DNA from: Undaria pinnatifida
Lineage: Eukaryota; Sar; Phaeophyceae; Laminariales; Alariaceae
Length of the DNA stretch: 64,000 bases
Reading direction: 5' to 3'
Assembly (NCBI GenBank): GCA_012845835.1
Contig: JABAKD010000016.1
Location: 16,397,625 to 16,461,624 of the forward strand
Below the pieces are notes generated by a model. That model was not told the origin of the DNA. It did no database searches and was given only the letters and a program-made list of their open reading frames with translations. A program made the position numbers and the translations under genes. Of the stretch, positions 1 through 64,000 are shown piece by piece (position 1 is the stretch's first letter; every line of letters starts with the position of its first letter).

Positions 1-36
1 CTCCCTCCCACCATTTACTCGTCTGCAAACAAAGAG

Positions 37-3000
37 CGTCGCCGTGGGCGGACGAGCCGGGGTGGAGGCTCCTCCCAGTGATCGTCAAAAGCAACGATGA
101 CCTTAGGCAGGAGCAGCTCGCGTCGCAACTGCTGTTCGCGATGAAACGCATTCTTCGGGCCGAGGGAGTCAGGGCTTGGCTCCGGCCGTACGACATTGTT
201 GCCCTCTCATCGGACACGGGGATACTGGAAGCCGTCCCCGATACGATATCCCTCGACGCCCTGAGGAGGTATAGGGGAGGGAAGGGGGAGGATGGAGCGG
301 CTAGGGGAGGGGAAGGGGGAGGAGAAGGGGCAGGAGGAGGAGGAGGAGGAGCGGAGGGGGATATGTCGGCGTCGCGGTTCAGGTCGGTGGCGAGTTGTTT
401 GTGAGGTCGGTGGCGACATGGCCTGCCCTTGCCTTATTGCCTGATCAAAATCAAGATCGAAACGAAACTCGTTTTCGAAAACGAAAACGAACGCGAAATC
501 GAAATGGACATCGAAGCCAAATCGAAGCCAAAATCGAATTCAAAGTCGACATCGAAATCGAAATCAAGATCAAATGCAAGATGGATAATCCCAACCTCAT
601 TCAACTATCGCAATCGCGATCGCATCCAACGACGTATACGCCGTTCCCCTGCCCGTCGTATGTCAAGTAATTCGACGCTGCCGTCCACATGCAACAGAGA
701 ATATACCCACAAGGCGCCGATGTCCGCCTGACAAGCCGTTCTTGGTAGGATGCAAGTCACCCTTCGTGCGGCTCGCTCAACACCTTACGGTGCTTCGCGC
801 TTGGTGCAAGCTATGTCTGCCTGGTCAGTGAACACCCGGCATGCTCCGTCTCGGCATTGCAAGGAATTGAGAGTCTATTGTCTGCAGAGTGCCGCATTTT
901 TGTATGCGATTCGTGCGTTTGTGGCTCGCTATGTGTTATTAATAGTGATCGAGAAAGACAAGTTACTGTATTTGGCGTACATACCCCGCTCCAACCTGCC
1001 CACCCAACCCACCCACCCAACCACCCACCCCTCTCCGTCGTCTGGTGCTTTTGGCTCGTTCAGCTTGACGGGGTTCTTCGAGGCAAGATTCGGGGCGAAG
1101 GGCACGGAGGGTTTCCAAAAGGCACAGCGGCGTTTTATCGAGAGTCTGGCGGCCTATTCCATCGCGTGCTACCTACTCCAGATCAAAGACAGGTATGACA
1201 CGTACTCCGACACATTGTTCTACTATTTTGGTGGCGATCCTGGGTTCAACATATTTAGCTTCTTTGAGGCGTTGTTCGGGCGAAAAGAACGAAGGGTTTC
1301 CGAGAGGCGCAGAGGCGTTTTATGTAGAGCCTGGGGGCTTACCCCATCGCGTGCTCTCTCCCCCAGATCAAAGACGGATTGATGCTTGCACGCTCGCACG
1401 CTTGCTTGCTTGTATGTTTGCTCTTGCTTGCTCGCTTGCTTACTTGCACGCTCGCTCACTTGCTCTTCCTACTCTTTATACTCAATCACGCTTCCGATCA
1501 TGCCCCCCGCCCCACCACCAACGCCTCCTCCGATACTCCTTCCCCGTCGCCAAAACAGGCACAACGGGAACATCTTGCTGGATGCTCAGGGCCACGTTAT
1601 CCACGTAGATTTCGGCTTCATCCTTGCAAACAGTCCCGGTGGCAACTTCGGCTTTGAGTTGGCGCCGTTTAAGCTGACCCGCGGCTTTATTAAGTTGATG
1701 GGTGGGACGCGCTCGCGCTGCTTTAGGGAATTCCGAGGGCTTTGTGTCGATACGTTTTTGGCCCTCCGGCGCAACTCTCAGGTATGGTGTGGTGTTGGTA
1801 TTGTGTTGTGTGGTTTTGGTATGGCATGGCATGGGATAGTATGGTATGCTCGCCCATGGGCAAGAGAATGTGCTGTGCGGGACCGTATACTCGCCTTTAT
1901 AGCCCATCCCGATCCCAAACCCCACCCCAGGCTACTATTAGTAACGCCCGCCGCCTTCAGCACCATTGGAGACTGTCCTGTGGTCACGGACTAGATTATG
2001 ATGATGGGTTTATGTGAGAGCTGTAACAACGGACAAATGCAACGGTAGCGGTGGAATTATTTCACGGGTCATGACCCGGCCCGCGGGTCGAGGGAAGAGG
2101 TTTTTGAAAACTCACGGGTCGAATCGGGGCGGATCAGGAAGTGTTCGAAGTTTCACGGTGCAGGCCGGATGGGGTCAGGAGGCTTGCAATTGTCACGGGT
2201 CGTCGGGTTGTGTCACCATGACCAGACCTGACCCCCGCGAAAACCGTTCCGACCCGTGATAAAGAAAGCCCTGGAATTTTCGGCGGCTTCTCTGTTGCAA
2301 TGCTCTCTCTCTATATCACCCAACAACTGACTTTGATAAAAAACGAATGTGCAAAAAGATGAACAAGCCCGTGCAGGCCTAGGTATAAGACTGAACTCTA
2401 AAGTTGTTTGGGCTGCTGTAGTATTAATAGTAGGCATTACTTGCCCGGTTACTTGCGCGATGGCTAAGCGTTTTTTCTTGGGTCAAGTGTTTTGTCCCCC
2501 TTTTCAACTTGCGACATCTCCGGGATTTCAAGCCAACAACCACGTTCCGAAGGGAAACCTTGCACACCTCAGACAGATGACGATCGAGATCATCGAGATC
2601 ATCTAGATCATGTTGATTTATCTGCAGTAGATGAGTCACACCCCACGGTAAGGGTCGCATTTCTTGGGCCAAAATGTAAAGACCGGTTGAGCTTTCAGAG
2701 TGTGGCTCTTTCGGTTAGTGTGATGATTGTATGAGCACAATTAATCAGTTTTAGGACTAGCGCATAGAAATGTTGGCCGTGTTGAGTGAACGAACGCCTT
2801 CGAAGTCATGGTTTGGGTGAGATTTTGAGCTAGCTCCTCATGTTAGGAGCTCAGAAAATTCTTGGAATCTGCTACACCCCCAGCGTGGGATGATGACTCG
2901 GATCCTCTATTGATAGCTGCCTTTTACGATATGTTGTGCAGGATCTGTGCATATAGAGATACAGACCCAACCCAAGAAACGCGTGTTATATCGTGCAGAT

Positions 3001-3498
3001 CGTACGGCTCCCACCGGGAAACACGAGCTAGACCGTACAGATCCTCCCTACAAGGTGCAGATCATGTGAAAGTGGAGATCGGTGATCAATCCGACGTGTG
3101 GAACCCATGATAACGGAAAAAATGTAAAAAACCGGATGGTATGCCAACGGTACTGAGCGGCTCTTCAGTTGAGCGCTGTCGGTCATAAATATTGCCAAAA
3201 AAAGGCACACCTATCGTGGCACGCGTCAACAACGACTGCCGCCTTTTTGTTGCCACTTTTTTTTCAGGAGATCGTCTTGCTGGTGGAGATGATGGCGAGC
3301 GGAAACGAAACCCTTCCGTGCTTTCAGGGACCGGGGGGTGGGGCCGCGGCGGCCGCCGACCTTGCGGCGCGCTTCCAACCTGATTTGAACGATCCTGCGT
3401 GCGTTGACTTCGTTCACAAGCTGGTGGAGCAGTCGGCCGGCAGCTGGACCACGGGCTGGTATGATAAGTACCAGCGCTTGTGCTCGGGGATTTATTGA
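37..3498 (+). CDS. Phosphatidylinositol 4-kinase (beta type), C-terminal catalytic domain; 5' end outside window
   Basis: Four exons: about 37-268, 1064-1192, 1559-1781, 3268-3498 (stop TGA). It phosphorylates phosphatidylinositol at position 4 on Golgi/endosomal membranes. Seen: the kinase N-lobe block GWRLLPVIVKSNDDLRQEQ in exon 1, the catalytic loop KDRHNGNILLD formed across the exon 2/3 junction, the HVDFGF metal-binding motif, and a tail ending WYDKYQRLCSGIY that matches the end of the human PI4KB kinase domain. Splice phases agree at every junction (AG|C, AG|G, phase 0). The protein start, lipid-kinase-unique region and upstream exons lie left of position 1; the first exon edge near 35-37 is approximate because the frame is open further left. 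Assignment to PI4K is firm; beta rather than another class rests on the spacing to the catalytic loop. Confidence 0.93.
740..900 (+). repeat. Dispersed repeat family A, copy 1 (PI4K intron 1)
   Basis: A roughly 150-bp block with the core CGCGCTTGGTGCAAGC followed by GTCTGCCTGGTCAGTGAA and a CTCCGTCTCGGCATTG segment. The same block recurs at 46055-46345 (twice in tandem) and 62950-63085, always in this orientation. No terminal repeats or coding content seen. The nature of the element is unknown; a SINE is possible but no clear pol III boxes were found. Confidence 0.6.
1244..1383 (+). pseudogene. Decayed tandem copy of PI4K exon 2
   Basis: This stretch, 187 bp downstream of exon 2 and inside the following intron, aligns along its whole length with exon 2 (1051-1200): the TTTAGC acceptor side, the TTCTTTGAGGC start, GGCGTTTTAT, CCATCGCGTGCT and CCAGATCAAAGAC. 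A one-base shortening near 1276 breaks the frame and the donor AG|GTATGA has become GGATTG, so it cannot serve as an alternative exon. It is a host exon duplication that decayed. Confidence 0.85.
2055..2262. repeat. CACGGGTC-rich, MITE-like segment in PI4K intron 3
   Basis: The segment opens with TTTCACGGGTCATGACCCG and closes with CCGACCCGTGATAA, an inverted pair of about 13 bases. CACGGGTC recurs internally three times. It could be a small inverted-repeat element or a palindromic minisatellite. No coding signal. Confidence 0.4.
2640..2900 (+). repeat. Dispersed repeat family B, copy 1
   Basis: About 260 bp matching 43140-43460: both hold a TTCTTGGGCC block, a CGGTTAGT.TGATAATTG-like block, a GAAGTCATGGTT block and the end GGAGCTCAGAAAATTCTT followed by GCGTGGGATG. 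Lies in PI4K intron 3, just upstream of the last exon. No coding content; element class unknown. Confidence 0.6.
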
Positions 3499-6039
3499 TT
3501 GGGAACGGGAGGAGGGGAGATCGGCTTTTGGCCATCCTGTGGCTGCAGCTGTACCCGTGCGAAAAGATGGGAGGGCGACTTTTGGTCACGTTGTGGCTTC
3601 GCCTGCGCCCGTGACGCTGTGGCTTTGGCTGTGGCTGCGGCTGTGGCTTTTCCTGTCTCCGACGTATGGATGGTGGTGATGTATTTGGCGATGGTGGCGG
3701 TGCGGCGTGCTGCTGCTGCTTCTGCTGCTGCTGCTTGGTGCTGGTAGTGGTGCTGCTGCGGCGGCGGCGTTGATGCTGATGGCACGACCAATACCTGGTA
3801 CGATAGGTACCAGCGGCTGTAGTCGTGAGTTTAGTGAGATGGGAGAAACCGGTGTTGGTGACGCTGTGGCTGCGGTTGTGTCTGTTCCTGCCTTAACCCT
3901 CTTGCCGCAGCGAAAAAAAACAGCTCCGATTATTTCCAAGCGCCTTGTCCCCGAACCCCGGGTGCAGTTCTGAAGGGGTTGAGCCGGTGGTGCTGGTGGT
4001 GTTGGTGGCTGCTGCTGATTGCTTGGCGCTCGAGCTGCTGGTGCTGCTGGTGCTGCTGGTGCTGCGGTTTTGCTGGTGTTCGGTTACTGATGCTGGTGCT
4101 TGGTGCTGATGCTGCTGGTGCTGTTGCTGATGTTGTCCGACTGGTGTTGAATGGCTGCCACTGGTGCTTGGCGCTGCTGCTGGTGATGGTGCTGCTGCTT
4201 CCGATAAGGTGACGGCTGTGGTTGCTGGTAGCGGTGGTGGCGGGTTCGGGTACAGCAAGCACCAGCGGCTGTGGTTATACGATTACCGAGACAGGGAGGG
4301 TGGTTGTGGTCACGCTGTCGGTGTTGCTGTAGCTGTTTCTGACGCCATGCTGACGCTGCTGGTGATGGTGGTAGGGCTTGGTACGGCAAGTATCAGCGGC
4401 GGTGTGATCCTTGATTTTCTGGAAAGGGGCTAGGTTTTTCTGGTGGCTATCGCTCTGGCTCTGGCTCTGGCTGCGGCTGCGGCTGTGGCTGTGGCTATTC
4501 CCGCCGCTAGGTTGGTGGTGCTGGTGATGCCTGCGCCGGGAATTCAACATTTTAGCGCCTATGGTCAGCGATTTTCTCGCGCTGGTCGTGATGCTGCGGG
4601 TGAAGGAGATGGTGCTTGTTGTGGTGCTAGTGGGTGGCTGCAGCTGGTGCCGGTGCTGCTTGGCGCTGCTGCTGAGTTGCTATTGCTGTTATATCGCTTC
4701 GTCCCTCGCCATACCCTTTCCCGCGGTTGGTCCGTGCTGCTGTGGTGTTGATTTAGCTGGTCCTGACTCTTGGCGGGTGGCGGTATCGGGATGCGGGTTA
4801 GGGGGGGGGGGCTGTTTTGGCGCTTGCTGGCCCCGAGAGCCTCGCACAAGGCTTCGTCCGTGAAACACAGGCCTTGATTTTGTTGTTTTTTTTGTGCTTT
4901 TATCACGGGACAGGAGGGAGTTGACAGAGAGCATGAAGAAGGAAAAGGGCAAGACAACGAAGGCATAGGTGTCAGTTCTCTATTTATTTTCTTTGCTTGT
5001 TTGGGCCATGTGTGCGTCTGCGCGATTTTTTCGGGCGCTTTTTGTATTTGTCGTTTTCTCCGCGGTTACTTACGGGTAGCTAGAGGTGGCGACAGCGAGA
5101 ACGGCCGCATAACGGCTAGAGCCACCATCGGGCTCAGCCCGTTATTTGTGTTTCTTGGACGCCTCCGGCCCCACGTCAGGCTCGAGTTGTTTTGTGTGCG
5201 TCTTTGAATAATTTCACGCATCTGGCAGATCAGACCACCCCTTTCATTAAATCAAGACCGTTCGGGACAGATCGATCCCTGTTTCATATGGTCTGTTTGA
5301 TCTACATAATGTTTGCCAGGTGAGATCTTTATAGCTCTGCTATTTTCCCACATATTTTGCCGGATCGGATCTGCATGTTATGGCTCTTCCACAGCATATC
5401 ATAGCGGCGAATGCAAGGTCTACGTAGATGTTACGTATCGTGAGATCTGTTCCATGTGTGAAAAGTTTGGATGTCTCTGGCCCCACGTCTGGTTCGTCTT
5501 TTGTTGTTGTGTTTTTGCTTGTGTTCCAAATTTTGGTTCTCTGATCCCGCGCCCGGCTCTAGAAAAAAAGCGCGAGGGTGAAGTTAAGGTGTCGGGTGTA
5601 TGTCCTCGCCTTGTGTTCCTGTATCTCGAGCCCTCGACGAAAGGGTACCCCGCGACGCGGTACCCCTGAGCCCTCGAGGCCCACATTTTTGCAGCCAGCG
5701 GAGGTTGTACTAATCGGCGATATCCATAGGTAAAAAAAAAAGTACGAAGGGCAGGAGTAGTGATGCCAGCAGTAGTGGTGGTGGTGCCGTTCGCTGTGTT
5801 TGTACATCCGCCGGAGGCGTGTTCCCGATAGATGCTGCGAAGTCCATCCAACTCTCACTCAGTTGTTTTCCCCAAAAGCGGGGGTGCAGTTGGTTGTAAA
5901 GGGGTTATAGGAGGTGGACGGAGGCGTTAAAGGTATAGGAGGCATTCAGAATGGGGGCGAGGGGTTGCTTCGTCTTTTGCCGGGAGGCGCTGGCGGGGGG
6001 GGGCACAGGCTGCGGTGGAGTTGTACCTTTGTTTCCTGC
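3499..6039. other. Intergenic region downstream of PI4K; GCTG/GTGGCT-rich, no gene
   Basis: 3500-4800 is dominated by degenerate GGTGCTGCTG and GTGGCTGTGGCTGCGGCT repeats, which create long low-complexity open frames on both strands that I reject as genes. 5150-5210 and 5465-5525 share a CTCTGGCCCCACGTCTGG-type segment, an old duplication about 315 bp apart. I see no conserved protein block, RNA gene or promoter signal. Confidence 0.6.
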
Positions 6040-6545
6040 GGTTTCCCACTGGAGGATCTTTACACCTTTCCCAAAAATTGATTTGAGTAAAGCAACAGGA
6101 CGCCTGCTACGTACGATGTAGAGGTAGCACGCACTTTTTTTTTTCTGGATTTCAAGACTGCTTTATAACCCAATGTAACCCAATATCGTTGGGCATGTGT
6201 TTTTTTTTTGGGGGGGGGGGCATATTTTTTTCCCCCGTTTTTTTCAACTATGTTCGCAGGTGGCGCTTTCATTTTTCTGAAAAAAAAAAACGTTTTTTTC
6301 TAGTGGTAGGGTATGGTTTTAGGGTGTTGAGCTCCGCAAGGGAGGGAACCTCAGAAAAAAAAATAGTGCGCACCTCTCCACGTGGTATGTGTCAAAGTTC
6401 CTGCCTGATGAACACTGCCATGGCCTAGGTATCTGACGAAAATCGTTCGGAAAAATGTCGAATTTCCGACGATTTCGGGTTAAGGAGTCCCGTTATTCAG
6501 AAACCGTTTTAGAGAAAGAGTGCTATACCTCTGTGTAGTAGGACG
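6040..6545. mobile_element. MITE family 1, rearranged/nested copy
   Basis: The right half, 6420-6545, has the family core CCTAGGTAT, CCGACGATTTCGGGTTAAGG and a degraded terminal end TATACCTCTGTGTAGTA. The left half holds inverted pieces (TGAGCTCC...GAACCTC, GTGCGCACCTCT) and TGTAGAGGTAGCACGCAC at 6117, so at least two copies are nested or inverted here. Confidence 0.55.
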
Positions 6546-8799
6546 TGTTGGGGAGGGGGGCGGACGAAGGCCGTGATACAGTTGTGAGAATTGATTGCGT
6601 TCAGGGCCTCATCTTCAGGGCCTCTCGCACAAGTCTCCCGAACTGATTCGCGTGTCGTAAGCTTTTGTTGTTTGTTTTGCGATATGCACCCGCCGTGTGT
6701 TGTGACTTATCAATAGCCTCTCGCGGTGTTGAGTAAAATGCAGTGAAGATGGGAGTATCCCCCGTTTCGCTGCTCGGGTCGGCGGTGTCTGCGGCATACT
6801 GACTGAGGCATTTGATGGAAGGCAACCGTTGCACCTCCTCTTTTTCTCCGGTGTGAGAGGCCGGGGCGGGGGGGGGGGAGCTGGCGGGTCGTATCTAGTG
6901 GCAAGCTGCCTACTATGGAAGTAGATGAAAGGCTGCTATGCCTCCTGTCTCGGTGGCGAAAGGTCTGTTTATTGGTCACGCCCGCGCGGCTAGAGACGGC
7001 AGGTTGAGGCTTTCGTCCCGATGTCAAAATTTTCCCCACGAAGCAGTAATCGTGGGCGGTGGTGGTGTTTCTTCCAGTGTTGATGCTGGCGCTGGTGCGG
7101 CTGCTGGTGATATGCTGGGTAATGTGAAGCCTGCTGCGGTATGCTGACATATTTGCTCGTTTCAAGCAGCCGAATCAGTGAAGTGACATACATTCCGTGC
7201 TATAGAGAGCCTATATATATGCCATGAGATACGCCACGTGTGTTGCGAAGCTACGCCATGCTACGCCACGATATGCCATGCTACACAATGCTATGACATG
7301 TCATGCCGTGGATCATGCGTTTGCTAAGGGGGGCGTACGGCAGCAGAGCGTGCGATGGGCCGAGGCTAAGCGATTGTAACCGCCCACGGCGATTGTAAGC
7401 TAGCGCTTTGTTTTGCTTCGAATGCACGGAATCGCATATCAGCTGATGATGCCATGTAAAAACACCACACCACCATGCCATACCATACCATGAGTTGGGT
7501 TGGGTTGGGTTGAGTACAGTAGAAGCAAGGTGGACCGCTGGTACTACTGCCCACAGAACGCAAGAGGGGGCGGCTTGTCTCTTGTTGCGCGTGTATCTCC
7601 CTGGTTTGTTCTTATTTTGTTTGTGCGCTTTTGTTTTTTTCAATCGACGCCGTCCGCGGGCCGGCAAAGGGAGATTAAGGGGGGATAGGGGGCAAGGGGG
7701 GGGGGGGGGGGGGGTATACTTTAATTAATGTTGGCGCCGCTGTGAAGTTGTCGTCGCGATTCGCCTGTGTGTGGTGGATGGGATGGATTCCGGCCCCCCT
7801 TCGTAGACTCATATGTAGGACCACTAAGAGCATACAGTAGGAGTAGCTATTGAGTACTACAGCAGAAGTGCTGTACATACGAGGAGCGTTGCTGCAGGAG
7901 TACCACAGGGTAGAAGTAGCTCATGCGATCATATGAGTCCCAGGTAATGCTGAAGTGCTAGTACACTAGCGAGTACCAGGTTACCAGGAGCACTAGGACC
8001 GGGGTCGGGATCGTAGAAGTACTAGGGGTAGTAGGAGTTTTGCAGGTGCGGTGTGGTTGAGGGGATTGGGGGCCGCGGTCGAGGGTGCTGCGAGCTGCCC
8101 AGAGCCCAGCCCCTAGCTGGACAAGGCTGTAGCGCCTTCCGACGTATGTCGCACGGATATATTGCTCTAACTTGGTTGTAGTAAAGGCTGTTCGTGGGGT
8201 GATAAGGGACCGCGCACTGGTTTCCCACCAGGTACCTGGTATGAGATTTTTTTTGTTTGTCGATATGGTGGGCTCGCACCCACACTCGAGCCGATAGATC
8301 GATATTCTACCTACTACACGGGTGGCCAGAACCCCCCCGTTTCGTGGACATAGCAGAACGGGGGCGAAAAGAAGACCTTTTGAGCACCTTTTGGAAAGAC
8401 AGTTATGACGAAAAATGCACAAAACGTCGGCAAACTCCGAATGGCAGACTTTGGAAGCACCATTTCGAACACCGAAAATCACGTCACGCTCACAGAGTAT
8501 GGGCAAGTCCGCACGTTTTGTGATATTTGACGTTCCGATAGGTGCTGAGAAGCTCGGCATTTTGCTCACTTTCTACTGCGTGTCGATGACTCGGGGAGGT
8601 CCCGTCCACGAGTGTATACGGAGGCAACAGCGAAACGCTCGCACCGACACTCGTTTGAGCCGAGTAGCGGAGAGGTCGAGACATCAGCACAGATCATTGC
8701 TGAGTAGGATTCTAAAAGTGGCTGTAACCCGGCGTTTCAGACGACTTTTTCAACGATTGACTACAAGTAAGGCTACGGTATAGGGTCACTCTTGGGACC
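6546..8799. other. Intergenic, no gene supported
   Basis: Holds a degenerate ATGCCATGCTACG/ATGACATG run (about 7225-7315), a GGGTTGGGTTGG run near 7497, a long G tract near 7690-7715 and two copies of the TACC(A/T)GGTA motif environment around 7970-8235. Open frames here (for example 8257-8783) have no recognisable domain. Confidence 0.5.
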
Positions 8800-9062
8800 C
8801 GCGCTACGATAGAGGTTCACCAGTTTTTTTTTGGGGCTCCTCAATTTGGGAGCCCTAAGACGTGTCCCTTCTTGACCCAAAAACTGATTCGAAAAAAAAT
8901 AAGTAAAACTGCTACTGGTTAAAGAATCCCATCGCCTAGGTATACAACGAGAATCACACACACAAAAAAAACGGCGTATTTCCGACGATTTTGCCCAGGC
9001 TAAGGAGTCCTGTCCTTCAGAAACCATTTCAGACGAAAAGTGCTATCTATGTCGTAGCACAT
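8800..9062 (+). mobile_element. MITE family 1 copy
   Basis: Left end GCGCTACGATAGAGGTTCACC, then CTCCTCAATTTGGGAGC, the inner block CCTAGGTATACAACGAGAAT, ATTTCCGACGATTTTG and right end GTGCTATCTATGTCGTAGCA. The two ends are inverted copies of CGTGCTACGAYAGAGGTGC. No coding capacity: a non-autonomous DNA element of about 260 bp. Confidence 0.75.
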
Positions 9063-9074
9063 GCCTTGGGGCCT

Positions 9075-9335
9075 TCTTTTGCAGCGGCTTGCGGTCACTC
9101 CCGCGAGTGGCTCCCCTGTTCCTTTACGGCCTTCGCTTTTCCTGCTGCGTGTTACTAACTTTTCCCATTTGAACCCACAATGGAATAGCAAAGCTGCGCT
9201 TCGCCATAAAAATCGGCCTAAAGTATGTTCGTCCGTGAGGTACATAAGAGAGTAGCCACTCGTGCGAGTGTGGTGGCTCAAACCCGGCAGTAGAAATGGA
9301 GGTACCCTCCTTACGGTACGCTTGGTCGATTGTCC
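9075..9335 (-). mobile_element. MITE family 2 copy, inverted
   Basis: Reverse-oriented relative of 9995-10252: it shares the CACTCGTGCGAGTG, GAGGTACATAAGAGAG and GAAGCGCAGC-type blocks and ends in GGAGGTACCCTCCTTACGGTA. Non-coding. Confidence 0.55.
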
Positions 9336-9532
9336 TGTCGACCTCCCTGCCCCCGTTACCCTGGCCCCACGCCAAGCTTCGACCGCCTTGCTACCGTGCA
9401 TAAAACCCTAAACCCACGCCAAGGAAAAAACACCCCCGCAAGACAACCGTTTGGTCGTCATTACGATCCGATCCGTACAATCGGGACCAAAGCCCCGAGT
9501 TTACGATAATTCCCGAGTCATCCCACGACGTG

Positions 9533-9825
9533 TGCTACGATAGCAGGTACACCGGCTTTTTTTCTTGGAGGTTCCTCAATTTGGGAGCTTAACACCCCTT
9601 TAAGGCAAAAACTGATTTGGGGGAGGAAAATTAAACTTCCGTCGTATGAAAAATCCCACGGCCTACGTACACAACAAGAATCATTGCAAGAAAGAAAAAA
9701 AAATGGCCTATTATTTATTTATTTTCCGACGATTTTGGGTTAAGAAGCCAGCCCGGTCATTCAGAAAACAAGATAGCCCAAAAAAGGGTATGCCTCTATG
9801 GTAGGTAGCGTGCGTCCCACAGCAG
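9533..9825 (+). mobile_element. MITE family 1 copy
   Basis: Left end GTGTGCTACGATAGCAGGTAC, GGTTCCTCAATTTGGGAGCT, then AATCCCACGGCCTACGTACA, CCGACGATTTTGGGTTAAG and a degraded right end GTATGCCTCTATGGTAG. Same order of blocks as other copies. Confidence 0.7.
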
Positions 9826-9994
9826 TAGTAGGGATGGTGCTTTTTGGTTGAGCTCCTTAGGGGTGGGACGACTATCGGTCAAGAGTACAATGACTGATTC
9901 TACGATAGCCCTCCCCCCAAAAAACAGCGATTTTCTTCAACGAACGTTTCATGGCTGCTCGACACGAGGAAGGTTGCTATAAAGCCAAGAGGAC

Positions 9995-10252
9995 AAGCTA
10001 CGGTAGGGGGGGTACCCCCGTTTTCACTGGTGTGTTCGAGCCAGTCGCACAAGTGACTCTGTACCTCACGGATGAAAATAGTTTAGACAGTTGTTTGGAG
10101 CAGCTTAGATTGCCTTTGCATTGCGGATCGATTTCGTCAATATAAAACATGAAAACGTCAGATCGCAAAATAACAAAGGGGTTCCTCGCGCGAGTGACCC
10201 CGAGCGACTGAAATTCAAGGCCCAAAAAGGGACCCCCCTACCGTAGCCTGGG
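9995..10252 (+). mobile_element. MITE family 2, best copy
   Basis: Inverted ends: left GCTACGGTAGGGGGGGTACC, right GGGACCCCCCTACCGTAGC. Between them are GAGCCAGTCGCACAAGTGAC, CTGTACCTCACGGATGAA and a GCGCGAGTGACCCCGAGCGA block. Related copies lie at 9075-9335, 15650-15775 and 50380-50640. About 255 bp, non-coding, so a non-autonomous DNA element. Confidence 0.7.
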
Positions 10253-10492
10253 TGAGTGTCCCCGTGTATTTTCTTGTTTTGCAATGGACCATCGAACGAT
10301 GACGTCGTGGTGGCAAGGGGCGCCGTATTTCAGGAGGTACGGCCGGGAGCTGGTTTCAAAACCGGCGATTTCGTTGGAGAAAAGTTCGGGGGGCTATCGT
10401 AGAACGACTCCAGATGTATGGTAATTCTAAGTACTCTTGTCTTGAGGACTATTGATATAGAAAAAGTTGGTCGGGCTGCGTGAAGGAATGTC

Positions 10493-10690
10493 TGACGCGT
10501 GCTACGACAGAGGCGTGCACCCCTTTTTTTTTTTCTGAGGTTCCTAAAATTTGGGAGCTTACGACCTCTCCCGAAAACCTTGATTTGGAGGAAAATCAAA
10601 ACTGCTACGTGCACCGGATGAAAAAATCCCATGGCCGAGGTACCCACAAAAAATCATGCAAAAATGAATCGGCGTATTTCCGATGATTTT
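10493..10690 (+). mobile_element. MITE family 1 copy, right end missing
   Basis: Left end GCGTGCTACGACAGAGGCG, TTCTGAGGTTCCTAAAATTT, CCGAGGTACCCACAAAAAAT and TTTCCGATGATTTTGGGG. The right terminal repeat is absent; the sequence passes into the flank of the 88-bp tandem array. Confidence 0.65.
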
Positions 10691-10883
10691 GGGGGACTGA
10701 TTCTACGATAGCTGCCCCTCCCAAACCAGCGACCTTCTTTAACGGACATTTCATGGCTGCTCGACACGAGGAATGACGCTACGAAGAAAACATCTTCCTG
10801 TAGTTCCTTGGTTGCGAAGGACTATCGAACGACGACATCAAGGTGGCAAGGGCTACCGTATTTTCAATAGATACGGCCGGGAG

Positions 10884-11432
10884 CTGGTTTCAAAACCGGC
10901 GACATTCGTTAACCCCTTTGGAGCCCCCGAACCGCTCCCTATACTAAATCCAAGTAAATGTTGTCCCCACAACTGGTTTCAAAACCGGCGACATTCGTTA
11001 ACCCCTCTAGAGCCCCCGAACCCCTCCCTATACTAAATCCAAGTAATGTTGTCCCCAAAACTGGTTTCAAAACCGGCGACATTCGTTAACCCCTTTAGAG
11101 CCCCCGAACCCCTCCTTATACTAAATCCAAGTAATGTTGTCCCCAAAACTGGTTTCAAAACCGGCGACATTCGTCAACCCCTTTAGAGCCCCCGCACCCC
11201 TCCATATACTAAATCCAAGTAAGTTTGTCCCCAAAAACAGGTTTCCAGGTGTAAAGGGGTTAACCCCTTTAGAGCCCCCGCACCCCTCCCTATACTAAAT
11301 CCAAGTAATTTTGTCCCCAAAAACGGGTTTCCAGTTGTAAAGGGGTTAACCCCTTTAGAGCCCCCGAACCCCTCCCTATACTAAATCCAAGTAATGTTGT
11401 CCCCAAAACTGGTTTCAAAACCGGCGACTCTG
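10884..11432 (+). repeat. Tandem array, seven units of about 88 bp
   Basis: Units begin CTGGTTTCAAAACCGGCGAC and hold TTAACCCCTTTAGAGCCCCC and CTATACTAAATCCAAGTAA. Unit starts: 10884, 10973, 11061, 11149, about 11238, about 11323, 11409 (partial). Each start is itself a palindrome (GGTTTCAAAACC). A single diverged unit lies at 29030-29110. Units too long and too similar along their whole length to be a CRISPR array, and the host is eukaryotic. Confidence 0.85.
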
Positions 11433-11621
11433 GGGTTGAGGGCCACCGTCATTCGGAAAAAAAATCACACGAAAAGTGATATCTCGCTATCGTAGCATGC
11501 GTCGTCTTCGAGGTAATGTCCCGGGTGAGATATTTGTGAGCTTGGCTACAATTTAGGAGCTTAGAAGCTTCTGCTGCACCCCCCAAAGCGTGAAAGGACT
11601 CTCCGATCCCCCTCCCAGACG

Positions 11622-11872
11622 CGAGCTACAACAGAGGCGCACCGCCTCTTTTTTGCTGAGGTTCCTCAATTTGGGAGCTTAATGACCTCTCCCGAAAACC
11701 TGATTTGGGAAAAAAAAAAAAAAAATGCTACGTGTACCGGATGAAATCCCCCCATGGCTCCGGTTAACAACGAGAATCGTGGAAAAAAAATGGCCTATTT
11801 CCGACGATTTGGAGTTACGGAGCTCCGTCATTCGGAAACCATTTCAGACAAAAAGTGCTATAATAAAACCTC
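11622..11872 (+). mobile_element. MITE family 1 copy
   Basis: Left GCGAGCTACAACAGAGGCGC, then TGAGGTTCCTCAATTTGGGA, ACCTCTCCCGAAAACCTGAT, TTTCCGACGATTTGGAGTTA and CATTTCAGACAAAAAGTGCT with a degraded right terminus. Adjoins the tandem array. Confidence 0.65.
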
Positions 11873-12042
11873 TATCGAGAAACCAATTGCATTTATTTGA
11901 GGTCCTCTCAAGGAATACCAGCAGAAGGGTCGACCACATACATCTTCTGTGCGCCAGGAACGAGCAAGCTGGGCTCGTTGGGCGGTCATGGCGGCGAGGG
12001 GTTGGCAACGGTTGGATCCGAGGGGTTCGTCGATGTCGCGGA

Positions 12043-12330
12043 GCACGCGTGCTACGATAGATGTGCACCAGTTTTTTTTTCTGAGGTTCCTCAATTTGGA
12101 AGCTCAAGACCTCTCCCAAAAACTGATTTGGGTGAGGAGGAAAATGAAACTTCTTCTGTCGTATGAAAAATCCCACGGCCTAGGTACACAACGAGAATCG
12201 TGCAAAAAAACAAATGGCCTAATATTTTTTTTTTTTCCGACGATTTTGGGTTAAGGAGCCAGCCCCGTCATTCAGAAAACAATTTTCGCCAAAAAACGGT
12301 ATACCTCTGTCGTAGCATGCGTCCGCGTCG
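12043..12330 (+). mobile_element. MITE family 1, best-preserved copy
   Basis: Left end ACGCGTGCTACGATAGATGT and right end TATACCTCTGTCGTAGCATG are inverted repeats of one another over about 24 bases. Between them: CTGAGGTTCCTCAATTTGG, CCTAGGTACACAACGAGAAT and CCGACGATTTTGGGTTAAGG. No open frame with known domain. A target-site duplication could not be fixed by eye. Confidence 0.78.
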
Positions 12331-12970
12331 CAAGACAGTCGATCGAACTCAACCAGATTGTGGAGATCGCGAAAAGCTGGACAATAGAAGACGAAAATTC
12401 ACAGATATACATTTTGCTATTGATAGCAGGTGACGAACGTCAAGCTTGTAACTACAACAGCGGCAGGTAGGCGTCCGGTCAGCCGGGATAACGCAAACCG
12501 TTTTAGCATTCACGTACATCCCTGAACGTCGTTTGGAAACCTTGGGGGAACTGGCGTAAACAAGACATAACTCTGTCCGCGCCGAGAGGGTGTGTTTTTG
12601 TTGAAGCCGTCGCCGTTTGGTACACTATCGATCAAGGCGAGGAAAGCAGCCCCAAACCCTTCATGATTCTTACGGTGCCGTCATGCGGCGACTTTTTCGG
12701 GGGAGAGGAATTGTTAACACAATTGATCGAACTTGAAACGTCGAATGGGACTTTGATGATATTCACGACTACAGGCACACACACTCATGGAGATGAGAAA
12801 CTTGGTTCGAAGGTCATAGAGCATGCCGGGAGCTGTCAGAAGGGTTTATGCGATGCTATCGTGCGGGGGATCTGTAGTGCGCGAGATGTATGGTGCAGGC
12901 GCAGGGTTGGCAGAGCGAAGGAAAAGATCGCGGGGGTTGGGAGCGGAGAGCGATCGCACGAAATATGATA
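12331..12970 (+). other. Unrecognised open segments, possible exons or gene relic
   Basis: A frame starting near 12350 reads SIELNQIVEIAKSWTIEDE and is open to a GT near 12431. A second frame, open from about 12505 to 12966, reads through YTIDQGEESSPKPFMILTV to a stop at 12966-12968. The composition looks less repetitive than the surroundings and could be coding, but I recognise no family and cannot fix a start or splice pattern. It could equally be unannotated transposon debris. Confidence 0.25.
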
Positions 12971-13797
12971 AGAAGAAAATGCACAGGAAATTTGCTTGAA
13001 AGGCTGCTTTGACCCTTTCACCAGCTCCAAAAATTATATCCCTGAGAGGGAAAATAGAAGAGTAAACTCTTCGTAGGAATAGTGGTAAAGGGAATCTACC
13101 AAAACAGTTATTCTTACGTAGTCTGTTTCCAGTACTGGACCATGTTTTCTGTCGAGTTTGAAGTCGGTTTATGGTTCGATTCGTGTCTCTTCTGCCGACG
13201 TTGCAGTCACAATTTCAAGCCATGTCTTGTCCGACGACAAATAAGAAAAAAAAAACAGATCAGGGTACCCTGGGGTTTGAGTAGTTTCATGTTTTCCTCG
13301 GCCAATCTTGTCCGTGGATAAATAATTCACCAAAGTTGACTCACACAGTTTCCGTCCTGCCAACACGTGGACTGACCACTGCCGCCACACGTTACAAACA
13401 ACATGGGTTATCATACATCGAACATCCAATACTATCAAGAACGGTTCACATTTAAAAAGCAGCTTTATAAAAACATGCACATACATAGGGGAGGGGGGGG
13501 GGGAGGGACACTCGTTGAACCTACACGAACACAAACGGGCGGCATGCCACCATAGACCCCAAAAAATCCGTTCTTACGATAATGGGAGGCTACATCATCA
13601 AATAATCAATCAATCCGTAGATCAACTCCTAAAATAAATCACGTAATCAAGCAAAATCAAACACGAACTACTAAATAGTCAGCCAGTTACCATGCTCAAC
13701 ACATCAAATCCACCATCACGCAACAACCAACTCAGCCCTCCCCCTCTTCGTTGTACCCGTGCCCCTCCCCCCCCCCCCCCCCGCCCGCCGCCATCTC
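12971..13797. other. Intergenic tail region, no gene
   Basis: AT-richer unique sequence followed by C-rich runs near 13735-13790. It lies 3' of the ankyrin exon of the minus-strand gene, so it probably includes that gene's 3' untranslated region. No other feature seen. Confidence 0.5.
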
Positions 13798-15211
13798 CTA
13801 TCCCTCGCCTCCGTACCCCTCACGGCCTTCCAACGCCTCAAGCAACGCCTCCAGTTCCCCGTCTTCGAGACCCGCGCCCCTCGCGACGTCCACCACCGTC
13901 CTCCCTTCCTTGCTGGTCATCGCGCAAAGCTGCGCTACCGTCGCCGCCGCGGCCGTCGGCTCGCTCGCTACGTCCTCAATACCATCAAAGATCGCGCGAA
14001 CCGCTCCCGCGCGCCCATGCTGTGCTGCCCAGTGGAGGCAAGTCCAGCCGTCGTCGTCTTGTAGGTCAACGCGGGCGTCTAGGTCGGAGATAAGGCGGCG
14101 GATTTCGTCGTCTGCCACCTGCATATGTAGCGGTGGTGGCACGAGTAAACGGTGGCAGTGGTAGCGGTGGGAGAATCATCAGCAGCAGCAGCAGAAGCAG
14201 CAGAAGCAGAAGCAGCAGCACCACCGGAGACAGCAGCAGAAGCGTCAGCAGAAGCAGCGGCAGGAGCAGCAGCAGAGGCAGCATCAAAAGCGGCAGCAGA
14301 AGAAGCAGCAGCAGCACCAGAATAAGGAGAAGCAGAAGCAGCAACAGCACCAGAGGCAGCAGTAGAAGCGGCAGCAGCGACAGAGCTTCAGCGGTAGGAA
14401 TAACAGCGCCAGTACCATCAGGAACAACACTCGTATTAATAGCAGCATCAGTCTCGTCAGCACTAGCAGTACCAGCAGCAGCATCAGGAACAGCAGCCCC
14501 AGCGGCAAAAATCCAGCCACAACTTACGAACTCCAAACTGTGTATCTCGAAAGTGCTGCCGCGTATTTCATGGACAAAACACCACCAGCGGAAACCCGCG
14601 CTCGCGATATCCTACCTTGTGCAACCCGCACGCGACCATGAGAGGCGTCCAGCTCCCGGCTGGCGTTCTTGTGTTGACGCTAAAAGGGCCAAGCTGATCG
14701 GCTACCTTGTTCCAGTCTGCCGATCCCGCGGCATCCCACGCGTCAACCAAAGCGTCCTCCAAATCGCGCGGCATGGGCAGGCTGTTTTCCGTTTCCCCTT
14801 CGGTGACAATCTCGCTAGTTACCTTGGGGAGGGGCGGGGTGGGGGGCAGCGGGAGGGGGGGGCGTACTCATTGTTACTTATCTTAGTAATTTGACCATTG
14901 ACCAAGCATCGCTCACGAGACGAAGAACCATTCCTACTCCAACAAAATAGAGACACCTCTAACATTTGGGCGATAAGTACGTTTCTTTCATATTGACATA
15001 AAACTTACTGCATATGTTACATCTTTCCTGCTTGGCCGTCTGTGGCGACGATCTATCTCTTAGGATAGCGATCGCGGGGTGGTGAGGCGCTTTGGGGAGA
15101 GTCGGGTCAAGATGAAAGGTACCTCCAACACCGACAACAACAACACCAATACCGACACCAGCAACGACAGCATCAACATCATCAACGACCACAACCACAA
15201 CAACAACAACC

Positions 15212-15256
<45 letters not shown>

Positions 15257-18200
15257 TTAACATATGAAAAAACACATCAACAACACCGACCCCAACCTCA
15301 ACATAAACACCGAAACCAACACAGACCCCAGCAATGAAGACAAACACCACCGACAGCACCCCCAACCCCAAGACCAAGACCAGCAACACCATCAGCAACT
15401 CCAACAACACCAACGCCAACTAACATCGATACACATCCCACCCACACCAACAACACCAACCTCAACCCTAAACACCCACAGCAACACGACCACCGCTAAC
15501 ACCGGCAACAACACAAAACCCCTACCCAACAAAACATGCGTTTTTACCATTTTCGCTTTGTTTTCCCCTTCCGACTAATGCTATGGTACACTTTCAGAGT
15601 CTCTTGGTACTGTTGGGTCTCGCGATATTCGGCGTTAGCGGGTTGCTTGTTCCGCTGCGGCAACAAAAACAACTTACAAGTGTATATTCGGGTGAGGCAA
15701 AGAGCCACTTGCGTGAACGGCCTAGGCTCCGGAACATTAACGGAGGTACCCCCCGTCCTACCGTAGCCTTCGTCTTCCTTCTCATGGCTCACCTTAAGCA
15801 CCTGCGTAGCCCCGCCAACAGCCAATTCTCCCGCGGTGGCAACATCACCATTATCATCACCACCACCATCACCGTTAACACCACCTCCATCACCCTCAAC
15901 ACCATCGCCCATACCACCACCACCACCGCCACCACCACCACCGCAACCGCCACCAGCACCAGTACCAACACCAGCACCATCGTCAGCACTGCCCTCAGCA
16001 GCCGCCAACGCCGCCGCTTTCGTCGCCTCTGCGCCTCCCCCTGCCCCCGGACCCCCCCTGATCCTTTCCGCGTCCACCTCTCCATCAAACCTCTCCCCCC
16101 ACACGCGGTATCCCGGTTTGAGCCCTAGCACGTGCTTGCGGAGGAGGCGGTTCTCCGTGAAGTGGTAGGGTGTGGAGAATATTTGGAGGAGTAGGATCGG
16201 TCGGAAGCCGAGAAGGAAGTGCGCCACCATGGTCAGCATGAAGGCCACGAACAGCTGCTGCAGCTGCTGGAACACCTGCGGTGTTATGTGGCACGGTATG
16301 ATAAGATAGTCCTTTATGTGCTATGATAGGATATGATATGATATTATATAATATGATATGATACTTCGTATGACGTGATAAGGTATGATATGGTACGATA
16401 CACTATAAACATAATACGGCAACAGATGATAGGGTATATGATAGCGTACGATACAGTACGATGTTAAACACGCTAAGGTAGAACGAAGTGTGCCACAGCG
16501 ATCGGCATGAAGGCCACGACGAGCTGCTGCAGCTGTTGGACCACCTGCGGTGCTGTGTAACACGGTGTGGTATGGCATGGTAAGAATAGCTTTTATGCGA
16601 TACCTGGAATATCATATTATATCATATCATATCATACGGAAATACTACATGTCATCAAGGTATGATAGAAGGTATGATGTGGTATGGAAGTGGTGTGGTG
16701 TGTTGTGGCGATGGTGAGTACCCCCTCCCCTATCCCCTCTCCGCCCAACCCCAACAAAGATTTCCTACAAGCAAGCGCGCACCTCCGTCATCTCATGTTT
16801 GAAGAACGTGGTCCGTCGATACATGACCTCTCCGGGCTGTGGAACATTGTTCACCAACACCTGACGGTTGGAAATGTCTGGAACCAACATTTGTCGATGG
16901 TCCTGTTTTCTCTGCACGACGAAAACAAAGTACGCTGTGAACGTCAACACGATAGCCTGTGTGTGCGGCGGGGGGGAGGGGGGAGAGGGACGTTGGGCTG
17001 TTACGTGCCAGGGTGGTGGGAGGAGGAGGACGAGGGACTGGGAGGAGGGGAGGGAGAGGAGGGGGTGCGCTACGCCAATGGTGATGACGATATTAAACCA
17101 TTAGGCAACGCGCCATAAGGTTTATGGAGGAGTTCACAAAGAGGGTGCAAGAAGAGGAGTCCTAGTTAGCATTCAAGCGAATCGAATGCTATGATAAGGT
17201 ACCCACTCCTACAGCAAATACACCAGGAGACGGCAAACGCTTGGGCGCTGTCAATCACACTTTTAGGACTTTACACACAAAAACTAATATATTAGGTCTA
17301 GAGGACCATCCGTCACAGGCCTGAACCGCCGTCTCCCGGCATCTTTTACTTACAGCCTATTACTCGTATACAGCAGCACTACGGTTGGGACAGCATGCCT
17401 GGTACACGTTTGGTACGTATCATACGTTCTGTACGTTTGGCATATTTTGAAAAAAGAAAATACTCTCGTACATGCGCGAGATTGAGGATTTCGTCGAAAC
17501 TCACCTGTGCAAGCTGTGTGTGATACTCCAATCGCGCGTGATACTGGGCGTGTGTCCTCATTAAGGATAGGTCGGCGACCCCCCGTAGAACTACTATTAG
17601 CTTGTACCAGAGTCAACAGGGTTAATCAATATGTGCACGGAATCTATAAACCGTTTTTGAGGGGGACAAAATCTGGCGGCTGTGGAACGCGCCAGTGTTA
17701 CGCATATAGTCGTATGATCGGTGAGGGAAGGACGGTTTTTCATCAGGGGGAGGAAGTAAAGGGAGGGGGGTTTCAACATTGTCAGGCGGTATATGGAGGA
17801 CCCCCCGTTCACTCTAAAGATGCGCCGGCTAAAGGTCGAGGTGATGGAGACCCTGCTGTACGGGTGTGACTTAGACTCTCGGCCAGGACACTCCGCTGAG
17901 CTAACGGCACACCACAACCTCCTCCTACGGATCATTGGGTTCCAGCGCCGACAACGCACCGACCACCTCATGCCGTACGCCAAGGTTCTCAGGAAGGCAT
18001 AATGTGAGAGCATTGAGACGAGCATCCGAAAAAGACGCCTGCTCTTTGCGGGACCGTACAACGGACGACCAATACGCGGCTGACCCATCGGGTGAATTTT
18101 TGGGACGACGGCTGGTGGGGAGAACCCGGGACTAGGCAGACCAGAAGACATCAGGGTATTCAAAGCCAACGAGGGGTCCACCGATAGTTCCCCTTTGCTG

Positions 18201-19160
18201 TTCGGAGTAGAGACGGTGCTATGCCCGAGGGCGGCTAAGAAGAACGGGAAATGGTACCGGGGGCTCGTCGACGCGGCGGACCGCTTCACGACGAGATGGC
18301 ACAGGGGCGAGGTGGAGAAGAGCTGGCTACACCGCGCACAGCAGAGGACGCCAAGAGCAGCGACAAGGGGAAACCGGGGAGGGGGGGGGCAGCCGTACTA
18401 ATACAGCTGTCGACGAATGCAGAAACGAAATGGTAGATCGTGTGAAAAGGTGTATCATACCGGTTCGACTCATCAGAACGTGCGCTACTATAAGCCCTGA
18501 ACCCTGCAACGAGCAGTATTTTTTTTTCCTTTTTTGGTCGAGTTCAATGGGGGGAGCGCGAAAGCGGCAGTAATCGACACTTACTTTTTGTCTTGCTTCT
18601 GTTGTTCTTTTTTCGCCTTGTTTCTCTCTTCCGTTCCCTTATTTTCCCTCCCCGCCGGCCTTATGCCGGTATCTTATTCCTCTTCGCGTTGTTTCGTTCG
18701 TGCAGCAGTTTTTTGTTCCTCTTCGGCACGTGTGCTTTTGCAGCCTTTCTGACCTTCTTGCAGAACATGTTCGGAACTCCTGTCCTGTCGGCCTCTTGTC
18801 TTTTAGTTCTTATTTCCTTGTTGTTAGTTCTTATGGTCTGGCTTGTTTGTGTTCTCATACCCGGTACGCTACTTGTAGCATTTCACTTGTTTTTACCTTG
18901 ATTTATTGCGGTTGTTTTGGTTTTCTCTGTCTAACAGTCTGTGAGAACCACGGACACTGGGTGTACTGATGTCGTTGGGTAGAAGGAACCAGCTGGAAAG
19001 AACGCACACAGCAGCATGCTACATTGCTCGCCTGCTCGATAAAGTAGCCCAGTCGAATATTCCTCATCGTGACCCTGTTGCCGTAGTCCATCTTCGAGTG
19101 GCACATCAGCACCGGAAGGTAGACGTACACCTTCTCCATGAACGACCCATTGTTCCCCAT
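13798..19160 (-). CDS. PHO88/SND3-family ER membrane protein with in-phase C-terminal ankyrin repeats
   Basis: Exons (minus strand): 19160-19032, 16956-16783, 16275-15793, 14822-14616, 14118-13798, giving 437 residues. Residues 1-140 match yeast Pho88/Snd3 in order: KMDYGNRVTMRNIRLGYF, a membrane segment TFTAYFVFVV, VPQPGEVMYRRTTFFKHEMT, then FVAFMLTMVAHFLLGF and HVLGLKPGY. Pho88/Snd3 acts in SRP-independent targeting of proteins to the ER. A Gly-rich linker follows, then three ankyrin units with the motifs WTPLMVACG and GWTCLHWAAQHGR. All junctions are phase 0. The first donor reads CAG|GCGAGC; a GT donor nine bases on would add three residues. The ankyrin part could be a separate gene (Met at 14774), but its frame is open upstream to a C-rich tract ending in AAG at 14823, as an acceptor would be. 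Confidence 0.82.
14160..14530. repeat. AGCAGCAGAAGC-type repeat in ankyrin intron
   Basis: Degenerate AGC/AGCAGAAGC triplet repeat filling the intron between the two ankyrin exons (14119-14615). It creates long Ser/Arg and Leu frames that are artefacts of the repeat. Confidence 0.7.
14823..15640. repeat. Intron with AAC and ACC trinucleotide repeats
   Basis: Most of the intron between the PHO88 and ankyrin parts. 15115-15260 is CAACAACAA-rich and 15260-15530 a degenerate ACCAACACC repeat. No exon evident inside; this matters for the fusion call because no stop-bearing last exon for a separate PHO88 gene is visible here. Confidence 0.55.
15650..15775 (-). mobile_element. MITE family 2 fragment
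   Basis: Carries the family blocks GCAAAGAGCCACTTGCGTGA and GGAGGTACCCCCCGTCCTAC ending in CGTAG. It lies just past the PHO88 exon end AAG|GTGAGC at 15793, supporting that this exon stops there and does not continue to the stop at 15544. Confidence 0.55.
16318..16700. repeat. GATATGATATGAT-type microsatellite
   Basis: Degenerate GATAT/GGTAT repeats in the PHO88 intron, interrupted by the exon-edge copy at 16481-16570. Confidence 0.65.
16481..16570 (-). pseudogene. Decayed copy of a PHO88 exon start with its acceptor
   Basis: Matches 16213-16302 at an offset of about 268 bp. It repeats the acceptor side (GCACCGCAG), CAGCTGCAGCAGCT and GTGGCCTTCATG. Some conserved residues are changed and there is no matching donor, so it looks like a decayed duplicate of the first ~65 bases of the exon plus about 25 bases of intron. 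Confidence 0.8.
17770..18440 (+). mobile_element. LINE (non-LTR retrotransposon) fragment: C-terminal part of ORF2
   Basis: The frame at 17793-18002 reads RLKVEVMETLLYGC, then ELTAHHNLLLRIIGFQRRQR and TDHLMPYAKVLRKA, the region that follows the reverse-transcriptase domain in many LINE ORF2 proteins. After a stop, related sequence continues in shifting frames to LLFGVETVLCPRAAKKNGKW and WYRGLVDAADRF at about 18280. No 5' part of the element is present. It lies in the first PHO88 intron, antisense to that gene. Stops and frame shifts mark it as dead. Confidence 0.75.
18441..19031. other. T-rich intron remainder
   Basis: Pyrimidine-rich on the plus strand (18590-18900), with spurious Leu/Phe/Ser-rich frames. 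Nothing recognisable. Confidence 0.4.
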
Positions 19161-19613
19161 GGTCTCCTGCCTCCCTCTGTACGCACTACGTACGCACTGC
19201 TGCGGGACTAGGCCCTGCCTGGTCAGCAGAGCGAGGCCCTTTGCCTCGCTGCAGCTTGCCTTTTTCCTTTACGAACGGTCTGGGTTTCGCAAACCTCTCC
19301 CTGTTGATGTCCCTTTCTAGAAGCCTAAAATCACCAAATTGTGACAGCACTTACAAAAACAAGCAGAGTGAACGATGGACCAGAGCAGGTTCTAAAGGTT
19401 CAGGACAACGCTGGCACCTTGCCCTACACGCGACTGGTGCGACGTGTCTTTGCTACGAGAATGCTTCGGGAGGGAACCGAATCTAACCGAATCTAACATT
19501 CAAAACGCCTTGGAGAACAATGGAAACCCCTGGTCCTTGCTGCTATTTTGGCTAGCCAGCCAAACACCTGCAGACTCTGTGTGTTCTATCCACCTCACCA
19601 AGCAGAGGCGACC
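19161..19613. promoter_or_regulatory. Shared 453-bp interval between divergent PHO88 and CLPTM1 start codons
   Basis: The start codons of the minus-strand PHO88 gene (19160) and plus-strand CLPTM1 (19614) flank only 453 bp, so both promoters must lie here unless undetected 5' non-coding exons exist. I see no clear TATA box. Inferred from gene arrangement only. Confidence 0.55.
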
Positions 19614-22600
19614 ATGGCGGACGCTATTGTTCCCGCTACGGGAGAAGAAGCCCTAGCGCCCCCCGAGCGACAGGCGAGGCAGCAGGGCCAGCAGGAGAAG
19701 CCGAGCGCCCTGCAGCTGGTTATGAAGGTGTGTTCTGTATTCTGGTATAACTTCTCCAAAGGTACAGTACGAGCACTGCTGTTGCTTTTGCTGGCTGTGG
19801 CTGAGCTCCTGTCGTTGTGTGCTGTGTGATGGCGGCGTGGGTGCGATAGGTAGCATGGCGGCTGGTGGTGGTGGTTGGGCGGGTGGTTGGGCGTTTGGGT
19901 GAACGTTCAGCAGCTTGTGTGATGAACTCGACGGAAGCGCCTGTGTTTTGTCCATCGAAGTCGCCGCTCCCACCCATATGCTCGGCTTTTTTCGTGTCGT
20001 TGTCGTACGTATGAGTACGTACGTAAGTACCAGGTACTCTGTATTCGTACGTGTCACTTTCTGTCTCGAATCTCGCGCACACCAACATCATTACTGCCCC
20101 CCGAGAATGAAGCGTAGATGTCGTTCCGACATAAAAAATCGAACATCCTTCGAAAACAGCAGTAGTACCATATCTCTCCTTATGATCCCATGCCGACCAT
20201 TTCCCAGTTTCCTTTCCCCACATCTTTTCATTTTAGTAGATGCTAAAGGTACTACCAGGTACTGTATTCCATCTTAATCCTCGTCCACGTTCCATCCCAA
20301 GGTCGTTGGCCGCAATCCTCCGGCTTCTTCTCCCCTTCCCCTCGTAGCCTGGTGGCCCCTCAGGGCTTCGTAGCCTGTATCTATTCACCCGGCGCGAAAT
20401 CTCGACCTGAGTGGTCACAGAGATGATCTAGAAGAGCCCTTGATCTACTATTAACAGCACTCTCACGCACATCATTTTGGTCGTAGTTTTCGGCTGATAC
20501 GCGTTCCGTACAACGCACGTATGAAACACGCAAGACAACACACACTCTTGGGCCAATTTCAGAAACGATTTTCCCCAAAGCAAGCGAGGCACACACGACG
20601 AGAATGGAAAATGGTGGGATTGGAAAGGCCTCGTCGAGCTTTTTCCATCGACGCATCGCTCGGTGTTTTCACTCTCCCTATTATTGTCGAAATAATCTGC
20701 TTCGAAGGTCGTCCGAGGAGGGGTGCTATCTTGCGTGTTATACGGCAGTGCGGTAGTCGTCCAGGGCACAACACCATGCATCAACAACAACATCGCTTTT
20801 GCTTGCTTTCTTGCTTGCCTTTTTGCTTGCTTTATTTGTTTGCTTGTTTGCTTGCTTGCTTGCTTGCTTGCGTGCTTGCTTACTCGCCTGGTTGCCTCTC
20901 TTGTTTGTTTGCTTGCCTGGCTGTCTGTTTACGTGCGTGCCTGGTTGCTTGATTGCCTGCTTGCCTCCTTGCTGGCCTGCTTGCCTCCTTGCTTGATTGC
21001 CTGTTTTCCTGCCTGCCTGCTTGCTTGCCTTCTCGCGTGCTTGCTGGCTTGCTTGCTGGCTTGCTTGTTCGTTTGTTTGTTCGTTCGCTTATCCCTTCCT
21101 ATTTGGCTTTTTGTGAGGTGGTTTATTAGGGCTGCGGCTACTCCTGCTGGAGGCACTTCCCACTTTTGGGGTTCTCATCACGCTCTGTTCGTTGTATTTC
21201 GTTGAAACCTTTTGCCAATCTTATCCCCTTGCTGTTTCGCGTTTTGTGGGCGGGGTTTTTGGGGCTGCAGCTCGGGATATTGTATATGAGTTTCATGTTC
21301 TTCACGAAGCAGTTCCAGGCAGCCAGGGTTAAGGAGGCCATCAAAATCATGGAAGACAGTGAAAACGACGATGTGTCCCAGATCCTCAAGCCGGTACCCA
21401 AGGGGGAGGAAAGCGTGAGTTTTTTTGCCTGTGTGGTCATGATTTGTATATTTGTGTATTGTGTGTTTCTGTGTTTCTGTGCGTTGTAGAGTGTGTGTGT
21501 ATCCATGACTTGTATCCGTGTCCATGGTTTTACGTGTATACCCTGGTACATGATTTGTGTACGAGTGTGATCGTGCAGTATTTGAGTATGTGCCCATGGT
21601 TTGTGCATGTGTCTATGATTTGTATTTGCTCGTACATGGTCTCTTGTGTGTCCATGGTTTGTGTGTTTGTCCGCGATTCATGTTCATGTGCATGATTTGT
21701 GCGTATATGATTCGTATGTGACGATGAGTTTTCGTGCCTGTCCGCGATTTTTGTGTGTCCATGATTTGTGGTTGTCTGCGGTTAGGTGTGTCCATGGTAC
21801 GTGTGTGTATCCATGATTTGTGTGTACTGCAGTAGGTATGTCCGTGATTTTGTGTTTGACCACGATTTTTGTGTATGACGCATGCTATGGTAGAGGCAAT
21901 ACCAATTTTTTCTGTCGCTCCACAGTTGGGGAGGTCTGCACCGCACCTAAACACAAACCTCGACAAAACAAAAGCGCGATCAGATGACCAATTCCAGCGT
22001 GCCTTCGTGACTAAATATCGCACAGCACAATGGCGTCTCAGCGATGTCGATATTTGATAGCTGTTTAGTTGAAGACCCTCGGCAATCATTTTTTTTTCGG
22101 CGGCAAATTGCTACCTCTGTCGTAGCACGCCCATGATTTGTATGTGTCCTTGGTTTGTGTGTGTACATGATTTGTATGTGTCTCCATTGTCTGTGCATGT
22201 ATATCCATTGTTTGTGTTTGTCTTCGAGGTTTTATGTGTGTCCATGATTTGTAGGTGGTTGCGTGTGTATTAATTTTGTACTTGTACCTATGATCCGCGC
22301 GTTCGTCCATGATTTGTTTGTCTTTTGGTGGTGGTGGCATTTTCGTTCTTGTTTTTTTGGTAGTTTCGATGGCAGGCGTTTTGCTGTTCGGTTTGTGTCG
22401 AATAGTTGGGTTGTGACTGCTTCCTTTTTTCTTTTTGTTGGTCTGCCGACTATAGGTGAGCTGGGTGAAGGAAGCTATGGGCCTGCAGAGCAGCAGAATC
22501 CCGCAGTTTCCCGAGTACGACGCCCGCGGAAGGCAACTATTAGTGCACAGGTGCACCTTCGGGAAGGGACAGCAGATGGACCTGAGCGTGTGAGTTATGA

Positions 22601-25600
22601 GGGGTTGGAGGGGAGGGAGGGAGGGGGGGAGGGAGCGAGCGAGCGAGCGAGAAGGGGAGAGGGAAGGAGGGAGGGAGGGAGAAAGGGAGAGAGGGGGGGG
22701 GGGGGCGTTTTTAATGTTTGGTCACTGGCTGGCTTCCGGGTTTTTGTGGTTCTCGTTGGGTGTTGGAGGCGGTGCTGGTAGTGGTGGTGGCTCTGATGTT
22801 GGCCGTGTTGGTGTTGGTGTTGGTGATGGTGGTACTGGTATGGGGCGTGTTGTGGCGTTGATGTTGGTGGTGTTTGTGGTATTGGCGGTTGTTTTTGCTC
22901 CCATATTAGCTCATCATCGCCATATTCAAGTCCGTGGTCACGGGAAAAGCTCCAGTCACTCTGGAGTGGAAGAACGCCTCGGGAAAGTAGATAAAACCAA
23001 AGCTGATACACGTAATGTAGCTGAAGCAAGCGGTGTAGGATGCTAGTGGTATTGGTATTGGTGTTGGCGCTGGTGGTACTGGCGTTGGCTGTGTTTTTGT
23101 GTTGGTGTTGGAGCTGGTGGTGCTGGTGGCACTGGTGTCGACCGTGTTGGTGTTGGTATTGGTACAGCAGTGTAAGGTGCTGGTGTTGATAGTGTTGGTG
23201 TTGGTGTTGGCGGTTTTTGTATGGATGGTGTTAATGGTCTTGCAAATGTATGCTGGTGCTCTTGGTTTTGGTATGGTGTCTTTGGTAGTGTTGGTGTTGG
23301 CGGTGTTGGGTGGTGATAACTGGCGGTGTTGGTGTTGCTGCTTCTCGCATCAATTCCTCGCCGCGATATGTTTACTGCGCGGCCGCGAAACAGGCTCAAA
23401 TATTCTCCAAATCACAAGTATAAACAAGCAAGAAATACCAACTGTGATACCAACAAAAAACAAGGCAATGTTGTGGGGCGGTGTGGTTGTTCCTTCTTCG
23501 TTGACCCTCGACTTCCTGCGCCCGCTATCGTTTCACCATGGGATCGCGCCAGGTACATGTCCGGCTCGGAGGATGATACGACACTGTGGGGGGAGGGGGA
23601 GGGGGAAGGGGAGGGGGGGGGGCGGGAGGGAGGAGGGGGGCGCTGTCGGCGACGATGTGAAGCTTCTCTGGTACGAGAGCGGCCTAGTCTTCGGGGGGAA
23701 GGTGAGAGGGTGCTTGGGTGTTGAGTACGGCGGTGGTGGTCTCTCGATGGTGCCGGTGTGTGCCACCTAACAATCCTGGCAATGTGCCAGACACCGGCAC
23801 TATTGGGTATATTACCGATACTTGGTACAAGTATAGACATAATTGTTAGAAGTATAGAGGGGTGCTGCGGCACGCACCAACCATTGTTGTTTGCTGAGGC
23901 TCCTAACCACTTCAGGAGCTGCATCTTTTTTTTTTTCTTTTTTCTTTTCTCTTTTCACACATCTACTTTCCAGCTTCTGGACAAGCCGTGGTCACAGATG
24001 TCGTCCCTTCTCGCCCCCCAGCCCCGGTTCTTGCCTTCAATTTTTTATCGCGCACAGGTGTTCAGCATTCCCACCGCTCGTCGATTTTTCATTGAGTGTT
24101 CTTAACTCTCTATACCCCTCCGAGGCAAAAACTTACTTTTGAGAAAAAGTAATTAATGTGGACGCCGAAAGAGCAAATCCCATGGGGCGATAGAGGTGCA
24201 CCCTTCTTTTTTCTGGAGATTCTCACTTGAGAAACCCTATACCCTCATACAAGTCATAGCTGGTCGCCCCGGTGGCGTATCAGGCTATCTTCGAGCCTGG
24301 TATAGGCCAGTTTCGTGAGTTCGAGTCCTGAGTGCATAATCGCATACATTCTTGGGACTTTTTTTTGTGCGCAAATTGACTTGCGGAAAGTGTGACAGTG
24401 AGTTAGCAACACCAACACTCGATGAAAAATCGACGAGCAGTGGGATTGCTACACCCTATGCGCGATAAAAATTGAAGGCAAGAACCGGGGACGAGAAGAG
24501 ACGACACCTGTGAGCACGGCTTGTCCAAAAGCTGGAAAGTAAAACTGTGAAAAAAAAAAAGAAGTACCATCTTAACCCATGGTTTTGAGGGGAAATAAAA
24601 GCGCAGCCTACAGTAGGTAAATAAACTGAGATTTTGAGCAATAAGAACTGCAAGATTCCTCCGATTTTGGATCAAGGATCCTTCATTCGGAAACGAAAGT
24701 TGCCGTAAAGCGCTGTCTTTATCGTAGCACGCGTCATTGGCCTACTGCAGGCACACAAAAAAGAAAAACCGTCAAAATAAGTCCGAAATTCGGGCGATTT
24801 TGGGTCGAGAAGTTCTAAACGCGTTCAGAAAATAATTTTCGCCAAAACGTGCTGTCTCTATGGTGGCGTCCGTCTATAGCGGGTTCCAGTCGTGCCATTG
24901 GAAGCGATTTCACCGGCGCTTTTACCGGAAGGAAATAGGCACTATTCAACCGGCACTATAGGAGGACACCCATTGCATTTGAGGCTGTGGGTGTTTGGGT
25001 ATTAGCGGAAATAGGCACTCTTCAACCGGCACTGTAGAGGGACGCCCGCTGTAGTGAAGTGCTGGGTGTTTGGGTATCATGTTTTTGAGTGCTTGCTGTG
25101 GGGTATTGGGGTGCTGGAGTGTTGGTGCATTGGGTGTGTTGGATGTTGGGGTGTTGGGGTTGGGTGTTGGACTTTGGTTGTTGGGAGTGTTTAGGTGTTG
25201 GTGTTGGGTGATGTGTGTTTTGGATGTTTGCGTGTTGGTGTTGGGGTGTTGTGGTGCTTGTTTCTTGGCGTTGGGTGTTGGTGTCGAGTGTTGGTGTCGA
25301 GTGTTGGTGTCGAGTGCTTCGGGTGTTGGGGGTGTTGGAGTGCTGGACTGTTTTGGGTGCTGGGTGTTCGGTGTTGGATGTCCGGGTGATGGGCGTATTG
25401 GTGCAGGATGTTTGTTGGTCTCTGGGTGCTTTGGTGCTGGATGATGGGTTGTTGGTGTCGGAGGTTAGATGTTTGTGTATTGATGTTGTTGTTGGTGTTG
25501 GTGTTTGTGTTGGCGTAGGCCGCCTGAGCGTAAGACTTGCCGGCGCGGCGTTGACTTATAGGGCTGAATTTGGGGCTACGGTATTGTTGGTGTTGATGTA

Positions 25601-27436
25601 ATAGCTCGTTTCATGCTTAACGTCCATCCAGTCGACATTGCTCATAACGCTCGGACTTTTTGTATCCCCTAACGCCCCCTCTCCCCCGCCCGTCTCGTAA
25701 GGGATGCGTGGTCAATATGGCTTAAGGCATGCCACAACTGAGTGCGTCCCCGCCCCCTGCCCCCGCCCCGCTGTTGCCTAAAACGGAAGGCTAATGACAT
25801 GACTAGAAAAACCACTCTAACGCTGGACCTTCCGCCGGCGCTCCTGAACAACGGATCAGCCTGGGCACACATTTTCCTAACGAAGAAAGGCTTTTCGCCG
25901 AATCCGAAGGTACGGAAGGGGGGGAGAAGGGGGGTTGACCTCGGCGCGAGTGGCGGGTATGGGGTGTGAGGGGGGCAGGGGGAGGTAGGCGTTGGGGTTT
26001 GGGGGGGGGGGGAGTTGTGCGAGTTTAATGTGTTTTTTTTGTTTCTTGTGTTGTGGTCGTTTTGTTGTTTTGCTTTGCTGCTCTATTTTTCTCTTGTTAT
26101 CTTGTCGTAATCGTGATTTTTTATTTGTGTTCTTATTGCTCCGTTATCTTTTTTTGTTGTGCTGTCACAGTCCATCAACTACAGCGACGGTGGGGTTTCC
26201 CACCAGAAGGCGCAGCTGAACAGGTACCTTCCGAAGCCGAAGAAGAGGGACGTTCACTACCTCGTGGACAAGAACAAGGAGGAAGCGGAGAAGGAGGAGG
26301 CGGAGAAGGAGGAGGGGGAGGAGGGAGAGGTAGGAACGCGCCGGGGGGGTCATACGGGTAGTTCTTGTGGATGGTGGTGGTAGTGGTGGTGGTGGTGCCG
26401 GTGTTCATGTGTTGGCTGATGTTGTTTGATGTATTTATCGACTTTCTGAGTGAATGGTCGATGTACTCGCTGATCCCGTGTTTTCGTATGTGATGATGTT
26501 TGTGATGGCGGGCTAATGTATCGCACATGCAATCCACGCCACTCTCCACCTCTCCTAAAGGACTACGGCCATGCAAGACATGGTTACCTCCCTCCTCCTC
26601 TCCAAACCTACCCCCCATCCACCCCCTCCCTCCTCTCCACCCCTTCCCTCCACCTGGCACATACTTCGTCTCCCCTTCCACATTCAACTGCTCCCCTCTA
26701 TGCAGATGGTCAACTTTTGGAAACCTACCGTGACCGTGGGACAGGTGGATTACACGGCCGTCTTTCAGCGCAACCACATCCCTGCTGTATTCGCGGGGCA
26801 TATCACATTCCAGCGGTAGGTGGAGCGTATTTTGGAATATTAATATTACACTACTTCTAAGTATATCTATAAACAGCACGGTATGATTTCACTCTGGGGT
26901 ACCCAACATTTCAAGGGCGTGTCAATTACCGTACTGCATATACTTTGGGGTAGCCGAGTACCAATTGTAGTTGCTTTGGTCATACTCGGGTAGTACCCGG
27001 GTATGTACGACTATACCTATCAACAGCACGGAATTGAATTCACTCTGGGGTACCCAACATTTCAACGGCGTGTTAATCACCGTATTGCATGTACTTTGGG
27101 GTAGCCGAGTACCAATTGTAGTTGTTTTGGTCATACTCGGGTAGTACCCGGGTATGTACTCTAGGGTGCCTGGATTCTATATCTGGTTGTTTTGGTCGTT
27201 TCGGCTATTTACCCAGGTAACCCCTGAGTAATACTCAACCAAAAGTGGCCTTGTATTATTGCAGCCTTTTTTTTTTGTTATTGCGTAGTGTAGCTCCGCG
27301 GTGGCTCCTCTTTTTCGTTGAGGCAAACCTCAAGTTGGGCGTAAGCCCAACGAACCATCGATTTTTTACAAGGTGTTGTTGTTGTTGCTGGTGGTGCTGA
27401 TGGTGCTGGTGCTGGTGCTATTGCTGTTGTTGCTGC

Positions 27437-27496
<60 letters not shown>

Positions 27497-30400
27497 CGTC
27501 GTTGTTGCTGTTGCTGTTGCTGTTGCTGTTGTTGTTGCTGTTGTTGTTGCTGTTGTCGTTAATGCTGTCTTGTTTGTCGTTGTCGGTGCTGCGGTTGTTT
27601 TTGCCGTCCAGCTCCACCGGCAACTACCACCCGATAATGTACGTGAACGAATTCTGGCTCCAGCAGAAGCACCTCGTCGCTCTCAACAGCACCGTCGAGA
27701 AGGTCGACCTCGAGCTCAGCATCTCCCCGATCAGCATCTGGAAATTCCAGGTGAGGTTTTGCATGCTGTGAGTTGGCTAGGCACAACTCTTGACGCTTCT
27801 TTTCATGAACACTCCTTGTTGGATTTGCGGTAGAACTGACGTTATGGCCGCCTTAATGTGGAAACCCGCCTTATTCAGTTCAGGTTTATGAGTACCATTC
27901 CCCATTGTGCCAAGCGATTTCGACCGCCTCATATCGGAATACCGCCTTATATAGGGATACCGCCTTATTGAGGGACCCCTGCTATATCAAGGGGATCATT
28001 GTCGCGCAAAAAATAGGGATACGGGTCGACTATGTATTACGGAGGACCATAATTAGGACCCACGACATGCATCAATATTCGCCTGTTTTCGCCTGTTTTT
28101 CGAAACCATATTTGGTCGTGAATTCTACTGTATTTTCCCCTGGATAGTTGGCTAGGTACTACAAACGGTTGCGTCCGGTAGTTCGTGGAGTTTTGACGCT
28201 TTTGGCTCGACGTGTGCTTTGTGTTGACAGAGGCTTACGTCATTTTCGTTGGCCTACGTTGGCACCCAACCATCGTATCTGCCGGGTAGCCGTCAATTGC
28301 AGCCCCCCACTCACAACCCTGCAGATCAGCATCCGGACGTTCCAGGTGAAAAATTGCATGTCGTCGATCAGCACCTGGAAGTTCTGGGTGAAAAATTGAA
28401 GCTATCGATCACCCTTGAAGCCCTGTCCGATTCTGATATATTTATTCGCTTCTCTCTCTGTCTCGCTCTCTGTCTCCCGCTCTCCCTGTCTCTCTCTGTC
28501 TCTGCCTTTCTCTCTTGTCTCTCGTTCTCTTTCTGTCTTATCTCTTTCTCTCCGTTTTCGTGTGGTCTCACTTTTTTTTTCCGCTGTTCACCCCTCTCCC
28601 CCGTCCACCTTCCCGTCCCCGCGATCCCCAACAAAAACCATCGAAATGGCTACCAAACTCGACGGAATGGTTATCGAAATTCGACGAATTGACTACCAAA
28701 ATCGACAAAATGACTACCAAAATCGACGAAATGGCTACCAAAATCGACGGCGCCCGGGGGGACGGACGATCGGGGTGGGGGAGAACAGACGATGACGCAG
28801 CTGGAGAATCAGTGGGAGGCTCAGTCTAAGCTGGGCATGGCGGGCGATGGAGAACAGGACACCTTCAGAGAGGTGCGCACAGCTTTCCGTCCCGTCCTCC
28901 GCCGCTTGCTTCGCTTTTCTAGTATCCGTCGTGTCCTTGTTTGTCCGCTGAGTGCGAGTGTAACATCGACCCTACTCGCTCCATCCAATAGAGGTAGCAC
29001 CTGTTGGCAAAATATTTTCTGAACGACGGGTCTTGAGAGCCCCCAAATCCCTTCGCTATACTAAATTCAAGTAAATACGTCCCCAAAAAAGGTTTCCAGT
29101 GGTAAAGGCGTTAACCGAAAATCGTCGGAAATTTATATATATATATTTTTTGCAATCTGAGCATTTTGTATACCTAGGCCGTGCGATTTGGAGATCGGAT
29201 TTCACTTTCATTTTCGTCAAAATCAGTTTTTTGTATGAGGCACAGTATAGAGCCCCTCAATAGGTTAGGAGCCTCAGAACACACACATGGTGCACCTCTA
29301 TCATGCCGTAGCATAGGTCACCTGGTATGTATGTATGTATGCTTGCCGTAATAAAAAACGCCTCCTATTGATGTTTTTAATACTGTGAAGAGGTATAACA
29401 GAAGCCAGCCGTCGACGCAGAGTCAACCACTAATAAGTGAGCGTTTCTTTTAATATATTTTTCGGATCGCCCGCAACAAAATATACAATTAAGATTCAAT
29501 GCCGCTCCACAAAACAGCATATTTCCTGCGTGTAGTCATCCACATCTGGGGTAGAGTGGGGCAATCGATGCTTGATAGGCCCAGTAGGTGTTGAGTGGGG
29601 CAATCGATGCTTGATAGGCCCAGTAGGTGTTGATGGCGTAGGGTAGGGTAGGGTTGGGTGGGTAGGGTAGGGTAGGGTAGGGTAGGGTAGGGTAGGGTAG
29701 GGTAGGATAGGGTAGGGTAGGGCAGGGCAGGGCAGGGTAGGGCGGGGCACGGTAGGGTAGGGTAGGGTAGGGTAGGGTAGGGTAGGGTAGGGTAGGTCTC
29801 TGTAGCTAGTAACTTTCGGCCCCCGTTAGAACCGCAACCGCGTTTTTGGGGAGGACTTGACTTAACACTATTGTGTGATCATTTAACAGTGCTAGGAGAC
29901 ATTAACGCACACCCCTGCCACGTGAATTATCCAATCCCTACACCGCACGCAACGGGAAAACGGAAGGTGAGCCCTACACGGAAGGTGAACCTGCACGCGC
30001 AGCCATACACGGCCGGGTGTGTAGACGCGCGCGCTGTGAGATATATGGGATCGGCATTGTGGAATTATATCTCCTGCGCATTCGGCGTACTACCTGAAAA
30101 ATCAAGTTCGTAAGCTTACATACCCCACTCAGCATCAAACATGCCAGGAGACCGTCAGTCAAGGGAAAACGTCCAGCGGCCAAGGGCGTCAAACCGATCG
30201 TTTCACACTAAAACTTAGTAGTTTGCCGTCAGCCAAGATACATTTTCGGAAAATTGCCGTCTGCCAAGGGGTGGAAATGCTGTCTCCTGCTATCTTTGCT
30301 CAGCATACACGTACTCCCTCAGCCCATCCCGGCGACGAGGTCAGACAAAAGCCCGCCGTTGACCTCTGGCTGATGCGACCATGGACTTGATTGCCGCTTG

Positions 30401-33400
30401 CGCCAGGAGGGGGGAGAGGGTATCAAACGAAAATACGTCGTTCTCCTTTTTCATATGCTTTCCTCCCATGTCTCGTTTTTTTTTTTCAGATGCTAGCGGA
30501 AACGAATCCGATCGTGCTGGCGATCACGATGGTCGTGACCCTGCTGCACTCGGTTTTCAACTTCCTCGCCTTCAAGAACGACATTTCTTTCTGGAAGGAT
30601 AAGAAACGGTCAGTCAGTCAAAATCAGTTTCTCGACGGAATTGTATTTTGCGTGGTTTCGCGTGTTTTTTCATGTTTTTTTCGTGTTTTTTTTTTCGTGA
30701 TCGTGTGTTTTTTTCATATTTTCGTGTTTTTTGTTTGTTTGCGTATCTATGTTTTCGTGGTTAGGGGGATGGGTTTACGTATCACTGTGATATCCCAAAC
30801 TATCGTTTATACCAGGCAGCTTTTTTCTAACACAATGCGTCCTCCCTTCTTTCGCCCTGTTCTTGTCCTGTTGCGTTATGTCTGGGGGGTTGTGCAGGTC
30901 GTTGGAAGGCATTTCTGTCCTGTCGATGCTTGTGAATTTGTTCTTCCAGGGGGTGATTTTCCTGTACCTCGCGGATAACAACACCACCTACATGGTCCTG
31001 GTCACCAACGCCATCGGGTTGGCCATCGAGGCAAGAAAGCGTCGTTGTTGCTGTTGTGCTTGTGCTTGTTCTTGTGCTTATGCTGCTTCTTGTTGCTTTT
31101 TGTTTTGGCTGCCAGCTAGGTTGGCGTGCTAGGTTGCTACTGTTGCTGCTTTTGTCACTAAAAAACACAAGTTAATGCAGTTTTTGTAGAACCGCCCATG
31201 TTCTCAGGACACAGCATGTGCTCAAAATAGTTCCCCCTCCGTCCGTCCCTCTCCTCTCTTATTCTTTCCCTGCTCTCTCCTTTTCAACATTTCAATCGTG
31301 TGGGTTCCATTCCGCCGCCCAGGTGTGGAAAGTGGGCAGATTCATGGTGGGTCAATTGGATTGGGGCGGGGTCGACGGACAGCCTCGCCGCACACTCCCC
31401 AGAATAACTCTGCGCGCGAAGGAAACCTATCGCAAGGTGCGGAATATCTTGCGCCGTTTCGCATTTGTTTTTCGGAGTTAGCTTGTGCCGTTTCGCGTCG
31501 CTTCGTCGGAGGCTTGTGCCGCTTCGTCTCTTCTTCGAGGACGAACTCGTGCCGTTCCACCTCTCCTTGTCAGGGGCGGACGGTGTTGGGAAGTTATCCT
31601 GATATTTCACCCAGTTTGCGTCCGGAGCAGGCGGCGCAGCAATGTTGTGTTTGTGAGGTAGTGCCTCGTTGTCGCCTCTGGAGTAAGGCAAAGGAGTTCG
31701 ACGTTATGCCCTTGTTTCTTGGAACCGGGAGCACCCCCCTCCCCCAGCCCCCGCATCCCTAATGCCCCCAGAGTAACACGAAGGGTTTCGACTACACAAC
31801 AACGATGCCTTCTATTGTGCCACGTAGATGTTGTGCGGACTCTGTTTCCTTCGATTCGGGACTTATTGCGACTTCCCCCCGCCCTCCCCCATATGCATTC
31901 CAAATAATGCCTCTAGAGTAAGACGAAGGAGTTCGACGATACCGCGACGGCGCACCTGCTGTACCTCGTGGCACCCCTCATGGTGGGGTATGCGGCCTAC
32001 TCCCTGCTGAACCAGCAGCACCGGGGGTGGTACAGCTGGGTGCTGAACTCGCTCGTGGGGTTCGTGTACATGTTCGGGTTCGTGATGATGACGCCGCAGC
32101 TCTTCATCAACTACAAGGTAAATGCTGGTGAAGGATGTTGTACCGAAGGTCGTGCTGCTGGACATAGGTATTGATACGTAGTAGGTAAGTAAGTAGGTAG
32201 GTAGGTAGGTAGGTAGGTAGGTACATGTATTGTATATGCATGTACCCATGCACTGGACCGGTGGAGTTTGCTAGACTTTGCGCGTTGCATGCCGCAGCAA
32301 TTTGACGTTTTCTAGCAATTTAATGGTACGACATACGAGTTTTTGGTTCGCTCCTCGTCTACCCTCCCCCGTCCCCCCATCGAGAGCCTGCTTTGAGTGT
32401 CCACAGTGCTAGATAAGGATTGATATCGGGCGATGCGTATAATGCGGCGTATCCAGTAGTTTCGTCGAGCGAGGGTTCCATGTATGTGAGCTGTGTGCGC
32501 CGTTCTATGTTGCTACGCGTCCCTCCCACTCCGCCCGCTCTTTTTCGCCCCCTGATTGTCGCTGCTGTTTGTTTCTCAATTACTTTTATCTCTTGTATTC
32601 CGCGCTACCTGGACAACAACAACGTCAACGCCAACACCACCAACATCAACACCTATCAACATCACCAACGCCAACGCCAACACTACAAACACCAACACTT
32701 GCAACACCAACGCCGACGAAACCAACTCCAACACCACCACCAACACCAACACTACCAACACCACCACCACCACCACCACCCCGGACACCACCGCCACCAT
32801 CACCATCACCACCACTGTCGCCGCAGCTGCAAAGCGTAGCGCACATGCCTTGGCGGGTGATGTCGTACAAGTTTATCAACACCTTCATCGATGATCTTTT
32901 CGCCTTTGTAGTGCCCATGCCGACCATGCATCGCCTGGCATGCTTCCGGGACGACATAATCTTTTTCGTGTTCCTCTACCAGCGCTACCTGTACCCCGTC
33001 GACAAGACCAGGCGCAACGAGTTTGGCCAATCAGCGAAGAGCACAGAAGACGCGGAAAAGGTACGTAATATGAAACGGCCACGGAAAAAACAAATTGATA
33101 GAAAATACGTATCTGATGCTCGTACACCAGGGTACCTGGTACTTATTTTATGAATACCGGGTATCTCATACTCGTAAGAGCTGTGTATTGGCAACCAACA
33201 TATGGGAAGAGCTGCGGCCAGCCTGCAGCAGTACACGTATCATCGTGCTGCGTGCGTGTCGTACACACCCCTCCATTGCGCTTCGGGTACATGTCCTACT
33301 TCATCAACCATAGCCGCTTCGTGTGGTTCGATGCTGTGATTTCATTTTCCCCTACCTTCGTGCCTCCACGCCTGATCTCTTATCTGTGTAGCTGCGTTTC

Positions 33401-33568
33401 CTGTTTAAATGCATCCCTGTTCGCATGCTAACGCCAGGATGTCTGTGGGGCTGTGTCTCTGTGTTTTGTCCTACCCCTGCGCAACAGATCCGGCAAGCAC
33501 AAGCCGCCGCCACCAAGCCAAGGGAGGCGAGGATACCACAACGGTCAAAAACGGACAAGGCCAGCTAG
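19614..33568 (+). CDS. CLPTM1: CLPTM1 family multi-pass ER membrane protein, complete, 15 exons
   Basis: Exons: 19614-19727, 21271-21414, 22456-22589, 23553-23701, 25790-25909, 26171-26329, 26706-26815, 27612-27750, 28801-28872, 30490-30608, 30898-31030, 31323-31436, 31917-32117, 32827-33060, 33488-33568; about 673 residues, close to human CLPTM1 (669). Conserved blocks: LLWYESGLVFG, NGSAWAHIFLTKKGF, HSVFNFLAFKNDISFW, GWYSWVL, MTPQLFINYK, NTFIDDLFAF, RDDIIFFVFLYQR, NEFG. Human family members act in the ER (GABA-A receptor trafficking; CLPTM1L in glucosaminyl-PI scrambling). The N-terminal luminal half and several C-terminal membrane segments are present. Exon 11 uses a GC donor (GAG|GCAAGA). 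In exon 4 the frame slips by one base within a G-rich run (about 23587-23632); a 47-base intron there or a homopolymer error would explain it. No alternative family fits. Confidence 0.96.
20805..21105. repeat. (CTTG)n microsatellite, CLPTM1 intron 1
   Basis: Degenerate CTTGCTTGCCTG tetranucleotide array of about 300 bp in the 1.5-kb first intron. A similar but shorter run occurs near 1395-1465 in PI4K intron 2. Confidence 0.85.
21485..22330. repeat. CCATGATTTGTGTGTGT minisatellite, CLPTM1 intron 2
   Basis: Degenerate units of about 18-24 bases (TCCATGGTTTGTGTGTG, TCCATGATTTGTG) run through the intron and are split by a MITE copy at 21875-22130. Confidence 0.75.
21875..22130 (+). mobile_element. 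MITE family 1 copy inserted in the minisatellite
   Basis: Left end GACGCATGCTATGGTAGAGG, right end GCTACCTCTGTCGTAGCACG; the flanks on both sides are minisatellite units, which dates the insertion after the array. The inner sequence is strongly diverged or replaced compared with other copies. Confidence 0.65.
22600..23340. repeat. GGTGTTGGTG and GGGAGGGAG low-complexity intron 3
   Basis: 22600-22705 is purine (GGGA) rich; 22740-23340 is a degenerate GGTGTTGGTGCTGG repeat. Long Val/Leu/Gly frames here are repeat artefacts. Confidence 0.6.
24180..24740 (+). mobile_element. MITE family 1, split copy with inserted tRNA-like segment
   Basis: Left end GCGATAGAGGTGCACCC at 24187 and right end TCTTTATCGTAGCACGCGTC near 24715 bracket a longer than usual copy. 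The extra length includes the pol III-like segment at 24252-24350. A second right-end fragment (GGGCGATTTTGGGTCGAGAA) lies at 24780-24870. Confidence 0.5.
24252..24350 (+). repeat. tRNA-like (possible SINE) segment
   Basis: GGTGGCGTATCAGG resembles a pol III A box and GAGTTCGAGTCCTG a B box, 43 bases apart, followed by CTTGGGACTTTTTTTT. It does not fold into a normal tRNA by eye. A relative with the same CTTGGGA tail motif lies at 39818-39935. SINE origin is an inference. Confidence 0.35.
25040..25520. repeat. GGGTGTTGG minisatellite, CLPTM1 intron 4
   Basis: Degenerate 9-12-base GGTGTTGGG units. Just upstream, GAAATAGGCACT(A/C)TTCAACCGGCACT occurs at 24937 and 25009, a 72-bp tandem duplication. 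Confidence 0.75.
26866..27165. repeat. Two tandem 150-bp units, CLPTM1 intron 7
   Basis: CAGCACGG then TTCACTCTGGGGTACCCAAC and GGGTAGCCGAGTACCAATTG recur 150 bp apart with few differences, so this is a recent duplication compared with the exon-edge copies. Confidence 0.85.
27373..27560. repeat. (GTT)n/(GCT) triplet run, CLPTM1 intron 7
   Basis: Nearly perfect GTTGTTGTT array of about 60 triplets shortly before exon 8. It yields poly-Leu and poly-Asn frames that are not genes. Confidence 0.9.
28322..28402 (+). pseudogene. Two decayed copies of the CLPTM1 exon 8 end with donor
   Basis: Exon 8 ends ATCAGCATCTGGAAATTCCA then G|GTGAGGTTTTGCATG. At 28325 and 28366 the intron holds ATCAGCATCCGGACGTTCCA and ATCAGCACCTGGAAGTTCTG, each followed by GTGAAAAATTG. 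The intron sequence AGTTGGCTAGG that follows the true donor is also repeated at 28148. These are duplicated exon edges about 600 bp from the original. Confidence 0.8.
29030..29110 (+). repeat. Solo unit related to the 88-bp tandem array
   Basis: GAGAGCCCCCAAATCCCTTC, CTATACTAAATTCAAGTAAA and GTCCCCAAAAAAGG match the array unit at 10884-11432. It directly abuts a reversed MITE family 1 copy, as the array also abuts MITE copies, which suggests the unit travels with or inside that family. Confidence 0.7.
29105..29332 (-). mobile_element. MITE family 1 copy, inverted
   Basis: Read on the minus strand it shows TACGGCATGATAGAGGTGCA, TGAGGCTCCTAACC, CCTAGGTATACAAAATGC and CCGACGATTTTCGG in the family order. 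In CLPTM1 intron 9. Confidence 0.65.
29552..29800. repeat. 42-bp duplication followed by (GGGTA)n array
   Basis: GAGTGGGGCAATCGATGCTT recurs after 42 bp, then about 35 units of GGGTA/GGGCA extend from 29640 to 29795. The array is 5-bp periodic, so not a standard TTAGGG or TTTAGGG telomere repeat. Strand asymmetric and G-quadruplex prone. In CLPTM1 intron 9. Confidence 0.85.
31672..31806 (+). pseudogene. Two decayed copies of the CLPTM1 exon 13 start with acceptor
   Basis: Exon 13 begins at 31917 after GCCTCTAG with AGTAAGACGAAGGAGTTCGA. At 31681 the intron has GAGTAAGGCAAAGGAGTTCG after GCCTCTG, and at 31771 GAGTAACACGAAGGGTTTCG after GCCCCCA. Spacing to the true exon edge is 235 and 145 bp. 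Both copies lie upstream in the preceding intron. Confidence 0.82.
32615..32820. repeat. AACACC/ACCACC repeat before CLPTM1 exon 14
   Basis: Degenerate CAACACCAACACC then CACCACCACC run up to the acceptor at 32826. It provides a C-rich, not T-rich, tract ahead of the splice site. Confidence 0.8.
33205..33345 (+). repeat. Dispersed repeat, copy 1 (GCAGCAGTACACG type)
   Basis: CTGCAGCAGTACACGTATCA and TTCGTGTGGTTCGATGCTGT match CGTGCAGCAGTACACGCATC and TTCGTGTGGCCGATGCTGCG at 42510-42660; a weaker copy of the tail occurs near 36845-36880. Function unknown. Confidence 0.5.
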
Positions 33569-36500
33569 TGTAAGACAATGCCGGGTATTCAAGGCGGCGT
33601 AGATAATGATAAGTCAGTGCTGGTGACTCCCCTCGTCCTCCTCTTGCGGAACCGCGGTCCGTGCGCAGCCCTCCCTCTTGTCGTCCCGCCCTCCCGCCCT
33701 GGCTTGCTAGTGCGATATTTTCCTTTTGTACTGTTGGGCGCGATGTCAATCGTGATGGTGGTGGTGGTGGTGGTGACATCCGTATACAACGGCAGCTTAC
33801 GCTGCTGGAGTAGTAACGGGGACCGCCGGTAGGGACAGCTCGCGCTATCGCTATCACGGGAACTGAAGGACACGCCAGAAAACCAGCTGGATTGCGAATG
33901 CAATTGAATTAAGTTGACACACGACGCGTACGAAAGTACGTGGAAGTGTGGTGAGCTTCAGCTTTATCCCAAATATAACGAAGAAGGTGGTGGTGACGGG
34001 GATAACGATGGTGATGGTGATCGCAATGGTGGTGAGTTTTTCATGGCGATTGGCGATGGGATGGGGGGGGTGGGGGGGGGGTGTTTTGCCGAGGACTCCT
34101 GATTTTTGAAGAATTCTCCGTGGGGGCAGAGGGGGGGAGTACCCCTTGGGGGGAAGGGCGTTCGATGTGTTTTTTCCAGTGTGTTTTCTTGTGTGGTTGC
34201 CGAATCCCTTTTTAAATTTTAGCCTGCACCTGGGTTGGGAGTAGACATTGTCAAACGCGGAACAGCGGTAGTTGACGGCGCCCCCCCCCCCCCTCCCTGT
34301 CGAGGGAGTAGCGGACGGCGGTCGACGGGAAGGCCCGTCAAACGAACAACTGCAGCGCTAGCTGCTAGCGTGACAGTTTCAGTAACTATTACGGAAGTGC
34401 CTTGTGCTCGTCCAATCTACAATAATGCTCCGACGTGCGCGCTTCTGCGCTATGATTGCTCTAAGCGCTGCCTACCAGGGGCTGCGATCACGCATCGAGA
34501 CTTATAAACACGCCATCATCCCTTTACCAACAGACACGAGTGATGTCGTAAACTCGTAAACTCTCATCATTTCTCAAGTAGTTTTCGTTGAAAACGCCAA
34601 TTCGGGCGCCTGCATCTCGCCTGAAACTCGAGACCGAACTGTACCAGCTTCAGCAACAGGGCCCCTTCTTCCTCCAATGGGTATCCAGAGTATGTCATGG
34701 TTCGGACACTGGTTTGGGTTTTAACCTACACGAATGAAGACTGTTGTTTTGCTATTGCTGTGGTGCTGTTGCTGCTGCTGCTGCTGTTGTCATTTTTGTG
34801 TAACAAGACGCTCGGTACTCGAACGGATATTTCCCATGTACTCGGGGGTACTTTTACGAGTATATATTATACTAGATGTAGAACGTTTTTTCTTTTTTGT
34901 CGACACTTTTTCTATTCATTTCGGGACCGGTCTTTCACTTCCACCGGCCGTTATCAATGCTTTCCCCCTTCTCCCCCTCAGTGGCTTTTCTTTCTAGAAC
35001 GGATTTTCTTTTTCGTCCTATGTACCTTGTTAAAACAATTCCGTCACCGACCTTCCGCTCTCACAAGGCGTGACCTACGCGCTCTTTTCCGCCCGACGAT
35101 CCTTAATGATTGGATCCGATATCGTGATGTATATCAATAGCTCACACGCGCGAGCGAGGTTTTCGGTGGGGTGTCAACGACTCTTATTCGCTGGCTAGAC
35201 ATCATGTCGGAAGCTTCTCCGGCGTTTCGTTTCCCATTGCCGTACGTATCGTTCGCTCCCCTCTGGACCTGGGGTCGAGGAAGGAAGGGGGCCATCTACT
35301 ATCGGTTAATGGTGCGTAACTTCCATGCATCGGCCCTTCCTCTACCCGGAAGCTTCTCCAGCTTTGGCGTCGTCATGGACGTGTATTTGCTTCTTCGAGG
35401 GCGGCTCGTCTGGGAGATGGCTAGCGCTCAAGCAGCCTGCCATGGCGGACAACCCCGGGCGTGGGACAGTAGTAGCTCTAGAAGTGCGTCGTGCACGAAA
35501 GGCTGCGGGTGGTGTAGGAGTTGAAAAAGAGTTCATAACTGCTGTCGCGTACCGTGTGCCGGCCGACTCCGTGGTTCCGTGTGCTGATGGCGGGATCAAC
35601 GGTGGCACCCATGGACAGTAGTAGCTCTAGTGCGTCGTGAGCGGAAGGCTGCGGCTGTAGTCCCGCACTCGGGGCAGGGTAGACGCCGTTGTCGATTTAC
35701 ACGAAAGGCCACTGTGGCGGTGTCCAATGGACTATAAAGCCCACCCGATTCGTGACCATTGCGGAGCGTGAGTGCAGAATTCAAGTCGGTCACGAGCAAG
35801 GAAGAGGGAAGGAAACTACTCCACGGGTGGTACGATATAAACTAAATGCATTTTGACATCTCCGTGCACGGAGAACCCGATAAGGTTTGCGCGCTGCCGA
35901 CTCAAAACCACAACAAGACACAGGCGGCACCAAAGGAGCTGAAACTTCGTGAGGGTCGGCAAGGTGATGGAATATGGCCAATGGAGTAGATGTTTATGTC
36001 GCAGCGTGGCCGGGACCGAGAATCGAACCCGACTATCGACAAATTCAACGGGGTTCCCGTACGAAGGACCTAAGCGGATACGAGCAACGGGACGAATACA
36101 ATTTTAAAATATTGTTCTGGTTTATGTATTTGTCAAGGCTATGTCCCTCTAAACGTTTTCTACTTTATTGGAGTACGAGCTATTGGTGTACTACGAAGGC
36201 GTACGCGTCGGTCAACGAACAGCGATTAGGCGAGAAAGTTTAACGGATCACCGAGGGACGACGCGAGGGAATTGGACTGTCTCAGGGTCGGGTTGCCTCC
36301 CAGCGGGCACTCCCTCTGGCCTCCTTTCACTCATTTGGCCCTCCATGTCAATCCCTGGCCCTCCCTTTTTTCTGGTCTTCCAGATGTTCGAGTATTGCTA
36401 CTCTCGGCCCCTCAATGTTCGGTGCTTGGCGTTAGTTCATTTTCGTGTGGTTTCCCGCCCATAACTTGTCTGTGTTCTTCGCATTCACTCCCTTGCTGCT

Positions 36501-37145
36501 GCACATCGCCAAATCGCCACTTCCACTGCCCTCTTTGCCAGTTTCTATTCCCCTTCCTCCGCGACCCGGCCTCCTCTCCGATCTCCCGCGCCGCTGCAAC
36601 TTCGCACTATTCCCCTATCGCCCGTTTTCCAGTGTGTTGCTGTATGCAAGATGCAATCTCTCGTATCTCGTACGCACGAACTATACTCGACGTTTTCTGA
36701 GTTAAAAAAAATGAGGAGTGCGGTCATATAATAACATGGGCGTGCACTATACAATAGATAATTCATGCTTCGAACACGCGTGGCGTGCAACTCCTTGCAT
36801 TGTGGGCCGACATTTAAAGCATCTTCTCATGCAATCTAGTAGCCCGCATCGCGTCGTGTGGCTGATGCCACGGCCATACTTTTAAATCGTCGTTTTGTTT
36901 TCTTCCCTGTGAAGTCCCGAAGCGGTAACCCTTGACCGCATAAAAACATATCCCGCTCTACCTCCAAGTGGTTTCCCCGCCCAAAATTGTTGGTTCAAGT
37001 TTTACAGTGGTTAAAACCGAGGCGGGGTAATCGACACATTCACGTTTTTAGTAGAAAATTTACCTCTAGCGACGAGGAAACAACAGGTAAAAAAAAGCAT
37101 GAAATTAAGCTCGAGGTGTAGTCCACGCGCTAGAGCCCTAACGGT
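33569..37145. other. Convergent intergenic region between CLPTM1 and RPP38-like gene
   Basis: Holds the 3' untranslated regions, a G-rich run near 34060-34085, C runs near 34270, a CTG run near 34765 and a duplicated GGACAGTAGTAGCTCTAG segment (35466 and 35615). No open frame shows a known domain and I see no RNA gene. Confidence 0.5.
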
Positions 37146-38794
37146 TCATGGTGGGACCCTGACTTTTCGTCGCAGAAACTGCACGAACGAATCGACGTCT
37201 TCGTCTACCGCGGCTAGGTTATCAACCACTGGTTCTCCTCCTCCTCTTCCTCCTCCTGCCTCTCCTCGTCCTCCTCCTTCTCCTCCTCCCGCCTCAGGTC
37301 CGGCACCCCCCGCCCCCACCCTCATTCCCACCACTCCTCCATTTTCACTTCCTATTCGGCTTTCGTCCTTCCCGCTCGAGGGCATTGTTTCATCAAGGGT
37401 CTCTGAAGTAGTACCGTTATCAGGAGGAGCAGAAGGTGGAGGCGGTGTCGGTGCGGGGGTAGGAGCCGCGCAGATAGCAAATGCCGCCATCGTCTTGCAC
37501 CCGAGCATTCGCCCGAGAGTGCTGCTGCTGCTCGTCCCCCCCGGCAGGACCAGGCAAGGCGTTCCTGTGAATATTGCGCGAAGCGACGGCGGTATGATGA
37601 ACGGCTGTGGTGCAAGTGGGGGGATAGGGGAAATCGGGGGCTATGTTTGAACCGGTGAAACCATACCCTTGCTCTGCTCCCTCCCCTCACTTCTCCCTAT
37701 CTCCCGTTCATCTGTACGACGCGAAAAAAACAAGAAATCAGTGGCTTCAATCGATCGACCGAAGCGCGCGATAATTTGTACCAGTTATTGCGTTCATACT
37801 GTACCAGGTGCAAACAAACGTATGTTGTTCTTAACCTCACCCGTGAGAGCAACTAGAGCGTGGAGGTGCTCCACCAGCCGGGTAGGCCGTACATCTCCGG
37901 AGATGATGACGATGGCCTCACCCCCACCGCTGCCACCGCTACCACCACTACCACCACCACCACCATCGTTTCTGCTGCTGGTGTTGCTGCAGTCGTTCGA
38001 ACCCGAGGAAGCCGCGGTGGTCTCGAGGAACTTGGTGACTTCGTTGATCCCCATGCGAAGCCGTCGCCTGACACGGTCTCTCGTGCGGCCTCCTGTGCGC
38101 GCGTATAGAGAAGTGGAAGGCATAGGCGATGGGGGTGGGAAGGGGGATTACGCAAGCAGAGGACTACGTAGGGAATTTTTCCTGCGTTTATTTTTTACTG
38201 GCCGAGTGTCGAGACGGGGGTGGTTTCGGAGGTGCGGGTGGGGGCGTACGGGCGTACTTCTTCTCTCCCATTAGTATTTCCTAGTTGAGTTTGCGTTTAT
38301 TTTTTACTGGCCGAGTGTCGGGACGGGCGTGGTTTCGGAGGTGCGGGTGGGGGCGTACGGGCGTACTTCTTCTCTCCCACTAGTATTTCCTAGTTGAGAA
38401 TAAAGAAACACGACACCCAGATTGCATGCTAGCGTGCCTTGTGCGTGGGCGCAGAAGGGGGGAGAATCAACTGTAAGAAGACAGGGACGATAGCTGCTGC
38501 TACTGCTGCTGCTGGTGCCGACTTACCAAATCCGATCCAACCCAACCCAACCCAACCCAACCGAACCAAGCCCATCCCATCCCACCCGACCCCAACCCAA
38601 CCTAGTCCAGCCCAACCTAGCCCAGCCCAACCCAACCTAACCCAACTCAACCCAACTCCACTATTCACTGCTTACTCGTATGACACGTACCCGCTTCGAG
38701 CAAGCTGACGACCTCCTTTCTCAGTCTGTCCAGAACGATGCCGGCCTCGGTGGGGTCAATGGAGAGGGCGGCCGTCCGTTGCCCCGCCGAAAGT
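37146..38794 (-). CDS. RPP38-like (L7Ae-fold) RNase P/MRP protein, 5' end unresolved
   Basis: Exons (minus strand): 38794-38691, 38092-37841, 37564-37146 (stop TAG-side at 37146). Junction phases agree (phase 1 at both). Seen in order: DPTEAGIVLDRLRKEVVSLL, then RMGINEVTKFLE, then EAIVIISGDVRPTRLVEHLH, then PCLVLPGG...STLGRMLGCKTMAAFAIC, and finally DSFVQFLRRKVRVPP. GxNEVT...LE followed by a hydrophobic strand and LGR..GCK is the L7Ae RNA-binding fold as in human RPP38, a protein subunit of RNase P, which trims tRNA 5' ends. Two low-complexity inserts stand out: a Ser/Asn/Gly insert in the first loop and a ~85-residue Pro/Gly/Ala insert before the last helix. The start codon and any exon above 38794 were not found. 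NHP2-like identity is less likely because of the NEVT motif. Confidence 0.8.
38184..38400. repeat. Two tandem 109-bp units in RPP38-like intron
   Basis: GCGTTTATTTTTTACTGGCC to TTTCCTAGTTGA is repeated with a 109-bp period and only three or four differences, so the duplication is recent. Confidence 0.88.
38525..38660. repeat. (CCAAC)n-type array in RPP38-like intron
   Basis: Degenerate pentanucleotide CCAAC/CCCAACC array. It generates a Gly/Trp/Leu frame on the minus strand that is not a gene. Confidence 0.8.
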
Positions 38795-40844
38795 CTGATC
38801 GAGGAAAAAGGCGATCCCGATGACTTCGCGTGACCTGCGTCGGCGCGTTTAATGCGCGCACGCAGTTGTTTATGCGACGACACAAGCGTAAGCACAACAG
38901 TAAAACTGTCAAGACCTTTGGAACTCGACCCACTTTGAACTCCTAAAAATATGGTATTCTAACTCCAAGTGTTTTTGTTCCCATGTCGGGACTGCGGTGC
39001 TAAAAGGGTCAAGAGGGAATATTGTAAAAAAAACTGACAGTTTATAGCATCGACCGTACCAAGCAGCCCGGGCAGCTAGGGTAGGGGATGTGCCTGAAGT
39101 GCAATGAATTAAGGAGCCGTGCGGAACGCGTGCAGCATGTTTGGTTCGACTCGTGCTGCTGCAAGGTCTTCCTACAGAAACCAAGAATTATCGCCAAAAA
39201 GCCGAATGCCAAAATATGGAACAGGAACGTTGGACGCTTCTACGACTTCTATGAATATACGCGGTCAGGGTACGGCATCCTAGCGGGGAATGGGAGGGAC
39301 TTAGAGCCGGAGGTCAGAGATAAAATCCTAATCTTCCGACAGGAGTTAACTCACGCGGAACATAACTGAGAGATCTGTTGCACGAAAGGCGCTCGAAGCT
39401 GATGCGGGTTTGTTTACCGGAATGCCCTCTTTGCGCCGTCGCTCGTTGACGGTATACTTCATATGCGGAAAGGTTTGGGAAGGCATCTCGGTAGGCGCTG
39501 TAATTACGAAATTAATGCTCTGTCATCTCCTTGGTAACATTCTGTCAAAGATGTGCAGATCTAGGGAGGGTGTTCGTTAGTCCCTGCAATCGATGCCAGA
39601 TTGTGATTATATTGCGCTAGACCAATCAGCTACGGAGATTGACGGTTACAAGGCATTTTGTTTGTTTATTTTATGTCGACGATTGACGCTTCTGCGTCGG
39701 TGGGTTGTGTGTAGGTTGTGTGATCTGATGCATCCCCATCCGGGGCACTCCAAGCTGTGAACCAACTAACACAAGATTATCGTCTATATATACACTTCAA
39801 GCCTCTCGACCTCTCGGTTGGTAGAGCTACCTTCGGCAGGATTCTACGAATAGGCGCGAGTTAGTAGATAGCGTCTCGACCTACCGATTCGAGTATCGGC
39901 GCGACATCGACAAAAAAAATCTTGGGAAACAGCGCGCGGTCTCCATCACCCCGCGCGCAGTCTACACCTGGTACTTCGTGTACGGGAGTGGGTTGGGGGT
40001 GGGTGGGTGCGTTTACTGGTTGAACCCTCCCCAGGCTAGTCTACATGTTTTGTACATTTTTCATCTTTTATTTTAATTGTCAACTTTACTCTCGAGCTCA
40101 ACTCGTAAAAGGTTTTACCCTCAGCGACTTTCTGGACAAGCCGTGGTGGTCACAGGTGTCTTCCCTTCTCTCCCCCAGTACAAGCCTTCGTTTTAGTTCC
40201 ATATAGGGTTCAGTTACGGCTGTACTAAAGACTATACAGCCGTACACGGTCATTCGTGCTTCTGAAGCATCAACAAGCCACGATCATCACAGCAGCAACC
40301 TAATCTGCTGCTCAATGTTTCACCAACTCACGCTTGTGACGGCCCCCCAGGGTGTTGGACGTTGGCGGCGCCGCGCTCCCGCGATCTCGCTTCTTCGTTC
40401 GCCCCGAAGCGAACATGACTGACCCTTGGAAAAGAAGGTTCTTGGTTCTACGCAGCAGCAGTAAAACTGCTTGTAAAAAGTCACCACACTGCTTTTACTG
40501 CTGTGTTTTTCGCGCATTTAGTGCTCCCATAGAGCAGAGAAGACTATGGAAGACAAGGCTAGGCCAGAAACTGCAGGTCAGCTGTACTTCCAGGTGGACA
40601 CGGCCAGCGACTAGGGCGGGAGCGCCTTATGCAAATACGGCAGTGATCGTGAACCGTGAACCATATGAAAGAACGGAGTTTAATTGGTTCTAGAGGGGTG
40701 TTTTGACAATATCGGGAGCTCGATTGGTTCTCGAGGCGTGTACTTACTAAATCCTCTATCGTCGTAGCAGCAGTAACAGCAGTGGCCGTAACCCAACCTC
40801 ACAGCTCAGCCCCTAGCCTGAGCCCATTGCACCCATCAACAACA
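38795..40844. other. Interval upstream of both RPP38-like gene and BUD22
   Basis: Should contain the missing 5' end of the minus-strand RPP38-like gene and the promoter of BUD22. The 39088-39369 plus-strand open frame (ILAGNGRDLEPEVRDKIL) has no family I know. An inverted repeat AGCAGTAAAA...TTTTACTGCT occurs at 40461-40505. Confidence 0.45.
39818..39935 (+). repeat. tRNA-like (possible SINE) segment
   Basis: CTCTCGGTTGGTAGAG forms a perfect D-arm-like hairpin (CTCT/AGAG) and CCGATTCGAGTATCGG a T-arm-like hairpin, but they are separated by about 65 bases and the acceptor stem is not convincing. Followed by a run of A and CTTGGGA, as at 24350. A tRNA-derived SINE is likelier than a working tRNA. 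Confidence 0.4.
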
Positions 40845-43800
40845 ATGGTGGCTTTAAAGAGGAAGAGACCAGGCCAAGATTATGGCGAAGACGAGAAGCT
40901 TCTTCACCAGGTACAAGGAAGTACCGTACGAAGTAATCGTGAGCTGTCGTCCTTGTCGTTGCGCCTATTGCCACAATTTCTCAAGTACTTGGCAAGGGTA
41001 GGTAAAGAAGTACCAGGCCAAGGCCCTCCCAAACGTGCCTGCTCGTTGCCTCTGCTTGTACGTAAATGTTTCGCTTCTACAGCTATAGTAGCGGCGTCTG
41101 TACGAGCGTGTAGCTTCATACGTATTATGGCTTTCGGTCAAAGGCACCTTGTAATCATGAGGGATTTGCAGTGTCGAAGGTACCTCGAAGCCGTGTACTG
41201 CAGTATGTGCCCAAGGTGGAGAGAGAAAGCTCTCATCAGCGCTTGCGTCACGTCGGATATGCGATTCATCTTCGCTCGTTAGCAACGAACACGCAGCTCC
41301 CTCTCTCCCTCCCCCAACAGCGATGCTGCGTTTGAGCCAAACAAACAGCGCACCCAGTGGACGGCTCGCAACACGGAAGTCTACGTGGTATAGACAAGCA
41401 AACACAGCATGACGAAGCGCTTTCCCTCCAAACCTTTACCTTGCAACGGCGGTAGCCTTCCCCCCCCGCCCCTTGAGGCAACCGCTTGTCCGCAGACTCA
41501 CGCCCGCCCTCTCAACCCCCCCCTCCCCCCCCCCCCCTTCAGCAGACGACCAAATCGTGTCTTGAGGTCAGTCTAACCCACCCCACCCCACCCGAACCCG
41601 CCCTACCCCGCTCCCACCCCACCCTACCCGCCGGCTCAGGCAACGAAAGCCCTGACAAAGGAGGCCAAACGCGTCCGGACTTTCCTGCTCCAGCAAGCGA
41701 TTAGGAAGAGCAAGACCGCAGCGCTGAAGGGCAAGGGGAAAAAAAAGAGTAACATCGGCGTTGTTGGCGATGGTGATGGTATTGTTGATGGCAACGGTGA
41801 TGGTGATGGTGATGGTGGCGGCGGTAGTGGCGGCGACAGCACAGGACAAACCCTAGGAAAATCCCAGCAAGGTTCAGCAATAAGCGAGCTGGATGGCGAA
41901 GAGACCGGGCTAAAAAAGTCCGCAGCAGCAGCAGCGGTAGCAGCCACGGTGGCCACCGCGGAAGTAGTTCCGGTGGTGGCAGCGGGAGTGGGCGGTAACA
42001 AGGACGCCTGTTCCGATCGTGAGCCGGCCGGGGGGGGGGAAAGGCGGGGGGGAGGGGCGCCTTCGTCTTCGTCCTCGCCTGCATCAGAAGAGGTCACGCT
42101 CATCAAGGTGATGGGTGCGATGGCCGTTATGTGATTGGCCGCTTGTTTTTGTCATCACGGAATCATGGTTTTAGGACTACGTGCTAGGCGGTCGTGGTGT
42201 ATATTTGTCGTAGATGGTTTGTTGGTGTTTTCGGCGTCATGCTTTTGCTGTCGTCGTGTTGTGGGGCTGCTTGACACCCTCTCAGGCTTTTGGTACAGGT
42301 TGAGCCTCAATGACAACAAGTAGCGGTAACAACAACATCATACAACCAACACCAGCAACACAACACCAACAACCACGAACACCACCAGCACCAACGGCAA
42401 CGGCACCATCACCACCACCAACAACAACCACAACAACTTTTCGCCTCGTACACTTTTAAGTTAGCCATTTTAAGACCCATATATAGCGACGAAAAACTGA
42501 CTAGTGCGATGCTATCAAGCGACTTGGAAAGCGTGCAGCAGTACACGCATCATCATGCTGTGCCCGCGTGGTACAGCTTCTCACGTCGCCATTAAGACGC
42601 GCACCTTATCCCGGCAGCTTCGGTGCTCCTTCGTGTGGCCGATGCTGCGATCGTCATTTGGACGCATTCTTACGATAGACGTGTGCTACGATAGAGGTGC
42701 TCCTATAGTGTGATATGAGGCTCCTCAAAATGAAGAGCGCTCTGCCTCACCCGAACAAGAAAAGTTGAAAAAAATTGAAGCGCAGCCGAATAAGCCAATC
42801 CCATGGCGGCTAGATATACACCGAAATATATTTCGCAACAAGATTGACATATAATGCATTCCGACCGATTTTTGGGCCAAGAAGCCCCTGTCATTCAGAC
42901 ATGTTTCGCCCCCCCCCCAAAACTGCTCTTGTCCCTAGAGCCTAGCACGCGTCGATAGGCATTGAGGAAACCATTATTGTCCGAGAGCTTTTCGCTTGAG
43001 GAGCTCTTATGCTTCACCCGAAAAACTGACTTTCTTTTTGCAAGAATAGAAAATGCAAACCCAGGTGAACAAATCCCACACGGCCTAGGTTTTATGTCGA
43101 AATGCTGTGTGTGAAACGCAACGGTGTGGTTGGGTAGTTCTTCAGTTGAGAGACCTCCCCTCCGTCAGTCAGCAATAGGTTTGGAGTCGTCCCAAGGTAA
43201 GGATAGCACGTTCTTGGGCCATATGGCGTTTCTGAGAGATTGAGCTCCCCACAAGCGTGGACCTGTCGGTTAGTATGATAATTGCACGAGTACAATGGTT
43301 GATTTTCGGACTAGTGCATGGGAGTGTTGGTCTTGTTGCGCGAACGAATGTCCACACGAAGTCATGGTTCGGGTGATGTTGATGTTGAGCTCCTCGTGGT
43401 AGGAGCTCAGAAAATTCTTAGATCCTGCTGCACCCGTAAAATAGCGTGGGATGTCACTTTCGGCCCGAAAAATGCGCTACCCTTATCGTTGCACGCGTCT
43501 TTTTTTTTCCGACAGTTTTTGTACTTCTCAAGACCAACTATTATGGGAAATATTTTCAGCGATTATTTCTCTCTTTAACAGGGACCTCCGACGCCAAAAA
43601 GAAAGGCATCCACATTCGGGACCAGAAATCATCGTTATTTCTGCGTTCAGAAATAATCGGGGCCAAAAATCAGCGCATTTGGTGATTTTTGAGCCCAGAA
43701 ATAACAGCTCTTCCAACCTCTCAGAACTGAGATTATTTGATTTCTGAATACTACTTCGTACCAAGTATCACATGTCACCACTGCTTATGCTGTACCTGGT

Positions 43801-46800
43801 ATGATACCTGTCTGCTGTACACGTCACCCATCACCCACAACAAAGAACCACAAACACACCTACGACAGCATACCGCGCTTGTTGTGTGCGAGACAGAGCT
43901 TCGTCCTCACACAAACGCGACAACAGCAACACCACCACCATCAAAACCACCACAGGCACACCACAGCAGTAGCACAGCAGCAACACAGCAGCAACACAGC
44001 GGCAGAGACAGCAGCAGAGGCGGTGGTGACCTAACTAACGTCGCCGGCGACAGTGTACGTGCCAGATTTCAAAAATAGAGGCAAACGGCAAAACAAGACC
44101 TACCAATTGAAAAAAAACGCTTTCCAAAAACCAGGGGCCATAATGGACGCCCCTTGTTTCTGATGCAGTTATTTCTGGGGCCTCAAAACTAGAAAAATAA
44201 TCGCCAGAAATAATCGCCCAAAATTTTTCCATAATAGTAGGTCTACACCCCCCCAGACCCGTTTTGATATTTTCGGAGAGACAAAGTGACGTATCAAAAT
44301 GATGAAAATGATTTTGATTACGTCATCGGCCGCACGGAGCAGCCCGAGCAGCTGGGGTAGGAGATCTGTCCGAAGGGGAACATATGGAGCTAAAAGGCGC
44401 ACGGCGCGTGCTACGATTGAGGTAGCATTTATTTTGGATTTTTTTTTTCCGTCTGAATGACGAGGCGGCCTTCACCCAAAATCGTTGGAAAAATGTTGGT
44501 TTATATGGTCACGTGATTGAGTAGCTCATTGGGTAGCGCTACATACGCTACCATCTAGCCAGCCTATCATTGGAAACCCCTGCTATAATCAACCATCATC
44601 TTATCCGTATCCTATCCGAGCACACAATCAACAGAATGTCATCCTTGTTTTGTAAGATGTTTTTCGGGCATACCTAGGCCATGGGGGTTGTTCGTCGAAT
44701 TGCCCGTTCAGGTTTTCCTCAACCATGGCGCGTGCTCATGATAGAGGTGCCCCACTTTTTCTCCGAGGTTCCTCAATGTAGCAGCTTAAGACCCCTCCCG
44801 AAAACTGTTTTGGAGAAAAATAAAACTGCTACCGGATTAGTGATCCCATGGCCCACGTATACGACGAGAATCAATGCAAAAAATGACTTTTTTCCCGACG
44901 ATTTTGGGTTAAGGAGCCCCGTCGGTCAGACGCCGTTTCGGACGAAAAGTGCTACCTCTGTCGTAGCACGCGTCCGATGTTTTTTTGGGTGAGGTTTGGA
45001 GGTCCTCGAGCGAGGAGTCTCGGAAAAAAATTGGTGCACCCTCTGTACCGTAGAGTTTGCCACCCGCCCTCGCTGCATGAGAGCCGTCGTTCTTCTGCAC
45101 GCTCATACAAGACGGTTAGACATGCACCCCTTCTTGCGTGTCTTGGGTCACTGGTCGCTGTACGAAGACCCAAAAAGGTCAAGCCAGAGAGAGTACAGCA
45201 ACAGCATCAGACGTATAAATAAGAAAAGGATAATGCATCTGTAAAGAACGAGCGGCCGGTGTATCACTCAGCTTGCGAAGATGAGTATCGACCCTAAATT
45301 GGTCGAACTCACATCTGACGTGTTTAAGATATTTTCATAAAGTAGGACGCTCCACCGCCGCGGCCGCGCAGGGTTTACAACCATCGATAGTGGTCAAGAT
45401 GTGTCTCCGGCGCCTCGGATTAGCGCACACGGGCGTCGATGGGGAGGATGAGGTTAAGGTGCGAGGGGAGGCAAAGCTGCAAAAACTGGTCTCCCACGTT
45501 TTCGAACACAAGCGCGTCACGACCGTCATGGAGGAGCTTCGAGAAAAGTAAGCAGGTGTTTTAATTGTCTGTAGTTTTCGTTAATGTTTTTGTACCCCCT
45601 CTCTCTCTTCCCCTGCAGGCTACGGCGACGAATGAGAAGAAGTACACCCCTCCCCCGCACCACCCCACGTTCCCCTCCCCTCCCCTTGCATTCACTTCTG
45701 CCCCCCACCCCCCCCTCCCCCCTGATGAGGTTGGCGTCGGTGGGCGACGATGCTGTAAAACATGCGTCTCACTACGTGAGCTACACCACCTGGGTACGGT
45801 CATTTTTTTTTTCTCTTTTTTTAAGCTTTGCCGGTACCCGAGATGGTGGTCGAGTGAGATCATATTGTGCGGAGTTGAGAAGCTTAGTTCCGCGCAAAGG
45901 AGATGATTTCGCGTAGTGTGCATATGTTAAGGCACCCACGAGGCAGTTACATAGTATCCCTGTTGCTGTCTCTGGAAGTGGCCACACCAGAAACTAAATA
46001 AATTGGTCCATATGCAAGACAGTACGCACAAAATACGAAAATCCACCTTACAAGCAGTTCTTAGTAGGGTGCAGCTCACCCTTCATGCGACTCGCCGAAT
46101 ACCTCACGGCGCTTAGCGCTTGGTGCACGCGATGTGTTCCTGGTCGGTGAAAACCCAACGTGTTCCGTCTCGGTATTGTAGGGGTGCGGGGGTCTATGGT
46201 CTTGAGACTGCGGCTAAGCATGAAATAGGTACACCCGCCTCCCTCCCCATGTCTGCCTGGTCGGTGAAAACCCGACGTGCTCCGTCCCGGCCTTGTAGGA
46301 AAATGCGACGGTCCACGTTCATTCGACTAAGGCCATGCATGAATTGAGTACCCCCCCCCCGCCTCCAATATTTGTTACTCTCGGCTCGCTTGACCGTACG
46401 CTGCAACTTGCTTGAAAATATTGCTAACAGTACAGGCTGACTCGTTGATGCGATATCACCCTCGGTGTATTATCTATTATGCTGTTAGGGTGACGCAAAG
46501 AAGGAGGGAGAAAATGGCGGAATCTGAGGGACGTTCTCTGCCAGGGCAAGGCCGCAACGCCTCGGGGAGGGGCAAGGGGAAGAGAATGGCCGCGGAGAGC
46601 GGCGGAGGGCGACAGGTAAGCGGAGAACTGTTGCTGGTGGTGGTGTTAGTGTTGGTGTTGCTAATGTTGGTGGTGGTGTTGGTGGCTGTTGTTGTTGTTA
46701 TTGGTGGTGGTGGTGTTGCCGTCATTGTTATTTTTTGCTTTGGTGACTTTGTGCTGTTGTTTTTGCTGTGGCGCTTGCCTTGAGCCTTTGGTATGCTTTT

Positions 46801-48201
46801 ATCTTGCACTTGCTTTTGCTGTTGTCTTTGCATTTGTTGTTGTGCTTTTGGTTTTTCTGTCATGTGTGTCTATGCTTCGTCGCCTCACGTCTCTTTCGCA
46901 TGCCTGTTCTGTGCAGCCCCTAAACTCTATGCGTGCGCCTGCCGTGTCTATGTGCATGCCTGTTGTTTGCCGTGCGTTTCTTGTTTACGTGTGCACGGGT
47001 ACGGCTGGCTGGCTGCGCAGGGGGGGAAGAGGAAGGTGGACTCGGGCAGGGCGCACGACGCCGGCTCCTCGGGAACCGCTTTTGTGTCGCTGTCGGGAGA
47101 GGCCCCTAGCGATGAGGAGTGGGCTTCCGGCCCCGCCAGATCGAGGTCCGCAAGCAAAATAGTGTGCTAGTAAGGTATTTTGTGCAGTACCATGAATGGC
47201 GACTGAAAAATTGTGTTGCTGTTGTTGCCGTTGTTGTTGTGCTTGCTCAGCTTTTTTGATAATTCTTGAAGAAACACCAGGTACCTGGTAGGTGTGAACG
47301 ATTGCTAATTGTGTTCATGCTGTGCTTGCTCGGTCTATTGTATGATGTGTTGGACAATGGACGCGAAGTGACGACCGAGTGTTTTTTTGTCCTTTTCTCT
47401 CGGTCTGCTTAATAGTTTTCCGTACAACAAACTCGCGCGACGACTGCCTCGGCTGTTGTTAAGCTTTCTCGGTCGCGTTGCTTGTAGGTTATTGGATAAT
47501 GGACACCGGGGGCGACCCCCCCCCCCCCCCCAACATCAACGTACCCCGCCCCCCCCTTTCGCACCCATAACAACTACCAACAGTCCCCCAACCGCCCCTC
47601 CTAGACCCTTACCTCCTCCCCCCCCCCCCCACACCGCCCTCTTCTCGTACATACTAGAATCACCCGAAATAAGAATGACGATATGGCCTCGAAGTACGGG
47701 CCATCACCATCACCGTTGGGAAGGGGTGGCGATCGACCCGCCAGAAACGAACCGGGCTGGGCGGGCGCCGAGCGCGCGGCTGGGTGGGGCCGAGGGGGGG
47801 GACGTGCCAAAAATGGCAGAGGCGGTGGTGGTAGAGGGGGACGTCAGGGAGACAACCCCGGCCGACAAGAGGGTGGAAGAGGCGGCGGCGGAGGTGGTGG
47901 TGGTGGTAGGGGTCATCGAGGGGGCGGGGGCGGAGCTAGGGGTAGGCGTGAGGGGAGGGGGGGAAGGGGTGGAGGCGGGGGAAGGGATGATGGGCGCACC
48001 GGAGGTTCGTTTGGGTCTTCTGGGAACGGTTCTAGGAGCAGTTTTGGGGGTGGTTCTGCGTCGGGCAACCAGAAGGAGGAAAGCTCGGGGGGGCAGGATT
48101 TGCACGGGTCCTGGGCGGCGAAGCGGGCGCTGAAAGAGAAAGAGGCCTCGGCAACGAAGGCGTTCAGCGGCAAGAGGACCACGTTTGGCGACGACGATTG
48201 A
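40845..48201 (+). CDS. BUD22/SRFBP1-like nucleolar ribosome-biogenesis protein
   Basis: Exons: 40845-40910, 41543-41566, 41640-42107, 45372-45547, 45619-45729, 46489-46615, 47021-47145, 47658-48201; 546 residues with all phases consistent. N-terminal helix LTKEAKRVRTFLLQQAIRKS matches the BUD22 start; LQPSIVVK matches SRFBP1 LKPDIVTK; HVFEHKRVTTVMEELREKL matches the following conserved helix. The C-terminus, LHGSWAAKRALKEKEA then FSGKRTTFGDDD, is the family hallmark (LHPSWEA...FQGKKITFDD). BUD22 is needed for 18S rRNA processing in yeast. Acidic/Gly inserts and a long RGG-rich stretch (about residues 375-475) precede the tail. Exons 5 and 6 are the least certain: exon 5 is Pro-rich and its donor was chosen for phase. 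The 3.26-kb intron 3 holds several mobile elements. Confidence 0.85.
42510..42660 (+). repeat. Dispersed repeat, copy 2 (GCAGCAGTACACG type)
   Basis: See the matching copy at 33205-33345; shared blocks are about 80 percent alike by eye. In BUD22 intron 3, immediately before a MITE family 1 copy. Confidence 0.5.
42675..42957 (+). mobile_element. MITE family 1 copy
   Basis: Left end ACGTGTGCTACGATAGAGGT, TGAGGCTCCTCAAAATGAAG, AATCCCATGGCGGCTAGATA, CCGACCGATTTTTGGGCCAA and right end CCTAGAGCCTAGCACGCGTC. Ends are inverted repeats. Confidence 0.68.
43140..43460 (+). repeat. Dispersed repeat family B, copy 2
   Basis: Matches 2640-2900 block for block, ending GTAGGAGCTCAGAAAATTCT and GCGTGGGATG. 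The segment continues 5' with CACGGCCTAGGT, a MITE family 1 motif, so family B may be a diverged, longer relative of that element. Confidence 0.6.
44403..44480 (+). mobile_element. MITE family 1 end fragment
   Basis: CGCGTGCTACGATTGAGGTA followed directly by an inverted inner piece (CCGTCTGAATGACGAGG, CACCCAAAATCGTTGG), an internally deleted or inverted copy. Confidence 0.5.
44725..44975 (+). mobile_element. MITE family 1, well-preserved copy
   Basis: Left GGCGCGTGCTCATGATAGAG, GAGGTTCCTCAATGTAGCAG, AGACCCCTCCCGAAAACTG, CGACGATTTTGGGTTAAGGA, right end GTGCTACCTCTGTCGTAGCA then CGCGTC. 250 bp, non-coding. An inverted left-end piece (GGTGCACCCTCTGTACCGTA) follows at 45035-45055. Confidence 0.75.
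46055..46345 (+). repeat. Dispersed repeat family A, two tandem copies
   Basis: First copy 46055-46215, second 46245-46345; both carry CTGGTCGGTGAAAACCC, CGTGTTCCGTCTCGG / CGTGCTCCGTCCCGG and a C run at the end. In the BUD22 intron before exon 6. Confidence 0.65.
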
Positions 48202-50379
48202 CGATTCGTCGAACGACTTTTGACGAACCGTGTTTTCGGTTTTGCGGAAGCTTTTTCGCTTGTTTGCATGTTTAAAAAGTAAAATACCTGGTACGTTTTT
48301 TTTCGATTTTCTACCTCACAGGCTTTTTTTTTTCAATGTCCGAAAGCCGCTGCTTACAGGCGTTCACTTATGGCTACTGTTTTCGAAAGCTTGCTCCTCT
48401 TTTCTTGTATCGGGTATGTATCGGAAAACTCGGCGCACAGGACCCCCGAAAAGATGAGGCTTGGCGCAGCCCGCTGGTCTGGTGTTTGTGTAGCGTGGCA
48501 GCAATGAATGTCGATAGCCGTCGGAGTATGGGCGTCAATTGTTTGGGGTTTTTGCCGTCTAAAAAAATGCATGAGTCACGCCTGGAGGGAGGTCGAGGAA
48601 ATAGACAACCAGATGGCCAAAAAAAAATCACGTTTCATGAGATCCAGCCGACAGAAAAGTAAAGATAGTAGAAAATTATAATCTCTGGGTTGCTGTGCAA
48701 CGCCGTCTACTGCTGTCCATACTATTACTACTGCCACGTATTGCACTGCAGTAGGTCTTGATCAGCCGGCCTTGTCTTGTTGTACTGGTCGCCGGCGAGA
48801 CCTGTCGTAAGAGAGCACACGGGGGCCTCCCCGAGTACCCCCCCCCCCCCCCCCCCCGCCCCCCCGCCCCCCCGCCAGCACACAGGGGGGCCTCATCGTG
48901 TCCTTCGATCGGGCCTGGCGTACGCACGCGCGTACACTTACGCAACCAAGTACACACTCACGCCTGCCAAAGGGCAGTTAAACGCGCATGCATGTACGCA
49001 AGCGCACAAAGCACGCAGCAACAAGCAACAACGACGTTCGACCGTGTAATCTATCGTCCCCCTGTTCCCGTGTCTTGCGGCGTCTAGTGGCTAACCCAAT
49101 CAAGCATGCGCTAAAGCGAGCAAGCGAACAGACAGGCAATCAAAGGGCACACGCATCCACGCGCACCCTGTACACGAAAGCACGCACGCTCAGGCAAGCA
49201 GCACACCCAATCAAGCACACCCAAGAAAACGCAAGCCCAACCACACACACAAGCGGGCTACGTTAAAAAAAAGAAAGGGGTCTTAGCTCCTTGATCCACA
49301 AGCACGGGAGCAAAACAAAAATATGGACCCCTGTCCCCCCCCCCCCCCCCCTCTCCCCCCTCCTATACGCGTTTGCTATCGACCCCCGCCCCCCACCCCC
49401 AGCCTCACGAGTTCCCGAAGACGAACGACAAAAAAAAAGAAGAGAGGGACGCACCTACGGCTTTGGAAAAGGCATGAATCGCTGCTTTAGAAAACTTTGC
49501 GTGGCGTTCAGACTGTCACTTCTACTAACCCCATGGCACCTTGGCCTACAGCAGCAGTACGAGCGGTGTCCACGACTTGGCCCAGCCTTGACAAAACAAA
49601 AAGTGGGCCAGAGTGCACAACTCTTGGCTAGCAGTTCAACATTAAATATAAGCTCGATGTGAAAAAACCACGAACATGAGTTCGATGTGGAATTGACGCC
49701 AGGCGGTACTGCTATCATAGGTCCAAGACTCGTCGATAATCGTATCCCCATGCCAAAAAATACGTAAAAGGGTGGAAACATCCACTGGTTGACCCGCGGA
49801 TGCTCATTCAACACTCCCTCCCTAAGACCTTGGACCTCCTTAAGACCTTGGAGTTTCGCACAAGCACTCCTCATATTGAGCTTATATTTATTTTCAAACT
49901 AGTACAGTTTTCACGACAGTCTCGTTCCGAGAAACTTCGTAGGGCGGTCACAAAAGAAATGGTTGCGACAGGCACTATTTAGCGCTGACTTGCGGTCGGT
50001 AGTCGTGCGGTAGGTTGTTCACTCTCGTGAGGTCTGCAGCCGCAAGGAAAAAGGGGACGGAACGGGGGGGGGTAAACAAATGGGAAGAGAAGAAACAACG
50101 GGAGAGAAAAATTAGAGGGGGGGGGGAGAGAGGAAGGGACAGAGATAACGAGGGACAAGGAAAGGAGGGAGAGACAAGAGAGAGCGTCAAAAGAGAGAGA
50201 AAAGCATACTCGTACATGTAAGCACACTCATTCCTGTCAAAAACCCATTCAGTCCGCGTCCGTTAAAACACACATCAATCCCGCCAGAACGCACTCAGGC
50301 ACGCCAAAACACACAAAACCAACTAGGACTTAACATGAACCCTTATAGGACTTGAGATAGAAACACAAAGGCAAAGGTA

Positions 50380-50640
50380 AGGGAGGCAACCCTCTTGTCA
50401 CTACTCGGTTTGAGCTACTCGCACGAGTGACTCTGCACCTCACGGGCGAATACCCTTCAGGCGATTTCTTGGCGCAGCGTAGCTTATCATTCCAATGCGG
50501 ATTCACATCGAAACTTAGAACACCACGAAAGCTTCAAGACCGCAACGGAACGGGGGGGTCACTCGCGCAAGCGACCCCAAGTCACTGCAAAGAAAGCCCC
50601 CCCAAAATAACCCCTCCGCCATAGCCTTGGTACAAAAGTG
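50380..50640 (+). mobile_element. MITE family 2 copy
   Basis: GAGCTACTCGCACGAGTGAC, CTGCACCTCACGGGCGAA, GGGTCACTCGCGCAAGCGAC and a degraded right end CCCCTCCGCCATAGCC match 9995-10252. Confidence 0.65.
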
Positions 50641-50974
50641 TAAAAAAAACAGAGACCATCAGTGTCGGTCATACGAAATGACCTCGGCCTCTGGAGAGGG
50701 ATATCCTACATGGAGTACCCGAACTTCAACGCAGTGTGTACAGCAAGCGCTCCGCATGATGCTACGTGTTCGGCACGCTCGCGTAGTGCAGGACGGCTGA
50801 CGATTTTTGTTGTTGCTATTTCTGGGACCCAAAGACGTTATTAGTCAATAAACAGACCAAAATGACAAATATATGGGGAACGGACGTTAGGAAACGGTTG
50901 TGAGGGTCATAGGATAGATATTGCTGCTTTACGGAAGGATACTCGATTTATAACGGACCGGCATGTGCGCTATA

Positions 50975-51140
50975 TTGGGCAATAACAACAACATCATCAA
51001 CAACAACAACACCAACGACAACGACAACAACGACGACGACGACAACAGCAACACCCACACCAACACCAGCAACAATAACAACAACACCGACACCGACACC
51101 ACAACCAACTAACACCCAACAACACAACAACAACAAACGG
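50975..51140. repeat. AAC/ACG trinucleotide-rich run
   Basis: Degenerate CAACAACAACACCAACGACAACG repeat just 3' of the coiled-coil gene. No coding evidence. Confidence 0.75.
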
Positions 51141-51333
51141 ACTAAGGTGGGTACCCCGACTGAACAGTACCCCGTGCCAAGCCGAAACAGGCGTTCTTCA
51201 CTACACAATTATCTTACATGTATATAGTGAGAAATACGTGGCTTTTAGTATTGCGGGGGATGTCGATTTGACCCCTCTTACGTCCCGAACGCTCTTATCT
51301 TGAGCGCAAATCGGGTACCCACTACATTTTAGT

Positions 51334-54300
51334 CTACAGACGGACCTGCGAAGCGCTGGTGAGGACTCTCGCGCGCTGTCTGGCTTCCGCTTCGGCCTTC
51401 CTTGTGGCCGCCGCGCGCTCCCTCTCCGCGTCATCCAACGCCCTCTTCCTCGCGCTCTCTTCCGCCTGTGACCAATTACCAAGAATTGTAGCGTTAGAAA
51501 AATTTCGACGTACGTCCGTGATGGAGTCACGGTGTGGAAAAATAAAAACCGGTGGAATGACCGGTTGTTAGAGATATCCGAATGTCACCAATAGTACCGT
51601 TGGAGAACATTCCACGGGCATCCCGTTTCCGGCACGTGTGCAAACGTAAATATCGGTGAAAAAAATAGGAGCATTAGGCCAACGAACTCGTGTAAGAAAC
51701 TGATAATGAACTCCAAACATGGAGGTTTCAGCACCTTCGCAGGCGTGTTCGACCCGGGGTACGGGGAAATCGGGTCCGCGTTTCTCAAATTCCGACTAGC
51801 CGTTTTGCGAGAAGCATCCAACGATGATTGCCGTTCTTCAGAACAGGGGTTTCGAGTTTTATACCAATAATCGGAAGACGAGCTTCCGATACATATCGCC
51901 GTTTCATCCGATGAAACGCCTATTTGTTGCATAAAATAGTTGTTGCATAAAATAGCGCCCGAAACTGAGTTTGAGGAAACTGCGGAATATCGAAAAAAAA
52001 GCCGTTTTGCGAGAAGCATCCAACGATGATTGCCATTCTTCAGAACAGAAGTTTCGAGTTTTATACCAATAATCGGAAAACGAGCTTCCGATACATATCG
52101 CCGTTTCATCCGATAAAAACGCCTATTTGTTGCATAAAATAGTTGTTGCATAAAATAGCGCCCGAAACTGAGTTTGAGGATCTCGCGAAAAGGCTGGTCG
52201 GAATTTGATCAAAGCGGGCCCGATTCTCCCTGGGCCACACACGCCCTCGAGGGTGCCGAAACCTCCATTGTCAGAGTCCAACATCAGCTCCTTGTAAGAG
52301 TTGGGCCTAGGGGGTGTTCAACGTCCAATTGTTTCCTGCAGGATGGTGCGGGAACAAAAGTACCGTTTGATAGATAGACCACCTCTTGTTTCTCAACATT
52401 AGTATCAGCATCCGTGGCCATGTTTTTAAAGACACACAGAATACCCAGCGTTCGGCTGACACACCGACCACCTTCACGGGTTCATACATCACCACATCCC
52501 GCACATACATCCTCGCGAGTTCATACACACGTCATCACCCCCTGCGCAGCACGCGCAATCGAAATACCACGCGCAGCTTGCCAAGACGAGTATCGACAAA
52601 TCTCTCGGTCTGGACAGCTGAGGGATCTTTGCAATTCTCATGATCGATAGCATCGCTCTGGGTAAAATTGTCCTGTTGACCCCTTGCAGCATCCAGGGGG
52701 GTCACTGGCCTCCATATCTTCAAATAGTATTACATATCTTACTAAAAAATTGAAAAACGTTAGCTGTGAGTACGACCGATAGAACGATTGAAACCCAACT
52801 TTGCAAGCTGCGTGGTACATGTATCTTTCATTTAGGATATATGGTGTTTGTGAATTGAACCTACGATATGGTTGTTAAATACACAGCAGTCGCACAAGTT
52901 TTTACGGAAGGTCGTTCGCGCGAGTTCTATATTTTATCCTCGTGAAAGTCTGTAAAAACGGGTAGCCGGAGTTACCACGCAGGTTGCAAACATGAGCATG
53001 GACCATTAAATAGACCGACTCACAGCTGACCTAGGCGAAAAAAAATCACAAAACGCCGTTCTTTTCGTGGCCGCGCTTATTCAGCTGTGTCTTTATAACA
53101 ATAAAAAAAAACGGGAGTGATGATGTTTGGTGTACCGACCGCATTGCTTCGTCAGCGTTCGCGTTGGGTACCACCGCAAAGCAACCCGAGGATTCTTCTA
53201 TTTTGGAGTACCCCAGATTACTGGGATACTCGGTGAGCTAAACCTCCAACACGTCTTGACTGTCCGTCTGTCTGTCTGTCTGATCCTATTCACTGGAGTC
53301 AAGGCCGTGAACGCTTTTTGCAACGCAACCAAATAACGAATGAAGGCAAATTCTAGGTAATTTCGTTGCAGCAGTCAATCATATCATGCACATTGTCGAA
53401 AGGAAAAAAAAAAAAAACTATGCTTGCCTCTGCCTTTCTCTTGGCGGCCGCGCGCTCCTTCCGGGCATCCTCCAGCGCCCGCTTCTTGGCCTGCTCCTGC
53501 TGCTTCACCTCCTGCTCCGCCCGCTTCGCCGCCGCAGCACGCTCCTTTCGAGCATTCTCTAAATTCTTCATCTTAGTGTTCCGGGCCTGCACCAACTGTT
53601 TCGCGGTTTCATTCGTCAACCGGGAAGCGTCAAGCGTCAGAGATCACACCGCGTTTAGAGTGAGATATCAATAAAATAAAATCGGCATCTGCCAAACGTC
53701 AGAGATCACACCGCGTCACGAGCGACGTAAAAGTCAGCATCCGTCACGCGTCATGACCGCGCCACGTTTCCAGTGAGAGTCATCAGAGGCCGTCAAGCGT
53801 CAGAGACCACGCCATGGAGATAATCATCAGCATCCGTCAAGCGCCAAGCGTCAGAGATCACGTCGTGGGGGGGGAGGGCTTGGGGACAGGAGTAGAGTGA
53901 GCGGTCGGATGAAGAAAGCTGCGTGTGTGCAAGTGTCCAGTGATGTAATCATCGGGATCCGTCTAGCGTCAGATATCACCCCGCCTCTCCGGCGAGATAA
54001 TTACCGGTCATCGACATCCGTGAAGCGTCAGAGATCACGCCGCGTATCCAGTAAGACAATCACGCATCACGCTGATTACGACCAAAACAATAAATATACG
54101 AGCACCATTAAAAATTCGACAGCCCAAGCGTAACTAGAGCTTGTCATTAGTAGCTCTAAGCACGCAAATAATCGTACGACCAAAACAGAAAACATTAAAA
54201 AAGCTTACTGAAGCACAAAACGTACTGAATCATACCTCTTGCTTGGCCTTTTTTTCCGCAACGATCCTGTCCTTGGCATCCTGAGCCAGCTTCTTCTTTT

Positions 54301-57300
54301 TCGCATCGGCACTCTGCCTCAACTGGAAATCCCACCCCCACCCCGCGCCCCCGCACACAAAATAGAACAGAAAAGACAAACACACAAGTTGTAAACATGG
54401 GAAGTATGTCGCACGGGTATATATACCGGAACTGCTGGTATGATGCCATATCACTGATACTGAAGTAGGTAACATGCAGCCACAATTGTATATATGATAC
54501 GATATGAGTAGGAAAACCGAGTGCCTGTAACAGGGGAGGAACAAGGCAAGGACAGACCTTGTACAACGATGGAGCTCACAGATGATACCAACCTATAACA
54601 TAAACGAGGACACACCCAGAAATACGCGTGGTCGGAGTAACACACACAGCTTGCAAAGATGAGTTTCGACGAAATCTTCGATCTCACAGCTGGCGTGTAT
54701 TTCTATTTTTTTATTGAATAGCAGATATACTGGTACCAGGTATTAATTTGTTTAGGCTATGTTTTGCAGTTAGGCCATTTCTTATACAGTCGGATTCCGC
54801 CAGTCGAAAACAGCACTTTTCGACTGGACTTTTTTCAACTGGATTCTTCCGGTCCTTCTTCTTATCGTCAGTCGAGTCGATTTTTTAGTTTTTGTGCTCT
54901 TCCTAGAGGCGGTAGGTGTGAGGGAGTAGACTACTGCTGTATGGCACTCGAAAATCGGTTGGCAGCTCTGTGCTTCGCGCGTTCTTCGCGAGCAACGCGT
55001 GCTTCACGCGCGACGAACCTTCGTCCAAGCGGGTTGGTGGCGTTGGGCTTAGCCGAAAGCCGCCAAAGCTACGTTCGCGGCGTTGCACTCAGCCGAGAGC
55101 CGCCGAAGCCACAGCAGGCGTAGCCGTTGTTGGCAAAATGGCATCGATAACGCGCGCTACTGCTGTCGTGTGATACACGCTGCTGGCGAGCGGAGGAGCT
55201 AGGAGTGCGCCACGCTGACTTGCGGCGAGAAAGCAACGGCAGTGATAGCCAAGGCAGCGTCGGCGCTGTTGTATGATACTGCTGTGTGGTACCTGGTATG
55301 GGTGTGTGGGCGTGTGGGTGTGTGTTTTGTGGTGGGATGAGCGATGCGATGGATTCAAAAAATATATGTAAATTTTTTTCGACCGAGTTTTTCGACTGAC
55401 AGATCCAGTCGAAAAAGTCAAGTTTTTCGACTGGACCCCCAGTCGGAAAACTCGGTCGAAAAAAGTTGAGTCGAAAAAGCCCTTTTTCGACTGTGTAAAA
55501 AAGCCCGATTTGGGCTTCAGCCGAAAACGGCCGTTTTCGACTGACCAATCCGACTGTATGAGAAATGGCCTTAGTAGACGGTTGATGCAAAATTCCCGTT
55601 TTGTGGGTCGCTTTCTCTGGGCACTGAAGCGGTAAACATATGTGTACCACTTCGGGATAATGAGTGATCGACTTTTAAATAACGAAATCACGCTGCACAA
55701 GTCTGCTTCTTTGCCACTACCCGTGCTATAGTACAGCGGTGTTGATTCCCCGCGAAACAACCACTAATAATTGCTGGCTGACGCGCCACCTCTTTTAAAC
55801 CGGTATCTCTCAAATCGGGCTCCTTAAATCGTGGCACCACCTTTCTTGTACAGTTATAACTCTTGCAATGCGTAAAAACAAGTCGGGCCTACGAACGTCG
55901 GGCCTGGAGACAAACAACGTGAATCATCCTCCTTTACATGCGTTACTAACCCAATGAGTGATCGACTTTTAGAATCACAAAATTAGGCTGTGCTTCATTG
56001 CTGGTTGAGCGAACACCATGATAACCAGTGCCAGGTAAATGCTGAAGCCATGCTTCTAGGACAATCAACTCGGAAAAACAGTGAGTTTTTTAGTTGGTAA
56101 AATATCTGGTACCAGGTATTAATTAGTGTAAACATTTTTGGCACGAAGAAAAAGCTGAAGCCATAAAAACAGCTCAGGTTTTCGGGACAATTGGCTTTGG
56201 AAGTAGAGACTATTATATTTTCTGTAAAATAGCAGGTACCAGGTATTTCATAAGTACCGTAGACTATTATTTGCTCGTATATGGACAGCAAAAGCTAAAC
56301 CCATTTTTTCGGGACAACCAACTTGGAAACGGTGAGTGGTTTTCTTTGGGCAGTGATAAGAGCCGGTCCCTCGGTGGCCTATCAACAGTGGTTAATCTCC
56401 AACACCACTAAGGTTGGAGTCAGGCGTTCAACTCTCGATATGCAGATTTTTATTTCTAGGGACACCAACTGCCGAGACGCTTCATGTAGCGTCGATAAGC
56501 ACAACTCGACGCGAGTCGATGAGGGAAGAAGAGCCTTCTTAGTCACCCCGTATCTGAGGTACAACTAGGGAGGGAAAAGGAGAAAGAAAAAGTGTGAAGA
56601 AAATAGAAGGGACTAGCAAAAAAACAAAAAAAGTCATGAAAGGAAAGGGCTTCGTAGGCTTGATGCATGCAAAACAAAAATGGGGCAAAGAAAATAGAAG
56701 GGACTAGCAAAAAAACAAAAAAAGTCATGAAAGGAAAGGGTTTCGTAGGCTTGATGCATGCAGAACAAAAATGGGGCAAAAAACGCGGTGAAAGGAAAGG
56801 GTTTCATGGGCTTGGTGCACGCAGAAAAAAAAGGGCAAATAAACAAGTGAAAAAAAAAAACGTTTTGTGCACCTTGAGCTGCTTCTCCTTGAAGGCATTC
56901 TCTTTGGCCTTGGCCGCGTCCGCCCTCGCTTTCGCCGCGTTCTTCTTCTTCTGCTCTGCCCGCTGCTGCACTTCCTTCACCGACTTCTCCTTAGCCTTCT
57001 TGTTCTCTGTCGATCAAATGGAATAAGACAGGGTCTTGAAGGTAAGCTACAGGACACATACGATACTAGAAATACTAGTGAGAAACATGAACATAGTCGC
57101 CCAGGCTCGATTGGTCTCGGCCGCCAAAACCAGCCCCATCACAATCGCCAACAAGACAAGAAAAAAAAAAACGAGAACGAGAACAAAGCATGGCACAGTT
57201 ACGAGCACAAGCACAAGAACAGGAACCCCTCTCGCTTGCCTTCAACTTAACCTTAGCGGCGCCGTCCTGCTTGGTTTCCTTCTCCTTCGACGCCCTCAAT

Positions 57301-60300
57301 GCCACCAGCAGCAACACCAACATCAACACCAAGGACAACAACACCAACACCAAGAACAAGAACCAGAGAAGAAGGCCATGAACTCGAGAAGAACGACATG
57401 AAAACAACATAAACAAGAACAGGAATCCCTAGCTTACCCGCTGCGGCCTTAGCCTTAGCGTCTGCCCTCTGCTTGGCCTCCTTCTCCTTCGTCGTCCTTA
57501 ACAGCGCCTCCTCCTTCACCTGCTGCTTCGACAGCACCTTAGCCTCCTTGCTCGCCGCCTTCAGCTCTTTCTGCAAAAAATATGTAAGAAAAGACGAAAA
57601 AAAAAAAAAAAACGCAGCAAGCAGGGATGGTTTACGATTAACACCTTAACGCGTACTTTTATGAAGCGACCTTCCCAGGCGCATCTCCCGGATGCGCTTG
57701 GGCGTCTCCTTCCTCCTACTTTCTCCCCCCCCCCCCCCCCCCGCCCCTCTGACAGCAGCAAAAAAGATACTAGGATGTTCAAGTACGACGAGTAATACAA
57801 TACTAAGAGCGCAACTAGGAATGCACCCACTTAAACGTGAGGAAATTGAAACGGCAATATAAAGTAAATAATATGCCATAAAAGAGGTTGCAGCCATAGT
57901 TGATAATGCTGTATGGGAGAAAATAACAAAAGGGCGAGCTGGAACAAGATGGGATAACGTAGTCGAGAAAATATGGAAGGATATAGGGGGAGACCAAGAA
58001 GAGGTGCTGTCTACAGATAAGTTTGGCGGGTACAAGACATAAATAAAAGGAAGTTCAGAAGAAAGGGAAAGGCTAGCGCTAATAAATAAGGTGAAAGAGG
58101 GGAAGCACTTAAGAGATATACGGGGAGTTGAGGGAGGATACTGGAATGAAAACATGTCTGCACGGCCCAATGGACTACGCAAAAAAAAGAAACTGCGATT
58201 TCGTGTGAGGGACCTGGACCTACCAGAAAGAAAGAGATATATCAGTAGTCGGGAGGAGAAGGACGTGGCTACAAATATGTGCCCGTGTGGCACAACAATA
58301 GAGGGTAGGACTCACATAGTAGGAGCATGTGAAACATACAAGGGGGAACAGGACGCGTTAGGGGAGGACATGAGGAAATCAGACGTATGTGATATGAAAG
58401 AGTTTGGTAGACTAGAAAGTAGCGAGAAAACGATTGCTATCCTAGGAGATAGACGGTGGCCGCAGACGGCGAAACAGGACGCGATAGGATAAGCAAACAG
58501 TTTCTATGTAGTATATGGAAGAAGCGTAACGAGCGCCCAAATGTTGGAGGTGTCAATTAAGAGTAGGAACGGTGCTCCATCTCGAAAGGGATGCGTGATC
58601 AATTATCAAATGACTACGGCAAGCAGCAAATGAGTACGCCCCCCCGCCCCCTCCCCCCTCTCTCCCTCCCTCCCCCCCTCCTTCCCTCTGCAACTCGTTG
58701 TGCCTACTTACCCGGTGCTCCTGATAATGTTTTCGGCGTTCTTATTCCCTCCCTAACCCCCCCCCTTCCCTCCCTCTACAACTCCTTGCGTAGACTTACC
58801 TCGGCGTTCTTGATGTTTTTGGCGTTCTTAATCTCCCCTCTCTCTCCCTGCTCCCTTCCTTCCCTCCCTGCCCCCCCCCCCGCCTCTCCCCGGTGCTCCT
58901 GGCCATTTTTTGGCGTCATAATTGTCTATCCCCCGTCCCTCCTTGCCTCTACAACTCCTCGCGCTTACTTGTCCCGGTGCTCCTGATGATTTTTTCGACG
59001 TTCCTAACCCCTCCACCCGCCCCTACGCCCCTCTACCACCCCCCCCGCTTACTTACCCCTGTGCTTCTCGTGACATTTTCGACGTTTTTAATCCCTCCTC
59101 CCTTCTACAACTCCTCGCGTTTACTTACCCCGGTGCTCTTGATGGCGTTTTCGGCCGCCTTAATTTCTTTCCTCGCCGCCGCTGCTATCGTCTGCTCAGA
59201 CGCGATCTCCTGCTGCAGTCGGGCTCGCACCTTCTCGGTCCTGTTTAATCATATCATATCAATATCATATCAATATCATATCAATCAATGTCATATCAAT
59301 CAACATCAAATCATATTGACATATCAGCATCAACATTAGGGTATCAGCATCGGATGGAGTCGTCATTGGACGGTATTAGTAGGATGCTATCAGTATTGCC
59401 TCAACATCGAATTGTCAGCAGCGCAAGAATATCGCATGGTGTCAGTATCATATCAACATAATGGTGTCAGTATCGGATGGAGTCGTCATCGGATGGTATC
59501 AGTATCGGATGCTGTCAGTGCCGCATGCTATCAGTATGGGATGGTACTCGCATTGAATGGTATCAGTATCACATCTACATCGAATTGTGTCAGTACCACA
59601 AGAACATCGCATGGTATCAATGTCGTACGAACATAATGGTATCAGTATCGGATGGAGACATCATCGAATGCTATCAGTGCCAGATGTTATCAGTATCGCA
59701 TTAACGTCGAATTGTGTCAGTATCGCAAAAACATCGCATGATATCAGTATTGTATCCACAAAATAGTATCAGTATCGGATGGAGTCATCATTGGACGGTA
59801 CCAGTATTGGATGCTGTCATTGCCAGATGGCATCAGCATGGGATGGTATCAGCATTGGATGGTATCAGTATCGCATCAACATCGAAATGTGTCATTATCG
59901 CAAGAACATCGCATGGCATCAGTATCGTATCAACACAATGGTATTGGTATCGCATAGTATCAGCAGCGTGTCAACCACGGAAGACGTCAGCATCGTATCA
60001 CCATCGTGGTACAGCAGTAGCATCACATAGACAACGACAACATCAACAGCAACAGCACCACCACCAATTAACACCAAGCCCAAGACAAAAAAAGACCAAA
60101 AACAAGAATTGCATATCTCACTTGGTGGTCTTGATCTTCAAGGTATCGTCTGCAACAAGAACAAGAACGTCAACAAGAGCGCGATCAAGAACAGCAACTG
60201 CAACAAGTACAGCATAAAAAACAAGGAAAATATCAAGAACCACATGTTTCACTTGGTGGTCTAATAATCAAGATACCGTCCGCTATCCTCAAGGACTCCA

Positions 60301-63300
60301 ACAATAACAATAACAAGAACAAGAAATTAATCTCACTTGGTTGTCTTTATCTTGAAAGTGTCGTCCGCTATTTTCTTCTCCGCGGTGACAAGCTTGTTAC
60401 TGTTCTCGGTCAGCGTACTCTGCGCCGCCGTAGCCAACTCCGATTGCTTACGGATCGTCGCCGTTAGCTGTATTCATACATTAGCCCACCCCGCCCCCCC
60501 GTGCCACCAATCGCCCGTCCACATAGCCCGTCGAATTTGTGGCATCCACACCCGGTCAGCGAAAAAGATGCAAACAAGTATCACGATATATAATTGGGGA
60601 GGGGGGAGCGGGAAGGGGGGGGGGTGGAGAGGGGGGAGGGGGAGGGGTGGAGGGAGGAGGGGAAGTGGAGGGAGGGAGAGGCGGTTGCGAAAGGAAAAAA
60701 TAAACAAGAGGGAGGAAAATGATATTCGGTAGAACAAGCAAAAACAAACACATACACCCGCATTTCCATACCTTACCAATACCAGTAACCTTCCAAAACA
60801 TCCTGTAATAAACGAAGCGCTAAAACCCCGCCGCCATCCTCCCCCTACCGTTATAAAAAACCTACCTCGGCCTTCTTTGAGCGGATGTTGTCTACAGCCA
60901 CCTCCTGCGGGTTCTTGGTTACCACGGGGGCCTTCGTAGCAGATCCAGCAACAGCCTCTGGTTAGGGTTCGAATAATAAAGCGGCGGCGTATCCGAGGGT
61001 GTTAGGGGTTTGGTACCTGGTAACCCTTTTTACTACCGCACTGTTTTCCCTACACTAGTTGCAAGCAGTCTGTCTCCAAAAAACGAGGGCGGAGCTCCAA
61101 GAGATTAGCTGCCACAGGGGCCTTCGTAGTTCGTAGCAGGGCTGTCGAGAGCCCCTGGTTGGGTTGGGCTTTGCGTGATAAAAAGGCCGTGTATCGGAGG
61201 GTGTGGGGGGGTCACGGGTTTTGGTTACACCGGGGGGCTTCGTAGCATGTCCGGTGAGAGCTTCGAATAAAGGCGGCGCTCGAGGGTGCGGGGGAGATAA
61301 ACATTTTACAATCGCGGTTGTAGCCAAATAAAACATCCCAAAACATCAGTATTTTGGTACTTGACCAATGAACGGGTATTTCCGAACAAGTGACGATGTA
61401 CTACTATTTTTTTAAATAGTTCTAACCACTCTTGTCAGCGCCCATTTTTACCATGGCGAACATATGCATAGTTGGGTAATGGATTAATTATATACCTGAT
61501 AGCAGGTAACTGGGTTTTATTGGGAGACATCAGTCAGAGCGGTCTAGATCAAGTCTGGATGCGGTCCAACAAGCAGTAAGCTCTACGACACTCGTGCTGA
61601 CTTTCTACGTTTTCCTCGCTCTTGTTGGGGCCCATCCTGATCGTGGCGAAGTCGGAGCGAGCGATCCGGATGCCGTCAAGCAAAGCCTCCCTCTCGGCCA
61701 TTCCTAGCCCTATACTTTTACCCTACTCTTCGTACTGACTTACACTTCTCACCTACTCTTACCACTTTTACTCGCTGTTATCAAAGCCCATATTGACCGT
61801 GAACAAGCCAAACCGAGTCACGCAACCACCGCGACTAAGCTCTAACCAACCCACGATCCCTGAACGCTGCTTCTCGACAAAACAAGCCACCACATCACCG
61901 CGATTTCACCCAGATCACTTCGCTCTTCTCGGTGTACCGGAATGCTATTCACTCACTCTTGTCAGGGCCCATCTTGACCGTGGAGAAGTCGGAGCGGGCG
62001 GTCTGGATGCTGTCCATCAACGCCTTCTTTTCCGCCAGAATCGCCTTCTCCTTCGCCTCGGCTGCGGCCTGCTCCGCCTTCTCCTTTGCCGCCTTCTCGG
62101 CCTTAGCCTTCGCCGCTGCCGCCTTCGCCTATAGTAACGGCAGCGCAAGAAAATGCAACACAAATCACAAAAAAAGCGGTAAGAGGGTAGATTAGTCGTA
62201 CAATTCCGTAGATTATGTCCATCACAATTTAGAGTTGAAATAAAACAACCCTACAACCTTACGATTAGCGGTCTCAGTTTTCGTCGCTGCCGCCTTAGCC
62301 TACGGCATCATACCATACAGGAAACGCAAAAAAGAGGACCAAAATCAGATTAGAATAGTGGCCTACAGCCAATCAAAAGAACTGAAGCCAAGCAACCAAG
62401 CAGTCGAAGCCTGGGCGGAGGTCTTGACCTGTGATATGATATAGTACAGGCAGTGCAAGAAAGCGGTAATCAGATTAGTCATAGTCGTATCTATTGTAGT
62501 TTTATAAACACATAACACTGTAATCAAGCAAACGAGCAGCCTTGGCGGTCTTGGATCTCGCCGCTGCCCCATTCGTCTACAACGTCACTCGGGCAGTCCA
62601 AGAAGCCGAAAAAATAATATCGCAGTCGTATGTCGGCGATAAAATTTTAGACCTGACGATAAAAACTTAGAACTGAAATCAAACAACCAAGCAGCCTGGG
62701 AGGCCTTAGCCTTCACTTATGGCAAAGGCAATGCAAGAAAGCAAAACGCATTAAAGGACAAGAACCACTGTGAGAAGAAGAAAAACATACAAACACACTT
62801 CAACATCCGCCACCACCACTACCGCCACAACCCCCCCAACCACTCCCACCATCCCTACCACCCCCAACTCTCCCCCCATCACCTCCCCCACAACCGCCAC
62901 TTCCATCCATCTCCATTACCCCCCCCACACACACACTTCCCTTGCCCAAAACCTCACGACGGTTCGCGCTTGGTGCAAGCAATGTCTGCCTGGTTGGTGA
63001 AACCCGACGTGCTCCGTCCCGGCCTAGTAGGGATGCGAGGGTCTATGGCCATACGACTACGGCCATGCACAAACTGAGTACACCCCCCCCCCTACTTGTC
63101 CCCCCTCCCACCCCCACCCCCTCCACTTCCAACACCCTCCCCCCCTTCCCTCACATCCATCCCCCACCCCCACCAACCCCTTTCCGCCACCACCTCCATC
63201 ACCACCTACCGCAGCCGAAGGACCACTCGGAGCAGAAGCCTTCTTCTTCGCTGCCGCCGGAGCTGCCTTGGGCGCCGGTGCGGGGGCGGGCTTTTGGACC

Positions 63301-63563
63301 GCCTTAGAAGCTTCCTTAGGAGTTATCTTTGGAGCGGGGGCGGGAGCGGGGGCGGGAGCGGGGGCTGGGGCTGGGGCTGGGGCTGGGGCCGGGGCTGGTG
63401 CGGGTGCGGGTGCGGGTGTGGGTGTTGGTGCGGGTGCGGGTGCGGCCTTCGCGGGCTCGGGCGCCGGAGCAGGCTTAGCAGTTGCCGCCGTCGGGGCTTC
63501 GGTTGATTTTTCGACTACTTTCGGAGGCGTGGGCACCGCTGTTGGATCCCGGGCTTGCTTGTA
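51334..63563 (-). CDS. Lys/Ala/Glu-rich coiled-coil protein, N-terminus beyond window
   Basis: Exons (minus strand): 63563-63210, 62128-61957, 60957-60866, 60467-60337, 59240-59129, 57570-57438, 57006-56873, 54322-54236, 53595-53428, 51465-51334; 504 residues, every junction in phase, ending ARVLTSASQVRL and stop. The first exon is a Pro-Ala linker (repeated PAPAPA) between KVVEKSTEAPTAATAKPAP and KKKASAPSGPSAA. The rest is a nearly continuous charged helix, for example AEKAAKEKAEQAAAEAKEKA and ENARKERAAAAKRAEQEVKQ, interrupted by FSTVKMGPDKK and APVVTKNPQEVAVDN. No known domain recognised; a structural or cytoskeletal role is only a guess. There is no start codon in the first exon, so the gene continues rightwards. 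Exon 9 ends at a GC donor (GAG|GCAAGC). The A/K composition resembles many unrelated coiled coils, so homology claims would be unsafe. Confidence 0.85.
51797..52181. repeat. Tandem duplication, period 203 bp
   Basis: AGCCGTTTTGCGAGAAGCAT to CCCGAAACTGAGTTTGAGGA occurs at 51797-51977 and 52000-52181 with very few differences; inside each is a further direct repeat of TTGTTGCATAAAATAG. In the last intron of the coiled-coil gene. Recent. Confidence 0.88.
53625..54065. repeat. 65-70-bp minisatellite abutting an acceptor
   Basis: Six or seven units hold GTCAAGCGTCAGAGATCACG and AGTGAGATAATCATCAGCAT. The array runs to within about 30 bases of the acceptor of the exon ending at 53595, so part of the splice-site context may derive from the repeat. 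Confidence 0.75.
54770..55573. mobile_element. Harbinger-like non-autonomous DNA transposon, 798 bp
   Basis: Terminal inverted repeats of about 43 bases: left GGCCATTTCTTATACAGTCG (54773) and right CGACTGTATGAGAAATGGCC (ending 55570), with few mismatches, continuing into GTCGAAAAC. Both ends are flanked by TTA (54770-54772, 55571-55573), the target duplication typical of PIF/Harbinger and Tourist elements. The interior has many CAGTCGAAAA/TTTTCGACTG inverted pairs and no transposase. It lies in an intron of the coiled-coil gene. Confidence 0.85.
56597..56835. repeat. Tandem units of 91 bp (about 2.5)
   Basis: GAAAATAGAAGGGACTAGCA recurs at 56599 and 56690; a partial third unit with ATGGGGCAAA and AAAGGGTTTC runs towards the exon donor at 56873. 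Confidence 0.8.
57235..57312 (-). pseudogene. Decayed copy of exon 57570-57438 end
   Basis: Minus strand ACGAAGGAGAAGGAGGCCAA of the true exon appears here as TCGAAGGAGAAGGAAACCAA followed by GCAGGAC and GCCGCTAAG then GTTAAG. About 200 bp downstream of the true donor, in the following intron. Confidence 0.65.
57775..58620 (+). mobile_element. LINE fragment, 3' end of ORF2
   Basis: The frame at 58091-58492 reads RFRVRDLDLPERKRYISSRE, MCPCGTTIEGRTHIVGACET and SSEKTIAILGDRRWPQTAKQ, a zinc-binding CxC...H...C tail found at the C-terminus of many LINE ORF2 proteins; upstream sequence (AIVDNAVWEKITKGRAGTRW) extends it with stops. Only the 3' end is present. Antisense to the coiled-coil gene and in its intron, like the fragment at 17770-18440. 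Confidence 0.75.
58700..59095 (-). pseudogene. Five serial decayed copies of an exon end plus donor
   Basis: The true exon ends (minus strand) GCCATCAAGAGCACCGGG|GT then AAGTAAACG at 59129. Copies ending near 59049, 58968, 58886, 58799 and 58707 each carry a GAA..CG(C/T)C(A/G)AAAA..(C/A)ATCA(A/G)GAGCACCG-like segment and most keep a following GTAAGTA or GGTAAGT. Spacing is 80-95 bp. All lie in the downstream intron. Confidence 0.82.
59245..60010. repeat. ATGGTATCAGTATCGG minisatellite with higher-order period
   Basis: Short TCAGTATCGGATGG units are organised in larger blocks marked by ATCGAATTGTGTCAGTA at 59405, 59578, 59707 and 59881 (spacing about 173, 129, 174). A TATCAATATCA run (59247-59330) precedes it. 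Confidence 0.8.
60117..60298 (-). pseudogene. Two decayed copies of exon 60467-60337 end with donor
   Basis: The true exon ends GACGACACTTTCAAGATAAA then GACAACCAA|GTGAGAT. Copies at 60248-60298 and 60117-60155 read GACGGTATCTTGATTATTAG... and GACGATACCTTGAAGATCAA..., each followed by ACCACCAAGTGA. The second is preceded by a TTGTTGCAG acceptor-like sequence, so it resembles a 29-base mini-exon, though its phase does not fit. Confidence 0.75.
61085..61275 (-). pseudogene. Two decayed copies of exon 60957-60866 start
   Basis: The true exon begins AGGCTGTTGCTGGATCTGCT then ACGAAGGCCCCCGTGGTAAC. Copies upstream contain CTCTCGACAGCCCTGCTACG...GAAGGCCCCTGTGG (about 61100-61155) and CTCTCACCGGACATGCTACG...GAAGCCCCCCGGTGTAACC (about 61220-61270), with the flanking intron TTCGAA repeated as well. 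Confidence 0.75.
61432..61805 (-). pseudogene. Three decayed copies of exon 62128-61957 end with donor
   Basis: The true exon ends TCCACGGTCAAGATGGGCCC then TGACAAGA|GTGAGTG. Copies near 61766-61800 (ACGGTCAATATGGGCTTTGA), 61613-61690 (CGCTCCGACTTCGCCACGAT then CAGGATGGGCCCCAACAAGA) and 61432-61465 (GGTAAAAATGGGCGCTGACA) follow in the downstream intron at about 150-190-bp spacing. Confidence 0.8.
62255..62740 (-). pseudogene. Four serial exon-start-like units with acceptor (exon 62128 side)
   Basis: Units of about 145 bp upstream of the true acceptor each have CTTGC(A/G)(C/T)TGCC, an AG, then an Ala/Lys-rich core (minus strand GCTAAGGCGGCAGCGACGAA at 62300; GTCAAGACCTCCGCCCAGG at 62425; GGGGCAGCGGCGAGATCCAA at 62570; AAGGCTAAGGCCTCCCAGG at 62725). 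Phase-consistent splicing works without them, so I treat them as decayed copies; some could still be cryptic mini-exons. Confidence 0.65.
62770..63209. repeat. ACC/CCCC-rich intron with family A copy
   Basis: 62795-62940 is a CACC/CCCC-rich run; 62950-63085 is dispersed family A (CGCGCTTGGTGCAAGC, CGTGCTCCGTCCCGGCC, GGGATGCGAGGGTCTATGG); 63083-63190 is C-rich again. Confidence 0.65.
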
Positions 63564-64000
63564 CTGGTGGTGGTGGTGGTGGGTGTGGGTCGAGGGAGGG
63601 AGCGAGCGAGGGGGAGGGGGAGGGGGAGGGGGGGAGGGGGAGGGGGGGAGGGAGAGAGGGAGAGTACGTCGGTTGGTGGGTCGGTGGGTGTATGCATATT
63701 TGAGGCGGGAGGGGAGAAGGGGGCGGTAGTTTGGGAGACAAAAATATGCGGCACCTGTCTCGAACTTATCGGTTGGACGCCGGGCGGGTGGGTGAAAGCA
63801 TTGCCACCGTGTTGTACTGCTGTGCGCTGCTGTCACTTTGCAATGCAAATGCTGCTACTGCATCACTGCGCTACTACCGCGGCGTACCATCAAATGTGCT
63901 GCTATATCACTTTAAACTTTGTCGATGTTGCACAGCAATTGGTGATATTGCGCTACGACTGGTGTTGGTGAGCTGATATTAGTGCTGCTGCGCTTCGTAT
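63564..64000. other. Right-edge sequence, GGGGGAG-rich then unique
   Basis: 63564-63665 is a GGTGG and GGGGGAG run, which on the minus strand gives the pyrimidine-rich tract ahead of the coiled-coil exon. 63670-64000 shows no exon I can recognise; the missing N-terminal exons of the coiled-coil gene should lie here or further right. Confidence 0.4.

Follow-up and report, generated by a model that had tools for sequence, protein, structure and literature searches.

Genes and splice edges in the window

The 64-kb stretch analysed here (the window) comes from the nuclear genome of a brown alga and carries four genes, PI4K, PHO88, CLPTM1, and a coiled-coil gene, with a total of 44 splice edges. 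The gene models combine spliced protein-to-DNA alignment, calls by eye, and phase-consistent joining of the coiled-coil exons. CLPTM1 matches its Laminaria digitata counterpart (92% identity, covering 69% of the query). The Laminaria CLPTM1 protein (P0002), used as a query, had no relative among the viral contigs or genome contigs searched. Two joined exons of PHO88, a possibly incomplete model, had no Pfam match at E ≤ 0.01, and a PDB search with a rough PHO88 piece returned a single chance-level match. A search of Rfam at gathering thresholds gave no match. The coiled-coil gene has four additional in-frame exons (510 nt) that are absent from the single Ectocarpus model found, two of which are similar to one another. 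No protein relative of the coiled-coil cassette e4–e7 was found at E ≤ 0.01 among 6695 candidates.

The final edge set was derived from an initial one of 46. Position 19614 (start codon), position 33039 (end of CLPTM1), and position 51361 (uncertain exon end) were left out, the donor at 23701 was gained, and eleven coiled-coil edges were moved by 1–14 bases; edges 1064, 26357, and 31030 were retained though unsure. The number of edges reaching the cut-off described below was nine in either set.

Copies of splice edges in the adjoining introns

Each edge was represented by a 60-base probe (40 exon and 20 intron bases), which was aligned to the adjoining 1.5 kb on the intron side, with the same DNA reversed as control. 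At a score of at least 29, diverged copies occur in the adjoining intron at nine of the 44 splice edges, as compared to none of 44 with reversed DNA. One of these edges is in PI4K, two are in CLPTM1, and six are in the coiled-coil gene (Table 1). The number of copies ranges from one at PI4K to five at 59129, where the period is ~87 bp, and each copy joins exon to intron bases. The copies are in direct orientation. Each of the nine edges was also compared with up to 200 stretches drawn at random from distant parts of the window, and none had an equal match there, some of these comparisons being on older coordinates. In the initial set, 12 of 46 edges exceeded random distant stretches (p<0.02); three of the 12 (1781, 21413, and 57006) were weak, with scores of 24–25, and lie under the cut-off.

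Table 1. Copied splice edges, their intronic copies, and comparison features in the window
Feature	Position	Strand	Basis or remarks
Positive PI4K edge	1192 donor		
Positive CLPTM1 edges	27750 donor, 31917 acceptor		
Positive coiled-coil edges	62128 acceptor, 61957 donor, 60957 acceptor, 60337 donor, 59129 donor, 57438 donor		
PI4K exon, 3' edge copied (..YLLQIKDR, donor GTATGA)	1064..1192	+	PI4K-beta match in PDB; 5' end guessed from acceptor
Decayed copy of PI4K bases 1074-1198	1260..1382	+	Offset 186
CLPTM1 exon ending ..SIWKFQ, donor GTGAGG	27612..27750	+	Spliced alignment to Ectocarpus P0001
Two copies of 27750 exon end and donor	28324..28391	+	Starts 41 bp apart; 595 and 637 bp downstream; GT retained in both
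CLPTM1 exon, acceptor edge copied (SKTKEFDD..)	31917..32117	+	Spliced alignment
Two copies upstream of 31917 acceptor edge	31674..31804	+	Offsets -235, -145; AG retained in one
Exon e2, both edges copied	61957..62128	-	Spliced alignment, phase-consistent joining, edge probe
e2 3'-edge copies	61427..61807	-	Three reach edge (offsets 181, 337, 527); also one partial e2 exon copy (offset 448)
e2 5'-edge copies	62269..62764	-	Upstream in transcript; three reach edge (offsets -171, -453, -591); also one intron-only match (-310); AG retained in both copies examined closely
Exon e3, acceptor edge copied	60866..60957	-	Spliced alignment, phase-consistent joining, edge probe
Two e3 5'-edge copies	61105..61288	-	AG retained in one, unaligned in other
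Exon e4, donor edge copied	60337..60467	-	By eye, phase-consistent joining, edge probe
Two e4 3'-edge copies	60085..60286	-	Offsets 85, 215; GT retained in one examined closely
Exon e5 with GTAAGT donor and five edge copies	59129..59240	-	By eye, phase-consistent joining
Five e5 3'-edge and intron copies	58676..59081	-	Near-contiguous, period ~87 bp
Exon e6, donor edge copied	57438..57570	-	Phase-consistent joining
e6 3'-edge copy and ~91 intron bases	57137..57299	-	Offset 202; GC in donor position; four exon indels
Comparison: non-edge tandem duplication, CLPTM1 intron	26862..27159	+	Offset 150, 92.6% identity
Comparison: non-edge duplication, coiled-coil intron	51798..52180	-	Offset 202, 96.7%
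Comparison: non-edge tandem duplication, coiled-coil intron	56597..56843	-	91 bp unit, 96.9%
Comparison: tandem duplication outside annotated genes	38183..38398	.	109 bp unit, 97.2%
Comparison: tandem array outside annotated genes	10884..11428	.	88 bp unit, ~six copies
Interspersed repeats, examples	723-895, 46042-46366, 62941-63093		

An earlier note on this DNA had described one to five copies per edge beside exons of all four genes. We recovered that range of copy numbers, and the copies themselves hold for PI4K, CLPTM1, and the coiled-coil gene. They were not confirmed for PHO88, for which the probe at 21413 scores 24 against a distant maximum of 23, with its further matches falling entirely within TG-rich intron. 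For PI4K, the edge score is 44 and the distant maximum 26. The single PI4K copy aligns over 117 exon and six intron bases, with two exon indels, one stop, and the donor GT lost; the intron half of the duplication unit is too decayed to prove head-to-tail contact. Exon e6 is also similar to exon e7, and the coiled-coil gene, itself made of similar exons, contributes six of the nine edges.

The same note held that unrelated genes share the pattern and not the sequence, and that a process rather than a repeat family is responsible. The data support this. The excess of matched over mismatched exon–intron pairs is real by both the distant stretches and the reversed-DNA control. Interspersed repeats are present in the window (Table 1), as would be expected if a repeat, transposable element, or introner family had spread one sequence into many introns; however, each of the nine edges matches its own intron, what was copied is in every case a coding edge specific to its gene, and none of the random distant stretches sampled from the window matched an edge as well. 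Such a family is hardly credible as the source of the copies.

Extent and decay of the copies

In 16 copies examined closely, the exon part ranges from 19 to 117 bases and the intron part from 3 to 93, with a reach that varies on both sides of the junction. Because they span the junction and include intron bases, their source was DNA and not spliced RNA; RNA-mediated copying is thus ruled out, as intron bases adjoin exon bases in the copies. Identity is similar in the exon part (78.8%) and the intron part (80.7%). The exon parts contain 13 indels and one stop, and mismatch rates at the three codon positions are 0.20, 0.18, and 0.27 (p=0.09). A constrained exon with a neutral copy predicts a better match in the exon part, which is absent, though trimming by local alignment could mask it. 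The earlier description of the splice site as copied along with the exon edge holds in part: the dinucleotide is kept in nine of the 15 readable copies, about as 80% per-base identity predicts. The decay of the copies looks about neutral.

Retention of the copies for a function, whether as poison exons, as alternative ends of exons, or as decoys for splicing, would fit the finding that AG is kept in four of five readable acceptor copies and GT in five of ten donor copies. However, this retention is at about chance level for the per-base identity, the exon parts carry the indels and stop noted above, and all 16 copies cover a single edge and never a whole exon, unlike tandem or mutually exclusive exons, which are bounded by a splice site at either end and keep the frame open. 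We regard retention for function as very improbable, and neither the decoy role proposed earlier nor a regulatory one gains support from the pattern of decay. Inactivation of decoys, suggested by a seemingly unusual loss of GT in donor copies, was also considered; with corrected edges there was no clear departure from neutral decay.

Divergence of ~20% together with indels is far above usual read error or allelic difference. This is the divergence of the edge copies from their exons, and it argues against mis-joined or unresolved repeats in the assembly. A few of the non-edge tandems are ~97% identical and could differ between haplotypes, but as an account of the edge copies an assembly artefact is extremely improbable.

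Copy rates at splice edges and elsewhere

The rate at splice edges is 20.5% (9/44, interval 9.8–35.3%), and that at ordinary intron points is 15.9% of 1700 (bootstrap 8.3–26.1%). When the edges were slid along their own genes, a mean of 8.6 matches was obtained (sd 2.3), and when they were slid across the window, the mean was 6.7, as compared to the nine observed. A stricter threshold left seven edges (5.7 expected within genes and 4.3 across the window) and the strictest one five (3.4 and 2.6, respectively); at the stricter thresholds the lean toward edges is slight, with p from 0.11 to 0.32. In the DNA beyond the four genes, the rate was 10.0% of 1706 points, lower than at the edges. The sample is small and the edge and background intervals are both wide, so that edges could still exceed the background about two-fold (35.3/15.9).

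Local direct repeats are common across the window. Among 2661 probes, 18.3% had a nearby direct repeat, 4.9% an inverted one, and 1.2% a match in the reversed control; in Escherichia coli, 0.6% of 2444 probes had local direct repeats. Their spread is uneven, with 44 of 64 one-kilobase bins containing them and 20 lacking them. Local matches were found for 12.5% of 240 exon-interior probes and 23.4% of 1767 intron probes. BLAST yielded 38 near HSPs with identities of 68% to 97%, and the duplication events therefore differ in age. Thirteen of the 18 BLAST local-duplication loci have no contact with any annotated exon; the 18 omit four edges (27750, 31917, 60957, and 62128) that were found only by the more sensitive probe. 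Units are near-contiguous in the five e5 copies, at 38183-38398, and at 56597-56783, and the CLPTM1 donor copies lie ~595 bp away.

These rates bear on whether a process directed at exon edges, such as splicing-coupled repair or R-loop related copying, prefers splice junctions, as had been implied by the description of the copies as an exon-edge phenomenon. The nine copied edges and the counts at the strictest threshold lean this way. Against it, ordinary intron points and slid edges give a like rate, the boundaries of the 16 copies do not coincide with respect to the splice site, and most BLAST loci lie off annotated exons. We consider edge targeting improbable. The breakpoints appear independent of gene structure, the edge rate not being above the intron background in this small sample. 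Since the copies are no commoner at edges than elsewhere in introns, they resemble ordinary duplications that crossed splice sites by chance.

Origin of the copies

The copies are very probably neutral remains of short local head-to-tail duplications of DNA. The units would mostly measure tens to a few hundred bases, with endpoints that could fall anywhere in the DNA of the window, and replication slippage, template switching, or end joining may be the molecular cause. After a duplication running from an exon into the next intron, the first donor would still join the intact exon (where an acceptor is duplicated, the last acceptor would do so), and the protein would therefore be unchanged. The surplus piece would be spliced out with the intron and then decay. 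Duplications that break an exon should be purged by selection; as exon-interior probes also match locally, we infer this removal only. Duplications lying wholly in introns or between genes would persist as well, and having no coding letters would escape readers guided by protein similarity.

The arrangement reported earlier, in which copies of 3' ends lie downstream and copies of 5' ends upstream, needs no separate cause and is accounted for by the geometry of tandem duplications that span a junction: a copied donor must be downstream because only the first donor continues the intact exon, and acceptors mirror this. The proposal that the copies lengthen introns is upheld, and seeding of new exons by them is possible.

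Implications

It is conceivable, although doubtful, that this alga has an unusually high rate of local duplication and that about one in five of its splice junctions leaves decaying copies in introns. If so, new exons could draw on a permanent stock of spare splice sites and partial exons, and the four additional in-frame exons of the coiled-coil gene may be an end product of such duplication. A general mutational process can also pass for an exon-specific one, because junction-spanning duplications are made conspicuous by their coding letters while about equally frequent intron-only ones go unnoticed. Mean intron length is 1,057 bp in Saccharina japonica and 703 bp in Ectocarpus, according to PMC4421812. 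Were the density seen here genome-wide, local tandem duplication could contribute to the long introns of kelps, and brown algae would be suited to measuring how often duplicated splice junctions become exons.

Comparison with known systems

Among the titles and abstract openings listed by searches of an open-access library, none describes copies of exon edges in brown-algal introns. Eukaryotic genomes contain short local duplications and closely spaced direct repeats, which have reportedly been treated by Achaz, by Thomas, and by Messer and Arndt. The window resembles these in that nearby direct repeats exceed inverted ones and decay over time. Its repeat density seems high in comparison, the measured comparison being with E. 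coli alone.

PMC4974935 describes, in the potato RdRp gene PGSC0003DMG402000361, a tandem genomic duplication over an intron–exon boundary that includes the splice site, as well as an 83 bp intronic duplication. The junction-crossing duplication with its splice site is similar to those of Undaria; however, the potato duplication made a new spliced intron, whereas the Undaria copies are decayed sequence inside existing introns. The same paper cites Gao and Lynch (2009) on internal gene duplication, and presents the model of Rogers (1989), in which an intron is gained through a duplicated AGGT exon segment (a similar mechanism appears in PMC2891723). In that model, too, a short segment is duplicated in tandem at splice signals or close to them, but its unit is purely exonic and makes an intron, while the Undaria units include intron and lengthen an existing one. 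In brown algae, one kelp included, PMC11378527 reports duplication of LRR exons in ROCO genes. Both cases are intragenic duplications of exon sequence in this group; the ROCO duplicates are whole 72-bp exons that stay coding and are alternatively spliced, whereas those of Undaria are partial edges that decay.

Copies of splice edges in adjoining introns

Splice edges were examined with a 60-base probe laid across the edge and aligned to the adjoining 1.5 kb on the intron side. Scores of at least 29 were found at nine of 44 edges, as compared to none of 44 with the same DNA reversed. In an earlier list of 46 edges, none of the nine was equalled by any of the random distant stretches tried (up to 200 per edge), and p<0.02 against such stretches was reached at 12; edges 1781, 21413, and 57006 (p<0.02) were left uncounted, as their scores were only 24–25. 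The one to five copies per edge that the earlier note had described are borne out, with one copy at the PI4K edge (offset 186) and five at exon e5 of the coiled-coil gene, the latter with a period of about 87 bp. In the 16 copies studied closely, the match took in 19–117 bases of exon and 3–93 of intron. A copy proposed for the PHO88 edge was not substantiated, with matches to a longer probe confined to TG-rich intron.

Copies of exon 3' ends lie downstream and those of 5' ends upstream, as had been claimed, and none of 44 edge probes had an opposite-side match. In a tandem duplication from an exon into the next intron, the first unit would extend the intact exon and hold the working donor, and the second would end up within the intron, downstream; at an acceptor, the last unit would work and the copies would lie upstream. 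The rule therefore stands but adds no information, since the geometry of tandem duplication dictates the placement.

Decay of the copies

Identity to the source across the 16 copies was 78.8% for exon parts and 80.7% for intron parts. Indels numbered 13 in the exon parts, where one in-frame stop was also present. By codon position, the mismatch rate was 0.196 at the first, 0.176 at the second, and 0.265 at the third (p=0.09; 16 copies), and the splice dinucleotide was retained in 9 of 15 readable copies. Such ageing is consistent with neutral decay. Donor copies at first seemed to have lost GT, but this was due in part to edge misplacement and was gone with corrected edges. The ~20% divergence, along with the indels, argues against an assembly artefact.

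Comparison of edges with other points

The proposed link to exon edges was not supported by four controls, which indicate that edges are not special. In the first, a pseudo-edge was counted if it scored at least 29 and above every distant stretch tried; the rate was 19.6% for edges (9/46), 22.4% for 602 intron points, and 10.0% for 1706 other points, or, without low-complexity probes, 20.0% of 45, 19.8% of 495, and 8.0% of 1430, respectively. The edge rate is above that of the other points, which may include unannotated genes. In the second, the 44 edges were slid within genes (mean 8.57, sd 2.33, versus 9 observed; p=0.51) or across the window (mean 6.65, sd 2.67, versus 9; p=0.25). Edges come out slightly above the slid positions when the thresholds are stricter (7 versus 5.7 within genes and 4.3 across the window; 5 versus 3.4 and 2.6; p 0.11–0.32). 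The third used a stricter background, with intron points in an edge copy or matching exon taken out, and gave 15.9% of 1700 points (8.3–26.1%, bootstrap over 20 introns), versus 20.5% for edges (9.8–35.3%); local duplication unrelated to any edge occurred in 12 of the 20 introns. In the fourth, BLAST loci of local duplication (E<=1e-4, offsets no larger than 1.5 kb) were merged to 18, a list less sensitive than the probe in that it missed four of the nine edges; 13 loci had no contact with annotated exons, and these included all five with a best match 92–97% identical. The sample is small, and intron points are correlated within arrays.

Local duplication across the window

Direct matches within 1.5 kb were found for 18.3% of 2661 probes over the whole window. 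The rate was 1.2% with the DNA reversed, and inverted matches reached 4.9%. Offsets were under 400 bp in 430 of 601 cases, and 44 of 64 one-kilobase bins had direct matches (20 were empty). With 50-base probes, an earlier scan had given 23.4% for introns, 16.8% for edges, 12.5% for exon interiors, and 12.7% elsewhere. The identical 60-base scan of 49 kb of E. coli gave 0.6%, which serves as a method check, a bacterium being no fair yardstick for a eukaryote.

Other repeats were also seen. One interspersed repeat occurs at 723–895, 46042–46366, and 62941–63093 (60–173 bases matching, 77–85% identical between places), with two tandem copies, 75% identical, at 46132–46366. A second family (6418–12332 and 44726–44976; mostly 68–81% identical) has several copies at 8.8–12.3 kb, with a further one close to 44.7 kb. 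A coiled-coil intron holds a palindrome-like stretch (55371–55467), with 84% identity between the stretch and its reverse complement across 98 aligned bases, and a CLPTM1 intron holds a 39-bp unit in two exact repeats next to a long GTAGG array (29554–29796).

Gene models

Genes and open frames located in the window.
Feature	Position	Strand	Basis or note
CLPTM1	25790–33039	+	ten exons by spliced alignment
CLPTM1 upstream piece	donor at 23701	+	spliced alignment
PI4K gene	left end of window
Coiled-coil gene	62128 down to about 51361	-	nine exons
PHO88-like gene	19614–21413		name from the earlier note
Ank_4 open frame	13798–14175	-	Pfam ankyrin repeat match, E 7e-7

The plus-strand CLPTM1 exons match a Laminaria digitata protein (92% identity, 69% of query) and an Ectocarpus protein (73% identity over the whole query); judged from these protein identities, the window is nuclear DNA from a brown alga, probably a kelp. 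A five-base CLPTM1 'exon' from spliced alignment was dropped as spurious. Pfam gave no PHO88 support for the two joined exons of the PHO88-like gene, and the ankyrin open frame is possibly part of another gene.

The coiled-coil gene forms a single open frame with phases agreeing across eight introns, one exon end having been shifted by one base, guided by the donor sequence. Its exons e4–e7 (60467–56873, minus strand) are four in-frame, frame-preserving exons of 510 nt, and e6 and e7 are alike at 75 of 100 bases. Ectocarpus fasciculatus protein P0121, a partial automatic model and the sole one found, joins e3 straight to e8, without e4–e7. A query with e4–e7 returned no protein relative at E <= 0.01 among 6695 candidates. 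Lineage-specific exon gain through duplication is possible.

Relation to known duplications

Long introns are known in kelp, with a mean of 1,057 bp given for Saccharina japonica (PMC4421812). Other reports describe a tandem duplication across an intron–exon boundary that produced a new intron in a potato RdRp gene (PMC4974935), discuss intron gain by duplication in Drosophila (PMC2891723), and describe ROCO genes of brown algae in which exons have been duplicated and shuffled (PMC11378527). Given the potato, Drosophila, and ROCO precedents, this kind of event is already known; what is new to us is a dense set of such duplications within a single algal window.
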